A model generated the notes under the pieces. The model saw nothing but the letters and a program-made list of their open reading frames with translations. It was not told where the DNA came from and did not search any database. Shown here piece after piece: positions 1 to 64,000 of a stretch of DNA of 64,000 nt; the first letter of the stretch is position 1, and each line of letters starts with the position of its first letter. Origin of the DNA: Microbulbifer variabilis (GTDB lineage Bacteria; Pseudomonadota; Gammaproteobacteria; Pseudomonadales; Cellvibrionaceae); the NCBI RefSeq assembly GCF_023716485.1, contig NZ_CP092418.1, positions 1,285,001 to 1,349,000 on the forward strand. The letters are read 5' to 3'. Position numbers and translations under genes: made by a program.

Positions 1-1363
1 CATCTAAAGTGATGGATGGAAATATTCCCTGATCATGAAAAGTCGGTTCATAGACTTCTATTAGGGTTTTAAGGAGTTTGTGTAGTGAAAAGTGTCGAAA
101 TTCTGACCTTTTCGTTCCTTGCTCAATTTGTGAGATCCTGAGTAATGCATTAAAGCACTCTATGATCTTGTCATTTTCATTAATAATGGCTTCGATGGTA
201 TCTTTATCTGGTTTTTCTATATGCAATAATAGTTCTAGCTGGCCTCGTAGCCGAGAAAGTGGGGACTTTAGGTCATGGGCAATGTTGTCGGAAACCTGCT
301 TTATCCCCATCATCAACTGTTGAATTTTGTCCAGCATTGTATTGATATGTATAGATAATTGATCATAGTCTCCGCCATTACTATTATATGGGATCCGTCT
401 GTCCAGATCGCCAGACATAATTTGGCGGCATACTTTGTTGATCTCACTTATTCTTCTGACTGATTGCCTAGATACAAGATATCCACAAATTAGACTAATA
501 ATTGTAGTGATCAAAAGCCCATAAAAAATAGCTGAGTTAAGGTTTTTCAATAAATGAAATTCTTGGGTGAAATCCCTTCCCAGTATGAGTTCTCCTCCAT
601 CACTAAGTTGAGAAGATTTTGCTAGGCATATGTGTTGTTCATGTTCTTGAGAAAATGTAGAGTCTGGATTGTAGGTTGCTGTGTATGTAGACTTATAATT
701 AGTGCTTTGTGGGGAAGTTCCTTCGATATTGCTGAGTATAATATTTCCCTTTCTATCCTGAAGCTGTACACAGAGGTCCTCTGTATCTAAAAAATACTCA
801 GTTTCAATATAATATTTTGTAAGTAGTGTTGTATCTATGTGACGTTTTTTATGGTATTGGGGCCAATGGCTAAATCGTTCATCAGTAATCTGGTCTACAT
901 AATCGTGAAAATCTTCGGGAAATTCGCTGTTAAGCAGATACCAGATTAAGTTGGCCGGAATCTTTTCTAGAGGTGGGGTTATGCCCTCTCCCAGTGCGAA
1001 TAATCGCCCTTGAATAGCAAGTTTCTCTTGCTGACTTAAGCTGCTTTTACTTAAAAGGTTTTTGAAATGGTGTGTGTAATCGCTAGTAAATTTTGATGGT
1101 GAGGCGTGGTTGTTAATAAAATTTCTAGGTTTTACATTTTGGAAGTTTGGGAAAAGGTCGGGGTGAAAAAACTCTAGGTCATTGATTGCCGCAATAGATT
1201 CTTTTGTTATATTTTCAACTTTATGAAGTGTTGGATTTGTCAAGGATTGCTTTGTGAGTAAATAGATGCTTGCCAGTGAAATACTGGAGCTAAGGCAGAC
1301 GCAGCTGAATGTAATAATTGCCAGTCTGAAACTAGAGCTTTTATGTAGCTTAATTTTTTTCAT
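1..1363 (-). CDS. Sensor histidine kinase (3' end lies beyond window)
   Basis: Inner-membrane sensor kinase, expected to phosphorylate the response regulator encoded just upstream. The reading frame is open from an ATG at 1363 to the window edge, giving 454 codons. A first membrane segment lies at about residues 11-32, followed by a periplasmic sensor region of about 240 residues, a second membrane segment near 276-297, a HAMP linker, and a HisKA domain whose H-box reads DNIAHDLKSPLSRL with the phospho-accepting His near residue 363. The ATPase domain is cut off by the window. The start overlaps the regulator's stop by 14 bases, so the two are translationally coupled. The signal sensed cannot be read from the sequence. 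Confidence 0.9.
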   Translation of the reverse strand, partial: MKKIKLHKSSSFRLAIITFSCVCLSSSISLASIYLLTKQSLTNPTLHKVENITKESIAAINDLEFFHPDLFPNFQNVKPRNFINNHASPSKFTSDYTHHFKNLLSKSSLSQQEKLAIQGRLFALGEGITPPLEKIPANLIWYLLNSEFPEDFHDYVDQITDERFSHWPQYHKKRHIDTTLLTKYYIETEYFLDTEDLCVQLQDRKGNIILSNIEGTSPQSTNYKSTYTATYNPDSTFSQEHEQHICLAKSSQLSDGGELILGRDFTQEFHLLKNLNSAIFYGLLITTIISLICGYLVSRQSVRRISEINKVCRQIMSGDLDRRIPYNSNGGDYDQLSIHINTMLDKIQQLMMGIKQVSDNIAHDLKSPLSRLRGQLELLLHIEKPDKDTIEAIINENDKIIECFNALLRISQIEQGTKRSEFRHFSLHKLLKTLIEVYEPTFHDQGIFPSITLD

Positions 1364-2027
1364 GAAGGACATAACCGGCCCCCCTTACTGTGTGAATAAG
1401 AGGCCTATCCTGGGATTGGTCAACTTTCTTCCTCAGTCTGCTTACGTGTACTTCAACTACATTGGTCTTGGGGTCAAAATGAAGGTCCCAGACTTGCTCC
1501 AAAAGCATTGTTTTTGTAATAATTTGACCTTCATGTCTCATAAGATATTCTAGGAGTTTGAATTCTTGGGTTAATAGCTCAATACTACGGCCTCTGCGTT
1601 GTGCCTTTCTTGTTAAGAGATTGAGCTCAAGGTCTGAAACAATAAGGGATTCATAGGTATTGGACTGAGGTTGGCGCCTACCAATGACTTCGACTCTGGC
1701 TAAAAGCTCCGCAAAAGAAAAAGGTTTGGAAAGGTAGTCATCACATCCACTACGTAAACCTTCAACGCGATGGTCAACGTCTCCGAGGTTACTTAGCATT
1801 AAAACCGGTGTACTGATTTCCATTCCCCTCAGGGACCTTAATAGCTTTAGCCCATCCATACCAGGAAGCATTCGGTCAAGGATGATTGCATCAAAATTTT
1901 CGGTGCTAGCTTGAATTAATCCTGTTTTTCCATCATGACATAGCTCTACACTATGCCCTTCCTGGTTAAGGCCCTTGTGAAGGTAATGGCTTAATTTGAT
2001 GTCGTCTTCTATTAGAAAAATTCGCAT
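1350..2027 (-). CDS. OmpR/PhoB-family response regulator
   Basis: DNA-binding transcription factor of 225 residues, partner of the overlapping histidine kinase. The receiver domain has the acidic pair E7-D8-D9, the phosphorylation site D51 in LDRMLPGMDG, and the conserved Lys in YLSKPF. A winged-helix Trans_reg_C domain follows, ending in VHVSRLRKKV and the typical RGAGYVL. The usual Thr/Ser-Ala of the receiver switch region is Ser-Asn here. It is closest in style to the QseB/CusR class. It is the first gene of the operon; upstream there are more than 800 bases without a gene. Confidence 0.92.
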   Translation of the reverse strand: MRIFLIEDDIKLSHYLHKGLNQEGHSVELCHDGKTGLIQASTENFDAIILDRMLPGMDGLKLLRSLRGMEISTPVLMLSNLGDVDHRVEGLRSGCDDYLSKPFSFAELLARVEVIGRRQPQSNTYESLIVSDLELNLLTRKAQRRGRSIELLTQEFKLLEYLMRHEGQIITKTMLLEQVWDLHFDPKTNVVEVHVSRLRKKVDQSQDRPLIHTVRGAGYVLHEKN

Positions 2028-2877
2028 ATATCTTTAGCTGGTAAATAGTTTTGGTTGCCAGTTACTTGTTGATCGAGTTCTTTAAATTGATTTTTTAATT
2101 TTTTTATTTATCTCAGGCTAAGTCATGTGTGCATGGTGAATATTAAAGGGTAACTAAATGTTGCCAGGAACTTTCAGCCTTTTAGACATGAACACAATTA
2201 ATTTAAAAGTGATAAATACTATTTTTACACCACGCTGAAGGGTTGGGAGTAGTGAAGCCTATCTAGATTCTTGCATGTGGAGAACACTAGCAAAAAAACA
2301 GTTGTTAGGCTAAAACTGCGTCTTAAATTGTGTGTTAAGTGTGCTTCATGCCCCTTGTAATAGCAATGCTATATAAATCAAGTACCAAGAGAATACCCTG
2401 TTGTTTAAGCCCAGGCTGGTATAATCAATGCATGAATGTTAAAACGTTGGGTTCAAGGAGTCACAGTATATGACTCAATTGAGGTAGAGGTTCTTACTCT
2501 CCAGAGTGAACAGTGACGCGACCATAAAGTCACAGCATCAAAAATAATAAGCAACGGTAGCCTGAATACACTGAATTTTAATAGGTATGGTATGTACGAG
2601 GGCAATGGTCACCGCTAGTGAAAGCTACCCTAGGAAATTATTCCGTCTTTACCCAAAAGTAGCGTCTCTCAAGTTCTGGGGTTGCGATTTCAATACCCTT
2701 AATACGAGAAACGAGATCTCGAGCTTATTTCATCGTTTCTGAAAAAAATCTTAGATAAGTTGAAATTATCCCTTTGAGTGATGGCATGTTTGGATAGCCA
2801 ACCGGCACAATCGGATTCTTGGTTGGCGTCTTAAGTATATATACTGATTCTAAGATTAACACTTGGGAGACAATTTG
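2028..2877. other. Gene-free intergenic region
   Basis: About 850 bases between the divergent response regulator and SDR genes. No convincing open frame, tRNA or structured RNA was seen. The region is AT-rich near 2090-2220 and must hold both divergent promoters, but I could not fix a promoter with confidence. Confidence 0.5.
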
Positions 2878-3651
2878 ATGGAAGCGGCACTTATCACAGG
2901 AGCCTCTGGTGGTATTGGTCTGGAGTTGGCCAAGATACATGCGGCTAAAGGTGGCAACCTGGTTCTGGTTGCTCGGTCTGAAGGGAAGCTTTTATCACTC
3001 AAGCAGCAGTTGGAGAAAGAGTTTGGTGTCCAAGCAATGGTAATTGCTGAAGATCTATCTGACCCGTTGTCCGCACAGAGAATTTTTGAGCGAACCCAAG
3101 GTGAAAATGTGAAGGTTGGTACCCTGATCAACAATGCGGGTTTTGGTGGTCATGGCCTTTTTTATCAGCGGGACTTGGAAGCTGAGCAGAGTATGATGCA
3201 GGTAAATATGATTTCCCTTACCAATCTCACCCATCTGTATTTAAAGGGTATGGTTGCCCGAAATAGCGGGCATATCCTTAATGTCTCATCTACAGCCTCT
3301 TTTATTCCCGGCCCTTTACAGGCGGTTTACTACGCAACTAAAGCCTATGTAACTTCATTCAGCCAGGCACTGGCTGAGGAGCTGAACGGCACAGGTGTGA
3401 CAGTTACCGCTTTGTGCCCCGGCGCTGTTGCAACAGGATTCGTCGCGGCAGGTGATCTTCAGGGTGTCGATATTTGGAAGAATGCCCGCTCAGCTGAGTC
3501 TGTTGCCAGATGTGGTTATCAGGCCATGGAGCGTGGCGATCTAGTTGCTTTCAATGAGACGCGGCTAAAGTTGTTTCTGAATTGGATAATGCCTTTATTG
3601 CCTCGTAAAATGCTACTGAAGTTTTCCCGTCAGACGATGGAAAAGTCTTAA
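2878..3651 (+). CDS. Short-chain dehydrogenase/reductase (SDR family)
   Basis: NAD(P)-dependent oxidoreductase of the classical SDR fold, 257 residues. The N-terminus carries the cofactor-binding motif TGASGGIG, followed by NNAG and the catalytic Ser (NVSSTASF) and Tyr-Lys (YYATKAY). I chose the ATG at 2878, which has GGGAGA seven bases upstream, over an in-frame TTG at 2863. It is followed after 18 bases by an AraC-type regulator on the same strand, so the two form a likely operon. The substrate cannot be predicted; relatives act on varied alcohols or ketones. Confidence 0.88.
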   Translation: MEAALITGASGGIGLELAKIHAAKGGNLVLVARSEGKLLSLKQQLEKEFGVQAMVIAEDLSDPLSAQRIFERTQGENVKVGTLINNAGFGGHGLFYQRDLEAEQSMMQVNMISLTNLTHLYLKGMVARNSGHILNVSSTASFIPGPLQAVYYATKAYVTSFSQALAEELNGTGVTVTALCPGAVATGFVAAGDLQGVDIWKNARSAESVARCGYQAMERGDLVAFNETRLKLFLNWIMPLLPRKMLLKFSRQTMEKS

Positions 3652-3669
3652 TTGTAGGAAGGCCCGGTA

Positions 3670-4668
3670 ATGATCAGGCGTGCAGCTAAATTTTTGGTAC
3701 CTCCCAGCTGGAAGTTGATATTACACGATATGAATATCGATACAGCGCTGGCTCTGGCCTATGCCGGGTTACCTGCGGATTTATTACAGCGGGAGTCTGT
3801 GACACTGACTCCGGTGGAATATTTCCGCTTCTGGTGTGGTATTGACCAGGCTTCGAAGGATAAGCCACTGCCGCTCTTGTTGGCAGAGCATCTTACGGCT
3901 GAAACATTTGATCCCCCTGTGTTTGCGAGCCTTTGCAGTGAAAACCTGAATCAAGCTTTATTGCGGATACAGCAGTACAAACCATTGATTGGACCAATGG
4001 AATTGCACTTGGATATTACTGATAAGTACACAAGGCTTAATTTAGAGTGCTATGGCAGTGATGAAATTATCCCCACAGCTTTGGGATTGAGTGAATTAAT
4101 TTTCTATATCCGCCTGGCTCGATTGGGAACCCGGGATAAAATTCAACCTTTGGAATTGGCTCTACCGCAGTTACCGGAAGATCAAACGCCTTATCAGATG
4201 TTCTTTGGTTGCTCAATTAAGAAATCAGACCGGGTGAGAATTTGCTTCTCAGCACAAGATGCACAAAAACCGTTTCTGACTGCTAATGCCCCTATGTGGG
4301 ATTTCTTTGAAGGTAAATTGAGTCAACAGCTAAAGGATCTGGGCAGCGAAGCCACAATGGGAGAGCGGGTGGGGTCCGTGTTAATGGAGTTATTGCCGGC
4401 TGGTGAGAGCTCTATCGAGGCTGTATCTGAACGTTTAATGATCAGCAAAAGAACTTTACAGAGAAAACTTGGGGAGGAAAATCACACTTTTCAGTCTGTC
4501 TTACAGGAGATTAGGGTAAGCTTGGCTGATCACTATCTCTCTAAGTCTAATCTCCATCTGGGAGAAATTTCCTTTATGCTAGGGTTTAAGGAGCCTAATT
4601 CATTTATACGCGCTTACCGAGGGTGGAAAGGGGTGACACCTCTTCAATATCGGAATTCGATTTATTGA
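3670..4668 (+). CDS. AraC-family transcriptional regulator
   Basis: Transcription factor of 332 residues. The N-terminal 200 or so residues resemble the arabinose-binding-like domain of the OruR/ArgR-type AraC subgroup. The C-terminal 100 residues hold a double helix-turn-helix, with SERLMISKRTLQRKL as the first HTH and a second ending FIRAYRGWKGVTPLQYR. It is co-directional with and adjacent to the SDR gene, and could regulate that gene or itself. No binding site was identified. Confidence 0.88.
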   Translation: MIRRAAKFLVPPSWKLILHDMNIDTALALAYAGLPADLLQRESVTLTPVEYFRFWCGIDQASKDKPLPLLLAEHLTAETFDPPVFASLCSENLNQALLRIQQYKPLIGPMELHLDITDKYTRLNLECYGSDEIIPTALGLSELIFYIRLARLGTRDKIQPLELALPQLPEDQTPYQMFFGCSIKKSDRVRICFSAQDAQKPFLTANAPMWDFFEGKLSQQLKDLGSEATMGERVGSVLMELLPAGESSIEAVSERLMISKRTLQRKLGEENHTFQSVLQEIRVSLADHYLSKSNLHLGEISFMLGFKEPNSFIRAYRGWKGVTPLQYRNSIY

Positions 4669-4836
4669 TCAGATTTATCTTTGGTTTTAGTGCTGCTACT
4701 AGGTTGAAGGTAAATTAAACTGGGCCCTAGCGGTGTAGTTAAATATGCTTCTTCATGGTCAGTATAAAGTCGTAGGTCTATTTAAATACTCTACTATAAG
4801 GTCAGTTGGGAGTTTGGGGCGGACAGCTAGGTAATC

Positions 4837-5721
4837 TCAATATAAGTTAGGATACTTACTCTTAAAATTGTTCACGGCCTCAATGGTGTAAGGAGTGGCA
4901 ACTCCTACTTTACGGCCTAATTTAATAATAAAACCATTCAAATAGGAAAGCTCAGTAACTTTATTTTCTCTAGCATCCTGGTAGGTTGAAGTATAATGAT
5001 CCAGATTTTTGGCTTGTTGGGTGAGTTTTTTCCACATATCTTGTTTGTCTTGATTGATCTCAATCTCTTTTGAGAGAACTTCGTAGGATTCATAAAGTAC
5101 ATTTTTCATGTGCTTGGTTATTTTGTCGTCTGCAAAAAGCTCCCTGAGGGTTCTTGAATAGGTGGCTGAAAATATATTTGTTGTGCAATTGAAAATAGTC
5201 TTTTCAACACGATGCTGTACTATGTTGCTAGTTGTTTTGGTCTCGATAAGTGAGTCTTTGAACAGCTGCAGTAAGCTTTCTGAATATTTGTCATTTCCAA
5301 CGAGGAATCCAGAGCCTTTAGTATGCTTCAGTTTGTTGTTGCTCAGATTGAAGCCGTCATATACCAAAACGCTCGTGAAGTTTTTCTGATAAGTGTGTTC
5401 AAACTCTGAGATATCAAAAAGGCAGTTTTGTAACAGAATAATAATTTTTGATTTTGGGCTTGTCTTGCTTAAATTGATGAGGTTTTTCTTTAGGTCATAG
5501 ATTTTGCATGTTAAAAAAACAAAGTCATAGGTTGATTGAGTGCTGATCTCTTTTGAGGTGGGCGGGAAGTCATATCTCTTAGAGTTGATGAGGAGGTGTT
5601 CTCCAATTCTATCCGCTTTTCTACCTATGACATCTACATGATAGTTTGCCCGAAAAAATTTTGCCGCTAGGTATGATCCAATGGAGCCTGCTCCGAGTAT
5701 TAATATTTTTCCTTTTTTCAT
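4837..5721 (-). CDS. Ketopantoate reductase-family protein (PanE/ApbA-like)
   Basis: Predicted NADP-dependent reductase of 294 residues. The N-terminus KGKILILGAGSIGSYLAAKF is a Rossmann motif with GxGxxG. The C-terminal helical part fits the ApbA_C domain with a conserved KxxxN-like region (EKTIFNCTTN). The gene is noticeably more AT-rich than the neighbouring core genes and sits alone between converging or unrelated genes, so it may be an acquired paralogue rather than the pantothenate enzyme itself. Assignment to the fold is fairly sure; the substrate is not. Confidence 0.75.
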   Translation of the reverse strand: MKKGKILILGAGSIGSYLAAKFFRANYHVDVIGRKADRIGEHLLINSKRYDFPPTSKEISTQSTYDFVFLTCKIYDLKKNLINLSKTSPKSKIIILLQNCLFDISEFEHTYQKNFTSVLVYDGFNLSNNKLKHTKGSGFLVGNDKYSESLLQLFKDSLIETKTTSNIVQHRVEKTIFNCTTNIFSATYSRTLRELFADDKITKHMKNVLYESYEVLSKEIEINQDKQDMWKKLTQQAKNLDHYTSTYQDARENKVTELSYLNGFIIKLGRKVGVATPYTIEAVNNFKSKYPNLY

Positions 5722-5748
5722 AAAGTTCGTTCAGGATTTTCTTGTTAC

Positions 5749-6054
5749 CTATTTGGCTGGTCGATCTGCAAAAATAATCCCATTATCTGGGTTTACTTCC
5801 AAGGCTCGGAGCTCGCCCTGGTAAACTGCTTGAATCTTCCAGCGCCCCCCCACGAAGCGCATACTGGTTATAGGCTTAAATCCAAGACTGTAGAGTTTTG
5901 CCCTAATAGTCGATGGATCTAGAGCAATAACCGAAGGCGTTGCTCCGTAAAGATCGGGGCTATCGTAGATTGGGGCGGGTTTGTTAGGGTCTATCCCTGG
6001 GGGAATGGGGTTTGTCAAATTACTAACGAGCATGACCGTTACAATAAAACTCAC
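5749..6054 (-). CDS. Small exported PepSY-like protein
   Basis: About 101 residues from a GTG at 6054 preceded by GGAG; an alternative GTG lies at 6066. The N-terminus (SFIVTVMLVSNL) looks like a signal or anchor segment. The rest has the PepSY-like pattern of a short helix followed by strands: IRAKLYSLGF, GGRWKIQAVYQGE, LEVNPDNGII. It closely parallels the second small PepSY-like protein at 7870-8136 on the other side of the aldehyde dehydrogenase. Function is unknown; PepSY domains are generally thought to modulate or inhibit enzymes at the envelope. Confidence 0.65.
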   Translation of the reverse strand: MSFIVTVMLVSNLTNPIPPGIDPNKPAPIYDSPDLYGATPSVIALDPSTIRAKLYSLGFKPITSMRFVGGRWKIQAVYQGELRALEVNPDNGIIFADRPAK

Positions 6055-6152
6055 ACGAGGCTCCACACTACAACCAAGCCATGTTTTTAGTGTGGACAGT
6101 GGATGATCATTACGCCAGTGATTTTAATTAAATGTTTGAATGAATCGAAAAT

Positions 6153-6190
6153 AATAACCCGGCGTATGGGTTCGCCGGGTTATTATTTTT
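6153..6190 (-). terminator. Bidirectional rho-independent terminator
   Basis: A perfect 12-bp stem (AATAACCCGGCG paired with CGCCGGGTTATT) with an 8-base loop, flanked by T-rich sequence on the + strand and A-rich sequence on the other side. It lies just downstream of the aldehyde dehydrogenase stop. Confidence 0.85.
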
Positions 6191-6220
6191 ACATGCGGTT
6201 ATGCTTTCCAGTACCCAATT

Positions 6221-7666
6221 TTATCGGGTCATCTTGAGCATAAGGTTCAATAGTTTATTGGAAAGTTTTCCATAGGGGGGGCGCATTAATTTCAATAGGT
6301 CGATTGGTCCCTGTTGGTAGATGGGGCGCAATTTGGAGAAGGTAAGGAAGCCTTCGTAACCGTGGTAATGACCCATGCCACTTTCCCCAACCCCTCCAAA
6401 TGGAATATCGTGCTGTCCAACATGTAATACACAGTTATTTATCGACACACCACCAGACATAATTTGCTCAATATAGCGATTTTGCAGGTTCTTATCGTTC
6501 GTGTAGGGATAAATTGCCAGTGGTCGTGGCTGAGCATTGATATAGTCAATGACTTCTTCAGGCCTTGAGTAGGTCATAATTGGCAGAAGAGGGCCAAAAA
6601 TTTCCCGCTGCATTGCCAGCATGTCCCGATTTACGTTGATTAATAGATGGGGAGGGAACTTTCGCAGGCTGTCATTTCGTTTGAGTTCTCCGGCACTCAG
6701 GTCGTAAACCTTAGCCCCCTTATCGACGGCATCATCCAGTGTTTTCCATAGTCGCTGGTAGGCTGCGTTGTCAATAATGGAGGTATAGTCAGGGCTCTGC
6801 CAATTGGGGAAGTGCTTTTTTATTACCCGCTTGGCATGCTCAATAAAGGTATCCAGTTGGTTCTCAGGGATGAAGAGATAATCTACATTGACACATATTT
6901 GCCCGGCATTGACCATTTTCCAGTGGATCAGACGCTCCGCAGCTTTTTCGATGGGAAAATCGGGGGCGATGATCGCGGGGGACTTCCCTCCAAGCTCTAG
7001 CGTAACTGGAGTCAGGTTTTCTGCAGCGGAGCGCATCACGGCCCGCCCGGTAGTGCTGGAGCCGGTGAAAATTAGGTGGTCAAATTTTAGGCTGGAAAAT
7101 AGTGGACCTATTTCACCATAGTCAGCAATAAAAGAGAGTTTCTCCTCTGGAAAATACTTGGGGCTAACCTCTTTTAACAACTCAGCAAGCCGACAGGAGT
7201 TGGTAGACATCTTTACCATTGCGTGATTGCCTGCGGCAAAGATATTGGTTAGAGGTGAAAAGCTAAGGTTAATGGGGAAGTTCCACGGCACGATTACCCC
7301 AACTACTCCCAGGGGTTGAGGTACTACAGTATTTTTTGACAGGGGGTAGGCTTTGAAGTCGATATGGCGCCGCCTTGGCTTCATCCATTTCTTGATATTC
7401 TTTATGGCATCCTTGATGCCGGAAAGGGCAGGATATATCTCCAATAGCAGGGTTTCTTCCCGCGAGCGATTGCCGTAGTCACAGCATATGGCTTCAATGA
7501 TGGCTTCCTGCTGTTCACGCAGCATTCGTGCCAGGGTTTTTAGATCTTGAACACGCTGCTGATAGCTGGGAACAGGGTTGGCGTGATGGGCTCGGCGCTG
7601 GTTGTCTAGTTGGTTCTGGAGTAGCGCCTTGTCTGCATCCTGCCGAGTAAGCGTCTGGATGGTCAT
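6221..7666 (-). CDS. Coniferyl-aldehyde dehydrogenase-like aldehyde dehydrogenase
   Basis: NAD(P)-dependent aldehyde dehydrogenase of 481 residues, oxidising an aldehyde to an acid. The ALDH hallmarks are present: FTGSSTTGRAVM at the cofactor site, the general-base Glu in TLELGGKSP, and the nucleophilic Cys in NAGQICVNVDYLF. The C-terminus has the short hydrophobic tail seen in class 3 and coniferyl aldehyde dehydrogenases. The length is normal. It is a single-gene unit with a strong terminator after it. Whether the substrate is an aromatic or a long-chain fatty aldehyde cannot be decided here. Confidence 0.85.
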   Translation of the reverse strand: MTIQTLTRQDADKALLQNQLDNQRRAHHANPVPSYQQRVQDLKTLARMLREQQEAIIEAICCDYGNRSREETLLLEIYPALSGIKDAIKNIKKWMKPRRRHIDFKAYPLSKNTVVPQPLGVVGVIVPWNFPINLSFSPLTNIFAAGNHAMVKMSTNSCRLAELLKEVSPKYFPEEKLSFIADYGEIGPLFSSLKFDHLIFTGSSTTGRAVMRSAAENLTPVTLELGGKSPAIIAPDFPIEKAAERLIHWKMVNAGQICVNVDYLFIPENQLDTFIEHAKRVIKKHFPNWQSPDYTSIIDNAAYQRLWKTLDDAVDKGAKVYDLSAGELKRNDSLRKFPPHLLINVNRDMLAMQREIFGPLLPIMTYSRPEEVIDYINAQPRPLAIYPYTNDKNLQNRYIEQIMSGGVSINNCVLHVGQHDIPFGGVGESGMGHYHGYEGFLTFSKLRPIYQQGPIDLLKLMRPPYGKLSNKLLNLMLKMTR

Positions 7667-7807
7667 TTTATTATCCTTTGGCGTTTGTCTTAGACCAGAC
7701 TAACGCATTCATCCTCGCGGTGCTTGACCAATTACGTCAGTGAATAGACATAATCACTGTGGTTACGTGAGTTGCCACCACATTGGTAAAAACTGTGATG
7801 AATTCAG

Positions 7808-7841
7808 GCCCTCCCCGGAGTATCCCTAATCCGGGGAGGGC
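7808..7841 (-). terminator. Strong hairpin downstream of PepSY gene
   Basis: An 11-bp GC-rich stem (GCCCTCCCCGG with CCGGGGAGGGC) lies about 30 bases after the stop of the PepSY-like gene. It has no T tract, so it may be a processing or Rho-assisted terminator rather than an intrinsic one. Confidence 0.45.
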
Positions 7842-7869
7842 TGGTAGGAATGATCGCAGACTACATGAG

Positions 7870-8136
7870 TCAGCTGTTATCGGGTTTTTCGGATTGGACC
7901 TCTGCTGAATTAGGATCCACAATCAGGTCGTATTTCTGATCGCCCTTGTAGGCCTCCACTTTCCAGCGTCCTCTTTCCAGGTCTACCTCCACAATAGGGG
8001 TGTACCCCTGTTGCTCTAACTTTGTGAGCACCATAGAGAGTGCCATAGCCCCGGGAGGGGGTTTCTCGTCGGCGATGGCGACTTGTAGCGTGGTTGCGGC
8101 GATTAGTGCCAGCAACATTCTGCTGAAGAACTTCAT
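7870..8136 (-). CDS. PepSY domain-containing periplasmic protein
   Basis: Protein of 88 residues with a clear signal peptide (MKFFSRMLLALIAATTLQVAIA, cleaved around residue 22). The mature part has one PepSY unit: LTKLEQQGYTPIVEVDLERG, then WKVEAYKGDQKYDLIVDP. Small PepSY proteins of this kind are common beside iron and two-component genes in gammaproteobacteria; the role is unknown. A GAGG ribosome-binding site precedes the ATG. It is on the same strand as, and downstream of, the lipoprotein gene at 8238. Confidence 0.78.
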   Translation of the reverse strand: MKFFSRMLLALIAATTLQVAIADEKPPPGAMALSMVLTKLEQQGYTPIVEVDLERGRWKVEAYKGDQKYDLIVDPNSAEVQSEKPDNS

Positions 8137-8237
8137 TTTTCACTACCTCGCTTGCGGACCCGGTTGAAAAATTGACCGGGTAATAGAAGGTTTACATCTC
8201 GCTTTTACTCAGCAAGATACTTGGCCTTTTGATTGCC

Positions 8238-8681
8238 TTACAGGCCCTGGTCACCGGGGTGACTGAGACGTTTCTGAACTGCTAGACACCACTCCGGGCT
8301 GCCGGGCTTTACATCGGCCAGGTTGCCGCCCGTCAGCTTGGTGATTGCATCAAACCACTCTGCACTGCCAATGGGGGGTAGACCTGATGGGTACATTTTT
8401 TTCAGGTCGCCATCTTGTTGGGCCATCACTTGCCGCTGTACCCAGGTAAACCAGCCCGGTGTACAAATGGTTTCACTACCCGAAGCGGTAGCCTGTAGTT
8501 GATTGGTGGGGTCTTCCGCCGTGCTGCTCGCGTTTCGCTTAATCGGCTGTTTCATTGCCTCGCTGGCTGTTTGACCAGTGGTTACTTCACTACCCGATGA
8601 TTGGGCCTTATGTGGCTCGCCCTTGCGGTCGCAGCCGGATAAGGCAAAAACCAGAGCGAGTGGCAGAATAAGGTAATGCAT
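8238..8681 (-). CDS. Predicted lipoprotein, unknown function
   Basis: About 147 residues from an ATG at 8681; the frame is open back to 8765, but only the internal Met gives a proper lipoprotein signal, MHYLILPLALVFALSGC, with lipobox LSGC. A Ser/Thr/Gln-rich linker follows. The C-terminal part has two Cys (ICTPGW and PEWCLAVQ) that could form a disulfide, and GLPPIGSAEWFDAITKLTGG. It is divergent from fbpA across a Fur box, so it may be iron-regulated. No family recognised. Confidence 0.65.
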   Translation of the reverse strand: MHYLILPLALVFALSGCDRKGEPHKAQSSGSEVTTGQTASEAMKQPIKRNASSTAEDPTNQLQATASGSETICTPGWFTWVQRQVMAQQDGDLKKMYPSGLPPIGSAEWFDAITKLTGGNLADVKPGSPEWCLAVQKRLSHPGDQGL

Positions 8682-8777
8682 AGAGACTCTGCAGGTGACT
8701 AGCTTGAATCTAAGCATAGGAGGGATTTTGCGACTTTGCTGGGTATAGAAGTTCCAGGTTGACATTAATACCTTTCC

Positions 8778-8797
8778 AAATGAGAATGCTTCTCAAA
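8778..8797. promoter_or_regulatory. Fur box
   Basis: TGAGAATGCTTCTCA at 8781-8795, flanked by AAA and AAT, forms the 7-1-7 palindrome typical of gammaproteobacterial Fur operators. It lies 26 bases before fbpA and in the divergent region with the lipoprotein gene, so it can repress both under iron-replete conditions. Confidence 0.85.
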
Positions 8798-8822
8798 TTA
8801 ACCCCAGGGTGATAGGACTCCC

Positions 8823-9854
8823 ATGTTTACCAGATCTCTATTTCAAAAAGCGATTGCAACTGTTGGTTTGATTGGTGCCATTGGGGCCAATGCCGCTGAG
8901 CAAGTAAATATTTACTCCTACCGACAACCTTTCCTGATTGAGCCGATCTTGCAGGAGTTCACCGAGAAAACCGGTATTGAGACCAAAGTGGTCTACGCCA
9001 GCAAAGGCTTGAACGAGCGTTTGCAAAGGGAAGGGCGCAACAGCCCTGCCGACCTGGTTCTGACTTCCAATACCAGTAGTCTGATGGACCTGCTTAATAA
9101 GCAGCTGACCCAACCGGTTAGTAGTGAAATCCTGGAAGACAATATCCCGGCGCAATTCCGTGATAAGGCCGGCAACTGGTTCGGCCTGACAACCCGAGCG
9201 CGTTTAATCTACGCCTCCAAAGACCGCGTTAAACCCGGTGAAATCACTCGCTACGAAGAGCTGGTAGACCCCAAGTGGAAGGGCCGAATCTGTACCCGCA
9301 GCGGCAAGCACCCCTACACCCTGTCCTTGATCGCCTCCATGATCGCCCATCACGGTGAAGCAGAAACTAAAGAGTGGTTGCAAGGCGTGAAAGCGAATCT
9401 GGCGCGTAAGCCGCAGGGCAATGACCGTGCACAGGTGAAAGCCATTAGCGAAGGTGTCTGCGACCTCTCCCTGGGTAACAGCTACTACTTCGGTAAAATG
9501 ATCACCAACAAGGAGCAGCCGGAGCAGGTGGATTGGGCCAAGTCAGTCAACCTGATCTTCCCTAACCAGAAGGATCGCGGTACCCATATGTTTATTTCCG
9601 GCGCGGCGCTGACCAAGCATGCCCCCAACCGTGAAAATGCCGTTAAGCTGCTGGAATTCCTCAGTGGTGCCGATGCTCAATACGCTTACGCTGAGAAAAA
9701 TTTTGAGTTCCCTGTACGCCCCGGTACTGCTCGCTCTGAGTTGATCAAGGAATATATGGGTGAGTTTAAAGAAGACGATCTGAGCCTCACGGAAATCGGT
9801 TCCTACGTTCCGGCGGCTTCCCGTATGGTTGATGAAGTACGCTTTGACTTTTAG
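8823..9854 (+). CDS. fbpA: Ferric iron ABC transporter substrate-binding protein
   Basis: Periplasmic Fe3+-binding protein of 343 residues in the FbpA/FutA/IdiA family. A Sec signal peptide ends near GANAAEQ (residue 25). The conserved iron-ligand tyrosine pair is at residues 221-222 in LGNSYYFGK, and the N-terminal NIYSYRQ strand is typical. A Fur box is directly upstream and an intrinsic hairpin directly downstream. The permease follows on the same strand and the ATPase lies convergently beyond it, so the three make a complete iron importer. Readthrough of the hairpin would give more binding protein than permease. Confidence 0.93.
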   Translation: MFTRSLFQKAIATVGLIGAIGANAAEQVNIYSYRQPFLIEPILQEFTEKTGIETKVVYASKGLNERLQREGRNSPADLVLTSNTSSLMDLLNKQLTQPVSSEILEDNIPAQFRDKAGNWFGLTTRARLIYASKDRVKPGEITRYEELVDPKWKGRICTRSGKHPYTLSLIASMIAHHGEAETKEWLQGVKANLARKPQGNDRAQVKAISEGVCDLSLGNSYYFGKMITNKEQPEQVDWAKSVNLIFPNQKDRGTHMFISGAALTKHAPNRENAVKLLEFLSGADAQYAYAEKNFEFPVRPGTARSELIKEYMGEFKEDDLSLTEIGSYVPAASRMVDEVRFDF

Positions 9855-9915
9855 AATGATTAACTGAATGGGAGTTGCTGCCGAGTAAATTGACAGCACT
9901 ATCTCAGCCTTATTC

Positions 9916-9950
9916 GAACGGCCCTGTCGAGAGACCAGGGCCGTTCTTTT
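9916..9950 (+). terminator. Intrinsic terminator between fbpA and fbpB
   Basis: GAACGGCCCTG pairs with CAGGGCCGTTC (11 bp, 9-base loop) followed by TTTT. It probably acts as a partial terminator setting the ratio of binding protein to permease. Confidence 0.85.
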
Positions 9951-9976
9951 ATAATGAGCTTTTGATTTTTTAATTC

Positions 9977-11662
9977 ATGCTAAACCGAGCGAATTTATCA
10001 GCGTCCCGCTGGCTGCTACTGGTAGCTACTATTTCCCTACTGGTAGCCCTGCCAGTGCTATCTATCTTTTGGTTGGCATTTTTCCCTGAAGAAAATATCT
10101 GGCCGCACCTGTTAGACACGGTGCTGTTTCACTATGTGTCCTCCACATTGATTCTGGCTGGTGGTGTCGGTTTAGTAACGTTGATAGCTGGCGTTGGCAG
10201 CGCTTGGCTGGTGAGTATGTGCCAGTTCCCCGGGCGCCGGTTGTTCGAGTGGGCGTTGCTACTGCCGTTTGCAGTTCCCGCCTATGTGATTGCCTACGTC
10301 TATACAGATTTGCTGGAGTACGCGGGCCCAGTGCAAAAGTCTTTGCGGGCTTGGTTTGGTTGGCAGACGGCCAGGGATTACTGGTTCCCTGAGATCCGCA
10401 GTATGGGTGGGGCGATTGCCATGCTGTCACTGGTGCTCTTCCCCTATGTGTATATGCTCTCGCGCGCGGCCTTTATCGAACAGTGCGGCAGTATACGTGC
10501 CGCGAGCCGGTCATTGGGCTGCACGCCCTGGCAGAGCTTCTTGCGCGTATCCCTGCCAATGGCACGCCCGGCAATTGCGGTGGGCTTGTCACTGGTGCTG
10601 ATGGAGACCCTGAATGACTTCGGCACTGTCGACTTCTTTGCGGTGCGCACCTTGAGTGTTGGGATTTACGATACCTGGCTGAGCCGCGGTAATTTAGGGG
10701 GGGCGGCACAAATTGCCTGTAGCACCCTGATTTTTGTTGTTCTGTTAATTACGTTGGAGCGAATGGGGCGGGCGAGGCAGAAGCACTTTGTACAGTCGCC
10801 AAATTCCCAGCGTGAACGTTATGTATTGTGCGGTTGGCGGGCTGGTGTAGCCCTGTTGTTCTGTGGGTTACTGTTGGTGGCCGGTTTTATTATTCCCCTG
10901 CTGGTTCTGGGTGGATACGCACTTAGTAACTTTTCCAGCTATTGGAGCGAAGATTTTATACAGATCGCCAGCAATAGCTTGTTACTGTCTATTGCAGCAG
11001 CACTGGTCTCTGTACTGCTGGGCTTGCTGTTGGCTTACGGTAAGCGACTGCAACCCAAAAGGCCCGTACGGCTCTTGGTCGGCTTTTCCAAGCTGGGTTA
11101 TGCAATGCCCGGGGCGGTATTGGCGATTGGAGTCCTGATTCCACTGGCCGCATTTGATAATGCCGTCGACGCTTTTTTACGTGAGCACTTCGATATCTCC
11201 ATAGGGCTACTGTTAAGCGGCAGTATTTTTGCCATTATTTTTGCCTACACGGTGCGCTTCCTGGCGGTATCTACGGGGGCCATAGAATCCAGCCTGGAGA
11301 AGGTAACCCCATCAATGGATAGGGCTGCCCGCTCTCTGGGGCGCAATAGCTGGCAAACCCTGTGGGCCGTGCACCTCCCCTTGGTGCGTACAGGGCTGCT
11401 AACGGGTGGCTTGGTGGTCTTTGTGGATTGTATGAAAGAACTGCCGGCGACTTTGCTTCTGCGCCCCTTCGGCTTTGACACCCTGGCGACTTATGTTTAC
11501 CAGTTTGCTTCTGATGAGATGCTGGAACGCTCGGCCCTGGGGGCTTTATTGATTGTCCTGGTAGGATTAATCCCGGTGATTTTGTTGAGCCGTTCCATTG
11601 GGTGGCGCAGAGGTGAGGAGCGCACAGCCCTGGCGAGCTCTGAAGCGCCCGCCCTGTCTTGA
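9977..11662 (+). CDS. fbpB: Ferric iron ABC transporter permease (fused, two domains)
   Basis: Inner-membrane permease of 561 residues made of two tandem BPD_transp_1 domains of about six membrane segments each (roughly residues 15-270 and 290-540). Each domain has an EAA-like coupling loop (AASRSLGCTPWQSFLRVSLP and AARSLGRNSWQTLWAVHLP). This fused form is normal for FbpB/SfuB. It moves Fe3+ delivered by FbpA into the cytoplasm with energy from FbpC. The stop is six bases from the convergent fbpC stop. Confidence 0.92.
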   Translation: MLNRANLSASRWLLLVATISLLVALPVLSIFWLAFFPEENIWPHLLDTVLFHYVSSTLILAGGVGLVTLIAGVGSAWLVSMCQFPGRRLFEWALLLPFAVPAYVIAYVYTDLLEYAGPVQKSLRAWFGWQTARDYWFPEIRSMGGAIAMLSLVLFPYVYMLSRAAFIEQCGSIRAASRSLGCTPWQSFLRVSLPMARPAIAVGLSLVLMETLNDFGTVDFFAVRTLSVGIYDTWLSRGNLGGAAQIACSTLIFVVLLITLERMGRARQKHFVQSPNSQRERYVLCGWRAGVALLFCGLLLVAGFIIPLLVLGGYALSNFSSYWSEDFIQIASNSLLLSIAAALVSVLLGLLLAYGKRLQPKRPVRLLVGFSKLGYAMPGAVLAIGVLIPLAAFDNAVDAFLREHFDISIGLLLSGSIFAIIFAYTVRFLAVSTGAIESSLEKVTPSMDRAARSLGRNSWQTLWAVHLPLVRTGLLTGGLVVFVDCMKELPATLLLRPFGFDTLATYVYQFASDEMLERSALGALLIVLVGLIPVILLSRSIGWRRGEERTALASSEAPALS

Positions 11663-11668
11663 TAGCTG

Positions 11669-12775
11669 CTATCGGGCCTGGTCAAACACCAGCGCAGAGG
11701 AGAGACGTAGGGGGAGTTTATCACCGGGAGCCGCTTGAACATTGGCATTCAAAGCGGCCTCGACAGTTTCCCCTGCGGCTAACTGAAAGCGATAGCTCAC
11801 TTGATTGCCGAGAAAATTCTTTTCCACAACCTGAGCCATAACCGCACCGGGATGTTCGCCTGCGGCAATATCCTCACTGCGCACAAACAGTTCGAGCCTA
11901 TCTCCACTTTCGTATGCAGCTGTTGGCATATTTACTTCCCCTAATGGGGTGCTGATAAGGTCTTTGCCCAGGACAGTGCCGGAGATAATGCTCCCTTCAC
12001 TAACGATTCTCGCAACTGCCAAATTCTTTGGCTTCTGATAAGTATCCTGTGGGCTGTCCCACTGCTGTAATTGACCTTGGCTGAGTACTCCCAGCTTGTC
12101 TCCAGCAATAAAGGCCTCGTGGCGGTCGTGGGTAACAATAATCGCAGGGATCTTCTCTTCGCGCAGTATATGGCGGACTTCGGCGGCGAGACTGCGGCGC
12201 AGCTCGGTATCCAGGTTAGAGAAGGGTTCATCCAGCAGCAACAACTTGGGGTGCGGTGCCAGTGCCCGAGCCAGAGCGACACGCTGCTGCTGACCACCGG
12301 ATAGTTGGTGCGGATACTGTTGCCCAAAACCTTTCAGGCGTACTAGCTGTAGCAACGACTGGGTACGAGATTGCCGTTGGCCTTTCGGCATTGACTGGAT
12401 ACCGAAGGCAATATTTTGCTCAACGGTGAGGTGTGGGAAGAGGGCATAGTCCTGAAATACCACCCCAATTTTCCGCTGCTCCGCTGGAACCTTTACTTTG
12501 GGAGAAGAGATTACTTCTCCAGACAGTTGAATATTCCCTGTAACGACTGGCTGAAATCCAGCGATAGCGTGCAGCAGGGTTGTTTTGCCGCAGCCGCTGG
12601 GGCCCAATAAGCAGGCAATCTCCCCGGCCTGTAAAGCCAAGGAAACTGATTCGATAACCACCTGCTCGCCGTAGCGGCACTGCAGGTTTTCTATGGAGAG
12701 TATGGGGTGCACAGGTTTTCCGGTAATTTGGCTTTTAAACACTTCGGGCAGCGTTCGGGTGTAGTTGCTGATCAT
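11669..12775 (-). CDS. fbpC: Ferric iron ABC transporter ATP-binding protein
   Basis: ATPase of the iron importer, about 368 residues from the ATG at 12775; a TTG at 12799 is possible. It has Walker A GPSGCGKTT, signature LSGGQQQRVALARAL, Walker B LLLLDEPFSNLD, H-loop VTHD, and a C-terminal TOBE-like regulatory domain. It is encoded convergently to fbpB rather than in one operon, which means it needs its own promoter. No convincing Fur box was seen before it. Confidence 0.9.
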   Translation of the reverse strand: MISNYTRTLPEVFKSQITGKPVHPILSIENLQCRYGEQVVIESVSLALQAGEIACLLGPSGCGKTTLLHAIAGFQPVVTGNIQLSGEVISSPKVKVPAEQRKIGVVFQDYALFPHLTVEQNIAFGIQSMPKGQRQSRTQSLLQLVRLKGFGQQYPHQLSGGQQQRVALARALAPHPKLLLLDEPFSNLDTELRRSLAAEVRHILREEKIPAIIVTHDRHEAFIAGDKLGVLSQGQLQQWDSPQDTYQKPKNLAVARIVSEGSIISGTVLGKDLISTPLGEVNMPTAAYESGDRLELFVRSEDIAAGEHPGAVMAQVVEKNFLGNQVSYRFQLAAGETVEAALNANVQAAPGDKLPLRLSSALVFDQAR

Positions 12776-13090
12776 AGTTATCACTAAGCTAACCGGCAAC
12801 TAGTCCCGTGTGAAGCATACTATTAGCAGCCCTGCGAAGGCTTCTTTTAGTTGGAGCAAAGCTGGGTGTTTTTTAAGCAGTAAATACTCACTCTAAACCT
12901 CATAGGCTAATTTATTCTTTCTCATAGATAATAAGATCTCGTCTATCTCAGAATCACAGTGACCAGCTAAATAGAATCGATATCTAACTGTAAAATAAGC
13001 CGACCCAAATCAGATGATACCATCAGCCTCGGCATAGAGATCTTGAGCCGCGTAATGCTTGTTAGTAAAGGTTTACTTTAGTGCTTTACT

Positions 13091-13375
13091 TTACTGCCAA
13101 CCATGTTGATCGTTTTTAGAGCTTCCTCCGAGCAATCGCTTAAAAAGCTCAGAAAAAATACCTGCAACGATATCCTCTTTGTTCATAGAGTCTTTTTCTC
13201 GTAGCTTCTCTGCCTTTCTGTCCAGCTGTTTGGCCATGGAATAATTATTGTTTACTCTGGCGTCTTCAGCCTGTGCTTCTAGTTCATTAGCTTTGGCATT
13301 TCTGTCATATATGTTAGCGGTAGAAACACATCCGGAAATAAATATAACTGACAGAGTGAAAAACAATCTTTTCAT
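13091..13375 (-). CDS. Small lipoprotein, unknown function
   Basis: 94 residues from the ATG at 13375, giving signal MKRLFFTLSVIFISGC with lipobox ISGC. The mature part is charged and helical with a coiled-coil-like stretch (residues about 30-65, rich in Ala, Glu, Lys). It is more AT-rich than the iron genes. A GCTTGTTAG motif resembling an attC end lies about 30 bases beyond the stop, so it may be a relic cassette gene. No family recognised. Confidence 0.55.
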   Translation of the reverse strand: MKRLFFTLSVIFISGCVSTANIYDRNAKANELEAQAEDARVNNNYSMAKQLDRKAEKLREKDSMNKEDIVAGIFSELFKRLLGGSSKNDQHGWQ

Positions 13376-13588
13376 GCTGGGTGAAACAAATTCGAGATTC
13401 ATAATATTTTAATGGCCGGTGTTGGCTTGTATAGTGTTGTCAGCACTATACCATAGTCTGATGCAGTAACGCGTTATGTGATGTTGAAAGCAAGAATCAG
13501 GTCAAAAGCATCGCGGTCTTAGCTCCTTAAAAAACTCCTTGGAGGTCTTTCCCTTTGCGCTGCAGCCAAGTTAGCTTTATCCCTAAAA

Positions 13589-14269
13589 TCATAATGTTTG
13601 TTTTTTAATGTTTGTTTTATGGTTGTTTATTAATAGAAAATAAATCCATAAGGTCGATAGTGCAGCAAAGAAACACCAGGTTGATATCCATGTTTCACGT
13701 TGAGTAAAGAAAGTGATAGCACCAAATAGCATGACAAGTGCCCAAAACTTCCTAAATAGACGATTGCTCGATAATAAAAATAAAACACCAAGCGAGGCAT
13801 AGATGATATCTCGTACTATAACGGATAACAGTCCGCCACCGGACACTTCATAGCATAGGCTATGTCCACATACACTTGTTTTTATTAAATGCCTTGGCCC
13901 TGTTTCTAATAGGACAGGTATCCATAGGTATAAACCAAAAACAAAACCTATTATGATAAATATAGTGAAAAAAATTCTTTTCCATTTTTTTGTTTCAAGG
14001 CTATAAGCTACAATAGGTATCCAAGTAAGCCAAAAGAAGAAGGCAAAAAATAAAAATAAAATAGAAGAAAGCGTCATCAGTGATATTATGTTCTCGTTGT
14101 ACCCAATCCATACCGCTCCTTCAATTGCTTGTTGTAACGCAAAAAGGATAGGGGTAATCGCGAGTAATAAATAGGTTTTATCATTTTTCATAACGTGTCT
14201 TGTGCACAAAGCACCGCCAACAAGAAGGACAGTTGCTGATCCGAATGATGCTGTGGCTGAAAAACACAT
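13589..14269 (-). CDS. DUF6629-like integral membrane protein
   Basis: 226 residues with about seven predicted membrane helices and the family-like N-terminus MCFSATASFGSATVLLVGG, which I recognise from DUF6629 proteins. ALQQAIEGAVW in the second helix is also characteristic. Function is unknown. It is strongly AT-rich and on the minus strand like the surrounding cassette-type genes. It stands alone, with more than 800 bases of non-coding sequence upstream. Confidence 0.7.
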   Translation of the reverse strand: MCFSATASFGSATVLLVGGALCTRHVMKNDKTYLLLAITPILFALQQAIEGAVWIGYNENIISLMTLSSILFLFFAFFFWLTWIPIVAYSLETKKWKRIFFTIFIIIGFVFGLYLWIPVLLETGPRHLIKTSVCGHSLCYEVSGGGLLSVIVRDIIYASLGVLFLLSSNRLFRKFWALVMLFGAITFFTQRETWISTWCFFAALSTLWIYFLLINNHKTNIKKQTL

Positions 14270-15142
14270 AGTGGTTTTCTCTGTATGTAAAATATTGTCA
14301 TTTAAGCCAGAGGCTTAAAGCTTGATGAACTATATAACAATAGCCTTAACCTAAAAAATTGGTTGAAATTCGCTAATTTGTACTAAGCTTTTGAATTTTT
14401 CTGGAAGGCCTAAGTCAATTTCAACCCTTCGTTTTACCCTGTGGGTGAGATCGAAAACACCATCAAAGGGGCATCGAGTTTACCTATGAAATTTGATGCT
14501 TATGTAGATAAAGTCTATGTCGACTGTGGGCAACAAGCCAGTTTGACACCTCTAAGTCAGTTGCAGCGTTTTACTCAGTTATTAACGTTGGTCATCGTTT
14601 TGACCTTTGCGTCGGGGGTTTCCTATTGCACACTAAAGCAATAATGCTCCCACAAACACTAATTGTATTGGAGGTATTATTCTTATCGGTACTTTCTGGT
14701 CATTTACTTTACGCGCATAAAGAGGGGGTCACCAATCATCTTGTGACAGCGAAGTTATTGGGCAGGGTTAAGGTGGTTAGCGATGGCTCAGTCAACTGTA
14801 CCTTGTCCAAGAAGACAGGAAAATCCGCTGAAATTTAGTTGCTGTGAGCTATTTTACCCTATTAACGGCACCTTGGGTTTAGGCGTGGATGTCACGGTTA
14901 AGCCTATCTGCGGTAAATAAGAACTGGCGGTCATATGTTATTACCCTCATAAATTTGGACGTCCCTATCACACTGATATAATCGTGAGTTTTAGACTCAT
15001 TTCGGATGCTGAGATCACGGTGAACACTTACTACTATTTGAGTCACTGTTTGCCCGTATTATTGATCATACTAGAACGACCAGAGGGTAAAGAATGTCCT
15101 CATCTAGATAGCTAGACGGAGGCTCAAAGGGCAGATGCCTTA
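14270..15142. other. Gene-poor region, possible decayed coding sequence
   Basis: About 870 bases with no convincing gene. Short + strand open frames at 14441-14838 look degenerate. One contains GEIENT followed 20-odd residues later by YVDKVYVDCGQQ, which weakly recalls the start of MacA/HlyD-type adaptor proteins. Further fragments at 14840-15110 are broken by stops. It may be the relic of an adaptor gene, but this is a guess. Confidence 0.3.
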
Positions 15143-15553
15143 TTACTTGTGATTATTAAGTTTTTGGAAATGGCCACAATCCCTGCACTTAATACCATGT
15201 TGGTAGAAAAATAGAGGCATACCCAAGAGTAGGAAGACCAAAAATGCGGGCTTTTTTCCCTTGGTAAATGGCTCAATATTTCGTGAAGAGCAGGACTCAC
15301 ATTTCCTTTCCCCATCACACCCTAATTCTTGGTCTACAAGATTGGAACGGTCTTGATTAAGGATTTCATGGGCTTTATCAAGGTCGCTTTCCGACACTTG
15401 AAGCCTTACTCCACCCATAGCATTAGAATATAGCCACTGCATATTGACTGTGTGCTCATCTGCAATGAAGGCGCTTATTCCTTCAGACTCAAGTCTTGCT
15501 TTTGCAATCTGGGCTTCATATGGAAATGAGAATCTAGCAACGGTTACTAGCAA
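15143..15553 (-). CDS. DUF2007 domain protein with zinc-ribbon-like segment
   Basis: 136 residues. Residues 1-65 match DUF2007 (putative signal-transducing domain): VARFSFPYEAQIAKARLESEGI, AFIADEH, and GGVRLQVSESDLDKAHEIL. The second half has Cys pairs (CESC, CRDC) around a single hydrophobic helix (AFLVFLLLGMPLFFY), so it may be a membrane-anchored zinc-ribbon. Function unknown. AT-rich and of cassette size, on the minus strand like its neighbours. Confidence 0.75.
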   Translation of the reverse strand: MLVTVARFSFPYEAQIAKARLESEGISAFIADEHTVNMQWLYSNAMGGVRLQVSESDLDKAHEILNQDRSNLVDQELGCDGERKCESCSSRNIEPFTKGKKPAFLVFLLLGMPLFFYQHGIKCRDCGHFQKLNNHK

Positions 15554-15963
15554 GTGATCACCTTAGCGCTTAACGAGGGTATAGAAAAAAACACCTAAAT
15601 TTTTGTATGGTTATTTTACGAAAAAATAGCCTACTTACCAGTGAAAACTAAATCAGACTACACAAAGAATCCTCATTTCAGGAAATTCATCATATTCCTC
15701 CCATTCAGCATTCATGCGATGTATGTGTAGAGAAGTGAGCGTAGATTCTTATTCATTGAAAACGATTCCAGCTTAAAGATCAAATAGGCTATTACTGCCA
15801 ATGTTTCTTGGGCAAAGCGAACATATACGATAGCAGCCGATATTAAAGGTAAATCGGTAAGTCAAATTCTTCATGGAAGAGCTACGCAGCCCCTTTTTAT
15901 AGCCTTAATCGTGTTGATAACTTCTTCAGATTTATCCATCATGAATTTTGTTCTTGGTAAGAA
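15554..15963. other. Gene-free spacer
   Basis: About 400 AT-rich bases upstream of the DUF2007 gene and before the attC-like element. No open frame or structured RNA was recognised. Confidence 0.5.
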
Positions 15964-16080
15964 ATAACATCGCAATCAGACGCGGCTTACTTTGTGTGCT
16001 TTTTGAGCGTAAATAGCAGTGCAGTTACTATACAAGAGATACACAAAGCAAGATGTCAGCTGAATTGCTCTGTCAAGTGC
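15964..16080 (-). repeat. Degenerate attC-like site
   Basis: Starts with ATAACATCGCAATCAG and ends CTGAATTGCTCTGTCAAG, so the outer arms pair; internally CTTTGTGT pairs with ACACAAAG. Size and nested symmetry match the long attC sites at 28759 and 32002, but the right core is degenerate (GTCAAG). It follows the SpoU methyltransferase gene as expected for a cassette. Confidence 0.5.
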
Positions 16081-16711
16081 CGCGGTTGGCTCGCTTATAC
16101 TTTTCCTGGTACTCGCGGCGCTGCTTGGTAACTTCATACAATACAATCCCAGAAGTTGTTCCAAGGTTTAAGCTTTCTATCATTCCAAACATTGGAATAG
16201 ATACGCAGAAATCGCTACTTTTGACTGCAAGATCACTGATACCTCTAGATTCGTTACCAAACCATACTGCTAATCTTGGCTGAGTGTAATCGGCCTCATG
16301 CAATATAAAGTTGTCTTCTCCTTTTACATGAGGAGAGGTAACAATCGAGGTAAATCTGTTGTTCGCCAAATGATCCAGGCATTCTTCGGTACTATCAAAT
16401 CGCTTTACAAAGCTCCATTTGATTGCTGAGACAGACGGTTTTGAGAGTGATTTCCTTTCTCTCATTTCCTGCCATTCATCAGGCAATGAGTTGCGTGGAT
16501 CAATAATATAGGTTTTTTCGACGCCTAAAGCATTGACGTTTCGAATGACTGTTCCTATGTTCTTCATATCCATCGGGTATTCAAGAACACATATTAGATT
16601 TTTACAGCGATAAGGCTTAATTTGATTGGCTCTTTTTCGAGTGCCGCTTTTATCAACTTCCATCTTCTTGAAGATCTCAGATAATTTATTCAGACCTAAC
16701 GTTGCCAGCAT
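16073..16711 (-). CDS. SpoU/TrmH-family RNA 2'-O-methyltransferase
   Basis: Predicted SAM-dependent ribose methyltransferase of 212 residues. SPOUT-fold motifs are present: motif 1 NIGTVIRNVNALGV, motif 2 VWFGNESRGIS, and motif 3 CVSIPMFGMIESLNLGTTSGIVLYE. The start at 16711 (MLATLGLNKLSEIF) is preferred over a TTG at 16768 because the added residues lie in an attC-like remnant. Bounded on both sides by attC-like sequence, it is probably a former or current integron cassette. The target RNA is unknown. Confidence 0.82.
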   Translation of the reverse strand: MLATLGLNKLSEIFKKMEVDKSGTRKRANQIKPYRCKNLICVLEYPMDMKNIGTVIRNVNALGVEKTYIIDPRNSLPDEWQEMRERKSLSKPSVSAIKWSFVKRFDSTEECLDHLANNRFTSIVTSPHVKGEDNFILHEADYTQPRLAVWFGNESRGISDLAVKSSDFCVSIPMFGMIESLNLGTTSGIVLYEVTKQRREYQEKYKRANRGT

Positions 16712-16744
16712 AGGTAGCCGAAGTGGGACGTTGTTTGTAGCATA

Positions 16745-16812
16745 ATAGGGATGCAGGTCCTTGCACAAGAAGGTGTATAGCTTTGGGCGTTGATTGGACT
16801 CTTTTGTTAAGG
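16745..16812 (-). repeat. attC remnant
   Basis: GTATAGCTTTGGGCGT at 16780-16795 and CTTTTGTTAAGG match the right half of the intact attC at 33646-33782; the left half is degenerate. It follows the lipoprotein gene at 16813. Confidence 0.45.
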
Positions 16813-17208
16813 TTATTCACAAATTACGGTCCCGGCATTATATGGAGTAAAACTGAAAGTACATTTATCTGATATGCATTGCTCAATGAGATATGAGTCC
16901 TGCCCACAACCATTTCCTATATAGCTCACATAATAATGGCACTCATTGGTCACTGTGCCGTCACATTTGCTAACTTCAATACTTTCACCATCATAGTTAT
17001 ACCGTGACACATAGGAGAGATATTGCAATGCAATGGTTCTTGTAACTGAATACTCCACTCCCGAAGATTCAATTTGAACCTGAAACTTTGGCTCCGGCTT
17101 TCTCTGCTCTTTGGTACTTGTACAGCCTGAAAGCAACAATACAATTGTTATCAATATCGTTATACATGGCCGTCTTATCGTCAGCAGAGGCCAGAAGGAC
17201 TGGAACAA
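16813..17208 (-). CDS. Small Cys-rich lipoprotein, cassette-like
   Basis: 131 residues with a membrane/lipoprotein signal (CITILITIVLLLSGC, lipobox LSGC at residues 26-29). The mature domain has six further Cys (SKCDGTVTNECHYY, GNGCGQDSYLIEQC, SDKCTF, TVICE) that could form three disulfides. No family recognised. An attC remnant follows its stop and the truncated IS110 end begins 12 bases before its start, so it is probably a cassette whose upstream neighbour was replaced. Confidence 0.55.
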   Translation of the reverse strand: MFQSFWPLLTIRRPCITILITIVLLLSGCTSTKEQRKPEPKFQVQIESSGVEYSVTRTIALQYLSYVSRYNYDGESIEVSKCDGTVTNECHYYVSYIGNGCGQDSYLIEQCISDKCTFSFTPYNAGTVICE

Positions 17209-17219
17209 ACTGCCTGTGT

Positions 17220-17289
17220 TTGTATAGTTGTTTTTGTCCGATTCTGATGTTGAAAATCCTTTTCGCTAACGGGTATATTGAGACCTACT
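17220..17289 (+). mobile_element. IS110-family element, left-end remnant
   Basis: About 70 bases nearly identical to the first 70 bases of the intact element at 32110 (TTTTCGCTAACGGGTA and adjoining sequence are shared). Homology stops abruptly at about 17289, where a truncated response-regulator sequence begins. The rest of the element is missing. Confidence 0.8.
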
Positions 17290-17388
17290 TACGTCATCCA
17301 CCGACAGCCCTTTGGACTCAAAATATTCGATGACGTTATTGGCCAAATCCTGCTGATCTTCCACCAACAAAATTGAACTTGTATTCAG
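17266..17388 (-). pseudogene. Truncated response regulator
   Basis: Immediately overlapping the permease stop, the minus strand reads LNTSSILLVEDQQDLANN followed by VIEYFESKGLSVDDV, a classic receiver-domain beginning with the acidic pair ED. After about 36 residues the frame runs into the IS110 remnant and stops. The first codon is CTG where ATG would be expected. It is the relic of a response regulator that followed the ABC exporter genes; its phosphorylation site, DNA-binding domain and partner kinase are gone. Confidence 0.8.
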
Positions 17389-19856
17389 CCTCCGTTCCTT
17401 AACAGGGCCCCAACGGAAAACTTTAAACTGCTACGATTGGTTATCATGCCAGCGCTGCACACTACCAATGCACTGACGAGTAAAGTAGTGATGATCCATA
17501 ACCAATCTGGCTTGTAATTGATGCCAAATTGAGATTGATAGATCAATTGAGCCGTAAGGTTAGTACCTAAAATGGCCCCCACGCTAGCAATTAAAGAAGT
17601 CAGCAACCACTCAAACAGGCTTAGTTTACCGCAGGCAAGGCGTGACTGGCCAAAGCTGATCAGTAAAGCGTTCTTTTTACGCTCATCAGCTTCATAGCCT
17701 TTGACCGACGCACTGATCACCAGCAGTGCCAGTAAAATAATCATCAAACTAAATCCAGATACCAGCTTAATCACCATCGACAAAGTATCATCAAAGCGTT
17801 GCGTCAATTCGCGCACCGAGATTAACCGCAATGATGGGTGACGCTGCCAAAGCTCTGCCAGCTGACCCCAAGCAGTGTCCGCAAGCTCAAGGCTACCCAT
17901 ATAAAGTGGCGGTGTTTGAAGCTGGTTCATGGTGCTTTGTGGCACATTAAACCAAAAGGTGATGGAACCTTCGCCAGGCACGTATTTATGACTGGCTTTG
18001 ATTTCAAAGTTCAAAGATTGCCCCGCAACTTCAAACTGTAATTGGTCGCCGAGTTTCAACCCCATATCAGTCATGACTTCTTGCTCTACCGACACTTGTT
18101 GCCAGTCGGCATCTCGATCTTGCCAGCGTTGGCCTGTCTCAGTTTGGTTGTTGTTTGCTTGCTGAATACTGAAATGCAAGCGGACAGGCTTTTGTAAACT
18201 AGCCAAACTTTCGCTGGGGCTGGTGGCAAATTCCGCCAACGTCTGGCCATTGATATGGCTTAACTGTCCGTACCAAAACGGCTTTAATTGGCGAATGTCA
18301 CTGCCAGTTTGTGCACTCCACTGGCGAATGTCTTGCACCTGTTGTTCATTGGCCTGGGTGATGATCAGATTACCATCGTGCTCGCGGGTATAGCCTTCCA
18401 TGGTTTGGCCAATGTCTTTCATCAAACTCAAGGTGAACAGCAACAAGGTGGCACACATTCCAACGCCCAAAATTTGAATGGATTTGCTGAGTAAGCGCTG
18501 CTTCATCATATAAAAACCAAAAGCCATCATACCCATTGCACGGCTCGTCACCGTATGGCCCAAACTCAGCACCAACCAAGTCAATACCATCATCAGTATC
18601 AATGTGGCTGCCATAGCGGATAGCGTCATGGCCGTGAGCAGACCGTTGTCGGAGTAAACAAAAGCCACCGCAGCCACACTGATTAATGCAAATCCATAGC
18701 GAGGTAATAAGTGATTCGGACTCGACATTTGGCGAATCAACTGTGCCGGGGTTACTTTGGCCATCACTAACCAATTGGGAATTTGGAAAATTGCCAATAG
18801 AGCTAACAATAGCGCGTAACTGCTGAGTAAATCTGTCCATACCCAGGTGGTGGTTAGGTCAGCAAACTGTGTCTGCATTTGTAGCAAAATTAGGTATTCG
18901 GCCCCCCATGCCAAGGCGGTTGCCGGAATTAGCCCTGCAATGACTGTTAATAGCCATTGACCAAATGATAAAGCAAACACTTGGGGTTTATTGCTGCCCA
19001 TGGCCAAACACACCGCCGCAAAACGCTGCTGGGATAACAACTGACGTCGACCGGCTTGGTCGATGGCAATGGCTGCCATCAAAAACAACAGTACCGATGC
19101 TAAGCCCACAAAATTCTCAACCCGTTGCCAAAACATTGCCAACGGATGGCCGCTGTGTTTGTCATAAAGCTGTGCAGTTACTAGCTCAGTGGTGGCCCAC
19201 TGTTTTAGGGTGTTCAATTCGCTTTTATCCCCCACAAGTAAATAGCGAAAGAGGGCATTGTCGGCTTGTATCAGTGGAAGGTCATCTAGATGCACCAATG
19301 CCCGCATCGCCACCGAATGGCCTTCGAGCAGGCGGTCGGGTTCATGTTGTACCAAACCTGTGAGCTTTAATTGTCCATGTCCCATATCTAAGGGTTGGCC
19401 AAGGGTAAGCTGCAGCGAAGCAAACAATCGGCTATCGACCCAGATTTCACCGGATTTAGGCCCATGGCTCAGGGATTGCTCTTGTCCATCCGTCTCAAAC
19501 GCCACTTGCACGGTGCCTTGCACTGGATAATGATCATCCACTGCTTTTAACTGCACTGCTTGCCAATGGTGATCATGGGTCAAGGTTACGTTCACCAGCT
19601 GGCTCACGCTCAACTGCTGTGCATGCTGGTGCAACTTGTTTAGTTGCGCATCGGTTAGGGCTTGATGCTGAGAAATTACCAAATCGCTGCCAAGCATTTG
19701 TTGCAAATTATTGGCCAAATAAGCCTGAATGGAACTGCTGGTCAAACTGAGTGTTAAAATGAAAAACATCAAACTTGCTTGGGTCCAGCGAATTAAGCGC
19801 GCATCCCCTTGATGGTATTGCTGGCGGAATAATTGCCACACTAATAAAATCAGCAT
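17385..19856 (-). CDS. ABC exporter permease, YbbP/FtsX-type (acquired copy)
   Basis: Inner-membrane permease of 823 residues. It has a first membrane helix near residues 26-45, a large periplasmic domain, a block of FtsX-type helices near 255-440, a second periplasmic domain, and three C-terminal helices from about 700. The architecture is the same as the native YbbP-like protein at 39174-41624 (816 residues), but codon choice is clearly different, being richer in TTG and CAA, which suggests transfer. It overlaps the ATPase gene upstream by seven bases and is followed by the truncated regulator. Probably exports or extracts a lipid-like or peptide substrate; the substrate is unknown. Confidence 0.82.
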   Translation of the reverse strand: MLILLVWQLFRQQYHQGDARLIRWTQASLMFFILTLSLTSSSIQAYLANNLQQMLGSDLVISQHQALTDAQLNKLHQHAQQLSVSQLVNVTLTHDHHWQAVQLKAVDDHYPVQGTVQVAFETDGQEQSLSHGPKSGEIWVDSRLFASLQLTLGQPLDMGHGQLKLTGLVQHEPDRLLEGHSVAMRALVHLDDLPLIQADNALFRYLLVGDKSELNTLKQWATTELVTAQLYDKHSGHPLAMFWQRVENFVGLASVLLFLMAAIAIDQAGRRQLLSQQRFAAVCLAMGSNKPQVFALSFGQWLLTVIAGLIPATALAWGAEYLILLQMQTQFADLTTTWVWTDLLSSYALLLALLAIFQIPNWLVMAKVTPAQLIRQMSSPNHLLPRYGFALISVAAVAFVYSDNGLLTAMTLSAMAATLILMMVLTWLVLSLGHTVTSRAMGMMAFGFYMMKQRLLSKSIQILGVGMCATLLLFTLSLMKDIGQTMEGYTREHDGNLIITQANEQQVQDIRQWSAQTGSDIRQLKPFWYGQLSHINGQTLAEFATSPSESLASLQKPVRLHFSIQQANNNQTETGQRWQDRDADWQQVSVEQEVMTDMGLKLGDQLQFEVAGQSLNFEIKASHKYVPGEGSITFWFNVPQSTMNQLQTPPLYMGSLELADTAWGQLAELWQRHPSLRLISVRELTQRFDDTLSMVIKLVSGFSLMIILLALLVISASVKGYEADERKKNALLISFGQSRLACGKLSLFEWLLTSLIASVGAILGTNLTAQLIYQSQFGINYKPDWLWIITTLLVSALVVCSAGMITNRSSLKFSVGALLRNGG

Positions 19857-20545
19857 AATGCGCCCACCCTAGACGTAGCTTGGTTGCGCGCCTTGACCGT
19901 TAATTTGCCTTGCCCCAATTGCAGTAAAGTATCGGCCTGCTGCGCTAATTCCATCGAGTGAGTGACGAGTACCAGCCCCGCGCCGCTTTGCTGACAGCAA
20001 TCAAACATCAATTGCGCGATATGTTGCGCAGTTTTTTCATCTAGGTTACCCGTGGGTTCATCGGCAAAAATAAATTGCGGCTGCATGACAAAAGCACGGG
20101 CAATGGCCACCCGTTGTTGCTCACCACCACTGAGCTGCTGTGGTTTATGGTACATTCGCTCAGCTAGCCCCACTTTGTCGAGCCATAATTCGGCTGTGGT
20201 TAATGCACGTTTATCGCCTTTTAGTTTTAAAGGCAGCGCGACGTTGTTTAAGGCGTCGAGTTCGGGTAACAAATGAAACTGCTGAAAAATAAAACCTGAG
20301 ATTTGACGCAGGCTCTTTAATAGCTGCGGTTTACCGCTTTTTTGGAATTGCACTTCGCCAGAAACGGGAGGTTCAAGACCCGCCATTAACAGTAATAAGC
20401 TTGATTTGCCTACTCCAGAGGGCCCCACAATGGCGTAAGACTGACCACTGTGCAGCTCAATATTTAAATCCTCAAACAGGCTGACCTGTTGTTTGGCCAA
20501 GGTAAAGCGATGGTCAATTTGCTTTAAGTGAATACTGCTAGACAT
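19850..20545 (-). CDS. ABC exporter ATP-binding protein, YbbA/LolD-type (acquired copy)
   Basis: ATPase of 231 residues driving the overlapping permease. It has Walker [10 protein letters not shown], signature [15 protein letters not shown], Walker [13 protein letters not shown] and the H-loop VTHS, all typical of the MacB/LolD/YbbA class. It is the first gene of an operon that once ran ATPase, permease, response regulator. An OmpR-type direct-repeat operator lies 48-69 bases upstream of the start. Confidence 0.88.
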
Positions 20546-20592
20546 GGCTAGCTCCTTTAAAGAACTGGTTGAGCAGCACTTTAAAGAAGCAG

Positions 20593-20614
20593 AGGTGAAA
20601 TGAAGGTGAAATCA
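20593..20614. promoter_or_regulatory. Predicted OmpR-family regulator binding site
   Basis: Two directly abutting 11-bp repeats, AGGTGAAATGA and AGGTGAAATCA (10 of 11 identical). Eleven-base direct repeats are the classical operator for OmpR/PhoB-type regulators. Placed just upstream of the ABC exporter genes, it was probably the target of the regulator now truncated at 17266-17388. Confidence 0.65.
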
Positions 20615-20670
20615 GTAGAAACAAGTTGCTAAGTTGTCAGAATACAGGTAGTGAGACTTTATGTTGTTTG

Positions 20671-20747
20671 ATAACGCCTAGCTTATCAATGAGGGTAACG
20701 AGTCCAATAGAGGCTGCTGATCGGAACGTAGTGCATCTGCTTGTAAA
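20671..20747 (-). repeat. attC 1 (array end, degenerate)
   Basis: Left end ATAACGCCTAGC is a good core; the right end GCATCTGCTTGTAAAATT is degenerate. 77 bases, placed after the gene at 20750. Last site on this side of the array. Confidence 0.6.
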
Positions 20748-20749
20748 AT

Positions 20750-21220
20750 TCATTGCTTGGAACTGCCTTTGACAGTGAATTTTTTTGTTAGCTTACGATC
20801 GGTGAGTAAATTTAGGTTTTCAGCGTAGTAATTTTGATCAATAGATAACACCCAGATGGTACCAGAAAGATTAACGGTAGCTTTAAGAGGAAATGTCACC
20901 GAGAACCTCGTTAAGATTGCTTTAGCTTCAACTCCATCTTGTGGTAACGCACCAGTCAGCAGTTCTGGTTCACCAGTGCATTCAAGCTTTAAAAGTTGAG
21001 AACCTGGTTGCTGATTATAAAGCTCTGTTTCTACATCCTTTACTACGAAGCTACGATAATCCGTTCCCAGTCCTAGCCACTCAATCATATGAGTGCTTTT
21101 ATCTGCACAGTCAAAACCTGAGATTTCAATGTGCTTATCTTTGTTAATGGACTCAATAGACTCTGCCAGTACCGACATACTCAATAGTGTAAATGTTATA
21201 AGTTTCAGAATCTTTAGCAC
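20750..21220 (-). CDS. Cassette gene: secreted protein, unknown function
   Basis: 156 residues with a signal peptide (MLKILKLITFTLLSMSVLAE, cleavage near residue 19). The mature part is predicted beta-rich, with two Cys (GFDCADK and KLECTGE). No family recognised. It is the last cassette before the acquired ABC exporter operon, and its stop abuts attC 1. Confidence 0.6.
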   Translation of the reverse strand: MLKILKLITFTLLSMSVLAESIESINKDKHIEISGFDCADKSTHMIEWLGLGTDYRSFVVKDVETELYNQQPGSQLLKLECTGEPELLTGALPQDGVEAKAILTRFSVTFPLKATVNLSGTIWVLSIDQNYYAENLNLLTDRKLTKKFTVKGSSKQ

Positions 21221-21235
21221 GATATCTCCGTGAAT

Positions 21236-21314
21236 TTAATGCCCGCCGCAAAGGTGAGCAATTTGTTGTGAGTCCAGCGCAAGAAGTGCGTGCATGTGCC
21301 GGCTTTCGTTAGAG
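21236..21314 (-). repeat. attC 2
   Basis: TTAATGCCCGCCGC at the left and TGCCGGCTTTCGTTAGAGA at the right pair as the outer arms; GTTAGAG is the right core. It follows the gene at 21309, whose stop lies inside it. Confidence 0.65.
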
Positions 21315-21692
21315 AGCAAGCGCACTACTAGCACTGACATGAAACGGTTCTCCAACAACCTCAACTATTTCTGGGATAGGAAAGTTGTTACCACTACAGT
21401 CAATTTCTATGTATTCAACCATTCCTGATTTTCCAGAGAAAATTAGGATCTCTAACGTTTTACCTGCTTCTGCAAGATTAAAGTTTGCTTCAAAAATTAC
21501 ACGATACTTACCTGGAACTGCAATGGCCTTGATGAAATCCGGGACCAGAACTTTGAAGCTATTACATCCGCACTGACAGAACTCAGAAAACACGGCTTTG
21601 TCGAGGTGATTCTTTAGCGCTTGTGTATCAGGGAACTGACATCTCTCTAAAATGAAGTTAATCCAATCCCTTGCTCTGTATTCGTTATTCAT
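21309..21692 (-). CDS. Cassette gene: cytosolic protein, unknown function
   Basis: 127 residues, no signal peptide. It contains FCQCGCNSF, a tight Cys cluster that could bind metal, and an acidic C-terminal half (MVEYIEIDCSGN, EIVEVVGEPF). In size and character it resembles small immunity-type proteins, but no family is recognised. It begins seven bases after the stop of the gene at 21700 with no attC between, so both seem to share one cassette. Confidence 0.6.
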   Translation of the reverse strand: MNNEYRARDWINFILERCQFPDTQALKNHLDKAVFSEFCQCGCNSFKVLVPDFIKAIAVPGKYRVIFEANFNLAEAGKTLEILIFSGKSGMVEYIEIDCSGNNFPIPEIVEVVGEPFHVSASSALAL

Positions 21693-21699
21693 AGTTTCT

Positions 21700-22137
21700 C
21701 TAACATTGGCTGCATTGTGTATCGTTAGGGTTTGTAACCTGAAAACTCCACAATTTTTCTACACGAGCCCGCTCCACAGGAATATCAAAACGCTCTAGCC
21801 AGCTATACGAAAACGGCAAAATCAATTCACAAAAATCAACCGTACTATTTTTAATTGGAAAAATGTATTTCTCGCTAATTGAAAGTTGCAAAGAATCACG
21901 ACTCTGTATATTTAAGTTTCTTCCCAAATTTCCTTTAAGCCAATGCTTGACCAAAAGTTGGTACTCATACTCATCTCTTGCTTTCAGATCGTACTTTCCT
22001 GAAACCACTTGGGCAACAATAACTCTGGGTCGCTGATTCCAGAACTCCTCAATGTAAACTGGCGGATCACGCTCGGCACATTCCCAGCTGTAGCAGGTGC
22101 TGGAACAAAGAAACAAAATTATTGGTAGTAGTTTCAT
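21700..22137 (-). CDS. Cassette gene: secreted protein, unknown function
   Basis: 145 residues with signal peptide MKLLPIILFLCSSTCYSW. The mature part begins WECAERDPPVYIEEFWNQRP and reads IVAQVVSGKYDLKARDEYEYQ, which recalls exported proteins with a TIMP/NTR-like fold that start near a Cys and have a V-x-G-x-V strand. It ends in a Cys pair (CSQC). It is the first gene of a two-gene cassette with 21309. Confidence 0.6.
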   Translation of the reverse strand: MKLLPIILFLCSSTCYSWECAERDPPVYIEEFWNQRPRVIVAQVVSGKYDLKARDEYEYQLLVKHWLKGNLGRNLNIQSRDSLQLSISEKYIFPIKNSTVDFCELILPFSYSWLERFDIPVERARVEKLWSFQVTNPNDTQCSQC

Positions 22138-22142
22138 AGTGC

Positions 22143-22197
22143 CTTAACGTCCGCGGAGGCCCGCTGGGCCTTAGCATCCTGCTTGCGTTTGTTAGAT
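22143..22197 (-). repeat. attC 3
   Basis: Short site of 55 bases: CTTAACGTCCGCGGAGGCCCG to the left, TGCTTGCGTTTGTTAGAT to the right. GTTAGAT is the right core. It follows the gene at 22198. Confidence 0.75.
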
Positions 22198-22569
22198 TTA
22201 CTCGAAGCAAATAGCATGGTTTACCATACCTAGCTCGACATTTGCCCAGCAACCACAAGGATTATTGGAGGTAGAGCACTGGCCCACGGCAAAAACGTTG
22301 CCAGCCTTACTCTCCGAAACCCTACATTCACCCTGGCATTGTGAACTACTTAGACAGGATTTTCCGGCATCCGAATAGTTAACGATGCACATTTTAGTAC
22401 CGGACATACACACAGGGCGAAGCTCCCCACCAACCGCGAGGCACTGTTCTGCTATTTCAATTGCATTGAGTCTCGCAAGTTTTTCTTGCTTATCTTTAGA
22501 AAGCATCCACTGCGTCATAGCAAACAACATCAAGATTACTAAAACAACGGTTGATATTGACTTGACCAT
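22198..22569 (-). CDS. Cassette gene: membrane-anchored Cys-rich protein
   Basis: 123 residues. One N-terminal hydrophobic segment (VVLVILMLFAMTQWML) acts as signal anchor or signal peptide. The remainder carries nine Cys in a pattern suggesting several disulfides (EQCLAVGG, PVCMSGTKMC, SCLSSSQCQGEC, GQCSTSNNPCGCW). Function unknown. Confidence 0.6.
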   Translation of the reverse strand: MVKSISTVVLVILMLFAMTQWMLSKDKQEKLARLNAIEIAEQCLAVGGELRPVCMSGTKMCIVNYSDAGKSCLSSSQCQGECRVSESKAGNVFAVGQCSTSNNPCGCWANVELGMVNHAICFE

Positions 22570-22574
22570 GGCAA

Positions 22575-22645
22575 TCTAACGTCTGCAACAAACGCGAGCG
22601 TTGTGAGTCGAGGCCGATAGGCCGGTTTGTTTGCGTTTGTTAGCC
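22575..22645 (-). repeat. attC 4
   Basis: TCTAACGTCTGCAACAAACG at the left, TTTGTTTGCGTTTGTTAGCC at the right, GTTAGCC core. 71 bases, after the gene at 22640. Confidence 0.78.
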
Positions 22646-23137
22646 AATTCTATCCACTTTAGTTTGATCTTTGATATATCCCAATTGAAATAGCTCTAAG
22701 GCAATTCTTTTAAGCTCAGATATCTCTTTTGCATTACGATCTTTTTTCGCACTAAGGATCTGATATCTCTTTTGCATCAGCTTAATGTTCTGATCATTTT
22801 TTCTGCAGTCGACGCATTTGGTACAATCGCCATCAACATAAAACCCCAGCCCTTCAAACCAGTGCTTCTGCTCGTTAGCAAAAAAAATAAACCATCGCCT
22901 GCATTGAATACAACAGCGTTCTATATCTACGTAAAACTTACGCGGAAATATTGAATAGTTCTGCCTATCAATATTTGCAGGGATAGCCGTTTCGGGGAAA
23001 ACACTATCTTTATCAAGGCTCCAATGAGCAGACGCAGCCATTTCAGCCGTCATCTTGCTTCCGGAGTATATTGGCTTGGAACCATATCGTGGATGATCTA
23101 CGTACTCTCTGTATCTCATTTTACGCTTCTTTGACAT
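22640..23137 (-). CDS. Cassette gene: zinc-ribbon domain protein
   Basis: About 165 residues. A probable zinc ribbon with CIQC and CVDC pairs flanks FIFFANEQKHWFEGLGFYVD, which matches the family described as probable zinc-ribbon domain (residues about 85-125). The N-terminus is basic (KKRKMRYREY), the C-terminus a charged helix. Start uncertain: GTG 23161, ATG 23137 and ATG 23119 are all in frame. Function unknown; such proteins are common in cassettes and phage. Confidence 0.65.
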   Translation of the reverse strand: MSKKRKMRYREYVDHPRYGSKPIYSGSKMTAEMAASAHWSLDKDSVFPETAIPANIDRQNYSIFPRKFYVDIERCCIQCRRWFIFFANEQKHWFEGLGFYVDGDCTKCVDCRKNDQNIKLMQKRYQILSAKKDRNAKEISELKRIALELFQLGYIKDQTKVDRIG

Positions 23138-23162
23138 TAGTTTATTTGGTAAGTCTTTCACT

Positions 23163-23274
23163 TAGCGCCATTACGAAAAGTGTAATTACAGCTTTAAGTT
23201 TTAACCTTGCCTTGCCATTCTAGGTCCTATAACTCCTTATACAGTGGCGCTGAGGCGTCGTTTTTTTGTTATAC
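23163..23274 (-). repeat. attC 5
   Basis: TTAGCGCCATTAC at the left and CAGTGGCGCTGAGGCG plus GTTATAC at the right; GGCGC arms pair. Long site of about 112 bases, 66 bases beyond the stop of the DUF6506 gene. Confidence 0.55.
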
Positions 23275-23340
23275 CCTTTAGATTATTGTTGTCGAAATAC
23301 CTATAAGCATTTATTGCTAGTTTTGTTTGAATGTTAAGTA

Positions 23341-23664
23341 TCAAGGCTTCATTATTTCAAGTAATTTTTTTCTATACTTGGGGCCATACATTACAATACC
23401 AATTGGAGTGTCGTCTTGTAATGCCTCTTCTAATTTAACAGCCCATTCTGGTCCAAAGCCACCACACAACTCAATAGACTGAACACCTTCATTAACAAGT
23501 TTTACCGCTGTTTCAATAATAGAATTGTCATTTTTAGCAGAAGGGTCAAAACCAACGGTTATGAATGTGCAATGTTGATTCTCATTTATCCTGGTGTTTT
23601 CTTCAGGTGAAAAGCCAGCTGAAAAATAGAAAAAAGCCCACTTTTTCAAATTCGGCAGTGTCAT
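23341..23664 (-). CDS. Cassette gene: DUF6506 family protein
   Basis: 107 residues from the ATG at 23664, which has GGAG eight bases upstream; an in-frame ATG lies at 23688. The sequence KKWAFFYFSAGFSPEENTRI, then LVNEGVQSIELCGGFGPEWA and GIVMYGPKY, matches DUF6506, a family of small cytosolic proteins of unknown function. Good ribosome-binding site and full length, so likely functional. Confidence 0.75.
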   Translation of the reverse strand: MTLPNLKKWAFFYFSAGFSPEENTRINENQHCTFITVGFDPSAKNDNSIIETAVKLVNEGVQSIELCGGFGPEWAVKLEEALQDDTPIGIVMYGPKYRKKLLEIMKP

Positions 23665-23771
23665 ATATTTCTCCAAAATAACTTTCATTCAATTACGAAT
23701 GAGAATCATAGACACTTAAGGCCGAATTTAAAAGTTTTTCACAAAAACAGGTTGTGTATGGATGAGGTGGC

Positions 23772-23841
23772 ATAACGCCGCCAACAAATGCTGAATGGTA
23801 GCGAGATCCATTCGTGTTTTTGGCGGCGATTTTACTGGGCT
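23772..23841 (-). repeat. attC 6, interrupted by IS110 copy
   Basis: CATAACGCCGCCAACAAATG at the left, with CGTGTTTTTGGCGGCG as returning arm. The IS110 pseudo-element follows at 23842, and the right core TTATGCC resumes at 24956 beyond it, abutting the DUF1993 gene. Confidence 0.7.
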
Positions 23842-24957
23842 TTGTATGGTTGTTCTTGCCCGATTCTGATGTTGAAAATCCTTTTCGCTAACGAGGAAAT
23901 TGAGCCCCACCTTCGGCGGCCACCGAAGGCCTTGTTTATCACTGTTCCCTGCCTGGCCGGTTTGTAAAAGACCGATAACAAGTATGTACGTGATAAGCAC
24001 TCACTAGGCATAACTCGAATAGTCATGTGGGCCTTGAGCCCGAATAGCAAGGCGGAGATAGCTTATCTTATGGAGCCTCAAGAGATCGGTGTCGGTATTT
24101 ATTCAGTAGTAAACAACTCGATATTTATGTGAGATCTACTGGCCAATTCTTTAGTGTTAACATTGCCAAAAATGGCATTAAAGATGCCATTAAACAACTA
24201 CAACCTCTTAAATCTCAGAGTGTATTAATAGAGTCAACTGGAAGGCTCGAATTAGTGTTTGTTTGCGCCGCAGATAAAGCAGGATTACCTATTGTCGTTT
24301 GCAATCCGTCTCAGATAAGAAGCTTCGCTAAATCCGAAGGACGCCTCGCTAAACCGACGGGCTAGATGCAATTGATATTGCACATTCTGGTGAGGCCATG
24401 AAGCCAAGACTATCGGCGCTAAAGCCAGAAAATCTTAGGGAGATCAGTGACTTGCTGGCGGTAAGAAGTCAGTGTTTAGATATGAGCACAATGCAAAAGA
24501 ATCGGCTCCTGAGAATGTAGAAATCAGTACTCAAACCTATACAGACCATTCTAAACACCATAAAGAAAGAGCTACAAGGTATCGACAAGCAACTGGATAA
24601 ACTGGTTAACAGTGTGTCTGAGTGGCGGCAAAGGCGCGACATACTGTTGAGTGCTAAAGGGGTCGGAAATGTATTGGTTTATACGTTGATGAGTGAGCTT
24701 CCCGAGGTAGGAAAATTGAACCGTAAAGAAATCGCTGCACTTGGCGGTATCACCCCGATGAACCGTGATAGTGGCAGCTTCCAGGGTTAGCCCTATATTC
24801 GAGGCGGACAACATCGTGTGCGTACAGTCTTATTTTTTTCTATGATGTCGGCAATACAATGCACCCTAAATTAAAACCAATGTATGAGCGCCTAGTCGCT
24901 GTTGGTAAACCAAAATAGATGGCTTAAATAATTGACTAAGGACCATAGTCACTTGTT
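23842..24957 (+). mobile_element. IS110-family element, decayed copy
   Basis: Matches the intact element at 32110-33308 from end to end (left TTGTATGGTTGTTCTTG, right CCATAGTCACTTGTTA) with many substitutions and about 80 bases missing overall. It keeps the CCTTCGG/CCGAAGG hairpin near 23909-23928. It is about 1.1 kb long and sits in attC 6. Confidence 0.9.
24073..24923 (+). pseudogene. IS110-family transposase, degenerate
   Basis: Remnant of the transposase encoded intact at 32337. Recognisable stretches include [29 protein letters not shown] and VVCNPSQIRSFAKSEGRL. The first part of the frame, around the initial catalytic Asp, is broken, the KTDKLDAID motif is lost at a frameshift near 24357, and in-frame stops occur near 24518 and 24788. 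It cannot make an active enzyme. Confidence 0.88.
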
Positions 24958-25471
24958 ATGCCACTTTAACCAAGGGAGCTACATGTGCCATATAGTTTAC
25001 CTTTCCCAAAGGAACCCCTTTCATCCGCATGATGTTGTAAGCAGAAACCAAATGAAAATAAAAGTTGGGGATTAGAAATTCTTGAATGTAATCCTTCCCC
25101 TTTAGCTCAAGATATTGATTTCCATCAAGGTTTATTCGCTTTAGTTCTGACAATTTTGAATCTCTTAGCTCCGAATCTTTAAGTTGAGATTTAGTTCGCT
25201 CAATTAGGTTCTTAGCTACAGTTAAGGACTCAATTTTAGGGGATAGATTATCGGATTCCTGATTTTTGCACCAAAGCGAGAAATTGTAAGGCTGATTACA
25301 TGTGTAGGCGATCTGTGTGCCAAAAGGAAGCATGTCTTCAATTAGTCGAAAATCCAATATAGATTCTGACTCCTCATGGAAGTGCTGTTCAGAAATTTCA
25401 AGAATATGACCAAGAGTCGTTAGCCTAGACGAAAATAAATCGACTAAATTCTTAGTTCTTTCCTTTGACAT
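24956..25471 (-). CDS. Cassette gene: DUF1993 (DinB-like) family protein
   Basis: 171 residues matching DUF1993, which has a DinB-like four-helix bundle: RLTTLGHILEISEQHF, RLIEDMLPFGTQIAYTCNQP, and the hallmark LIPNFYFHLVSAYNIMRMKG followed by LGKVNYM. Family members are metal-binding-type bundle proteins of unknown activity. A strong AGGAGG ribosome-binding site precedes the ATG. Its stop codon overlaps the right end of the decayed IS copy. Confidence 0.82.
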   Translation of the reverse strand: MSKERTKNLVDLFSSRLTTLGHILEISEQHFHEESESILDFRLIEDMLPFGTQIAYTCNQPYNFSLWCKNQESDNLSPKIESLTVAKNLIERTKSQLKDSELRDSKLSELKRINLDGNQYLELKGKDYIQEFLIPNFYFHLVSAYNIMRMKGVPLGKVNYMAHVAPLVKVA

Positions 25472-25498
25472 TGTATTACCTCCTTAACAGTGGAAAAT

Positions 25499-25600
25499 AT
25501 AACGCCCAAAGCACTGGCCGGAACGTAGTTGGTTTATTTTGTGCTATTAAAGCACAAAATAAAGCGGCGCAGTGGAGGTCAAGTACATTGCTTTGTCAGT
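25499..25600 (-). repeat. attC 7
   Basis: ATAACGCCCAAAGCACTGG at the left, GTACATTGCTTTGTCAG at the right, with an internal TTTTGTGCT/AGCACAAAA hairpin. The right core is degenerate (GTCAG). After the gene at 25605. Confidence 0.65.
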
Positions 25601-25604
25601 TTTT

Positions 25605-26111
25605 TTAATCGCAAAATGATAGCTTATTGCGTAAAACCAAACCAATAATCCCATTAGGATCTGAAGAAAGCTCGACGATTGATTGTTTGTTATCGCCGAT
25701 TGGTATTCGATGACACGGATTAGACTGGATTTGATCGTTTTTCTGATATAGAAAATACAGTTGAACTGAACCCAATTCAACAGGTATCCATGAGTTATTA
25801 AATGTAAATCGATCCCCTATTTCAAAAGTACTCTTGGTTGAATTCAATACCAAGAAAGTTGAGTCGATACCTCGATTCAGATCTTGCAATCTCTCCCACG
25901 CTGGAGAGTCACGCCACTCAATAGGCTTTGCGTTATATGAGCTAATTTCATGTGTCATATCTGCGTACGCGATGCGGCCTGAGATTTTCTTAGCAATAAC
26001 AATGTCAGTGGCATTATTCAAATCAACGCTTAAATTCTTATGATCATATTCAAACGAAATGGCTCGCTGAGAATAAAGGATGATTAATAAGGTTAGATAT
26101 ATAACTTTCAT
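25605..26111 (-). CDS. Cassette gene: secreted protein, unknown function
   Basis: 168 residues with signal peptide MKVIYLTLLIILYSQRAISF. The mature part has IVIAKKISGRIAYADMTHE near its start and FEIGDRFTFNNSW in the middle, resembling in layout the exported cassette protein at 21700, with a single late Cys pair (NPCHR, SFCD). No family recognised. Confidence 0.6.
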   Translation of the reverse strand: MKVIYLTLLIILYSQRAISFEYDHKNLSVDLNNATDIVIAKKISGRIAYADMTHEISSYNAKPIEWRDSPAWERLQDLNRGIDSTFLVLNSTKSTFEIGDRFTFNNSWIPVELGSVQLYFLYQKNDQIQSNPCHRIPIGDNKQSIVELSSDPNGIIGLVLRNKLSFCD

Positions 26112-26131
26112 TGATCGAAGCCCGATGAAAA

Positions 26132-26193
26132 CTAACGCCTTGCAGCAGAGGTCGGCACGTAGCGACGGTCCTGCTGACTGCGACTGTTATATT
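26132..26193 (-). repeat. attC 8
   Basis: CTAACGCCTTGCAGCAGAGG at the left, CTGCTGACTGCGACTGTTAT at the right; CAGCAG pairs with CTGCTG. 62 bases, after the gene at 26187. Confidence 0.7.
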
Positions 26194-26591
26194 TCGTTTT
26201 TCTTGAGCTGGTTTTCAAGGCTCTTTAAATCACCCAGTACCCATACATCAGAGATTCGATCACCTTCAAAGGTAAACAAAGCACACCCATTCCAAGTTAC
26301 GCGTTTATGTGATGGTAAAAAGCCCATAAACTCATCTCTATGAAATCCCGTAAAGGACATCTTTGCAAAAACCTTGTCTCCCTCTTCTACGAGATCTTCA
26401 ATAATGCATTTGTAATCACCCAGCGCTTTGTGAATCATATCGACATATTCAGCGAAACCTTTGTGACCTCGCTTTTCCTGCCCCAATGATCCTCTAAAGG
26501 AGAAACTCTCATGCAGGATCGATGGCATTGCTTTCTTATCGTGGGCATCCCAAAGAACCTCATAAAATCTTCGAACTTGATCTTTATGCAC
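26187..26591 (-). CDS. Cassette gene: SnoaL-like (NTF2-fold) protein
   Basis: 134 residues with a SnoaL-like/ester-cyclase pattern: VRRFYEVLWDAHDKKAMPSI, then FRGSLGQEKRGHKGFAEYVD, KVFAKMSFTGFHRDEFMGF and the final GDRISDVWVLGDL. A GTG start at 26591 is supported by GAGGAT six bases upstream. The fold is used by isomerases, cyclases and inactive binding proteins, so the function remains open. Confidence 0.8.
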   Translation of the reverse strand: MHKDQVRRFYEVLWDAHDKKAMPSILHESFSFRGSLGQEKRGHKGFAEYVDMIHKALGDYKCIIEDLVEEGDKVFAKMSFTGFHRDEFMGFLPSHKRVTWNGCALFTFEGDRISDVWVLGDLKSLENQLKKNEI

Positions 26592-26607
26592 TTGTCATCC
26601 TCAGAAA

Positions 26608-26664
26608 CATAACGAAGCGGCGTGTAAGCTGTCGGGCGCCAAAGGCGCGTAGTTAATTGACTTG
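26608..26664 (-). repeat. attC 9, interrupted by group II intron
   Basis: CATAACGAAGCGGCGTG at the left, with GGGCGCC/GGCGCG in the middle. The intron inserts after CTTG, and the site resumes at 27372 as TTATGTGG. Rejoined, the right end reads CTTGTTATGTGG. Confidence 0.7.
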
Positions 26665-27371
26665 GTACGTCCAACAAGAGCGTGGATTAATGGGGTGAAA
26701 GTCCGCTGTAGGAGGATCACCATTTAATGGATTCCATTAAATGCTAACTACTAGCGAATGGCAACTGCAATACCGTGAGGTCTTGTGGGGAGGAAGCCGC
26801 TAGCAAAACTATGAGCTGACGAACAGAAACATCCTATAAGGCTTAGTCTGGAGACGAGGTGACCAAGGACACCGAAGTCATGTGATCTAACGGGTAGAGT
26901 AAATGATACAGTTGTGTAGTGAAAGTTCACGCTCTTATCGGGAGAGATCTGTTTAGCTTGTTGCTGTGAAGCTGACAGGCGGCCGCTGACTCATAAGTAG
27001 GCCCAACCCGCTAGCTACCATCGTGAGGAGAAAAAAATGGTGGAACACAGCGGCGTCTCGGTCAGTAATGATCAAGGTGATTAAACAGAAGTCAGCCGAC
27101 GGCATAGTAGCCTAATGCCAAGAGTAATACCTTGGATACGGTGAAGGCCTGAACCCAAAATCCACGAATTAAAAGACAGGGCTAGCCTACCGATATGTTG
27201 TCAGCCGGATATAAAATTGACGTAGCACACAGCAATGACACTCAACTCAAATGAAGAGCTGCTCGACGTAATCGCTGGGTAGAAGTTCATTACGGATAGG
27301 GAACCGCCCATTGCGGACTCGCACGATGGGTGGTGTGGGGGCCGGTAGCTAGAAACTACCGGCTACCCGAT
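26665..27371 (+). mobile_element. ORF-less group II intron inserted in attC
   Basis: A 707-nt element beginning GTACGTCC and ending CTACCCGAT. Domain V is at about 27303-27334: ACCGCCCA pairs with TGGGTGGT, a CGA bulge, and TGCG pairs with CGCA around a GACT loop. Domain VI follows: GCCGGTAG (27341-27348) with CTACCGGC (27356-27363), and an unpaired A at 27365 seven bases from the 3' end as candidate branch point. There is no reverse transcriptase/maturase frame, so mobility would need a maturase supplied in trans. It is oriented opposite to the cassettes, as known for attC-targeting group II introns. Confidence 0.85.
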
Positions 27372-27903
27372 TTATGTGGCATTTGGGCAAAGAACGATAT
27401 GGCGAGATTTTAGCCGAGGTAGATTCCCAATATTTCAGATAATCAATTGATGGGTAGCTCATCCGAGTCAACAATATCCGTGAATCAGCCTTAGATGTGG
27501 GAGCAGTCGCTATTGCCGAATTACCTGCCCCCTTCTTGTCCCAAAGTAACCACACTCCAAATATCATAGCCAGGAAACAGAATACCCAAAGTATTACTGG
27601 GCCAGAAGCCCCCTTAAATTTAAAACCCATGGCTTCGAATTCGATTGGACCTCGAGCGATCTCCAGCAATGCAACGAGACAAAACGCTGTTATCGCTGAC
27701 ATGGCTATTCCTATGGTCGCGGCCGGATGTTCTTGGACCATTTGGAGAAACCAGTTGTTGGAGGTGGCGCTCCCGACAATTGACTGATAAATGAGAAAAA
27801 TAAAGAAGTAGCCAGCCCAAAGCGCCGTACCTATGACAGCTGCCCAAGTTATCCACCGGCGAAGGTTCTGAATACCGTTTGTATTGGGCTCAGGCTCTTG
27901 CAT
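27349..27903 (-). CDS. Cassette gene: membrane protein with intron-derived tail
   Basis: 184 residues with about three hydrophobic helices (WITWAAVIGTALWAGYFFIF, IGIAMSAITAFCLVALLEIA, GPVILWVFCFLAMIFGVWLL) and a soluble C-terminal part. AAGGAAAG precedes the ATG. The last seven residues (NRVAGSF) and the stop are encoded by the inserted group II intron; before insertion the frame would have continued into the attC site. Function unknown. Confidence 0.65.
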   Translation of the reverse strand: MQEPEPNTNGIQNLRRWITWAAVIGTALWAGYFFIFLIYQSIVGSATSNNWFLQMVQEHPAATIGIAMSAITAFCLVALLEIARGPIEFEAMGFKFKGASGPVILWVFCFLAMIFGVWLLWDKKGAGNSAIATAPTSKADSRILLTRMSYPSIDYLKYWESTSAKISPYRSLPKCHINRVAGSF

Positions 27904-28097
27904 TATTCTTTCCTTTAATTTCCTTAGGCATCTCCAAGATGACGATGACTATGCAAGGGGAAAATATACGGTGTTACATCTCCATTTTACTAGTTATGTT
28001 CTCAGAGAAACTAAGTATATCAATGACCGAAATATGACGTACGTGCATGCTCATCACTTTGGCGACAACTTGAGTCTGCTGATAGATCTGCATGCCA

Positions 28098-28151
28098 CAT
28101 AACGCCTCAATCAGCCGACGCGTCAGCGGTCGACTGGATTGAATTGTTATG
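28098..28151 (-). repeat. attC 10
   Basis: ACATAACGCCTCAATCAGCC at the left, GACTGGATTGAATTGTTATG at the right. Compact 54-base site. The last residues of the gene at 28107 are encoded inside it. Confidence 0.78.
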
Positions 28152-28733
28152 AGTTTCTGACTGCTCGGCAGGTTCAACTGGATGGTAAGGAGGTAAATAG
28201 GTCACAGCCATAGGGATAGATCGTTTACCTTCCAGTAGATCGACCAAACCTTCCCGTATCCGAGTTTGCTCTCGCTCTATTTGACCATGCCCAATTGGGC
28301 TGTAGCAGTCTCTTTTAAGCTGAACTTCATCGAAGTCATAACCCAGCGACTGTGACATTGCATAAAGTAAGCTTGTAAATAGCTCGTAGCCTTTCTCTGT
28401 CCACGCAGCAAGTCGTTCATCAGGAGCGTTGTTATTTAAGTGATCGTTATATACTTTCCAAGCGTTCGTAACTTTTTTATCAGCCTCGGATTGCCATCGC
28501 TTTCCAAATAGTGATCTGCCGTAAAATTCCAAATCAATCATATTCAGTGCTGAAACGTGAGCCCCAGAAAGCCTTGTAGCTCTTGTCTCCATGAGAGTAT
28601 GGAACAATCTAAGTTTTCGTTCTTTTCTCTCTTTGATACTTTCAATGAGCTTTTGAGCTTGTACAGCTAAGATTGGACCAGCGATGACTGCACTGATAGT
28701 AATCCAATCTTTAATTTCCATATTTAATTCCAT
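28107..28733 (-). CDS. Cassette gene: DUF6680-like protein
   Basis: 208 residues. One N-terminal hydrophobic helix (ITISAVIAGPILAVQAQKL) is followed by a basic stretch (ERKERKLRLFHTLMETRA) and a helical domain with LSGAHVSALNMIDLEFYG and LLYAMSQSLGYDFDEVQLKR, which I recognise as the DUF6680 pattern. GAGAGG precedes the ATG. The C-terminal tail of about 15 residues is read through the attC site. Function unknown. Confidence 0.7.
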   Translation of the reverse strand: MELNMEIKDWITISAVIAGPILAVQAQKLIESIKERKERKLRLFHTLMETRATRLSGAHVSALNMIDLEFYGRSLFGKRWQSEADKKVTNAWKVYNDHLNNNAPDERLAAWTEKGYELFTSLLYAMSQSLGYDFDEVQLKRDCYSPIGHGQIEREQTRIREGLVDLLEGKRSIPMAVTYLPPYHPVEPAEQSETHNNSIQSTADASAD

Positions 28734-28758
28734 AAATTACCTCTCAGTGGAGACTGAC

Positions 28759-28867
28759 ACATAACGCCGCCAGCAGGGGCAGCTTACCTTGTGCGTATTT
28801 TGCGCGAAAATGGGAGCGCAGCGACCGCGCACAAAGTTAGCCGTCGGCCTGCAGCGCATTGTTAGTT
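28759..28867 (-). repeat. attC 11 (long type)
   Basis: ACATAACGCCGCCAGCAGGG at the left, CCTGCAGCGCATTGTTAGTT at the right, with a nested internal hairpin (TTGTGCG with CGCGCACAA). 109 bases, after the gene at 28862. Confidence 0.82.
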
Positions 28868-29260
28868 GCCTTGGTCCACTACGATGCTTTCTTTAAATAC
28901 ATCTTCAGTAACAGAAAAGTAGTAGATGCTTGCCAGGTAAGCGGGCAATGAGACTAAGATTGCGCCGATATAACTAAGACTATATTCCATAGCTTCAATA
29001 TATAAACCAACAATTGAAATGATAAATAGTAAAATTGCCAAACCGTACTTAGATCCTACCTTTCGCCATGTTTCAAAATCGACTGTTGGTGAATTTGCCA
29101 TTTTTTTGGAAACGTCATATACCAGGTTGCAACCAAAAATCGTAGTTACAAAGGCAAAATATGAATCGTTTGCAACTTTATTAAGGATGTAAAACAGAAC
29201 CATACTCGGAGCAATCCACAACAACAGCGCGATAATTTTTACCCGATTCAAACCATGCAT
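28862..29260 (-). CDS. Cassette gene: four-helix membrane protein
   Basis: 132 residues with four predicted membrane helices arranged as two hairpins: IIALLLWIAPSMVLFYIL, YFAFVTTIFGCNLVYDV, LAILLFIISIVGLYIEAM, and LSYIGAILVSLPAYLASIYY. AAGGAATAGG precedes the ATG. No family recognised. Confidence 0.65.
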   Translation of the reverse strand: MHGLNRVKIIALLLWIAPSMVLFYILNKVANDSYFAFVTTIFGCNLVYDVSKKMANSPTVDFETWRKVGSKYGLAILLFIISIVGLYIEAMEYSLSYIGAILVSLPAYLASIYYFSVTEDVFKESIVVDQGN

Positions 29261-29288
29261 AACCTATTCCTTGGTTGTTTTTCTTGCA

Positions 29289-29343
29289 ACTAACGCCTCA
29301 CTCAACGGACGCGCCAGCGTTCCGTGCAGTGACTTGTTAAATT
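29289..29343 (-). repeat. attC 12
   Basis: ACTAACGCCTCACTCAACGG at the left, CGTGCAGTGACTTGTTAAAT at the right; CACT pairs with AGTG. Short site, before the gene at 29355 in array order. Confidence 0.78.
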
Positions 29344-29354
29344 TGTATTCTGCG

Positions 29355-29717
29355 TTAATCACAGGGGAATTTCCTTTGAAGTGCTCTTAGTAGAGCAAAT
29401 CCTGGCGGCATTTCTACTCTACTACCATTCAATTTCTCTCGAAAAGCATACTCGTCGTCTATAAGATTTAAGTAGTTTTGAGTATTAAGCTTAATAGTTA
29501 GGCAGAATAGCTTTTTCTCGCCTCTGCTCTCTAGCGCTGCGTTGGACCAAAGTAAGCCCTCCATCACCGAATTGAGATATATATCAGTACTAGTACTATC
29601 TGATTTGATATGATTTTCAAAAGTGTTTCTGTCAATAAAGGAAGCTGAAGAGGTAGCTGGAACCAACAATAGCAAAGTCAGGTAAATGAATGTCGGTTTC
29701 AAAGGTATGCGTCTCAT
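29355..29717 (-). CDS. Cassette gene: Rap1a/Tai-like exported protein
   Basis: 120 residues from the ATG at 29717; the frame is open further back, but only through attC 13. Signal peptide FIYLTLLLLVPATSSASF. The mature part fits the Rap1a/Tai immunity-protein pattern: TDIYLNSVMEGLLWSNAAL, then KLFCLTIKLNTQNYLNLI, ending LLRALQRKFPCD with two Cys for the conserved disulfide. Known Rap1a proteins are periplasmic immunity proteins against type VI effectors; no effector gene is nearby. Family assignment is moderate. Confidence 0.6.
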   Translation of the reverse strand: MRRIPLKPTFIYLTLLLLVPATSSASFIDRNTFENHIKSDSTSTDIYLNSVMEGLLWSNAALESRGEKKLFCLTIKLNTQNYLNLIDDEYAFREKLNGSRVEMPPGFALLRALQRKFPCD

Positions 29718-29735
29718 AAATTTCCCGCACTTAAA

Positions 29736-29832
29736 TCTAACGCCGCCAACACGGGCCGCAGTGGAGGCGCGAAGCGCCGGAACGGAGGTCCGAGCCCTGC
29801 AAAGCAGGGCTGTAGTGCTTGGCCTTATTAAA
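29736..29832 (-). repeat. attC 13
   Basis: TCTAACGCCGCCAACACGGG at the left, GTGCTTGGCCTTATTAAAG at the right, internal GCCCTGC/GCAGGGC hairpin. 97 bases, after the broken gene at 29852. Confidence 0.72.
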
Positions 29833-29851
29833 GCTTGATGCACTCACCAAT

Positions 29852-30247
29852 TCATACCCTTGGTGCGGCTGCAGTATTGCCTGCCAGAAATTGAACACCT
29901 AAATCGGCTGAGATAAATGTTCCTTTGTTTTTTGACTTCCTGGCAAACTTGAAATGGTAGTCATTTTTGTTTCCACAATGTGCCATGCCTATTTCAGGAA
30001 ACCAATATTGACAGCGGAATATGAGTGTCCCCTCATTCGTTTCGTACACTCCATATTCTTCACCTCCTTTCTTATCTTCTTTTTATAATGGTTTTAAAAA
30101 AAATTGATTTCCTTTAAATATACCTTGCTCCCATTTTTCTGTCTTGCCGCTGTAAAAATATCCAGTTTCACTTTCAGAAGTACATAGATAAGTTTCTGCC
30201 ATACACGGCAGGGACACAAGTAGCAATAACAATTTCAGAGTACGCAT
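29852..30247 (-). pseudogene. Cassette gene with in-frame stop: secreted protein
   Basis: The frame starts at an ATG at 30247 with signal peptide MRTLKLLLLLVSLPCMAE and runs 131 codons to 29852, but codon 55 is TAA (30083-30085). Both halves are in the same frame: YLCTSESETGYFYSGKTEKW before, YETNEGTLIFRCQYWFPEIG after. A single nonsense change therefore seems to have inactivated it recently; a 65-residue downstream frame could start at a GTG at 30049. No family recognised. Confidence 0.7.
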
Positions 30248-30257
30248 AGATTTTCTC

Positions 30258-30346
30258 TTTAACGCCTTGACCTGCGGCCGCAGCGAAATGGAGGTCCGGT
30301 GGAGGCAACGCAGTTGCCGGAACGAACAGCATCAATTTGTTATGTG
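30258..30346 (-). repeat. attC 14
   Basis: TTTAACGCCTTGACCTGCGG at the left, AGCATCAATTTGTTATGTG at the right, with a GGAGG-rich centre. 89 bases, after the phosphatase gene. Confidence 0.7.
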
Positions 30347-30358
30347 TAACTATACTCT

Positions 30359-31072
30359 TCACTTAGGGTTGTTAATAGTATGGAATCTGGGCGCACCTTC
30401 ACTAACATACGAAAATGTTAACCCGTAACTATCTCCGTATCTGCGTAGGATATGAACACACGTATCTATACACACCACATTCCCTTTAATCATGGGTTCT
30501 TCCAGCCCTTGATGACCTATGAATAACCATTTAACTCCTTCAACATTCCTTTCTTCGCCTGAAACGAACGCTCTACTCCAAGTTGCATGTTCAATCATTT
30601 CAGAATCGCTTGAACCAAGACCAGCTTTAAATTGATTCCAGTTTGCCCTTTCGGGCAAATACGCATGCGTTACACCAACAATTCCCGAGGTGTTTTTGAT
30701 CTCTATAATCCAACTCAAAAGCCTCATCAACTCTAAGCATTCATGCTTTTCGTCAATCGAGAGTGAATATCTCCAGTTATTCTCAATCGAACGTTTTGAC
30801 GGATTGCCTTTAAGATATTCATACAGCATTCGCTCATGATTACCAGCAACCGCGAAAAACCACGGATTATGGAGAAGTCTCAGCGACTCCATGCTGCTTT
30901 GTCCGCGATCAACGAGATCCCCGACACTGAATACTCGGTCTTTATCAGGATCAAAGTTGAGAGAATCTAGGCCCCTCCAAAATGATTCGATAGATCCATG
31001 AATATCGCCAACAAAGTAATCTACACCAAGCTCGTTCTCGGCTAACACTAATGTCGATTCGTTCAAATTCAT
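30359..31072 (-). CDS. Cassette gene: PP2A-like metallophosphoesterase
   Basis: 237 residues. All metallophosphoesterase signature motifs are present: GDIHG (residues about 22-26), GDLVDRG, GNHE, and later VTHAYLP and FIGHQG. This is the layout of lambda-phosphatase/PrpA-PrpB-type serine/threonine phosphatases and related Ap4A hydrolases, which use two bridging metal ions. Full length and with all catalytic residues, so probably active. One of the few cassette genes here with a predictable enzymatic activity. Confidence 0.85.
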   Translation of the reverse strand: MNLNESTLVLAENELGVDYFVGDIHGSIESFWRGLDSLNFDPDKDRVFSVGDLVDRGQSSMESLRLLHNPWFFAVAGNHERMLYEYLKGNPSKRSIENNWRYSLSIDEKHECLELMRLLSWIIEIKNTSGIVGVTHAYLPERANWNQFKAGLGSSDSEMIEHATWSRAFVSGEERNVEGVKWLFIGHQGLEEPMIKGNVVCIDTCVHILRRYGDSYGLTFSYVSEGAPRFHTINNPK

Positions 31073-31097
31073 CTGATAGTGGAACTCACTTCCTTAC

Positions 31098-31157
31098 ACA
31101 TAACGCCGCCAGCAGGGGTAGACAAAGTGCGCAGCGGTTTGGCTGGTCTTGTTAGGG
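31098..31157 (-). repeat. attC 15
   Basis: ACATAACGCCGCCAGCAGGG at the left, GGCTGGTCTTGTTAGGGC at the right. 60 bases, after the gene at 31152. Confidence 0.8.
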
Positions 31158-31982
31158 CTTTTGCTCTGCTGAGGCATTGAACTCAATTCTCATTGGTAGG
31201 TTGGTCATAGCATAGTGTATGAACTGTTGACCTAGTGCTGTAAGTTCATAGCCTTCATTTTCATCAAATGCAGAAACTGGTGGCTTAGGGCCACTACCTT
31301 TGGATCGTCTTTGTGGAGTTTTGGGTATTACATTACCCATGTAATCTCGTTCTTTGTGCTGGCGAATAATTCCCCCGGTACTAAGATCTCTGAACAGAAG
31401 TTTGTAAAGATCGGCATCTGCCGAGTCTTCACGAACCTGCCCCTTACCAATTTTTCTCCAGATTTGGCCCCTAGTGATTCCGTCACTGTTATAGATTGCA
31501 CCAATAACTTGAAAATGCATCTCAGAATAGATGTTGATCCAGTCAATGAACATTCGGACCACGTCATCACTGGAAACTTGGCAACTAGCTGCATTTGCAA
31601 GAATGTTACGTATATATTCGCGCTTCTCTTCACTTTCAGCGCATGACCACTCCCTAAAAGTTTTCTTTACAAGTGACTGATAAGAGCGGCTTTCAACACG
31701 TTCAGAAATTGCTTGATCTTGGAGATCTAGCCTTCCCATTATTTCGATGATGGTTTCTTCTTTTTCCTTGAGCTCATCTTCAAGCATGCGAACCCAATGC
31801 TCGAAGAAGCGATTTACCTTATCTTGCTCATGCTCAGACCAAGCACCCGCGATTGCAGAAAAAATTCCTCCTGCAATAGGTACAGCACCACCTGCAGCTG
31901 ACAATGCACCACGAGTGACTTTTGAGACTTTTCCACTTTCAGGGAGTTTGTTTTCTTCTACATCTTCAATTTCATCACTCAT
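31152..31982 (-). CDS. Cassette gene: conserved protein with hydrophobic N-terminus, unknown function
   Basis: 276 residues, the largest cassette protein apart from the IS. An acidic start is followed by a Gly/Ala-rich hydrophobic segment (ALSAAGGAVPIAGGIFSAIA, about residues 27-46), a helical region with a coiled coil (VRMLEDELKEKEETI), then YQSLVKKTFREWSCAESEEK, and a winged-helix-like region GAIYNSDGITRGQIWRKIGK, ending in a basic linker. The architecture (membrane-active segment plus winged helix) would suit an abortive-infection or defence role, but no family is recognised. Confidence 0.7.
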   Translation of the reverse strand: MSDEIEDVEENKLPESGKVSKVTRGALSAAGGAVPIAGGIFSAIAGAWSEHEQDKVNRFFEHWVRMLEDELKEKEETIIEIMGRLDLQDQAISERVESRSYQSLVKKTFREWSCAESEEKREYIRNILANAASCQVSSDDVVRMFIDWINIYSEMHFQVIGAIYNSDGITRGQIWRKIGKGQVREDSADADLYKLLFRDLSTGGIIRQHKERDYMGNVIPKTPQRRSKGSGPKPPVSAFDENEGYELTALGQQFIHYAMTNLPMRIEFNASAEQKP

Positions 31983-32001
31983 TGCTGATTCCTTGTGATC
32001 G

Positions 32002-32111
32002 CCCTAACGCCCGCAACAGGGGCAGACAATGCTATGCACATTTTGTGCAAAAATGGGAGCCGAGCGACCGCACAAAAAGTGCGTAGGGTTGGCTGTCGCT
32101 CTGCTTGCGTT
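32002..32111 (-). repeat. attC 16 (long type), interrupted by IS110 element
   Basis: CCTAACGCCCGCAACAGGGG at the left with an internal CATTTTGTGC/GCACAAAAAGTG hairpin. The IS inserts at TT in GCTTGCGTT, and AGGC resumes at 33309. Rejoining gives GCTTGCGTTAGGC, a perfect attC end. Confidence 0.82.
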
Positions 32112-33278
<1,167 letters not shown>

Positions 33279-33306
33279 ATACTTGACAAAGGACCATAGT
33301 CACTTG

Positions 33307-33639
33307 TTAGGCATAGATTGCGGAGCACCTCTTAAAACAACCTAAGAAAAAAATAATAAATGATAAAACTGTGGACAGAGGTAGAAGAAGGATAACCGGA
33401 ACGCCACGTATCTGGCCGGTGAAGTATAAAGTTAACCCAATAGCCAGAACCGCAAGAATGAATAGAAGCTGCCCTAGAATTGCCTTCCCGCATATTTGAA
33501 AAATAATTTTGTAGTTTACCGACTTTCTATTTATTAAGCCAAGGAAATAGAAAATCGGGATACTCAAAATTGCCATTATAACCACCGGAGAAAAAACAAG
33601 AAATCCAAAAACTAAATTCTTAGTGGCTGCAAAATCCAT
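33307..33639 (-). CDS. Cassette gene: membrane protein
   Basis: 110 residues from the ATG at 33639, chosen because the upstream in-frame codons lie in attC 17. Three hydrophobic helices: LVFGFLVFSPVVIMAILSIP, ILGQLLFILAVLAIGLTLYF, and VILLLPLSTVLSFIIFFLGC. No family recognised. Its stop lies against the right end of the intact IS. Confidence 0.6.
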   Translation of the reverse strand: MDFAATKNLVFGFLVFSPVVIMAILSIPIFYFLGLINRKSVNYKIIFQICGKAILGQLLFILAVLAIGLTLYFTGQIRGVPVILLLPLSTVLSFIIFFLGCFKRCSAIYA

Positions 33640-33645
33640 ATTGAT

Positions 33646-33782
33646 GCCTAACGCCCGCAACAGGGGCGACCTATGCTATGCACATTTTGTGCGAAACTGG
33701 GAGTCACAGCGACTGCACAAAATGTGCATAGCTTTGGGCGTCCCGCGGAGGCCCGTAGCTTACTACTTGCGCTTGTTAGCCA
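33646..33782 (-). repeat. attC 17 (long type)
   Basis: CCTAACGCCCGCAACAGGGG at the left, CTTGCGCTTGTTAGCC at the right, with the same internal TGCTATGCACATTTTGTGC block as attC 16. 137 bases, the longest intact site. Confidence 0.85.
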
Positions 33783-34158
33783 TTTGTTGGAGCTGCGCCA
33801 GCCCCTGTTTACCGATATCCCCGAGCGAGCGAGTGTTTGAACAAGAACTAATTTCTGGAATCGAACCAGTTTTCCCAAAAACTACATACTTGTATCCTAC
33901 CACCATGTGAGACGCACATATATCTTCTGAAAACAATGTATTTTTGACTTTTTTTGTATCTGCTACGCCCTTCATTTTCTCTAATATAACTAATTCGTTT
34001 GTGACTACGCCATTGTCACCAAGCGTTGATGACTGAACCTGACCGAGATAAACATAGTCAGACTCCAAATATCTCTTCCCAAGAGGAGTATCTACGCAGT
34101 AGCAGCCGAACGCTAACTGAGATGTAAACAGCGTTAAAAGTAATATAAAGCTCTTCAT
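33763..34158 (-). CDS. Cassette gene: secreted TIMP/NTR-like protein
   Basis: 131 residues with signal peptide MKSFILLLTLFTSQLAFG. The mature chain begins CYCVDTPLGKRYLESDYVYL followed by GQVQ, the CxC-at-the-N-terminus plus V-x-x-G-x-V pattern of TIMP/netrin-like OB folds seen in bacterial exported proteins. Further Cys (EDICASH, ISSCSN) could close disulfides. Function unknown. Confidence 0.6.
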   Translation of the reverse strand: MKSFILLLTLFTSQLAFGCYCVDTPLGKRYLESDYVYLGQVQSSTLGDNGVVTNELVILEKMKGVADTKKVKNTLFSEDICASHMVVGYKYVVFGKTGSIPEISSCSNTRSLGDIGKQGLAQLQQMANKRK

Positions 34159-34174
34159 TCTAAGACGACCTTAT

Positions 34175-34246
34175 GGTTAACGCCGCAAGCAAAGGCGCGC
34201 GTTAGCGCGTCCAGCCCGCAGGGCGATTTTGCCTTGCCTTATTATA
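34175..34246 (-). repeat. attC 18
   Basis: GGTTAACGCCGCAAGCAAAG at the left, TTTTGCCTTGCCTTATTAT at the right; GGCAAG-type arms pair. The right core is degenerate. 72 bases, after the gene at 34242. Confidence 0.7.
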
Positions 34247-34601
34247 ACTTTGGTTGCCCAACGAAAACACGATAGAACACCCCCGATGCAGCACCCCAAA
34301 GCGTGCCAGCTATTTGAAAAACGAATGGTAAGCCTGTTATTGCCAAGACAAATAATGCCAGCAAGCCACCAATGATACCCACAACTGGCACTGTGAAAAT
34401 ATTACGTTTAATGAGCTGCGGCTGAATGAATAGCCCAGACAACAGCGACAGCAATAGTGCTACTGGAAACCCTAGCGCAACTACAGCAAAAGAGATGTCG
34501 CTGGTATCTTTTGGATGAAGCCCATTAATTAAATACCCGGCTAAAACCGCAAGAATACCTCCCGCTAATGGCGCTAAGACTATTGCAATTTCTCGTTTCA
34601 T
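34242..34601 (-). CDS. Cassette gene: four-helix membrane protein
   Basis: 119 residues, almost entirely hydrophobic, with four predicted membrane helices: IVLAPLAGGILAVLAGYLI, FAVVALGFPVALLLSLLSGL, VPVVGIIGGLLALFVLAI and VFQIAGTLWGAASGVFY. Small Gly/Ala-rich membrane proteins like this are common in cassettes. No family recognised. Confidence 0.65.
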   Translation of the reverse strand: MKREIAIVLAPLAGGILAVLAGYLINGLHPKDTSDISFAVVALGFPVALLLSLLSGLFIQPQLIKRNIFTVPVVGIIGGLLALFVLAITGLPFVFQIAGTLWGAASGVFYRVFVGQPKL

Positions 34602-34609
34602 ATTGAGTT

Positions 34610-34688
34610 ATAACGCCTGGCGCAACGGCGAAGCACATAGTGCTGAGTCCGGCAGCCGATGGTTGCGTATTGCCGCCGCTTGTTAGGC
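34610..34688 (-). repeat. attC 19
   Basis: TATAACGCCTGGCGCAACGG at the left, GCCGCCGCTTGTTAGGC at the right, an almost ideal site with GTTAGGC core. 79 bases, after the gene at 34692. Confidence 0.88.
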
Positions 34689-34691
34689 TGC

Positions 34692-35060
34692 TTAAAACAT
34701 TTCACTGTAATTATATTTAGCAGCCTCTGAAACATAATTCACTGGGTCATCAAATAGCGTTATTAGCTCTCCTCTCAAACTTTCAATATGTTCGTCCCCA
34801 ATTATATCGCAGACATGTTCTCTAATTCTTGGATTTTCATTGTTAATATTAGACTTGAGGAGGGTGTTCCTATCTTCTGAGTACTTGTAAACCCTATAAG
34901 CGAAAACCCACCCCGAAACCTTATCATCGTTGAACTTAAGTGCAAGCTTCTCTATTTCAGCATTGTCAAGAAAAAAATCACGCTGAGAAATAGCTGCGAA
35001 TAGGGCTTCCGTCACCTCATCTTTATTATCGCTAAAAACCGCTCTGTGATAATCATCCAT
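34692..35060 (-). CDS. Cassette gene: HEAT-repeat-like protein
   Basis: 122 residues, all helical. The second half has HEAT-like units: NNENPRIREHVCDIIGDEHI and LRGELITLFDDPVNYVSEAA. The first half (VTEALFAAISQRDFFLDNAE) is probably a diverged repeat. Such small repeat proteins usually bind other proteins. No partner is suggested by the context. Confidence 0.65.
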   Translation of the reverse strand: MDDYHRAVFSDNKDEVTEALFAAISQRDFFLDNAEIEKLALKFNDDKVSGWVFAYRVYKYSEDRNTLLKSNINNENPRIREHVCDIIGDEHIESLRGELITLFDDPVNYVSEAAKYNYSEMF

Positions 35061-35066
35061 AATGAG

Positions 35067-35160
35067 CCCTAACGCCCGGCTTAGGGGCGGGTTTGTAGCT
35101 GCAAAGCAGCGGAAAAGCCGTCCCAGCCCCGAAGGGGCAACTACAGCCGCTTGTTATGTG
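35067..35160 (-). repeat. attC 20 (first site of array)
   Basis: CCTAACGCCCGGCTTAGGGG at the left, CTACAGCCGCTTGTTATGTG at the right, with internal TAGCTGC/GCAGC and CCCCGAAGGGG hairpins. 94 bases, after the gene at 35168. Confidence 0.85.
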
Positions 35161-35167
35161 CTTTGAC

Positions 35168-35413
35168 TTAGCCATTACTATCAAAGAGCTTGCGCTGATT
35201 CTTTAACTCATTGAAAACACTTATATAGTCATACAACTGAGCTGGATCAGTGCTGGAGCCATCGCCGCAAACACCTAGAGAGCCAAGGAGCCATGAAGTA
35301 TCCACCTCTCCACGCTTATGTATCTCTAGAACAAACTGATACATCAATTCGTATGAGTCTCTTAAAGATATTTTCTCAGAGAATTTATCGTCTTTTAACT
35401 CTAAGTAGCTCAC
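35168..35413 (-). CDS. Cassette gene: small protein, unknown function
   Basis: 81 residues from a GTG at 35413 with AAAGGAAG upstream. Cytosolic and mostly helical: LRDSYELMYQFVLEIHKRG and LYDYISVFNELKNQRKL around a Gly/Ser-rich segment (LLGSLGVCGDGSS). No family recognised. It is the first cassette of the array; a lone core-like GTTATGTGC (reading the minus strand) at 35431-35439 precedes it with no attC beyond. Confidence 0.55.
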   Translation of the reverse strand: MSYLELKDDKFSEKISLRDSYELMYQFVLEIHKRGEVDTSWLLGSLGVCGDGSSTDPAQLYDYISVFNELKNQRKLFDSNG

Positions 35414-36069
35414 ATTCAGCTTCCTTTAAGGCACATAACAGCTATATAGTTATCATTCTGACCATTATTATCCTGATTGTTATCTCAGAATCAATTTTTA
35501 CGCCAAAGCCTAAATTTTTATTTAAAACCATAGACTTAAAGCATCCTGATACGTCCGTGCAAACTGGAAAAAATGATCACTTTGACTACTATCCAAATTT
35601 TAACGCTAGTCCGTAACCCTTGATTTCAGTATTGTTTTTGGGTTTATCTTCTTGTTCTCTAATATCACGGTCAATATGATCGCAAATCCCTAAGCTGGCA
35701 CTCGCCAATTTTTACAGGCCGGTATTAGTTGGGGAGTGGTTAAGGTATCCAGGGTGCCTCTGAATCACTCTGTAATATCTCTGCGGATCTTGAAGGCTAA
35801 AGATGTTAGGTGCAGTTCGCCGCGAATGGACATGGCCCTTTGCAAGCGTTGCAATGCAGCAGATGCGGTCTTCAAGGATCGACCTGAGGGGTTTCCATAA
35901 CGATTCATTTCTTCTATGGTCTAGTCTTTCCTGTGAAGCTGCGCTCTTATTGAAACCACTCTGTAAGAAGAGGCATCACTGGGTTCTTCAGAGGCTCCTA
36001 AATCTCGCAGTAATATCTTAAAAGTCTGCAAGTTACTTTGGTCTATGGAGAGATCTTTTCTGTAGATAT
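35414..36069. other. Gene-poor boundary of the array
   Basis: This is where an attI site and divergent integrase gene would be expected. Neither is present; the sequence is AT-rich near the array and then has short interrupted frames (35803-36021) with no recognisable product. It may hold a relic insertion, but I cannot identify it. Confidence 0.5.
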
Positions 36070-36387
36070 ATGGAGTACGTATTAAGTCGAAGCATTAATG
36101 ATCTATTGTTGTCTGAACTCCAGCGTAGGAGCGGTCGGTATATTAATCTAAACGGCCATTTTTATATGCAATCGAAATTTTTAATGCGTGAGCAACAAAA
36201 AAATATAGGCACAAAAATAATCTTATTAGATTTTATTAGGATTGTTTTAGTGTCAAAGCCACGTAATATCGATAGATATTTATTGGTATTTTGGCCGAGA
36301 TTAAAAAGCCACCTGAAGGCAACAGTCAAAGCAGCTCGGTTCAAGAGTATCGAGAGAATCAAGAATTTTCTAAAGACCATCCCTTAA
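36070..36387 (+). CDS. Doubtful ORF, unknown
   Basis: A 105-residue frame, very AT-rich and basic (KSHLKATVKAARFKSIERIK), with a hydrophobic patch (IILLDFIRIVLV). No clear ribosome-binding site and no family recognised. It could be a decayed fragment of a larger gene such as a transposase or integrase C-terminus, but no signature supports this. Confidence 0.2.
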   Translation: MEYVLSRSINDLLLSELQRRSGRYINLNGHFYMQSKFLMREQQKNIGTKIILLDFIRIVLVSKPRNIDRYLLVFWPRLKSHLKATVKAARFKSIERIKNFLKTIP

Positions 36388-36426
36388 AAGGAGAACGGTA
36401 GCGTGAAGTAAGAATAAGTAAAAGGC

Positions 36427-36460
36427 GCTGACCCAAGGTGCTGGAACACCTGGGGCCAGC
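36427..36460. repeat. 34-base imperfect palindrome
   Basis: GCTGACCCAAGGTG pairs with CACCTGGGGCCAGC around CTGGAA with two mismatches. There is no T tract, so it is not an ordinary terminator. It lies about 250 bases before the csrA-like gene. Confidence 0.5.
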
Positions 36461-36713
36461 TAACCAAATTGATACACATACTATCAAGATGGCTATATGC
36501 ATAGTACGCTAGAAACCCGCTCGTCTTCAATAAAGTGGAGCACAATCAGCGGCTTGGAGAGATTCCCCAGGCCCTGGGGGCGTTGCGTCTGCCTTTTTTT
36601 ATTCTATGCCTACCGTTCTCGCGCACCACCTCGCAGTTACTCAAAACATTTCTATTCAAGCTTTTCCATTGTGGAAGGTCTATCCATGGTTTGAGTATCA
36701 GTAGGAAATAAAT

Positions 36714-36902
36714 ATGTTGATCTTAAAGCGCCGCACAGGCGAAAACTTACGGATTGGAGCGAATGTCTCAATCACAGTATTAGGCGTTAAGGGTAATCAG
36801 GTAAGGGTAGGCATACTTGCTCCAAAATCCTTACCCGTACACCGTGAGGAGATTTATAGGCGGATTAAAAGGGGAGGAAATATGAACAATGGGAATCGTT
36901 GA
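36714..36902 (+). CDS. csrA: CsrA/RsmA-family RNA-binding regulator
   Basis: 62 residues, full length for CsrA. The N-terminus [15 protein letters not shown], the core [19 protein letters not shown] and the conserved [11 protein letters not shown] match the family closely, including the RNA-contacting Arg of the VHREEI segment. CsrA dimers bind GGA motifs in mRNA leaders and repress or stabilise translation. The short basic tail ([11 protein letters not shown]) is non-standard. Because it stands alone in a gene-poor accessory region, this may be an accessory copy rather than the main chromosomal csrA. Confidence 0.9.
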
Positions 36903-36951
36903 GAATTTGATCGAGATGGTGGCGCTTAGCCATGAATGGGTTGTGTTGCCA

Positions 36952-36989
36952 TTGAAAGGCTAACTAATGATAGTTAGCCCTTCAATTTT
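36952..36989 (+). terminator. Intrinsic terminator after csrA
   Basis: TTGAAAGGCTAACTA pairs with TAGTTAGCCCTTCAA (one mismatch) around ATGA, followed by TTTT. Confidence 0.85.
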
Positions 36990-37054
36990 CAATCGAACCA
37001 GACGAGCCTCTCGCTGCGACTAGAGCCGCTGTTTAAGCTCAGGATTAAGCTTTA

Positions 37055-37465
37055 TTAGTGATGCTTAAATCCAGCGGCAAATTTGTCTGCTAATTTAAAG
37101 TATTCCTTAAGGTCCTTACGGGTCTTTTCTGTACGGTTGTTCTCGGAGTTAAGATGAATATTCTCCACAACAACGGCAATTTCTTTTGCCAGCTCTTGCT
37201 TGTCACCCTTTAGGTTCTCAGCGAAAAACTCAACACTTTTCTCAAGCGTGTAGGTGATGACATGTATCTGGTGAAGCTCAGCAGCATCAAGCTTTTGCTT
37301 GCTCTTAATTTCTGCGGTTTTCTCAACGAAAATCTTCTTGGCATCCTTCATCGAAGTAACATCCGCTACTTTAAGGTGCTGAATGGGCTTTTCTCCAGAA
37401 GCATCGCTAGCTTGCGCTGTGGTAGCAAAAGTAACCGCAAAAAGTAGTGCAATTAAAATTCTCAT
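37055..37465 (-). CDS. DUF6746-like periplasmic protein
   Basis: 136 residues from the Met that begins the signal peptide MRILIALLFAVTFATTAQAS; a longer frame opens at 37534. The mature part is helical: HLKVADVTSMKDAKKIFVEK, LDAAELHQIHVITYTLEKSV, and KTRKDLKEYFKLADKFAAGF. This matches small exported DUF6746 proteins. Function unknown. A weak Fur-like sequence (GAGGATAACTATCATTA near 37567) lies upstream. Confidence 0.7.
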   Translation of the reverse strand: MRILIALLFAVTFATTAQASDASGEKPIQHLKVADVTSMKDAKKIFVEKTAEIKSKQKLDAAELHQIHVITYTLEKSVEFFAENLKGDKQELAKEIAVVVENIHLNSENNRTEKTRKDLKEYFKLADKFAAGFKHH

Positions 37466-37861
37466 CTTTCCTCTCTGACGCCCAAACTTTAAGGGTTGGT
37501 AAGGCATTGATCGGGCGAGGTGAATGCCTAACATTTAACAGTGATCACTTTGATCGCTATCGTAAATGAGGATAACTATCATTAAGATTTATGATACAGG
37601 AATTTTTAGGGGCTCAAAACATTTCTGGCAGAAATTGCGTTCTGGCTGATCGAAGCTTGTACAGGTCAAGAAAATGGAATCTGAGAACGGCGAGTACGGG
37701 AGGGGTCAACGGAGGCCTTTAGCCAGGAAGAGGCGACCCCGTGTTATGGAATTTGATCTGTTAACCCTCGCTTCGCGATAGCAAAGAGAAGGTAATTTAC
37801 AGGAAGAGCCGGTTAACCCGGTATTATTGAGACCGGCTTCACAAATTAATTGGTACGAAGG
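37466..37861. other. Gene-free intergenic region
   Basis: About 400 bases between the DUF6746-like gene and bioA. It holds AGCCGGT/ACCGGCT arms (37807-37838) downstream of bioA, a possible weak terminator without a T tract, and the weak Fur-like sequence mentioned for the neighbouring gene. Nothing else was recognised. Confidence 0.45.
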
Positions 37862-39133
37862 CTAGGAAACCTCACCCAATACATTAACCATTGCCGAAGT
37901 TAATTGGCTAAGGTCTTCTTTAGAAATTACATAGGGTGGCATGGCGTAGACCAGCTTGCCGAAGGGGCGCAGCCAAACGCCGCGTTCAATTAAAGCTTCC
38001 TGCACCTTGACTGTATTGATCGGCTCGCGCATTTCCACCACCCCAATAGCGCCAAGGGCGCGAACATCGGCCACACCCGGTGCGGTTTTTAATGGGGCCA
38101 GCTGCTCGGTCAGTTGCTGCTCGATCGCCGCTACTCGCTCCTGCCAGGGGCTGCTGAGTAGCAGTTGGATGCTGGCATTAGCAACGGAGCAAGCCAGTGG
38201 ATTCCCCATAAAAGTGGGGCCGTGCATAAAGACTCCGGCCTCGCCATTGCAAATACCTTCGGCAATACGGTCGCTACACAGCGCGGCTGCTAATGTCATG
38301 GTGCCGCCGGTGAGGGCCTTGCCGAGGGTGAGAATATCCGGGCTGATCGCAGCGTGGTCGCAGGCGAACATCTTGCCACTGCGGCCAAAGCCGGTGGCGA
38401 TTTCATCGGCAATCAGCAGCAGGTCGTATTCGTCACAGAGTGCTCGTACCCGGCGCAGGTAATCTGCGGAATAAAAGCGCATACCGCCGGCACCCTGCAC
38501 TATGGGTTCGAGAATTACCGCAGCCAGTTGCTCGCTGTTTTGCGCAATCAGTTGTTCCAGTTCACGGATATCTTCATCCGGGCAGGTTTCGCCGAAAGGG
38601 GTTTGTGGGGCGGGGGCAAACAGGTGTTGGCTCAATTGCCCGGCAAACAGGTGGTGCATACCGGTAACGGGATCACAGGTGGCCATGGCCCCAAAGGTAT
38701 CGCCATGGTAGCCATTGCGTAGGGCCAGCAATTTACTTTTACCCGGTTTGCCCTGGGAGTGCCAAAATTGCAGGGCCATCTTAATGGCGACCTCTACAGA
38801 CACTGAACCGGAGTCAGCCAGAAATACCCGGTTGAGGCCGGGTGGAGTGATTTCCACCAATTTCTTGCACAGCTCGATTGCGGGCTCGTGAGTTAAACCC
38901 CCGAACATCACGTGGGACATCTTGTCCATCTGCTCGCGCATGGCCTGATTTAGCTCGGGCACATTGTATCCGTGCAGGGCGCTCCACCAGGAGGACATGC
39001 CGTCGATTAGGCCGGGGCCATCTTCCAGGAAAATTCGAACTCCCTCAGCCCTGGCCACCGGATAGACCGGCGGCGGGTTGATTAGCGAGGAGTAGGGGTG
39101 CCAGATATGTTTGCGGTCGAATTCCAGGTCCAT
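37862..39133 (-). CDS. bioA: Adenosylmethionine-8-amino-7-oxononanoate aminotransferase
   Basis: PLP enzyme of biotin synthesis that converts KAPA to DAPA with S-adenosylmethionine as amino donor. About 423 residues from the ATG at 39133; a TTG at 39166 is in frame. Hallmarks: HIWHPYSS at the N-terminus, GMSSWWSALHGYN, the aspartate in LLIADEIATGFGRSG, and the PLP-binding lysine in LTLGKALTGGTMTLAA. It lies 40 bases (7 from the longer frame) after ybbP on the same strand and away from other bio genes. Confidence 0.92.
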   Translation of the reverse strand: MDLEFDRKHIWHPYSSLINPPPVYPVARAEGVRIFLEDGPGLIDGMSSWWSALHGYNVPELNQAMREQMDKMSHVMFGGLTHEPAIELCKKLVEITPPGLNRVFLADSGSVSVEVAIKMALQFWHSQGKPGKSKLLALRNGYHGDTFGAMATCDPVTGMHHLFAGQLSQHLFAPAPQTPFGETCPDEDIRELEQLIAQNSEQLAAVILEPIVQGAGGMRFYSADYLRRVRALCDEYDLLLIADEIATGFGRSGKMFACDHAAISPDILTLGKALTGGTMTLAAALCSDRIAEGICNGEAGVFMHGPTFMGNPLACSVANASIQLLLSSPWQERVAAIEQQLTEQLAPLKTAPGVADVRALGAIGVVEMREPINTVKVQEALIERGVWLRPFGKLVYAMPPYVISKEDLSQLTSAMVNVLGEVS

Positions 39134-39173
39134 AAAAACTACATCTTTATTCTCAAGAGCCGACAATCATCAG

Positions 39174-41624
39174 TTAGGCCAGTTCGCGCAATACTCTGAG
39201 CGGGGGCTGGCTGATCGAGCTGTAACAGGCCAGGGTACCGGCGGTGCCAACCAGTATTGCACCGGTGAGTGGTCCGGTTAGCCAAAGGACTGGGTGCAAT
39301 ATCACCGGCAGTTCAAAGACCCAATAAGACAGCACCGCCAAGGTGGCTTCAGCACCGATAGCCGCAAGCAAACCGGCGGCAAAACCCAGTAGGCCAAATT
39401 CCAGTATCAGGCTTCTCAGCAGCAAGCGCCTGCGGCCTCCCAGTGTGCGGATAATTGCCGCTTCCTGCAATCGCTCGGCGATACTGGCGCGGACCCCGGC
39501 AATTAATACCAGGACCCCGGCAACCAGCATCAGGGCCATGACTGATTCGATAGCAAAGGACACCTGGTTAATGGTGTCGCGGATACGCTGGATGATCTTA
39601 TCCAGCTCTATCACGCTGACGCTGGGGAAGGCGCGAACCAGATCGTTGACCAGTAGCTTGTCCTCCGGAGGGAGGTAAAAGCTGGTGATATAAGTAGCCG
39701 GGAAATCATCGATAGTGCCCGGTGCAAATATCATATAGAAGTTGGGGCGCATGCTGTTCCAGTCCAGCGAGCGGAAGCTGGCTACCGGGGCTTCTACTTC
39801 GAGGCCACCGATGGAAAAGCGCAACTGATCTCCCAGTGACAGCTCCAGCTGGGCTGCCAGCTCCACTTCTACGGAAACACCTTCGCTGGCCTTGTCCCAC
39901 CACTCGCCTTCCAAGATGCGGTTGTCCGGCGCCAGGGTATCGGTGTAGCTCAGGTTTAATTCCCGGCGAACGCCACCGGGACGATCTTTTTTCTCTTTAA
40001 TCGAGACGCCGTTAATCGCCACCAAGCGGCCGCGCACCATGGGATAAAACTCGGTGCTGCTTACCTCACCCTCTGCCAGCATATTTTCCATGGTTGGAAC
40101 ATCGTGAGGGGCGATATTCAGGAGGAAGTGATTGGGGGCTTTTTCCGGCAATTGCATCCGCCATTCGTCCACCAGGGCGGTACGGGCAAAGACCATGGCC
40201 AGCATGGCCAATAATCCGGTGCCAAAAGCGGCAATCAATAAAGTGTTGAACGCGGCTCGGCGTTGCAGGCTGCCCAGGGCAATGCGCCAGGCGCCCCCCA
40301 GGGAAGCCAATTTGCCGCGCACCAGGAGTCGGTTAACCAGGGCGCTGCCCGCTACCAACAGGAGCATGCCGACAAACAGGGCGAGCGTCATAAGCAGGCT
40401 GCCGGAAAGCCACCAGATCAGGAGCAGCATGGCGCTGGGGCCGAGAATCAGCCCGAGCCATTCGCGTCTGTCAGGATTGCTCCAGTCGTGCCGCAGGGTT
40501 TGCATCGGGTCTGTACGCGCCAGACGGAACAGCGGCGGCAGGGCGAAGCCCAGGGCGCAGGCGAGGCCGGTGGCGAGCCCGATCAGCAGTGGGCTCCAGC
40601 TGGTAGCCGGGGGTTGTACCGGGAAGAACCCTTCCATCAGGTTGACCGCCTGGCTCTGGATAAAGGTGCCCAGTGCCAGCCCGATAGCAGTGGCAATCAG
40701 GGTGAGGGCGGCCAGCTGTCCCAGGTAGATACCGAGGATTTTATTGCGCCCAGCGCCGAGGCTTTTCATTACGGCTACGTAGGCGCCGTGGCGCAGTCCG
40801 TAGCGTCTGGCTGCCAGGCCAACGGCGACGCTGGCAAGAAGTACGGCCAGGCTGGCGGCGAGAAACAGGAAGGACTCGGCTCTATCCAGAGCAGAGGCAA
40901 CCCGGGGCTGGCCTTCGCGCAGGTCCAAGATCCGCTGGTGTTCAGTCAGTTGCGGTTTGAGCCAGTCAAAGTAATCCTTCAGGGCTTGGTCATCACCGGC
41001 AAACAGGTAGCGGTAGCGCACTCGGCTGCCGGGCTGGATTACACCAGAGGCGGGCAGGTCGGCGGTATTGGCTAGCAGTCGCGCACCCATATCAAACAGG
41101 CTGGTGCCCCGGTCGGGTTCCCGCTCCAGTATGGCTGTCACTTTCAGTTGGGTGTCGCCGAGGGCGATAGGATCGCCGAGCTGGATTCCCATCAAGGGTA
41201 GAAGGCGGGACTCCACCCAGGCTTCTCCCGGGGGAGGTCCTTGCGGTGCAATTTCTCCAGGGCCTTCTGGGGACTTGCTGATTTCCAGTTGCCCCACCAG
41301 CGGATAGCCTTTGTCGACGGCCTTGACCGAGACAAACTGGAACTGGTCGTTGGCGGAGATCATGGATGAAAACTGGACTATCTGGCCCTGTTCCAACCCT
41401 TTTTTATTGGCCTCTTCCAGCCATGCGCTATCCACAGGTTTACTGCTGCGCAGCACCCGCTCTGCAGCCAGGAAGGTGAGGGATTGCTGCTCCATGGCTC
41501 GGGTAAGGCGGTCGGTGAAATGGGCGATCGCAGTGACACTGGTAACCGCCAAAATCAGGGCAGAGGCAATTAGCGCCAACTCGCCACCGCGCCAGTCCCT
41601 GAACAGCAGTCTGAGTGGCAGCAT
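39174..41624 (-). CDS. ybbP: ABC exporter permease, YbbP-type (native copy)
   Basis: Inner-membrane permease of 816 residues with FtsX-type domains: N-terminal helix near residues 15-35, a periplasmic region, a helix block near 260-430, a second periplasmic region, and C-terminal helices from about 690. It partners with the ATPase upstream, whose stop shares one base with this start. The tesA/ybbA/ybbP arrangement is conserved in gammaproteobacteria; the pair is thought to move a lipid-related substrate, but the substrate is not established. Compare the acquired paralogue at 17385-19856. Confidence 0.9.
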   Translation of the reverse strand: MLPLRLLFRDWRGGELALIASALILAVTSVTAIAHFTDRLTRAMEQQSLTFLAAERVLRSSKPVDSAWLEEANKKGLEQGQIVQFSSMISANDQFQFVSVKAVDKGYPLVGQLEISKSPEGPGEIAPQGPPPGEAWVESRLLPLMGIQLGDPIALGDTQLKVTAILEREPDRGTSLFDMGARLLANTADLPASGVIQPGSRVRYRYLFAGDDQALKDYFDWLKPQLTEHQRILDLREGQPRVASALDRAESFLFLAASLAVLLASVAVGLAARRYGLRHGAYVAVMKSLGAGRNKILGIYLGQLAALTLIATAIGLALGTFIQSQAVNLMEGFFPVQPPATSWSPLLIGLATGLACALGFALPPLFRLARTDPMQTLRHDWSNPDRREWLGLILGPSAMLLLIWWLSGSLLMTLALFVGMLLLVAGSALVNRLLVRGKLASLGGAWRIALGSLQRRAAFNTLLIAAFGTGLLAMLAMVFARTALVDEWRMQLPEKAPNHFLLNIAPHDVPTMENMLAEGEVSSTEFYPMVRGRLVAINGVSIKEKKDRPGGVRRELNLSYTDTLAPDNRILEGEWWDKASEGVSVEVELAAQLELSLGDQLRFSIGGLEVEAPVASFRSLDWNSMRPNFYMIFAPGTIDDFPATYITSFYLPPEDKLLVNDLVRAFPSVSVIELDKIIQRIRDTINQVSFAIESVMALMLVAGVLVLIAGVRASIAERLQEAAIIRTLGGRRRLLLRSLILEFGLLGFAAGLLAAIGAEATLAVLSYWVFELPVILHPVLWLTGPLTGAILVGTAGTLACYSSISQPPLRVLRELA

Positions 41625-42346
41625 CAGGCGGATACCTCCGAGAAGTTGTCGTCACCGGCGAGGGGCTCGTAAGACTCCACGGCACCTGCAGACATACGCA
41701 AGTGAGTGGCGCAGCGTTCAGCCAGGCGCTGCTCGTGGGTTACCAACACCAGAGTGGTGCTGGATTCGGCATTGAGCTTAAAGAGTAAATCGATGATCTT
41801 GGCGCCGTTGCCGGCATCCAGGCTGCCGGTGGGTTCGTCGGCAAAAAGGATAGCGTCCTCGCCGCTGAAGCTGGCGAATGCCCGGGCAATGGCGACCCTT
41901 TGCTGCTCCCCGCCGGAGAGTTGGCGCGGGTAATGGCCCAGGCGATGTTCGAGTCCGACCTTGGCCAGGAACTCCTCAGCGCGTTTGGCGGCGCCGCGTT
42001 CACCGCGTAGCTCACTGGGCAGCATGACATTCTCGCGAGCGGTGAGACCGGGTAGTAGCTGGAAGGTTTGAAAGACAAACCCCACACAGCGGGCGCGTAC
42101 CGCCGCACGTTGCTCTTCATCCATGGCGGTAATTTCTTCTCCGGCCAGCCAGATTTTTCCCTCACTGGGCTTGTCCAATCCAGCTAATAGACCGAGCAAG
42201 GTGGACTTGCCGGAACCTGAGGCACCGGTCACAGCCAGACTCTCTCCGCGCGCCAGCTGCAGGGAGATATTGTTTAATAGGGTCAATGGCCCTTCGCTGG
42301 TGGAGACTCTGTGATACAGGTTTTCTGCCGTAAGAATGGCGGACAT
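41624..42346 (-). CDS. ybbA: ABC exporter ATP-binding protein, YbbA-type (native copy)
   Basis: ATPase of 240 residues in the LolD/MacB class. Walker A GASGSGKST, signature [15 protein letters not shown], Walker B LFADEPTGSLD, H-loop LVTHEQ. It is first in an operon with ybbP and probably bioA, and divergent from tesA across 44 bases, so the two promoters overlap. Confidence 0.92.
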   Translation of the reverse strand: MSAILTAENLYHRVSTSEGPLTLLNNISLQLARGESLAVTGASGSGKSTLLGLLAGLDKPSEGKIWLAGEEITAMDEEQRAAVRARCVGFVFQTFQLLPGLTARENVMLPSELRGERGAAKRAEEFLAKVGLEHRLGHYPRQLSGGEQQRVAIARAFASFSGEDAILFADEPTGSLDAGNGAKIIDLLFKLNAESSTTLVLVTHEQRLAERCATHLRMSAGAVESYEPLAGDDNFSEVSA

Positions 42347-42390
42347 ACTGTGTTCCCTATACGGATGCGCGAATTTTTGGAGAGTATGAC

Positions 42391-43059
42391 ATGACGACAG
42401 CCATTTTTCGGCAGATGGCGGCTCAATTCAGCTTGGTACTGTTGCTGTTTATCCCCATTGGAGCTGCCCAGGCAAGTAAGGCAGATACCTTGTTGGTCTT
42501 GGGTGACAGTATCAGCGCGGCCTACGGTATCAATGAAGAGCAGGGGTGGGTGCAATTACTGCAGGAGCGTTTGCAGGAAAAGGGCAAAAAAGTTCGGGTG
42601 ATCAATGCCAGTATCAGCGGAGAGACGACGTCTGGTGGGTTGACGCGTCTGCCGCGCCTGATGCAGGAGCACAATCCGCGTTGGCTGATTGTAGAGCTGG
42701 GCGGCAATGATGGTCTGCGGGGATACCCTCCTCAGTCTTTACAGCGCAACCTGATGGAGATGGTGAAACTGGCGAAGAACTCTGGTGTAGAGGTTTTGCT
42801 GCTGGGCATGCGTATCCCGCCCAACTACGGCCGCGCCTATACCAATGCTTTTGCCGCCGTTTACCCCAAGGTGGCCAAGTCCGAACAGGTCGGGTTGGTG
42901 CCCTTCTTTCTGGAAACCGTCGCTCTTGAAGACGGCGCCATGCAATCCGATGGTATCCACCCAACCGCCAAGGCACAGCCTGCCTTACTGGAGCATGTTT
43001 GGCCCTGTGTAGAGTTCTTGTTAGCGGATAAGTCGGATGGGGAGTCGTGTACTCCGTGA
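42391..43059 (+). CDS. tesA: Periplasmic acyl-CoA thioesterase/lysophospholipase (arylesterase)
   Basis: SGNH-fold esterase of 222 residues. A signal peptide ends near AQASKAD. The four blocks are visible: block I LVLGDSISAAYG with the nucleophilic Ser, block II Gly in SISGETTSGG, block III GGNDGLRG, and block V DGIHPTAKAQ with the catalytic His. It hydrolyses acyl thioesters, aryl esters and lysophospholipids. Divergent from ybbA as in many gammaproteobacteria. Confidence 0.93.
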   Translation: MTTAIFRQMAAQFSLVLLLFIPIGAAQASKADTLLVLGDSISAAYGINEEQGWVQLLQERLQEKGKKVRVINASISGETTSGGLTRLPRLMQEHNPRWLIVELGGNDGLRGYPPQSLQRNLMEMVKLAKNSGVEVLLLGMRIPPNYGRAYTNAFAAVYPKVAKSEQVGLVPFFLETVALEDGAMQSDGIHPTAKAQPALLEHVWPCVEFLLADKSDGESCTP

Positions 43060-43174
43060 TCGAAATGCGTACAATCGCGCCCCCTAGCAATATGAAAGCC
43101 TCGCTCCACACTGATAGGCGATGGCTGTGACCCCCAGCCCCGGTCACCGGTACCGAAATAGTTAGAGAGACACC

Positions 43175-44092
43175 ATGTCCGAAGTGGAAAATCGCCGCGA
43201 GCGACTCGAATTCAACAAACTGCAGAAACGCCTACGCCGCCATGTGGGTCGCGCTATTGCCGACTTCAACATGATTGAAGAGGGCGACAAAATCATGGTT
43301 TGCTTATCCGGCGGTAAGGATTCTTACGCCATGCTGGATATTCTGCTGAACCTGCAAAAAACCGCCCCGGTGAACTTTGAGTTGGTGGCGGTGAATATGG
43401 ACCAGAAGCAGCCTGGTTTCCCTGAGCATATCCTGCCGGAGTATCTGCGCTCCCTTGGCGTGCCACACCATATCGTAGAGAAAGATACCTATTCGGTGGT
43501 GCAGGAAGTGGTGCCAGAGGGCAAGACTACCTGTAGCCTTTGTTCGCGACTGCGTCGCGGTACCCTTTACGGCTTTGCCGAGGAAATTGGTGCTACCAAG
43601 GTAGCTCTTGGGCATCATAAGGACGATATCGTCGAGACATTGTTCCTGAATATGTTTTACGGCGGTCGCCTGAAGGCGATGCCGCCCAAGCTGCGTGCCG
43701 ATGATGGGCGCAATATTGTGATTCGCCCGCTGGCTTATTGCCGAGAAGAGGATATTGCCCGTTACGCGGAGTTCAAGGAATTCCCCATTATTCCCTGTAA
43801 TTTGTGTGGTAGTCAGGAAAACTTGCAGCGCCAGGCGATCAAGCAGATGTTGCGGGAGTGGGACAATAAATTCCCAGGGCGCAGTGAAAATATCTTTGCC
43901 GCATTAACACGTATATCCCCGTCGCAATTGGCGGACAGGGATCTCTACGATTTTGAAAGTCTGGAATTGGACCGCTCTAAGCCGTCGGCTGCCGAGCGCC
44001 CTGACCATTTAATTCAGCGCCAGGTGAATTCGTGGGAGCCGGACGATGCCCAGGAGGTTGAGCCCCAGTATATCTCGGCGCTGAATTTGTAG
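43175..44092 (+). CDS. ttcA: tRNA 2-thiocytidine biosynthesis protein
   Basis: Adenylates and thiolates C32 of some tRNAs. 305 residues, usual length. The PP-loop SGGKDSYAM binds ATP, and two CxxC motifs ([12 protein letters not shown] and IPCNLCGSQ) hold the iron-sulfur cluster. [15 protein letters not shown] is also diagnostic. The 3' end overlaps the convergent gene at 43977 by 116 bases. Confidence 0.94.
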
Positions 44093-44582
44093 GATCGGCA
44101 CCACTCACCAGCTGGGCATAGCTGCATTCAAAATCCCGCGTAGTGGCACTGGGTCCGTGATGGAAGTGCTGGTGCCACAATCGCGCCATTTTGGCCACAT
44201 CGTGGGTGTCTGATTCGGGTATTTTGTGCACTTCTGCCGAGCGGTAAACCAGCCAGGCGATAGCGGTGGCATAGCGCAGGTTGGTGGTCAGTTCGCTGTG
44301 GGGGTGGTCGAGAAAGTCCCGTTGGCTGGCGAGCCCTCGAATTTTTGAGGCCAGTGCGGGGTGATCAATCAGGTAGTTATCCCAGATTTCCCGGTGTGTA
44401 TGTGGCTGGATTTGATAGATCCCCAACCCGTGGCGCCGTCCCTGCTTGAGATGAAAGCCCAGCTGTGACTCCTGTGCAGCGGTGCCCAGCAAAAGGTTTT
44501 CCATGCCCTGGCTCCAGGCTCTCAAGTGCTTGAGGGTTGGACGGATAACCTGGAGGCGCAGTTCGTCCAGACAGATGCCCAT
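43977..44582 (-). CDS. Lysozyme-like (transglycosylase-type) protein
   Basis: About 201 residues from the ATG at 44582; an upstream in-frame Met at 44666 is less likely. [16 protein letters not shown] and [12 protein letters not shown] recall the ExxF/GLGxxQ region of SLT-type lytic enzymes, with the Glu as candidate catalytic residue, but there is no signal peptide. The last 38 codons are antisense to the 3' end of ttcA and read as a Pro/Gly-rich tail, so the natural C-terminus may be poorly conserved. Phage-like or phage-derived origin is possible. Confidence 0.6.
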
Positions 44583-44787
44583 AGTATTGTCTTTTTTCTG
44601 TGGTTGTTCTGAATATTTAGTTTGTGGATTGAGTTGGCGCCAGCCGTTAAGTAGATTTACGCGCAATAAACATAATTATTTTTGAAGTGGCTCCGGTTCT
44701 GTAGTGCATTTTGCTCAAAAAGCGAGCAAGTGTCGCAGCCATTGCCTTCTTTCGGTGCCATTCCGTTTTTGAGCAGAAGGAATTCCC

Positions 44788-46254
44788 ATGTCCGCACAGT
44801 GGCTCGTCGCCCTAACTTTTATCGCCTACCTGGCTCTGATTCTGGTGATCGGTATTTACGCCTATTTACGCACCAAAAATGCCAGTGACTATTTCCTCGG
44901 TGGCCGTTCGCTGCCCCCAGCTGTAGCAGCCTTGTCGGCTGGCGCTTCGGATATGAGCGGTTGGTTACTGCTGGGTTTGCCGGGAGCTGCCTATGCTGCC
45001 GGTCTCTCCGCAGGCTGGATCGCTATAGGCCTGTTCTCGGGAATTGTGTTGAGTTGGGTTAGCATGGGGCGTCGCCTGCGTATTTATACCTATGAGTTGG
45101 ATGACTCCCTCACAGTTCCTGCTTACCTGGATCGTCGCTTCAAAATGGGGCACCCCTACCTGCGCACGGTATGCGCGGTCTTTATCCTGCTGTTTTTCCT
45201 CTTCTATGTGGCTTCTGGTCTGATTGCCGGCGGTAAGCTATTTGAAACGGTATTCGGTTGGGATTACCACTGGGCGGTAATTGTTGGTGCTATAGCTGTC
45301 ATTTCCTACACGCTGTTTGGTGGGTTCCTGGCGGTATCCTGGACTGATGTGTTTCAGGGCTTATTAATGAGCGCTGCTCTGATTGCCGTACCACTGGTTG
45401 TGATTTCTGACCAGGGTGGTTTCTCCGCCAGTTGGGCTCAGTTGCAAGCGCAGCAACCGCAATTAACACACTGGCTCACAGATGGCAGCGGCCAGACATT
45501 GGGCTTAGTAGCGATTCTCAGCTCTTTGGCCTGGGGGCTGGGTTACTTTGGTCAGCCCCATATCCTGGCGCGCTTTATGGCAGTGCGCAGCCCTGATGAT
45601 GTGCCGGCAGCAGCAACCGTTGCCGCGGTGTGGTCCCTGATCGGTTTTCTCGGCGCTATGGCGGTGGGCCTCTTTGCCCATCTGCAAATGCAGCAAGGGC
45701 TGCCCGATGGCGAGACTGTCTTTATGGAGCTGGTTCAGGTGTTGTTCCACCCGATTGTTGCCGGTGTGCTGTTGGCAGCAATCCTCTCAGCCATCATGAG
45801 TACGGCAGATTCCCAGCTGTTAGTGTCATCTGCGGCATTGGCGGAAGATATCTATCATGTTTGGTTTGGTCGCAAGACCAGTCCGGAGGCCATGGTTAAA
45901 GTGGGGCGCTGGGCTGTTGTTGGGCTCTCCCTGATCGCCGTGTGGATCGCGATGGATCCGGATTCCAAGGTTTTGGATGTGGTGAGCTATGCCTGGGCAG
46001 GACTCGGTGCCGCGTTCGGCCCGGCACTGTTGATCAGCCTTTACTGGTCCCGTATGACGGGCAGTGGAGCCATTGCCGGGGTTGTTGTCGGTGGGCTTAC
46101 CGTAGTGATTTGGGAGCAGCTGTCTGGGGGAATCTTCGATATCTATGAGTTGCTGCCAGGTTTCATTTTCTCAGCAGCTGCTATCGTCATAGTTAGCGCG
46201 CTGACGAAATGCCCGGAAACTGTGGCCTCCCAACACAAGAAATTGCTGGGATAA
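44788..46254 (+). CDS. putP: Sodium/solute symporter, PutP-type
   Basis: Inner-membrane sodium:proline symporter-type protein of 488 residues with about 13 helices. SSF-family motifs: ASDYFLGGRSLPPAVAALSA, GASDMSGWLLLGLPGAAYAA, SWTDVFQGLLM, GYFGQPHILARFMAV and ILSAIMSTADSQLLVSSAAL. The sequence is closest to proline permeases. It is monocistronic here, not next to putA. Confidence 0.88.
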   Translation: MSAQWLVALTFIAYLALILVIGIYAYLRTKNASDYFLGGRSLPPAVAALSAGASDMSGWLLLGLPGAAYAAGLSAGWIAIGLFSGIVLSWVSMGRRLRIYTYELDDSLTVPAYLDRRFKMGHPYLRTVCAVFILLFFLFYVASGLIAGGKLFETVFGWDYHWAVIVGAIAVISYTLFGGFLAVSWTDVFQGLLMSAALIAVPLVVISDQGGFSASWAQLQAQQPQLTHWLTDGSGQTLGLVAILSSLAWGLGYFGQPHILARFMAVRSPDDVPAAATVAAVWSLIGFLGAMAVGLFAHLQMQQGLPDGETVFMELVQVLFHPIVAGVLLAAILSAIMSTADSQLLVSSAALAEDIYHVWFGRKTSPEAMVKVGRWAVVGLSLIAVWIAMDPDSKVLDVVSYAWAGLGAAFGPALLISLYWSRMTGSGAIAGVVVGGLTVVIWEQLSGGIFDIYELLPGFIFSAAAIVIVSALTKCPETVASQHKKLLG

Positions 46255-46399
46255 GCCCGGGGGCTGCGGGGCCCTGTTGCATTGGCCCGGCCACTTGTCT
46301 GCAGTGCAGAGGACGCGTCCTACTCATGGGCGCGACTGTTGTGAAGCGAAAAGGATTTCCATCCGCAGCGATTATTCAAATAGCGGTTGGAGATACTGA

Positions 46400-46912
46400 G
46401 TGATCAAAGTTCATCTCGGTGATATCACACGATTGAACGTCGATGTCATCGTCAACGCCGCCAATACACGCCTGCTCGGCGGTGGTGGTGTGGACGGGGC
46501 CATTCACCGTGCCGCAGGTCCTAAGCTACTGGAAGCTTGTCGAAGTATCGGCGGCTGTCCAGTTGGCGAGGTCCGTGCTACCAGCGCTTTCTCAATCCCT
46601 GTTAAACGTATTTATCACACGGTCGGACCCGTTTGGCGCGGGGGCCGCCTGGGTGAGCCAGAGCTGCTATCGAGCTGCTATCGCCAGTGTCTGGCCTTAG
46701 CGCGGCGAGAGAGCATGTACTCTATAGCCTTCCCTGCGATTAGCTGCGGTGTTTACGATTACCCTCCCAGACAGGCTGTGGAAATTGCTGTAGAGCAGGT
46801 ACAGCAACACCAGGAGAGGGAAGGGGCGCCAGTGAGTATTGTTTTTTGTTGTTTCGACGAGGAAATGGCAGAGCTCTATCACACCCAACTGGATGCCTAT
46901 GTACGGCGTTAG
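46400..46912 (+). CDS. ymdB: Macrodomain protein, O-acetyl-ADP-ribose deacetylase type
   Basis: Macrodomain of 170 residues, cytosolic. [20 protein letters not shown] binds ADP-ribose and [19 protein letters not shown] is the second signature, as in E. coli YmdB, which removes acetyl or ADP-ribosyl groups and modulates RNase III. The start is a GTG with GGAG about ten bases upstream. Confidence 0.9.
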
Positions 46913-47016
46913 CCGATTACTTTGCGCTTTTGCCTGATACATTCGGCCATTGATTGCGTTGCAGCTGTTTAGCAAGATGAGCGTCTGACAATAAAAAATA
47001 AGAAAAGGAGATTGTC

Positions 47017-47481
47017 ATGCGCAGTGCCCAACAGTGGTTTGCCGAATATGGTGAAAGCCATCAGAACCCCGTCAATAAATCGATTCACTGGATTGCGGTA
47101 CCAGTGATTTACGCTACCGTCGCTGGCCTCTTATGGGCCATACCCCAGCCGCAGTTTATGGCATCAATACCCTGGTTAAATTGGGCCGTAGTGATCACAG
47201 TTCCGGTGATGTTGTTCTATTTTGCGCTGTCATTCTCTATCGGCCTGGGGATGACTGCACTAACGCTAGTGTGCCTGTGGGCTTGGTCTGTGGTAGAGCG
47301 GCTGGGAATACCCGTCTGGCAAACCGCGCTGGGACTGTTTGTTCTGATGTGGATTTTTCAGTTTATCGGTCACCATATCGAAGGGAAAAAACCTTCCTTC
47401 TTCAAGGATATTCAATTCCTGCTTATCGGCCCCGCCTGGGTGATAGGCTTCATCTATCGAAAACTGGGAATTCAGTACTGA
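47017..47481 (+). CDS. DUF962/Mpo1-like membrane protein
   Basis: 154 residues with about four membrane helices. The N-terminal WFAEYGESHQNPVNKSIHWI and the later FIGHHIEGKKPSFFKDIQFL carry the conserved His residues of the DUF962 (Mpo1-like) family; the yeast member is an Fe(II) dioxygenase of 2-hydroxy fatty acids. An AGGAGA ribosome-binding site precedes the ATG. The bacterial role is not established. Confidence 0.85.
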   Translation: MRSAQQWFAEYGESHQNPVNKSIHWIAVPVIYATVAGLLWAIPQPQFMASIPWLNWAVVITVPVMLFYFALSFSIGLGMTALTLVCLWAWSVVERLGIPVWQTALGLFVLMWIFQFIGHHIEGKKPSFFKDIQFLLIGPAWVIGFIYRKLGIQY

Positions 47482-47556
47482 TTTCATGTGCTGTTAGCAA
47501 GCAAGAGAGGCGATGGGTCAGTCGTCTCTCTTGTGATCTAACTCCGCAAATTGGGG

Positions 47557-48042
47557 CTAGCGGTTGTAATGGACCGGCACCTCTAAAGTCTCTTTCACTT
47601 CCTCCATTACCACATAGCTGGTGCACTCCTGTACCTCCGGTAGGGTCAAAAGTGTCTCGCCATAAAACTTACGGTAGGCGCTCATATCGGCAACTCGTGC
47701 CTTGATCAGGTAATCGAAGTTGCCTGATACCAGGTAACACTCCTGTACTTCCGGCAGGGCTGCTACAGCATTGCGGAACTCTTCGAAGGCGTCCTGGGCG
47801 GAACGGTTTAGGCGAATCTGCACAAAAACCACCAGGGCTGCATCGAGGAACTCTGGATTGATCAGCGCGGTATAGCCCTGAATAACCCCATCGTTTTCCA
47901 GCCGTTTCACCCGCTCGACACATGGCGTAGCAGTCAATCCCACTTGACGAGCTAGCTCTGCATAGCTTGTACGGCCATTTTTTTGCAGAACCCGCAAGAT
48001 ATTGCGGTCTACGGTGTTCAGCTCTCCCGCGCGCTTGCGCAT
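47557..48042 (-). CDS. lrp: Lrp/AsnC-family transcriptional regulator
   Basis: 161 residues, usual length for Lrp. The N-terminal HTH is in LDRNILRVLQKNGRTSYAEL-type sequence (DRNILRVLQKNG, TPCVERVKRLENDG), followed by the RAM ligand domain (VFVQIRLNR, VQECYLVSGNFDYLIK). It is divergent from alanine dehydrogenase across about 200 bases, the usual setting for an amino-acid-responsive activator of ald. Confidence 0.9.
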   Translation of the reverse strand: MRKRAGELNTVDRNILRVLQKNGRTSYAELARQVGLTATPCVERVKRLENDGVIQGYTALINPEFLDAALVVFVQIRLNRSAQDAFEEFRNAVAALPEVQECYLVSGNFDYLIKARVADMSAYRKFYGETLLTLPEVQECTSYVVMEEVKETLEVPVHYNR

Positions 48043-48240
48043 ATCTTGTTTCCTTTGTGGGCGATCAGATCAAAAAACAGTCTTATTACTATTGTAAGCA
48101 GTTGATTCCACTAGTTTGTTAGAAATTCTTGTAGAAATCCACTTTTAGAGTGGCCCTATACTGGGTAAAACACAGAAAGTAAGTGTAGCTCCAAGCTTTT
48201 TGCGGAGACTACGCCAAACGCAGAGATTAAGGAGCAGAAA

Positions 48241-49386
48241 ATGTTGATTGGCGTCCCGAAAGAGATCAAAAACCACGAGTACCGTATTGGCCTGACGCCG
48301 TCTAGTGTTCGCGAACTGATCGGCCATGGTCACCAAGTAATCGTACAGAAAGATGGCGGTGCCGCTATCGGTTTTACTGATGAAATGTACGAGCAGGCCG
48401 GAGCCAAAATCATCGAGACTCCGGAAGAGATCTTTGCTACTGCCGATATGATCGTCAAGGTGAAAGAACCGCAGCCCAATGAGTGCGAAATGCTGCGCCC
48501 AGGGCAGGTTCTCTACACTTACCTCCACCTTGCTCCAGACCCCAAGCAAACCGAGCTGCTGGTAAAATCTGGTGCAACCTGCATCGCTTATGAAACTGTG
48601 ACCGACCGCTTTGGCGGCCTGCCTCTGCTGGCCCCCATGTCCGAAGTTGCCGGCCGTATGTCTGTACAGTGTGGTGCGCATCACCTGGAAAAAGCCCAGG
48701 GCGGTCTCGGTGTGCTGCTGGGTGGTGTTCCCGGTGTTGCACCTGCCAAAGTGCTCATCATCGGTGGTGGTGTTGTTGGTACCAATGCCGCCAAGATGGC
48801 GCTGGGTATGGGTGCCGACGTCACCATCTTGGATCGTTCATTGCCACGTCTGCGTCAGCTGGATGACATTTTTGGTGGTGCTGTGCGCACCGAGTACTCC
48901 ACGAATGATGCGATTGAAAAGCATGCCCTGGAAGCAGACCTGGTCGTAGGTGCGGTGCTGATTCCTGGCGCCGCAGCTCCCAAGCTGCTGACCCGCGATA
49001 TCATCAGCCGTATGAAGAAGGGTGCAGTGGTAGTGGATGTAGCTATCGACCAAGGTGGCTGTTTCGAAACCTCCAAAGCGACCACTCACCAAGAGCCCAC
49101 TTACGTTGTCGATGGTGTAGTGCACTACTGTGTGGCCAACATGCCCGGTGGTGTAGCGCGTACCTCCACCATGGCTCTGAACAACGCTACACTGCCTTAC
49201 GCTGTAGCCTTGGCAAACAAAGGCGCTAAGCAGGCGTTGCTGGATGATGCCAACCTGCTGGAAGGTCTGAATGTTCACGCCGGTATGGTGACTTACAAGG
49301 CAGTTGCCGATGTACTGGGATATGAGTTTGTAGATCCGAAGCTGGCTTTGCAAAAAGTAGCTGAGGCGGAAGGCGCCGTAGCTTAA
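48241..49386 (+). CDS. ald: Alanine dehydrogenase
   Basis: NAD-dependent enzyme interconverting alanine with pyruvate and ammonia. 381 residues. The N-terminus [20 protein letters not shown], the substrate region with Lys in IVKVKEPQ and His in YTYLHLAPD, and the Rossmann motif [20 protein letters not shown] are diagnostic. It is preceded by a divergent Lrp-type regulator and followed by an intrinsic terminator. Confidence 0.95.
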
Positions 49387-49515
49387 TGGGGTGCAGCTGC
49401 GTCAGCCGCACCTTGAACAAGAAAGCGGTAACGCGCTTGTTTTGAAGGGAAATTTTCCCCGGAGCGCTCTTTGGCGTTCCTCTCTGTGAGACCTGGTGGC
49501 TTATGCCACCATTGT

Positions 49516-49540
49516 AGCCGCGTTTATACGCGGCTTTTTT
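49516..49540 (+). terminator. Intrinsic terminator after ald
   Basis: AGCCGCG pairs with CGCGGCT around TTTATA, followed by six T residues. Confidence 0.85.
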
Positions 49541-49740
49541 ATTGCTAATTTATCGTTACCCTTGAACGATAGCTCCGCTCCCTCTAAAAAAATAATTTTA
49601 CTCCTTAACTATTTTTCATTTTTCAATAAATACAATGATTTGTGTCGTAAAAAAAGGAGACCGCGGTGGCCTCCCTTTAGATGTCTATTTATCCAGCCTT
49701 ATTCGTTTCTTCTTCCCTGACTCTGGCCGGACTTTAATGG

Positions 49741-51102
49741 CTAGAGTAGCCAAACTTCAACTCGACGATTTTTAATTTTTGCGCTGGAGTTATTCGAGGC
49801 GATTGGGAGGTAAGCACCAAAACCCTGCACTGGCGCGGTACTAATTTTATAATCGCGCAGAGCTGAACGTACGGTAACTGCGCGAAGTTTGGATAGGATA
49901 ACCGAACGTTCAGGGCTGACTTTCTCATCGCCAAACCCGACAAGTAATAGTTTTCGTCCTTGGTTCTGTGGTTTTTCCATGTACTTTGCCAGTCTTTCAA
50001 TATCCTGTTGAGCCTTGTTATCCAGGGAAGCATTGCCCTCGGAGAAACGAAAATTGATACTGAGTCGCTCAGCATTTCGGGTAAGCTTCAAATATTCACT
50101 TGGTCCTTCCCGGGAATCCTCTGGTTTAAAGCCGATGGGAGTTTGCGCGACGAATCCAGAGGATTTCACCTGTTCCTGTCCCAGCTCACTCTGTACAAAA
50201 CGCAGAAATTCTTTCGCTGTAGAGTTGGAGGAATAAATCGGAGTGTATAGGAAAAGGCGGCGTGACAGTGGGTAGTCTTCCGTAGCAATGGTTAGGTGCT
50301 CTGGAGCCTGCGGCAGTGTATTTTGGTCAGAAACGGCAACAGCCTTTGCCTGACGAATGGATGCTAGCCCAACAAAACCGATTCCGCGCGGGTCAGAGGT
50401 AACACGGTCGGAAAGTTGATCGTTGGACTCGAAGCGCTTGGCCCTGCTGGTGAGAGCGTAACGCTTGCCAAGCACCAGGCTGTTAAAGGTATCCCAGGTG
50501 CCTGATTGGTCGTCTCGGGCATAAACGTTAATTCGCCCTTTGCCTTTACCGAGTTCCGACCAGTCTTTAATTTGACCAGAAAAAATAGCACTTATTTGCT
50601 GTAAGGTCAGTTGGTGAAGTGGGTTGCGTGGATGCACTATTATGGCCAGTCCATCTATGGCAATGACATGCTCCGCATTGCGGCTGCGCATATCGCCCAG
50701 CATGCTCAGCTCTGTGAACTCGCCGTCTTTGATCGGGCGCGAAGCCATGGCGATATCGGCCTTTGCCAGTTTTAACCCAGTAAAACCCGTACTGGAACCA
50801 TGTGCAGCAATATCGACAAATACAGAATTGTTGCCAACTTTTGCCTGAATACGGATTTCGTTGGGAGCGTCTAGTGGCTGGACACTAATGTCACTCGCCC
50901 CTTTCGCAGTGAAATAGTCTTGAACCAAGTTGGGTGCCAGTTGTGCGCCAATAGTATTGGAGCCATGTAGGCTAAATAGCTTTCCATTGCTGTCTGGAGG
51001 AAAAGGAGGAAGTTCAGCGGTGGCGAAAGGGCTTAGAAGGTTAGTAGCAAGCAGTATTAATAGTATTAATGAGCGGCACAGTCGTTGAAGAAAAAGGTAC
51101 AT
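49741..51102 (-). CDS. PstS-like phosphate-binding domain fused to OmpA-like domain
   Basis: 453 residues, signal peptide near SLILLILLATNLLSPFATA. Residues about 40-320 form a PBP-like domain with PstS motifs (LFSLHGSNTIGAQL, VARDDQSGTWDTFNSLVLG-type RDDQSGTWDTF). Residues about 335-453 form an OmpA C-terminal domain (INFRFSEGNASLDNKAQQDI and IKNRRVEVWLL) that binds peptidoglycan. The protein should be a periplasmic, wall-tethered ligand-binding protein. No pst transporter genes are adjacent. Confidence 0.85.
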   Translation of the reverse strand: MYLFLQRLCRSLILLILLATNLLSPFATAELPPFPPDSNGKLFSLHGSNTIGAQLAPNLVQDYFTAKGASDISVQPLDAPNEIRIQAKVGNNSVFVDIAAHGSSTGFTGLKLAKADIAMASRPIKDGEFTELSMLGDMRSRNAEHVIAIDGLAIIVHPRNPLHQLTLQQISAIFSGQIKDWSELGKGKGRINVYARDDQSGTWDTFNSLVLGKRYALTSRAKRFESNDQLSDRVTSDPRGIGFVGLASIRQAKAVAVSDQNTLPQAPEHLTIATEDYPLSRRLFLYTPIYSSNSTAKEFLRFVQSELGQEQVKSSGFVAQTPIGFKPEDSREGPSEYLKLTRNAERLSINFRFSEGNASLDNKAQQDIERLAKYMEKPQNQGRKLLLVGFGDEKVSPERSVILSKLRAVTVRSALRDYKISTAPVQGFGAYLPIASNNSSAKIKNRRVEVWLL

Positions 51103-51359
51103 GTGATCTCGGAGCCTAGGGAAGTAAAACGAGGCCGCAAAATATGTCTTAATTGTGACAAAATGATGAAATATTCATGAAGGAAGCGTGCAAAAGTCTC
51201 AAATTTGAGTCCAGGACAATTTGCGGTAAACAAGACCATATTGCCGTAGCTTTTTGAAAGCTTGGGGAGAGCGATATTAATGGCTTGTGAAATAAATATG
51301 AGAAGTATGGGTCACATGCACTGTGAAATTGGCATGTGACCACGACTCGAGACTTACAC

Positions 51360-52082
51360 TTAATAGGAGGGGAAAAGTCGGCTTACCAGAACTGGTAGGG
51401 CTGTTTCCACTCGGAGAATTCGTGGGCCCAGGTGTACAGAGTGAAACCCAGCTTCTTTTAACTTCTCAACTTCGTAGGCAATAAACCCCCCTTCAGGGCC
51501 AATTGCCAGGGTGCAGGCCTCTCCGATATCTACTGGGCAAGCTGTGCCACCGACCGGGTGAGCAACCAGTTTTTGAGAGCCCTGACACAGCTCAGGTAGC
51601 TCATCTTCCACAAAAGGTTTAAAGCGTTTGCGCAATAGAATTTCTGGCATTTGTGTGTCGACGGCTTGCTCGAGCCCAAGCAGGCATTGTTCAAAAAGCT
51701 TTTCCTCTTCTAGCCATGGGGTTTGCCAATAAGACTTTTCCACCCGGTAGCTATTGATCAAGACCAGCTTTTTAACTCCCAGTGCGGTGACATGCTGGAT
51801 AATGCGCTTCAGCATTTTGGGACGTGGCAGCGCCAGGATCAGGGTGATGGGAGGAGGTGGTGGAGCGTTTTTACTTAGCTCCACCCGGAGCTCTACTTGC
51901 TGATCGGCGAGAGTAGTGATTTGCCCATAGCCGATATTTCCGTCCAGCAGACCCACACGCAGTTGCCGACCGGGCTTGGCCCGGTGAACATTGACAATAT
52001 GTTCTAGCCTACGGCCAGAGAGACGGACGATATCAGGGCTGATAAAGTCCGCTTCTTGCAAAAGAATCAGATTCAAAATCAA
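51360..52082 (-). CDS. rsmE: 16S rRNA m3U1498 methyltransferase
   Basis: SPOUT-class RNA methyltransferase of 240 residues. An N-terminal PUA-like region contains RLSGRRLEHIVNVHRAKPG. The catalytic region has LALPRPKMLKRIIQHVTALG, LAIGPEGGFIAYEVEKLKEA and the final LGPRILRVETALPVLVSRLF, all diagnostic. It modifies U1498 of 16S rRNA. It lies just downstream of the QueD-like gene. Confidence 0.94.
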   Translation of the reverse strand: MILNLILLQEADFISPDIVRLSGRRLEHIVNVHRAKPGRQLRVGLLDGNIGYGQITTLADQQVELRVELSKNAPPPPPITLILALPRPKMLKRIIQHVTALGVKKLVLINSYRVEKSYWQTPWLEEEKLFEQCLLGLEQAVDTQMPEILLRKRFKPFVEDELPELCQGSQKLVAHPVGGTACPVDIGEACTLAIGPEGGFIAYEVEKLKEAGFHSVHLGPRILRVETALPVLVSRLFPSY

Positions 52083-52131
52083 GTCTCTTGAGACTATGGA
52101 GAATTGTTGGTTTTAGTGGCTTTTACAGGGG

Positions 52132-52983
52132 CTAGAGCTTAGCACTGGCAATGGCTCCTTTGCCGAGCCCCTCATAGGCTCGCACTTTGACTTCACTGCC
52201 GGGGTACTGTTCGGCAAGAGTCGTGGCGATATATTGAGCCAGCTGCTCAACAGTGGTATCGCAATCCAAAATTTCACAGGCGCTTGCGGGCAATTGCAAA
52301 GTGAAATCTCCCTGTTGGGCTCTGTAGGCGAAGACCAGGCTATGTCCATTCTCTTTATTTTCTTCGCGCAGGTCTTCACGGGTACCCAGGTAAATATCTT
52401 TCCAACGTTGAGACCACTTTTGCTCTAGCGATTTGTCTCTCTTTTCATTAACAAAAATTTGGATGCGAGAGCGGTGGCCGTGGGCAATACGCTGGCAATT
52501 GCCCTGATGTTTTTTCAGTCCGTGGCTGTAGTGGTAAAAGGCATCCTGAATTTGCTCGTCTTCAAAAGATAGCTTGAGCTGCTCAACACTGGCAGGGAAG
52601 GAGTTAGCCAGTTGCTGAACACTCCAGCGGGCAACACTTTCAGCATTGATGCTATCGCTCTCTACTAGGGCGAATGCCTGTTCTGGTCCAGATACTGAAA
52701 TCTGCTCGCCGCTTGCGAGTTGCCACTTGAGAGAGATATTGCCGTCTTGATGGGCTAGCGCCAGGCCAGGGGCGAGGATCGGAACCAGGAGGCGGTGATC
52801 CAGCTGATCATCTAGCCAGTGGCGCAATGTCTTTTTAACGATACCAAAATCGCAAACCATGCCCTGGTGATCGAGAGCCCCATCCAGGGCGGCATTCGCT
52901 AGCCAGGTTTCGCCCACTAAACCACGCTGGTGGTCCAGGTAGCTGAAATCAACATTGGTCAAATTATCGACAAACAGATGCAT
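52132..52983 (-). CDS. Two-domain 6-pyruvoyl-tetrahydropterin synthase/QueD-like protein
   Basis: 283 residues, about double a normal QueD. The N-terminal half has GMVCDFGIVKKTLRHWLDDQ and LDHRLLVP, and the C-terminal half has FYHYSHGLKKHQGNCQRIAH followed by GHRSRI, the zinc-His region. Each half therefore carries part of the T-fold signature. Related gammaproteobacterial proteins are annotated as 6-carboxytetrahydropterin synthase family. Whether it serves queuosine synthesis is uncertain. Confidence 0.75.
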   Translation of the reverse strand: MHLFVDNLTNVDFSYLDHQRGLVGETWLANAALDGALDHQGMVCDFGIVKKTLRHWLDDQLDHRLLVPILAPGLALAHQDGNISLKWQLASGEQISVSGPEQAFALVESDSINAESVARWSVQQLANSFPASVEQLKLSFEDEQIQDAFYHYSHGLKKHQGNCQRIAHGHRSRIQIFVNEKRDKSLEQKWSQRWKDIYLGTREDLREENKENGHSLVFAYRAQQGDFTLQLPASACEILDCDTTVEQLAQYIATTLAEQYPGSEVKVRAYEGLGKGAIASAKL

Positions 52984-53104
52984 GGTTAACTCTTCAGAAG
53001 GGGATAAAGTAGTAGTCGCCTATTATAACCTGTTAATAGGGCTGGAACTTGCGCCTTTAACCCTCTATAATCGCGCCCTCTTCGGATGCACCGAAGATCG
53101 TTGT

Positions 53105-53215
<111 letters not shown>

Positions 53216-53464
53216 TCCTTAAACGCCTTCCTTTTTAAAGCTTTCCCTGATTCTTCGCCAGATGGTCTCTGAGGCTAATCGTCCCGCTGTCTGTTGGCAG
53301 CCGTACCCGATCACGCCGTATTTTTCCCCAGAAACCGCCGAATACGTGAGATTTTGTGTCGATCTGTAGCTAACTCATAAGCTTACCGTCGCTGCTAGCA
53401 GCTTGCTTATGCTATAAACGGCGACAGTTATAGCTAGACCCAATAACGATTATTTGAGGGGAAG

Positions 53465-55327
53465 ATGAAGAAAGTTGCCATTGCCATTGCCGCTGCAGTA
53501 GCGCTGTCTGCCTGTGACAGCAATCAGCAGTCACCAAAATCCATGGGGGTGGCTCAGGCCACCGCAGAAAGCCCAGCGGCCAAAAATGGCCCGCTGACTG
53601 CTGAGGATGCCAAGGCATTCCTCAATGATGCCCAGGCCCGCCTGGAGAAAATGGCTCAGGAAATGAGCCACGCCGCTTGGTTGGCATCCACTTATATCAA
53701 TCTTGATTCGCAGTATGTAGAAGCCCTCGCTTCCGAGCGCTATACAACGATGGCTGTGGAGCTCGCTTCGGAAGCGGCAAAGTTTAATGACTTGGAGCTC
53801 GATCCAGATACCCGTCGCCAGTTGACCATGCTGAAGCAGGGTTTGGTGTTCCCGGCGCCGAAAGATCCCGCTTTGACCGCTGAGCTGGCCCAGATCGGCT
53901 CGAAAATGCAGGGTATGTATGGTGCCGGTAAGTACTGTCGGGAAGAGGAAGGGGCTGAAAAGTGTTACACCCTGACCGAGATGGGTCAGGTTATGGCTAG
54001 CAACCGCGACCCAGAGCTGCTTAAGGATTTGTGGGTGGGCTGGCGTAAAGTTTCCCCTCCTATGAAGCCTCTGTATGAGCGTCAAGTGGAGATCGGCAAT
54101 GCCGGAACTGAGGAGCTGGGTTATGACAACTTGAGTGTTTTCTGGCGCTCCAAATACGATATGGAGCCAGATGCCTTCGCTGCCGATATGGATACTCAGT
54201 GGGGCAAAGTGAAGCCTTTGTATGAGGCATTGCATTGCCATGTACGCGCCAAGCTAAATGATCACTACGGTGATGAGGTAGTACCTGCTCAGGGTAAAAT
54301 CCCCGCACATCTGCTTGGTAATATGTGGGCTCAGGAGTGGGGCAATGTCTATGACCTGGTCAAAGACGATGACATGCAGGCACCCTATGACCTGACCCAG
54401 CTCGTTGTTGACTCGGGTATGAGCGAGCAGGATATGGTCAAGGCGGGTGAGAAGTTCTTTACTTCTCTCGGCTTCAAACCATTGCCCAAAACTTTCTGGG
54501 AGCGTTCTCAGTTCACGCAGCCCCGTGATCGCGATGTTGTCTGTCACGCCAGCGCCTGGAATATGGACGGCCAGGATGATATCCGCATCAAGATGTGTAT
54601 TAACAAGACCGGAGAAGATCTGGTTACTATTCATCATGAACTGGGACACAACTTCTATCAGCGCATTTATAAGGAACAGCCCTTCCTCTATAAAGAGGGG
54701 GCCAACGATGGTTTCCACGAAGCTGTCGGTGATACCATTGCCCTGTCTATCACCCCTAAGTACCTGAAGGAAATTGGCCTGATGGATGAGGTGCCGGATG
54801 AGAGTAAAGATATCGGTTATCTGATGCAGCAGGCACTGGATAAAATTGCCTTCCTGCCTTTTGGTTTGCTGGTAGATAAGTGGCGCTGGCAGGTTTTCAA
54901 TGGTGAGGTTCAGCCGGCTGATTACAATAAGGCTTGGTGGAAGCTGCGGGAGGAATATCAGGGCATCCAGGCCCCGGTAGAGCGCACAGAAGCGGACTTC
55001 GATCCGGGTGCCAAGTACCATATTCCCGGCAACACTCCTTATGCCCGCTATTTCCTTGCTCGCATTCAGCAGTTCCAGTTCCACCGTGCATTGTGTGAGG
55101 CTGCTGGTGAGACCGGGCCACTGCATCGCTGCTCTATTTATCAAAATGATGAAGCGGGCAAGAAATTGCGTACCATGTTGGCTATGGGTGCCAGTAAGCC
55201 TTGGCCGGATGCGATGGAAGCTTTGACAGGCCAGCGCGATCTGGATGCATCTGCAATTATCGATTACTTCCAGCCTTTGATGGCATACTTGGAAGAGCAG
55301 AACAAGGGGCGTCAGTGCGGCTGGTAA
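53465..55327 (+). CDS. M2-family metallopeptidase (ACE-like dipeptidyl carboxypeptidase), lipoprotein
   Basis: 620 residues with lipoprotein signal MKKVAIAIAAAVALSAC (lipobox LSAC). The zinc site HHELGHNFYQ (HExxH) and the downstream Glu in DGFHEAVGDT place it in peptidase family M2 (angiotensin-converting enzyme type), and LPFGLLVDKWRWQVFNGE is also typical. It removes dipeptides from peptide C-termini, probably at the outer face of the periplasm. Single gene followed by a terminator. Confidence 0.93.
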   Translation: MKKVAIAIAAAVALSACDSNQQSPKSMGVAQATAESPAAKNGPLTAEDAKAFLNDAQARLEKMAQEMSHAAWLASTYINLDSQYVEALASERYTTMAVELASEAAKFNDLELDPDTRRQLTMLKQGLVFPAPKDPALTAELAQIGSKMQGMYGAGKYCREEEGAEKCYTLTEMGQVMASNRDPELLKDLWVGWRKVSPPMKPLYERQVEIGNAGTEELGYDNLSVFWRSKYDMEPDAFAADMDTQWGKVKPLYEALHCHVRAKLNDHYGDEVVPAQGKIPAHLLGNMWAQEWGNVYDLVKDDDMQAPYDLTQLVVDSGMSEQDMVKAGEKFFTSLGFKPLPKTFWERSQFTQPRDRDVVCHASAWNMDGQDDIRIKMCINKTGEDLVTIHHELGHNFYQRIYKEQPFLYKEGANDGFHEAVGDTIALSITPKYLKEIGLMDEVPDESKDIGYLMQQALDKIAFLPFGLLVDKWRWQVFNGEVQPADYNKAWWKLREEYQGIQAPVERTEADFDPGAKYHIPGNTPYARYFLARIQQFQFHRALCEAAGETGPLHRCSIYQNDEAGKKLRTMLAMGASKPWPDAMEALTGQRDLDASAIIDYFQPLMAYLEEQNKGRQCGW

Positions 55328-55352
55328 TCCGCTAGCTTTGCGAGAAGTGGCC

Positions 55353-55381
55353 AAAAAAGGGGAGTGTTACTCCCCTTTTTT
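55353..55381. terminator. Bidirectional terminator
   Basis: AAAAAAGGGGAGT pairs with ACTCCCCTTTTTT around GTT. It serves the M2 peptidase and, on the other strand, the DUF1116 operon. Confidence 0.9.
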
Positions 55382-55394
55382 TGTTTAAAAAATG

Positions 55395-56714
55395 TCAGGA
55401 CTGCATTTGAGTTAAGGGGACTTCAACTTCAGAAAACTCTACAGCGGCTTTAATAAAAGCCTCCATTGGAGGGTGAAGTGATCCAGTACCGGCCATATAG
55501 CGATTCATATTTTTGTGTGCCAGGCCGGAGTTGATTGTTGGTGTTGTATTAGTCTTGACGATCTTTAATAGGTCGAATCCAAGCGGTGGCCCCCGATCAT
55601 CAATACCTGGAGTTAAGAATGAATCACTCTCTGAGTGTGCAATGCTATACATCTTGAGAGTGTTGTCGATCGTATCCAGGTTTGAACCGGATAGTGATTT
55701 CACAGTACCACCAAGCCCTACGGTTTCGGTTATTGCGCTGTCACCCATATCGCGGTTGACATCCGCAGGCGTAATTCCGGGCATCAAAAAACCGCGTCCA
55801 ACACCGGCTAAGCCGGTAAACCATTTTTCACCGAGTCCTGATATCTTGATGCCGAACTCGGTACCATTACGCGCCATGGTTGTGATAATACTGCTGTGTG
55901 GTATGCCATTACCCGCATCTGCAATTGCTTTACAGGTGGCCATGATGGCATTCAGGGAAAATGATTCATCTTGGTAAATCTGTGAGGCAATTTTCTCTAT
56001 CCACTCTTTTTTAGGGCTGGCCTTGATAACACCAGGGAGGAGAATTCTGGAAAATATTAAAGTGGCAGCATTGGTCATTACATGGCAGTCATCGCCCATA
56101 AGTAGGCTTCTGCCGATGATTGGCAGGAAGTCAATCCCATCGACATCGGCAATGGCTTGATTGAGAACTGGGGCCACATTGGTCTCAACCCAGTGGAGGT
56201 AATCGATAGCGCTTTTTTCGTAAACGCCAAAGCGAATGGAGCTTCCACGAAAATCACCTCTGTCATCACTGAGGTTGGAGTAAGTTCTATAGCCAGAGAG
56301 TTGGTCCTCAACAATATACACTGACATTGAAGAGGTAATAATGCCGGCCATTGGTCCTACGGCATTGTGATCATGGCAGGGCTCTAAATCCACCTCCCCT
56401 TTTTTCATCATCTCTATGGCGGCTTCTTTGTTTTTTGCGAGCCCTTCAAATAGGAGGCCGGCAATAATTGCCCCCTTTAAAGGGCCAGAGGCCTGGTTCC
56501 ATGTGATTGGTGGGCCGGCGTGTAAAATCAGATTTTTGCGCATGCCGGGTATATGATCCCCAGCTTTGCCAATCCCGATTAATATCGGCACGGACTGCTT
56601 CATACGTTTTATAGTTTCGTCATTAGCTTGTTGATTTAGGCCTCGGAATTTTGGCGTTGCCAGCTTTTCCAGAAGCTCCTCCATACTGGGCCTAAATTCA
56701 ACATCTGTTTTCAT
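55395..56714 (-). CDS. DUF1116 (AllG/YlbE-like) protein
   Basis: 439 residues. LIGIGKAGDHIPGMRKNLIL, GPPITWNQASGPLKGAIIAG, EPCHDHNAVGPMAGIITSSM and ADAGNGIPHSSIITTMARNG are DUF1116 motifs. The E. coli homologue AllG works with AllH and FdrA in oxamate carbamoyltransferase; neither partner is encoded nearby. Instead it is paired with an exported PilJ-domain protein two bases upstream. An acyltransferase or carbamoyltransferase-related role is possible but unproven. Confidence 0.78.
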   Translation of the reverse strand: MKTDVEFRPSMEELLEKLATPKFRGLNQQANDETIKRMKQSVPILIGIGKAGDHIPGMRKNLILHAGPPITWNQASGPLKGAIIAGLLFEGLAKNKEAAIEMMKKGEVDLEPCHDHNAVGPMAGIITSSMSVYIVEDQLSGYRTYSNLSDDRGDFRGSSIRFGVYEKSAIDYLHWVETNVAPVLNQAIADVDGIDFLPIIGRSLLMGDDCHVMTNAATLIFSRILLPGVIKASPKKEWIEKIASQIYQDESFSLNAIMATCKAIADAGNGIPHSSIITTMARNGTEFGIKISGLGEKWFTGLAGVGRGFLMPGITPADVNRDMGDSAITETVGLGGTVKSLSGSNLDTIDNTLKMYSIAHSESDSFLTPGIDDRGPPLGFDLLKIVKTNTTPTINSGLAHKNMNRYMAGTGSLHPPMEAFIKAAVEFSEVEVPLTQMQS

Positions 56715-56716
56715 GG

Positions 56717-57490
56717 CTATTCTCTTGAGTCCAGCAAGCTGGCATATTGCTTGGTAACGACATCCATATCGCGCAGCATCAAGTCTGTAGTACCGGTAAT
56801 TACTTGAATCTGACGCTGTTCAGATAGTTTCATTTCCCCTTCAAAGCCTCGGCTGGCATAGTTGAGATGATCTTTGGCTTTGAGAAGGTTACTGCTGATT
56901 TCAGGGGTGTTGAGTGTGCTCTCCAAAAGGCGGGTTAGGCGACTGGAGTACTCTGTAAGGTCTTGTTGTAGCCCTTGATCCGCTTCAGCTGGTGAGATTT
57001 TCCAAAGTTTAGCAGCATAATTCTTGCAAATTCTTTGAGAAAGCATTCGCTGCCGACCGGCAATATTGATTAGTTCGGCAGAGTTGTGATCGGCGAGCTG
57101 CTGTAATTTAACCACGTAGCTGTGTGTTTCTGTTAATAGTTTATTGCTGCGCAGGAATAAGTCGGTTGCTCCTTCCCTGGTTGCCGGTTGCAGACTGAGT
57201 TGCTTAAAGGGTTGCCATTCGCTCTGTACTTTTTTTAGCTGATCTTTGATTTTTTCTGCGGCCGGGAACGTATTGAGTTTCTGATTGTTACGCTCGAATT
57301 CCTGCACTGACCGTTTCAATACTTTCTGGTGGCGTTGTGCTTCGGGTTGTATGCCGCTTAGGATAAATGCTTGCGTGATTCTCTGAGATAGCATTCGTTG
57401 ACGCCCTGCTATATTTATCGCCTCTCCTATGGTTAATGCTGCAACATCAAGGCTTGCTATAAGTAGGAGAAATACTGCGGTTAACTTCAT
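56717..57490 (-). CDS. Exported double PilJ-domain protein
   Basis: 257 residues with a signal peptide (MKLTAVFLLLIASLDVAALT). Two PilJ/type IV pili methyl-accepting N-terminal repeats are plain: INIAGRQRMLSQRITQAFIL near residue 26 and INIAGRQRMLSQRICKNYAA near residue 144. Such domains are usually the periplasmic sensor part of chemoreceptors or nitrate sensors, but here no membrane helix or signalling domain follows. It is co-transcribed with the DUF1116 gene (gap of two bases). Confidence 0.82.
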   Translation of the reverse strand: MKLTAVFLLLIASLDVAALTIGEAINIAGRQRMLSQRITQAFILSGIQPEAQRHQKVLKRSVQEFERNNQKLNTFPAAEKIKDQLKKVQSEWQPFKQLSLQPATREGATDLFLRSNKLLTETHSYVVKLQQLADHNSAELINIAGRQRMLSQRICKNYAAKLWKISPAEADQGLQQDLTEYSSRLTRLLESTLNTPEISSNLLKAKDHLNYASRGFEGEMKLSEQRQIQVITGTTDLMLRDMDVVTKQYASLLDSRE

Positions 57491-57898
57491 GTTTTGCTCT
57501 TTTGGTTTGATTTTTTAAGTTTGAGGTTTTGGGCCTGCCTGCTAGTTTTTCAGCTGCCCCATTTCAGACTTATTAGTGAGAGGGTTACCTTTCTGTTTTA
57601 GGGGCACTGTTGTCGCTCACTGTGGCATGTAACAAAAATTATTTAGAAAACTAGTGTTCGCGATAAGGTCACTTTGTTTTCTTTTAAGTGAGCGTTATTA
57701 ATTTGTATATTTTCAATAATGAGTCGATTTTCGATGTTGTGTTGCTTTTCTTAATAGTTGAGGTGGCTATATAACAAATTACTTTCGATAGATATCTAAC
57801 CACTAATTCTTAATATTGCTATTAAGTGGTATTGATGCTGATGGGGAGAGGTGTTGATGGGTTTGGAGGCGCTAGGATGAGAGGTCGATAGGAGAATT
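57491..57898. other. Gene-free intergenic region
   Basis: About 400 AT-rich bases upstream of the PilJ-domain gene and beyond the FadL-type terminator. It should contain the promoter of the PilJ-DUF1116 operon; no specific site or structured RNA was identified. Confidence 0.5.
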
Positions 57899-57928
57899 AA
57901 AAAAGGCCCTACCGGGGTAGAGCCTTTT
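57899..57928 (-). terminator. Intrinsic terminator after FadL-type gene
   Basis: AAAAGGC and CTACC pair with GGTAG and GCCTTTT; on the minus strand the hairpin is followed by a run of six T residues. Confidence 0.85.
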
Positions 57929-57951
57929 ATTTGCCGAGAGGGCGAAATTAC

Positions 57952-59361
57952 TTAGAAGCTGTAGTTTATACCTGCACTGAATAGCCAGGCCTCGGTCTTG
58001 GTGGTGCCACCATCGTAGTAGGTTACAAATCCATCCAAGTTACTGACTTCCTGAATAAGCTCATCATCACCCCAAAGGTAGGCGAGGCCGGCATCAATAC
58101 TCAGGCGGTCATTGTGCTTATAGGTGCCGCCTATAGTTAGCCATTGGCGGTCGGTATCGGGAATGGACAGGGTGCGCCATGTGACCGGTAGGTCCAGGCC
58201 AGTTTCTTCTTTGATTACTTCTTCTTCGTGGCGGTTGAAGCCGTCACGGGCTGCGCCCTCGTCATGGGCGTAGCCAAAGCGTACAGTCACTCTGTCATTG
58301 AAGTAGTACTCCGCGGCAAGGCTGTAGCGGGAGCCGCTTACAAAGTTCTCTTCTTTAATCAGGAGAGGATTGAACTCTTCACCACCTGAAGGGATAAAGG
58401 CTTCTAGGCGCTCGAAACGGCTCCAGTTGGTGTACATATACCCAACAGCAATTGCCCAGTTGTTCTCGAAGCGGTGGTAAAGGCCCAGCTCCAGGGTGTC
58501 GGGCAGGTTCAGGGTCAGGTTGCCACTGGCATCATCAAATGGAGCTTCTGCAGGTACGACATCAGAATTAACGTCACCCTTTAGCTTGGGGTCGTACTTT
58601 GCGTGGTAGGAAATACCTGCGCGAGTATTGTCATCAATGTTCCATAAGGCACCAACGGTCCAGCTTACATCCCAGCCATCACCTTTAACATCTAGAATGG
58701 TGGCCCCTTCAGGGTTAACGCCTGTTCTTTGCTCAATAATGGCGCCGATAGGGAAGTCTGTAGGGAAAGTTGTTTTTAGCTCGGCTTCAGCGTAAAGGAA
58801 GTTGATAGCTGCACCGATACTGAAGGTATCGTTGATATCGTAGGCAATGGACGGCTGAATATTTAAAGTCAGCAGATTCGTTTTGTTGGAGATTGTGGTG
58901 CCGGGAAAGCTGTCGGGAAAATCAGTTTCCAGGCCGAAGTCAGTGTACATGGCCAGGCCCCAGGACCAGTCGTCATTGATCGGGGCTGCTAGGTACCCGT
59001 TAGGGATAAAGGCACTGGTCGCGTAGTCGCTGGCATCGGCTACAGTACTGGATTCAGCATAAATGATGCCGTCGGGGCCAACATCGACAGGAAGGTAATA
59101 AGTAACATCACCGGTTACATCGATGCCTGGATCAACGTAGGTGAGGCCGCCAGTCAAAGTATAAGTATCAAATAGTGCAGAACCAGCCGGGTTGCGGGCT
59201 AGGATGGAGGCATTATCACCGATAGTGTTTTCGGCAGCGAAGGCACGGCCAAGGCCGGATGCGCTGGTTTCCTGAAGGTAGAAGCCCGCGGCCATAGCGC
59301 CTTGGGAAACGGAGCCGATTGCTGCGGCTAAAACTGCATGTCGCAGGTATTTCTTATTCAT
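57952..59361 (-). CDS. FadL/TodX-family outer membrane transport protein
   Basis: 469 residues, signal peptide ending near QGAMAAGF. The mature N-terminus GFYLQETSASGLGRAFAAEN, then NPAGSALFDTYTLTGGL, is the FadL hatch pattern, and a 14-strand barrel follows, ending in the aromatic SAGINYSF typical of outer membrane proteins. FadL proteins admit long-chain fatty acids or other hydrophobic compounds. Length is normal. Single gene with a terminator. Confidence 0.9.
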   Translation of the reverse strand: MNKKYLRHAVLAAAIGSVSQGAMAAGFYLQETSASGLGRAFAAENTIGDNASILARNPAGSALFDTYTLTGGLTYVDPGIDVTGDVTYYLPVDVGPDGIIYAESSTVADASDYATSAFIPNGYLAAPINDDWSWGLAMYTDFGLETDFPDSFPGTTISNKTNLLTLNIQPSIAYDINDTFSIGAAINFLYAEAELKTTFPTDFPIGAIIEQRTGVNPEGATILDVKGDGWDVSWTVGALWNIDDNTRAGISYHAKYDPKLKGDVNSDVVPAEAPFDDASGNLTLNLPDTLELGLYHRFENNWAIAVGYMYTNWSRFERLEAFIPSGGEEFNPLLIKEENFVSGSRYSLAAEYYFNDRVTVRFGYAHDEGAARDGFNRHEEEVIKEETGLDLPVTWRTLSIPDTDRQWLTIGGTYKHNDRLSIDAGLAYLWGDDELIQEVSNLDGFVTYYDGGTTKTEAWLFSAGINYSF

Positions 59362-59608
59362 GAGAGCCCATCTCTAAGTCTGCTGATTACTGAAAACCAT
59401 AAGTAGCATTGGAAATGCTGAGATATGGAGGGAAGGCAATTAGATTTATATAGATACCTTCCATTTTCGTAGCAAATCCCTCGCTTTTAAACAGGTAAGG
59501 CAACAAGGAATTGCCTGTGCAAGGGAAAGGAGTCACTTTATAAAGAGAAAGGAGGCAAAAATCCATCGAATGTGAATTTTTTTTTTGCCTCTGTAAGAAA
59601 ATGGTAAT

Positions 59609-60328
59609 TTATTGGCCTGCACCGACACTTTTGCCATTGATAGATAGCTTTTTCAAGGTTATTTGGTACTTTTTGCCATTCTCTTCGCGCTGCACCAGCT
59701 TCACCAAGGCGTAGTTCCATTGAGGCGCAATCCAGACGGTCGTCTCTCTTTCTGAGTCCGCATCTCTAACTCGGCGTACCTTTATTGCTTCTACTTTCCC
59801 CATTGGTGTTTTTATTACTTCGGAGCCCTCTTTGGCGAAAGTGTACTTGCGAATCTTCTTACCGTCGGCGACCTCATACTGGAGATTTTCTTTGCCTGCG
59901 GCGACATCCAGTGTTAGCTGCATTTGATAGCTCAACTTATCCAGGATGTTTGGCGATACGTTTTCCATATCCCGTTCTGGGTTGGAGACGTTGAACACCA
60001 TGCCTTTGTCGGGTTCGAAGCTGAGAATTGTACCGCGATCGCGGCCGAGTCCTTTGCGGCGATACTCATAGTGGTAGGGGGTAATATTGCCGTCCTGGCT
60101 GATAAAGCGGGAATATTCTTTAATACTGGCAAAAAGCGCAAAGGTATTAAAGTCCAGCCGCCAACTCCCTTCTTGCCCAGTAAGCTCACGAGTGGCTGTA
60201 ACACTAATGCCGTTGTACCTTGCGGTATAAGTCGCCTTAAAGGGTTCCAATTGGCTGGCGAGAGATTGAGTGGAGAGAAAGAGAAAAAACAGAGAGGAGA
60301 TAAAAATGCGCACGACAGAGCCTCGCAA
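59609..60328 (-). CDS. DUF3108 periplasmic protein
   Basis: 239 residues with a signal peptide ending near SLASQL. FKATYTARYNGISVTATREL and the later KVEAIKVRRVRDADSERETT plus WIAPQWNYALVKL are DUF3108 features. Family function unknown. It lies 78 bases downstream of purN on the same strand, a conserved position in this group, so it is probably part of the purMN transcript. Confidence 0.85.
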   Translation of the reverse strand: MRGSVVRIFISSLFFLFLSTQSLASQLEPFKATYTARYNGISVTATRELTGQEGSWRLDFNTFALFASIKEYSRFISQDGNITPYHYEYRRKGLGRDRGTILSFEPDKGMVFNVSNPERDMENVSPNILDKLSYQMQLTLDVAAGKENLQYEVADGKKIRKYTFAKEGSEVIKTPMGKVEAIKVRRVRDADSERETTVWIAPQWNYALVKLVQREENGKKYQITLKKLSINGKSVGAGQ

Positions 60329-60406
60329 AATCTGAACCTCTTTGAATACTAGCTGGCGCGACCCGCAAAGTACATTGCAATGCTGATCCCGCCAGCTTGG
60401 CTTTGG

Positions 60407-61060
60407 TTAACTATCGATTCTGGCGCCACTAAGAGGTAGAAGCTCTCCGTCCAGTTGCGAGCGGTCTGTAAGCATTTTTAGGCGCCCCTGGGCAAACCAG
60501 GTAACAGCCATGGGGTAAATGACGTGTTCCTGTACCTGAACCCGCTTTGCCAAAGATTCGGGAGTGTCTCCTTCCTTTATAGGTACGGCGGCTTGAACGA
60601 TGGGTGGTCCGCCATCAAGCTCTTCGGTGACAAAATGAACGGTAACACCGTGCTCACTATCACCGGCTTCCAGGGCTCGCTGATGGGTATGCAGCCCTTG
60701 ATATTTTGGCAGTAGAGAGGGGTGAATATTGAGGAGGCGACCGCTGTAGTGACGAACAAACTCGGGAGTGAGGATACGCATAAACCCGGCCAGGACAACC
60801 AAATCCGGCTGATGGCTGTCGATTTCTGCGATTAGCGCCTGGTCGAAGTTTTCTCTGCCGGAGAAGTTGCGATGGTCGACCACTGATGTGGGGACTCCGG
60901 CCTCGGTGGCGCGCTTGAGGCCGAAGGCCTCGGGCTTATTGCTGATTACTGCGCAGACGGAAAAGTCTGCCCCGGCATTTGCCGAGGCATCCAGGAGCGC
61001 CTGCAAGTTGCTGCCGCTACCGGAAATCAGCACGGCAACTTTGCATACTCCCTGTGACAT
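60407..61060 (-). CDS. purN: Phosphoribosylglycinamide formyltransferase
   Basis: GAR transformylase of purine synthesis, 217 residues. VAVLISGSGSNLQALLDA at the N-terminus, the catalytic set in LVVLAGFMRILTPEFVRHYS followed by LLNIHPSLLPKYQGLHTHQR, and HFVTEELDGGPPIVQAAVP are diagnostic. It uses formyl-THF. Its start shares one base with the purM stop (TAATG), so translation is coupled. Confidence 0.95.
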   Translation of the reverse strand: MSQGVCKVAVLISGSGSNLQALLDASANAGADFSVCAVISNKPEAFGLKRATEAGVPTSVVDHRNFSGRENFDQALIAEIDSHQPDLVVLAGFMRILTPEFVRHYSGRLLNIHPSLLPKYQGLHTHQRALEAGDSEHGVTVHFVTEELDGGPPIVQAAVPIKEGDTPESLAKRVQVQEHVIYPMAVTWFAQGRLKMLTDRSQLDGELLPLSGARIDS

Positions 61061-62121
61061 TACAGGCCCGCCAGCTCTACGGTATCTGCGCCTGCCACAG
61101 CATCTTCGATTTTGCCCACGACGAAGGCGTCTTCACCTGCTTGCTTCAGGGTTTGCAGTGCTTGGTCGGCTTGTTCCGCAGGTACGCAAATTACCATACC
61201 GACACCACAGTTGAAGGTGCGGTACATTTCGCGGGCGTCGATGTTGCCTGCCTGTTGGAGCCAGCGGAACACTTCGGGCATCTCCCAGCTAGTGACGTCT
61301 ACACGAGCAAGACAGCCTTCCGGGAGTACGCGGGGCAGGTTTTCCAGCAGGCCGCCGCCGGTGATATGGCTGAGGGCATTTATCTGGACGCTCTTCATCA
61401 ATTGCAGCAGATTCTTAACATAGATGCGGGTGGGGGCCATCAATGCCTTGGCTAGCGTTTCGCTACCGCATTCCTGTTGTAAATCGGCGCCACTGACTTC
61501 GAGCACCTTTCGGATTAAAGAGTAGCCATTGGAGTGGGGGCCGCTGGAAGCGAGTCCAATGAGCACATCACCACTCTTTACTTTTTTGCCATCAATAATC
61601 TCGGATTTCTCCACGACCCCGGTGCAGAAACCGGCCAGATCGTAGTCGTCGCCTTCATACATGCCGGGCATTTCGGCGGTTTCGCCACCGACCAGGGCAC
61701 AGCCTGCCAACTCACAGCCTTTACCAATACCGGAGACAACCTCAGCGGCGATATCCACATTCAGCTTGCCAGTGGCATAGTAGTCGAGGAAGAAAAGTGG
61801 TTCGGCACCTGCTACTACCAAGTCATTGACACACATAGCAACCAAGTCGATACCAATGGTGTCGTGGATGCCCAGGTCCATAGCCAGGCGCAATTTGGTA
61901 CCCACGCCATCGGTGCCGGAAACCAAGACTGGCTCTTTATAGCCGCTGGGGAGTTGGCAGAGAGCGCCAAAACCGCCCAGGCCTCCCATGACTTCCGGGC
62001 GGGAAGTGCGCTTGGCGACATGCTTGATACGCTCTACCAGGGCGTTACCTGCGTCGATATCGACACCGGCGTCTTTATAAGAGAGGGATGTTTCAGCGGA
62101 TTGCGGCTTGGAATCGCTCAT
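61060..62121 (-). CDS. purM: Phosphoribosylformylglycinamidine cyclo-ligase
   Basis: AIR synthetase, 353 residues, the fifth step of purine synthesis. [60 protein letters not shown] and [19 protein letters not shown] are diagnostic. It is first in the purM-purN-DUF3108 operon and divergent from DUF2066-hda. Confidence 0.96.
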
Positions 62122-62397
62122 GATTCTTCCTGCAGTGGGTCTTCGAAGGGCGCGTATTCTAGCCGGGTCTTGGTCCGGTAGCCACGCCCAGTGGGCATCT
62201 CAATGAAGGAATCTGGTATTTATCTTCAGTTAAACGGCTAGAAACCCTCTAATAGTGAGAACTCGGGGCTGAGAGAAGTCGCCGACGCTGATACAATAGC
62301 CCCAATTTTTATCCCAGCCGTGGATTTTGGCGTCTTGCGCAATAACAACGATTTCGTGCAAGCTCACGGGTTGGAATGAGGTTTGGAGAAGAATCCT

Positions 62398-63495
62398 ATG
62401 CACAAGCTGCTCCGGCAGGGATTGGTGTTGCAGTTTTTGGTCCTGTTGTTCGGTGCCCTAATTCTGCCAGTCCAGGCTCGAGTTATCTCGGACCTGTATG
62501 AAGTGGTCGAGGCTGTACCGAGCCGTGGGGCTACTGACCGCGCGAGTGCTGGCAGCCGGGGGCTGGAGCGGATATTTATGCGTGTCACCGGAGACGCAGC
62601 AATTGGCAGTAATCCAAATTTGCAGCCTATCCTGCAGAAAGCCCAGCATTTCCTAGAAGGTTACCGCTACACCAGCGAAGATAACCAGCTCTACCTTCAT
62701 CTCTCTTTTGATCCCCAAGCTATTTCCAGGCAAGTCCATCAGTTGGGTTTGCCGATGTGGCCCAATAATCGCCCCGGCACTCTGGTGTGGCTGGCTGTGG
62801 ATACCCTAAAGGAAGGGCGCAGTATCCTCAGGGAAGAAGATGCCCCGGAGCTCTTTTCGGTATTGGACGCTATGGCTGTGGAGCGCGGTGTGCCATTGGA
62901 TTTCCCGGTGATGGACCTCAATGATCAGCACAATATGCCTCTTGGTGACCTTTGGGCTCAGAGTGAACAGGCCGCAGAGCGCGCTGGTTTACGCTACAGG
63001 CCGGATGCCACTTTGATGGGGCGCTTGCTTCAGGCGTCGGGACGCCGCTGGCAGGCTGATTGGTTATTACTGCACGGTGGTCGCAGTTATGCCTTTGATA
63101 GCAATGGTGGCTCTTTGGAAGAGGTTGCACTGCGCGGTGTTAATCAGATGGCTAACTTGCTTGCCCAACGCTATGCCGTGCGCCCCGGTATTGAGGATGC
63201 CCAACAGGGCTCAATTTTTGTGGAGTTATCTGGCGTGGATAGCTTTGCCGATTACGCAGAGGCCTCGGCCTATTTACAGGGACTGGCGCAGGTGAGCAGT
63301 GCAAATCTCCTTTCTGTGGAGGGAGATCGGATGCGCTTGGCATTGAGTGCCACCGTAGGCCTACGCAATTTGCGCGATACCCTGGCGTTAAATCATAAGT
63401 TGCGAGCACATGGGGACGAGGATGCCATTGAGTTGAATGGGCACCGTGCACCTTTGGGCAGCGCTGATAATCCGTTGCGCTATCGTTGGGATTGA
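62398..63495 (+). CDS. DUF2066 exported protein
   Basis: 365 residues from the ATG at 62398 (GGAGAA seven bases upstream; a TTG at 62383 is in frame). Signal peptide ends near LPVQARVI. YEVVEAVPSRGATDRASAGS, LERIFMRVTGDAAIGSNP and FDPQAISRQVHQLGLPMWPN are DUF2066 features. Conserved between purM and hda in gammaproteobacteria; function unknown. One base separates its stop from the hda start. Confidence 0.88.
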   Translation: MHKLLRQGLVLQFLVLLFGALILPVQARVISDLYEVVEAVPSRGATDRASAGSRGLERIFMRVTGDAAIGSNPNLQPILQKAQHFLEGYRYTSEDNQLYLHLSFDPQAISRQVHQLGLPMWPNNRPGTLVWLAVDTLKEGRSILREEDAPELFSVLDAMAVERGVPLDFPVMDLNDQHNMPLGDLWAQSEQAAERAGLRYRPDATLMGRLLQASGRRWQADWLLLHGGRSYAFDSNGGSLEEVALRGVNQMANLLAQRYAVRPGIEDAQQGSIFVELSGVDSFADYAEASAYLQGLAQVSSANLLSVEGDRMRLALSATVGLRNLRDTLALNHKLRAHGDEDAIELNGHRAPLGSADNPLRYRWD

Positions 63496-63496
63496 G

Positions 63497-64000
63497 ATGA
63501 GTATTCCGCAACAGTTGCCGCTGGGAGTATCCCTGCGAGACGATGCTACCTTCGATAACTTTTATCTGTCGGAGTCGGACCCCAACCGCCAAGTTGTAGC
63601 TCTGCTGCAGTCATTTGCCAGTGGGCAAAATCCCGAAGCGGTGATTTACATCTGGGGGGATGCAGGAAGTGGTGTTAGCCACTTGCTGCAATCTGCTTGT
63701 CAGAGTGCCGAGGCCAATGGTCGTAGTTTCCAATATATTCCTATGGCTGAATTGATGGCCATGGACCCGGTTGTACTGCTCGACGGCCTCGAGCAGTTGG
63801 ATCTGGTGTGTATTGATGACCTGCACTTGTTAGAGGGGCAGCCCGAGTGGCAGACGGCGATGTTCCATTTATACAACCGGGTCAGAGACAGCGGTAGGCA
63901 GTTATTATTAGGGGCGCGAAAATCTCCGCGGGGGATGGATATCTCCTTGGCTGATTTGTTGTCGCGCCTGCAGTGGTCGCTGGTATTCCAGTTACAGCCA
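63497..64000 (+). CDS. hda: DnaA regulatory inactivator Hda (3' end beyond window)
   Basis: The frame opens at an ATG at 63497 and runs off the window, 168 residues visible. IPQQLPLGVSLRDDATFDNF at the start carries the clamp-binding QLPL motif, followed by the Walker A-like IWGDAGSGVSHLLQS and Walker B-like LVCIDDLHLLEG of the DnaA-type AAA+ fold. Hda bound to the beta clamp stimulates ATP hydrolysis by DnaA after initiation. It is coupled to DUF2066. Confidence 0.92.
   Translation, partial: MSIPQQLPLGVSLRDDATFDNFYLSESDPNRQVVALLQSFASGQNPEAVIYIWGDAGSGVSHLLQSACQSAEANGRSFQYIPMAELMAMDPVVLLDGLEQLDLVCIDDLHLLEGQPEWQTAMFHLYNRVRDSGRQLLLGARKSPRGMDISLADLLSRLQWSLVFQLQP

What the first reader, a model, noticed from the sequence alone, without database searches (positions are those of the whole stretch)
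20671..35440. Large integron cassette array without an integrase
About 20 attC-like sites, all in one orientation, separate short minus-strand genes over 15 kb. The sites share TAACGCC/GTTRGGC-type ends and internal symmetry. The divergent integrase and attI expected beyond 35440 are absent, and there is no tyrosine recombinase elsewhere in the window. This is a cluster of attC sites lacking an integrase (CALIN) or the distal part of a sedentary chromosomal integron split from its integrase. A lone half-core GTTATGTGC at 35431 marks the break.
Basis: partly seen in the sequence, partly recalled or inferred. Interest (0 to 1): 0.85.

Follow-up and report, generated by a model that had tools for sequence, protein, structure and literature searches.

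The report
Integrase-less integron keeping its attI
This is a row of mobile gene cassettes that has lost its own recombination enzyme but kept the docking site where new cassettes enter; related bacteria carry many such docking sites and few enzymes, and the cassettes beside them have kept changing, which suggests that a shared enzyme made elsewhere in the genome serves them.

Summary
The cassette array is real: a covariance model built without window sites finds 13 attC at E<=0.01, all on one strand. The genome is one 4.86 Mb contig, genus inferred as Microbulbifer. The half-core at 35431 holds the attI crossover; window 35435-35743 aligns to the attI/integrase-promoter region of an intact integron at 2.742 Mb, up to the base before its intI start codon. 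Three congeners have the same attI and the same missing intI. Mean identity is 93% in the attI core and 37% on the cassette side, so cassettes changed after intI was lost. This genome has 9 attI cores of two types and 2 intact intI; with two congeners, 27 cores, 5 with intI within 1.5 kb. Two other solo attI here have first cassettes over 99% identical to cassettes of the intI2 integron. Best reading: a CALIN with a retained attI, restocked in trans; recent exchange at the window's own array was not seen. Precedents: a Shewanella prophage CALIN with attI (PMC9892861) and satellite arrays in Saccharophagus (PMC2386152).

The parts
14705..35440 (-). Cassette array C: genes on -, attC bottom strand on +; 14705-20670 is its decayed distal part (includes an ABC-transporter gene pair whose status as cassette is uncertain)
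35067..35160 (+). attC, 52.0 bits (R2), nearest to attI
34608..34689 (+). attC, 51.1 bits
34175..34248 (+). attC, 37.7 bits
33646..33782 (+). attC, 33.1 bits
32002..33311 (+). attC (25.1 bits over 32002-32118) interrupted by an IS110/IS1111-type insertion sequence, about 32110-33310
32217..33278 (+). intact IS110-family transposase, 353 aa; three further identical copies in the genome
31098..31158 (+). attC, 40.5 bits
30257..30346 (+). attC, 44.0 bits
29735..29834 (+). attC, 40.1 bits
29288..29343 (+). attC, 38.9 bits
28759..28868 (+). attC, 26.9 bits
28097..28153 (+). attC, 41.7 bits
26610..27376 (+). decayed attC split at TTG/TTA by a 707-nt ORF-less group II intron (26665-27371, ends set by eye)
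26130..26193 (+). attC, 20.4 bits
25497..25602 (+). decayed attC, 11.2 bits (not significant alone, E 1.4)
23770..24960 (+). attC (16.3 bits, E 0.066) interrupted by a decayed copy of the same insertion sequence (about 23842-24924)
22574..22646 (+). attC, 32.4 bits
22142..22198 (+). weak attC, 15.4 bits (E 0.12)
21234..21315 (+). weak attC, 16.4 bits (E 0.061)
20670..20795 (+). attC-like ends TAACGCC...TTTGTTAGC, not found by the model
17173..17312 (+). decayed attC (9.9 bits, E 3.1) with a remnant of the insertion sequence at 17220-17312
35431..35494 (.). attI core site (GTT on - at 35437-35439) and conserved attI core; four-species identity starts here
35467..35494 (-). Pc-like promoter TTGATT-16-GATAAT pointing into the array (1 found; shuffles give mean 1.6, so not significant by itself)
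35435..35743 (.). attI plus former integrase-promoter region, homologous to the region left of intI2; homology ends at the base before the intI2 start codon
35744..36100 (.). sequence that stands where intI should be; 35751-35998 matches two other places in the genome in full or part
20750..35413 (-). cassette genes: 6 of 20 proteins have a Pfam match over the cut-off (treble-clef protein, DUF6506, DUF1993, SnoaL, DUF6680, calcineurin-like phosphoesterase)

Best explanation
The array is an integron that lost its intI gene in an ancestor shared by at least four species of the genus but kept its attI. It is one of seven solo-attI places found in this genome, beside two integrons with intact intI. 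Cassettes are captured at solo attI by IntI made elsewhere in the cell (in trans); at the window's own attI this happened after the species split, but no very recent capture is visible. Shown: attI retained, intI missing with the same junction in four species, cassette side different from exactly the crossover on, same cassettes at several attI of one genome. Inferred: that IntI1 or IntI2 does it, and that it still can.
For: Homology of 35435-35743 to the attI region of intI2 up to the base before its ATG. Orthologous locus in G013, G009 and G008: right flank collinear at 86-90% from the crossover on, no intI, same junction; invariant columns 7 of 73 on the cassette side against 53 of 61 in the attI core. 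Cassettes shared between orthologous arrays lie deep: window 25576-26967 with G009, and 3.6 kb of G013 with G009. attC score falls with distance from attI (R2, 19 sites, rho -0.78, p 8e-5). In this genome the cassettes next to the solo attI of array E and those next to the attI of the intI2 integron are 99.6% identical over 781 bp in register, and 100% over 783 bp one repeat unit further in, while the attI regions are 77% alike where they align. The first cassette at the solo attI of array D is 99.2% identical over 374 bp to cassettes of the intI2 integron. In G013 two attI without intI share 99.5% over 1326 bp on the cassette side. 27 attI cores in G000, G009 and G013, 5 with intI within 1.5 kb.
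Against: Array C shares no cassette of >=90% and >=120 bp with the other arrays fetched from its own genome, only the insertion sequence with the attC next to it. In the four orthologs the attI core is hardly more conserved than the rest of the promoter region (0.87 against 0.83 invariant), so there is no sign of selection to keep it. The Pc-like match is no better than shuffles. Distal attC sites are badly decayed. No recombination was measured. Replacement of cassettes by homologous recombination with other strains cannot be excluded by sequence alone.
Confidence: 0.78

Rival explanations
1. Frozen relic: intI and activity were lost together; cassette differences among species come from old polymorphism, deletion and homologous exchange, and nothing has entered at this attI since.
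For: No close cassette copies of array C in the other fetched arrays of the same genome, decayed distal attC, attI core evolving no slower than its surroundings.
Against: intI was already missing in the common ancestor, yet the attI-proximal sequence differs in all four species and the break is exactly at the crossover; two other solo attI of the same genome have near-identical cassettes of the intI2 integron.
Confidence: 0.15
2. Distal half of a chromosomal integron separated from its integrase by rearrangement.
For: None beyond the absence of intI.
Against: attI and the integrase-promoter region are present at 35435-35743; the flanks are collinear with three congeners on the right and two on the left.
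Confidence: 0.02
3. Cassette cluster seeded by insertion at a non-attI place (attG-type, or a repeat carried by a transposase as proposed for Saccharophagus satellites).
For: Insertion at attG sites and transposed repeats are described (PMC12444791 passage; PMC2386152 section).
Against: A recognisable attI region of about 310 bp sits at the entry end.
Confidence: 0.02
4. The attI-like block is not the entry site but a repeat element that itself spreads next to cassettes.
For: It is multi-copy, with a palindromic core; the copy at 4.283 Mb has no attC match in the 20 kb stretch around it.
Against: It also stands in the attI position beside intI2 and beside intI of congeners, and cassette sequence starts exactly at it in four species.
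Confidence: 0.03

Closest known systems
CALIN (cluster of attC sites lacking an integron-integrase; IntegronFinder 2.0, PMC9024848, passages read)
   Same: attC cluster, cassettes in one orientation, no intI nearby.
   Different: Keeps a recognisable attI and integrase-promoter region. By the paper, attI outside class 1 is poorly described and not detected by IntegronFinder, so such arrays would be filed with plain CALINs.
Shewanella prophage M16-3 (PMC9892861, passages and figure legend read)
   Different: One CALIN in one prophage; here several chromosomal places, two attI types, shared across species with different cassettes.
Saccharophagus degradans core integron with five satellite sites (PMC2386152, one section read)
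   Same: One integron with integrases and several satellite clusters with the same intergenic repeat in one chromosome, with some gene duplication between clusters and little synteny.
   Different: The authors suggest that transposition of a repeat made the satellite sites; the section does not mention attI. Here each solo array was found by its attI, homologous to that of the integrase-bearing integrons.
Xanthomonas CALINs at conserved loci (PMC12444791, passages read)
   Same: Conserved positions across species; the authors state that CALINs can be mobilised in trans by a functional IntI.
   Different: In X. citri pv. citri the CALIN holds the same two cassettes in all genomes analysed; here content differs between species at the same attI. 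The passages I read mention no attI at those CALINs.
IS1111-attC insertion sequences (Tetu and Holmes 2008; seen as a title in the reference list of PMC11187229, passages read)
   Same: IS110/IS1111-type transposase inserted in attC sites.
   Different: No difference tested; subterminal repeats and guide RNA were not examined.
Group II introns in attC sites (PMC7923331, abstract and passages read)
   Same: Intron in the attC bottom strand, opposite to the cassette genes; also reported in CALINs.
   Different: Here ORF-less, split TTG/TTA by eye against the reported TTGT/T, and 22 of 28 matching pieces in the genome lie in one other array, with a single decayed RVT_1 match.

Membership tests
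[quoted passage not shown]
   13 at E<=0.01 with a model built without window sites
CALIN | no integron integrase gene beside the cluster | tested here: met
   no TIGR02249 match in the window at E<=0.001; tblastn E 0.18-0.34 only
Complete integron | intI gene next to attI | tested here: not met
   homology ends at the base before the intI2 start codon; other sequence follows
Complete integron | attI site at the entry end of the array | tested here: met
   by homology, not by recombination assay
Complete integron | cassette promoter Pc | tested here: inconclusive
   TTGATT-16-GATAAT found, but shuffles give mean 1.6
Integron-type recombination | cassette exchange exactly at the attI crossover | tested here: met
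   four-species alignment breaks at AAC/GTT
Integron-type recombination | recombination by an IntI supplied in trans | not testable with these tools
   inferred
IS1111-attC group | IS110-family DEDD transposase | tested here: met
   NF033542 190.4 bits, cut-off 140; DEDD_Tnp_IS110
IS1111-attC group | inserted in attC | tested here: met
   copies at 1.462, 1.478, 3.460 and 3.472 Mb and two in the window lie among attC matches
IS1111-attC group | subterminal inverted repeats and guide RNA | not tested
   none
Group II intron | catalytic domains | tested here: inconclusive
   D1-D4 models at 116.8 and 63.5 bits; no D5-D6 model matched at E<=0.1

The most novel reading that the evidence does not exclude
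Microbulbifer runs a distributed integron: one or two integrases serve a set of attI-capped arrays scattered round the chromosome. Redundant intI copies are lost while attI and its promoter are kept, so that many loci can hold a 'first, expressed' cassette at once, possibly under one regulator that binds the repeated palindromes in the attI regions.
Probability: 0.35. Interest if true: 0.8.

Novelty: new variant of a known kind. Interest (0 to 1): 0.55.

Why it matters
CALINs have been proposed to be degraded integrons (passage in PMC9024848). Here solo attI sites outnumber integrases several-fold, recur across species, and at the window locus the cassettes changed after intI was lost. That makes 'are integrase-less arrays alive?' directly testable, with a natural set of attI sites, two candidate integrases and shared cassettes as tracers. 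It also means that tools which do not look for attI would file such arrays with plain CALINs.

Tried and rejected
Rejected: REP-type repeats (the sites fit an attC covariance model and separate genes). Rejected: intI2 broken by a stop; the TAG flagged is its natural stop after 326 aa. Rejected: rearrangement of a distal array. Tried: selection on the attI core within the four orthologs, not supported. Tried: cassettes of array C in the other fetched arrays of this genome, none at >=90% and >=120 bp. Tried: Pc promoter scan, not above shuffles. The first attC alignment A1 was poorly aligned in the stems and was not used. Defence models on 10 of the 20 cassette proteins gave two weak matches only (E 0.0023 and 0.0018), not pursued. 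In the distance test I kept 19 of the 22 rows, those in the array, and dropped 13464, 57626 (-) and 35432 (-), all with E>=1; sites too decayed for the model are missing from that test. The whole-genome attC search scored 150 of 1553 first-look candidates, so its 59 matches are a lower bound.
Full report
What is there. The window is G000:C1:1285001-1349000 of a one-contig genome of 4.86 Mb; IntI2 of this genome is 83% and 81% identical to proteins of two records titled Microbulbifer. In window 20671-35440, short genes on the - strand are separated by attC sites. Because attC differ in length and sequence, I built covariance models with the R and L stems paired. R1 used 28 sites, 7 of them from the window. 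R2 used only the 21 sites from other loci of the genome. R2 finds 13 window sites at E<=0.01 and 17 at E<=0.12, all on the + strand at 15962-35160 and none elsewhere in the window.

The entry end. A genome-wide search with 35150-36700 gave a 71% match directly left of intI2 at 2.742 Mb. Aligned in full, window 35435-35743 follows that region to the base before the intI2 start codon. It is therefore attI and the former integrase promoter. After 35743 comes other sequence, part of which (35751-35998) matches two other places in full or part, and then a csrA paralog.

Other places in the genome. Two intact intI exist: intI1 (359 aa, 3.477 Mb) and intI2 (326 aa, 2.742 Mb). A decayed intI lies at 1.235 Mb near one attC match. 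The attI2 region matches at six further places with the core: 0.692, 1.171, 1.320 (window), 1.799, 2.835 and 4.283 Mb. The attI1 region matches once more, at 1.460 Mb. That makes 9 cores, 7 of them solo: tblastn with both IntI at E<=1e-4 hits none of the seven solo loci, each searched to 1.5 kb on either side. attC matches lie within 1.5 kb of the attI at 0.692, 1.171 and 1.320 Mb. At 1.799 Mb the nearest model matches are about 1.4 kb away, beyond repeats of a 387-bp cassette. At 2.835 Mb they are about 5 kb away. In the 20 kb around 4.283 Mb the model has no match at E<=0.5, and the array at 1.460 Mb has many.

Same attI, other cassettes. In G013, G009 and G008 the locus is orthologous: the right flank is collinear at 86-90% from the crossover on, and the left flank at 85-87% ends at window 14705 in G013 and G008. 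For G009 I did not fetch the left flank. intI is missing in all four with the same junction. Identity collapses at the crossover: 7 of 73 columns invariant on the cassette side, 53 of 61 in the attI core, 205 of 246 in the rest of the attI region. The sequence next to attI differs in each species. The clear shared cassette stretches lie deep: 1.4 kb of the window array with G009, 8.5 kb from attI in both; and 3.6 kb of G013 with G009, 3.1 and 11.2 kb from attI. Besides these, one search shows matches of introns and insertion sequences, two attC-sized matches of 79 and 119 bp, and a repeat at G013 13204-13834 and 15197-15485 with several partial copies in G009 (72-89%), which I did not identify. 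Since intI was already missing in the common ancestor, the private proximal cassettes most likely arrived afterwards. The fall of attC score with distance from attI (rho -0.78, 19 sites) fits entry at attI.

Exchange within genomes. The cassettes next to the attI of the intI2 integron and those next to the solo attI at 1.799 Mb are 99.6% identical over 781 bp in register, and 100% over 783 bp one repeat unit further in, while the attI regions are 77% alike over the part that aligns. A 387-bp cassette occurs twice in the intI2 array, four times in array E and once in array D, at 98-100%. The cassette directly at the solo attI of array D is 99.2% identical over 374 bp to cassettes in the intI2 array. 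In G013 two attI without intI share 99.5% over 1326 bp on the cassette side although their other flanks belong to different loci. Among 8 cross-genome pairs of attI loci that share at least 1 kb of the far flank (6 groups), none shares the cassette side at E<=1e-15. Three of those pairs involve a locus at a contig start with under 80 bp on that side, which leaves 5 informative pairs, 0 sharing. The cross-genome matches that do occur on the cassette side are between loci of different groups. Array C itself shares only the insertion sequence, with the attC next to it, with other arrays at >=90% and >=120 bp.

How common. Of 58 genomes searched (37 of the genus including this one), 10 match the attI2 region at E<=0.01, this one included, and 16 match the attI1 region at E<=0.001; all are of the genus, and some match only outside the core (two of the 10). 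At most 12 candidates per genome were scored in each search, so counts are lower bounds. In G000, G009 and G013, whose main contig holds most or all of the genome, I count 9, 12 and 6 attI cores; 2, 2 and 1 of them have an intI match over the cut-off within 1.5 kb (positions). One of those five, in G009, is truncated.

Mobile elements in the array. Two insertion sequences of the IS110/IS1111 kind interrupt attC sites; one has an intact transposase with three identical copies elsewhere. A group II intron without an open frame for a reverse transcriptase splits the attC at 26610. Matches to it crowd the array at 1.145-1.167 Mb (22 of 28 matching pieces, the window's own included among the 28), where the genome's only RVT_1 match is decayed.

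Literature. I searched the open PMC library for CALIN+integron+attI (20 papers), Microbulbifer+integron, CALIN+in trans+integron integrase, four of five terms on orphan arrays and loss of the integrase, IS1111-attC, attG (29 found, 10 listed) and arrays lacking intI with attI. PMC9892861 reports a CALIN with its own attI in a Shewanella prophage. PMC2386152 reports five satellite clusters beside a core integron in Saccharophagus degradans. PMC9229058 reports that CALINs occur in most Shewanella genomes it studied. PMC12444791 and PMC9668308 state that CALINs can be served in trans. Of PMC12901181 I saw the abstract. None of the listed abstract starts or of the passages I read describes several solo attI per chromosome with cassette turnover across species; subscription papers and preprints were not searched.

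Verdict. The array is a CALIN that kept its attI, one of a set. Service in trans is well supported for arrays D and E, supported across species for array C, and untested by experiment.

Noticed in passing
26665-27371 and L035/L036 (G000 1.144-1.167 Mb): Pieces of ORF-less group II introns fill another array (22 of 28 matching pieces, all on one strand), with one decayed RVT_1 match in the genome: perhaps a burst of introns left without their enzyme.
   Followed up: partly
36197-36902: About 500 bp upstream of a csrA paralog (36714-36902) match six other places in the genome; one lies at the array at 1.169 Mb, one about 7 kb from an intron match at 0.162 Mb. Whether csrA follows there was not checked.
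   Followed up: partly
35443-35700; L009 9175-9420: Three inverted repeats of the kind GGTCA..TGACC recur in the type-2 attI regions (by eye); the first lies next to the Pc-like -10 box. The binder is unknown.
   Followed up: no
L010 7535-10036 (G000 1.2335-1.236 Mb): An attC match followed by a decayed intI; an attI-like stretch between them is seen by eye only, BLAST with both attI types gave no match there. In G005 (L090) a 55-residue start of intI remains beside an attI. Both look like stages of intI loss.
   Followed up: partly
17385-20545: An ABC-transporter ATPase and an FtsX-type permease lie between a decayed, IS-interrupted attC and the attC-like site at 20670; they may be an unusually long two-gene cassette or a later insertion.
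   Followed up: no
G005: A draft congener (260 contigs) with 11 attI2 core matches and no integron integrase match over the cut-off.
   Followed up: no
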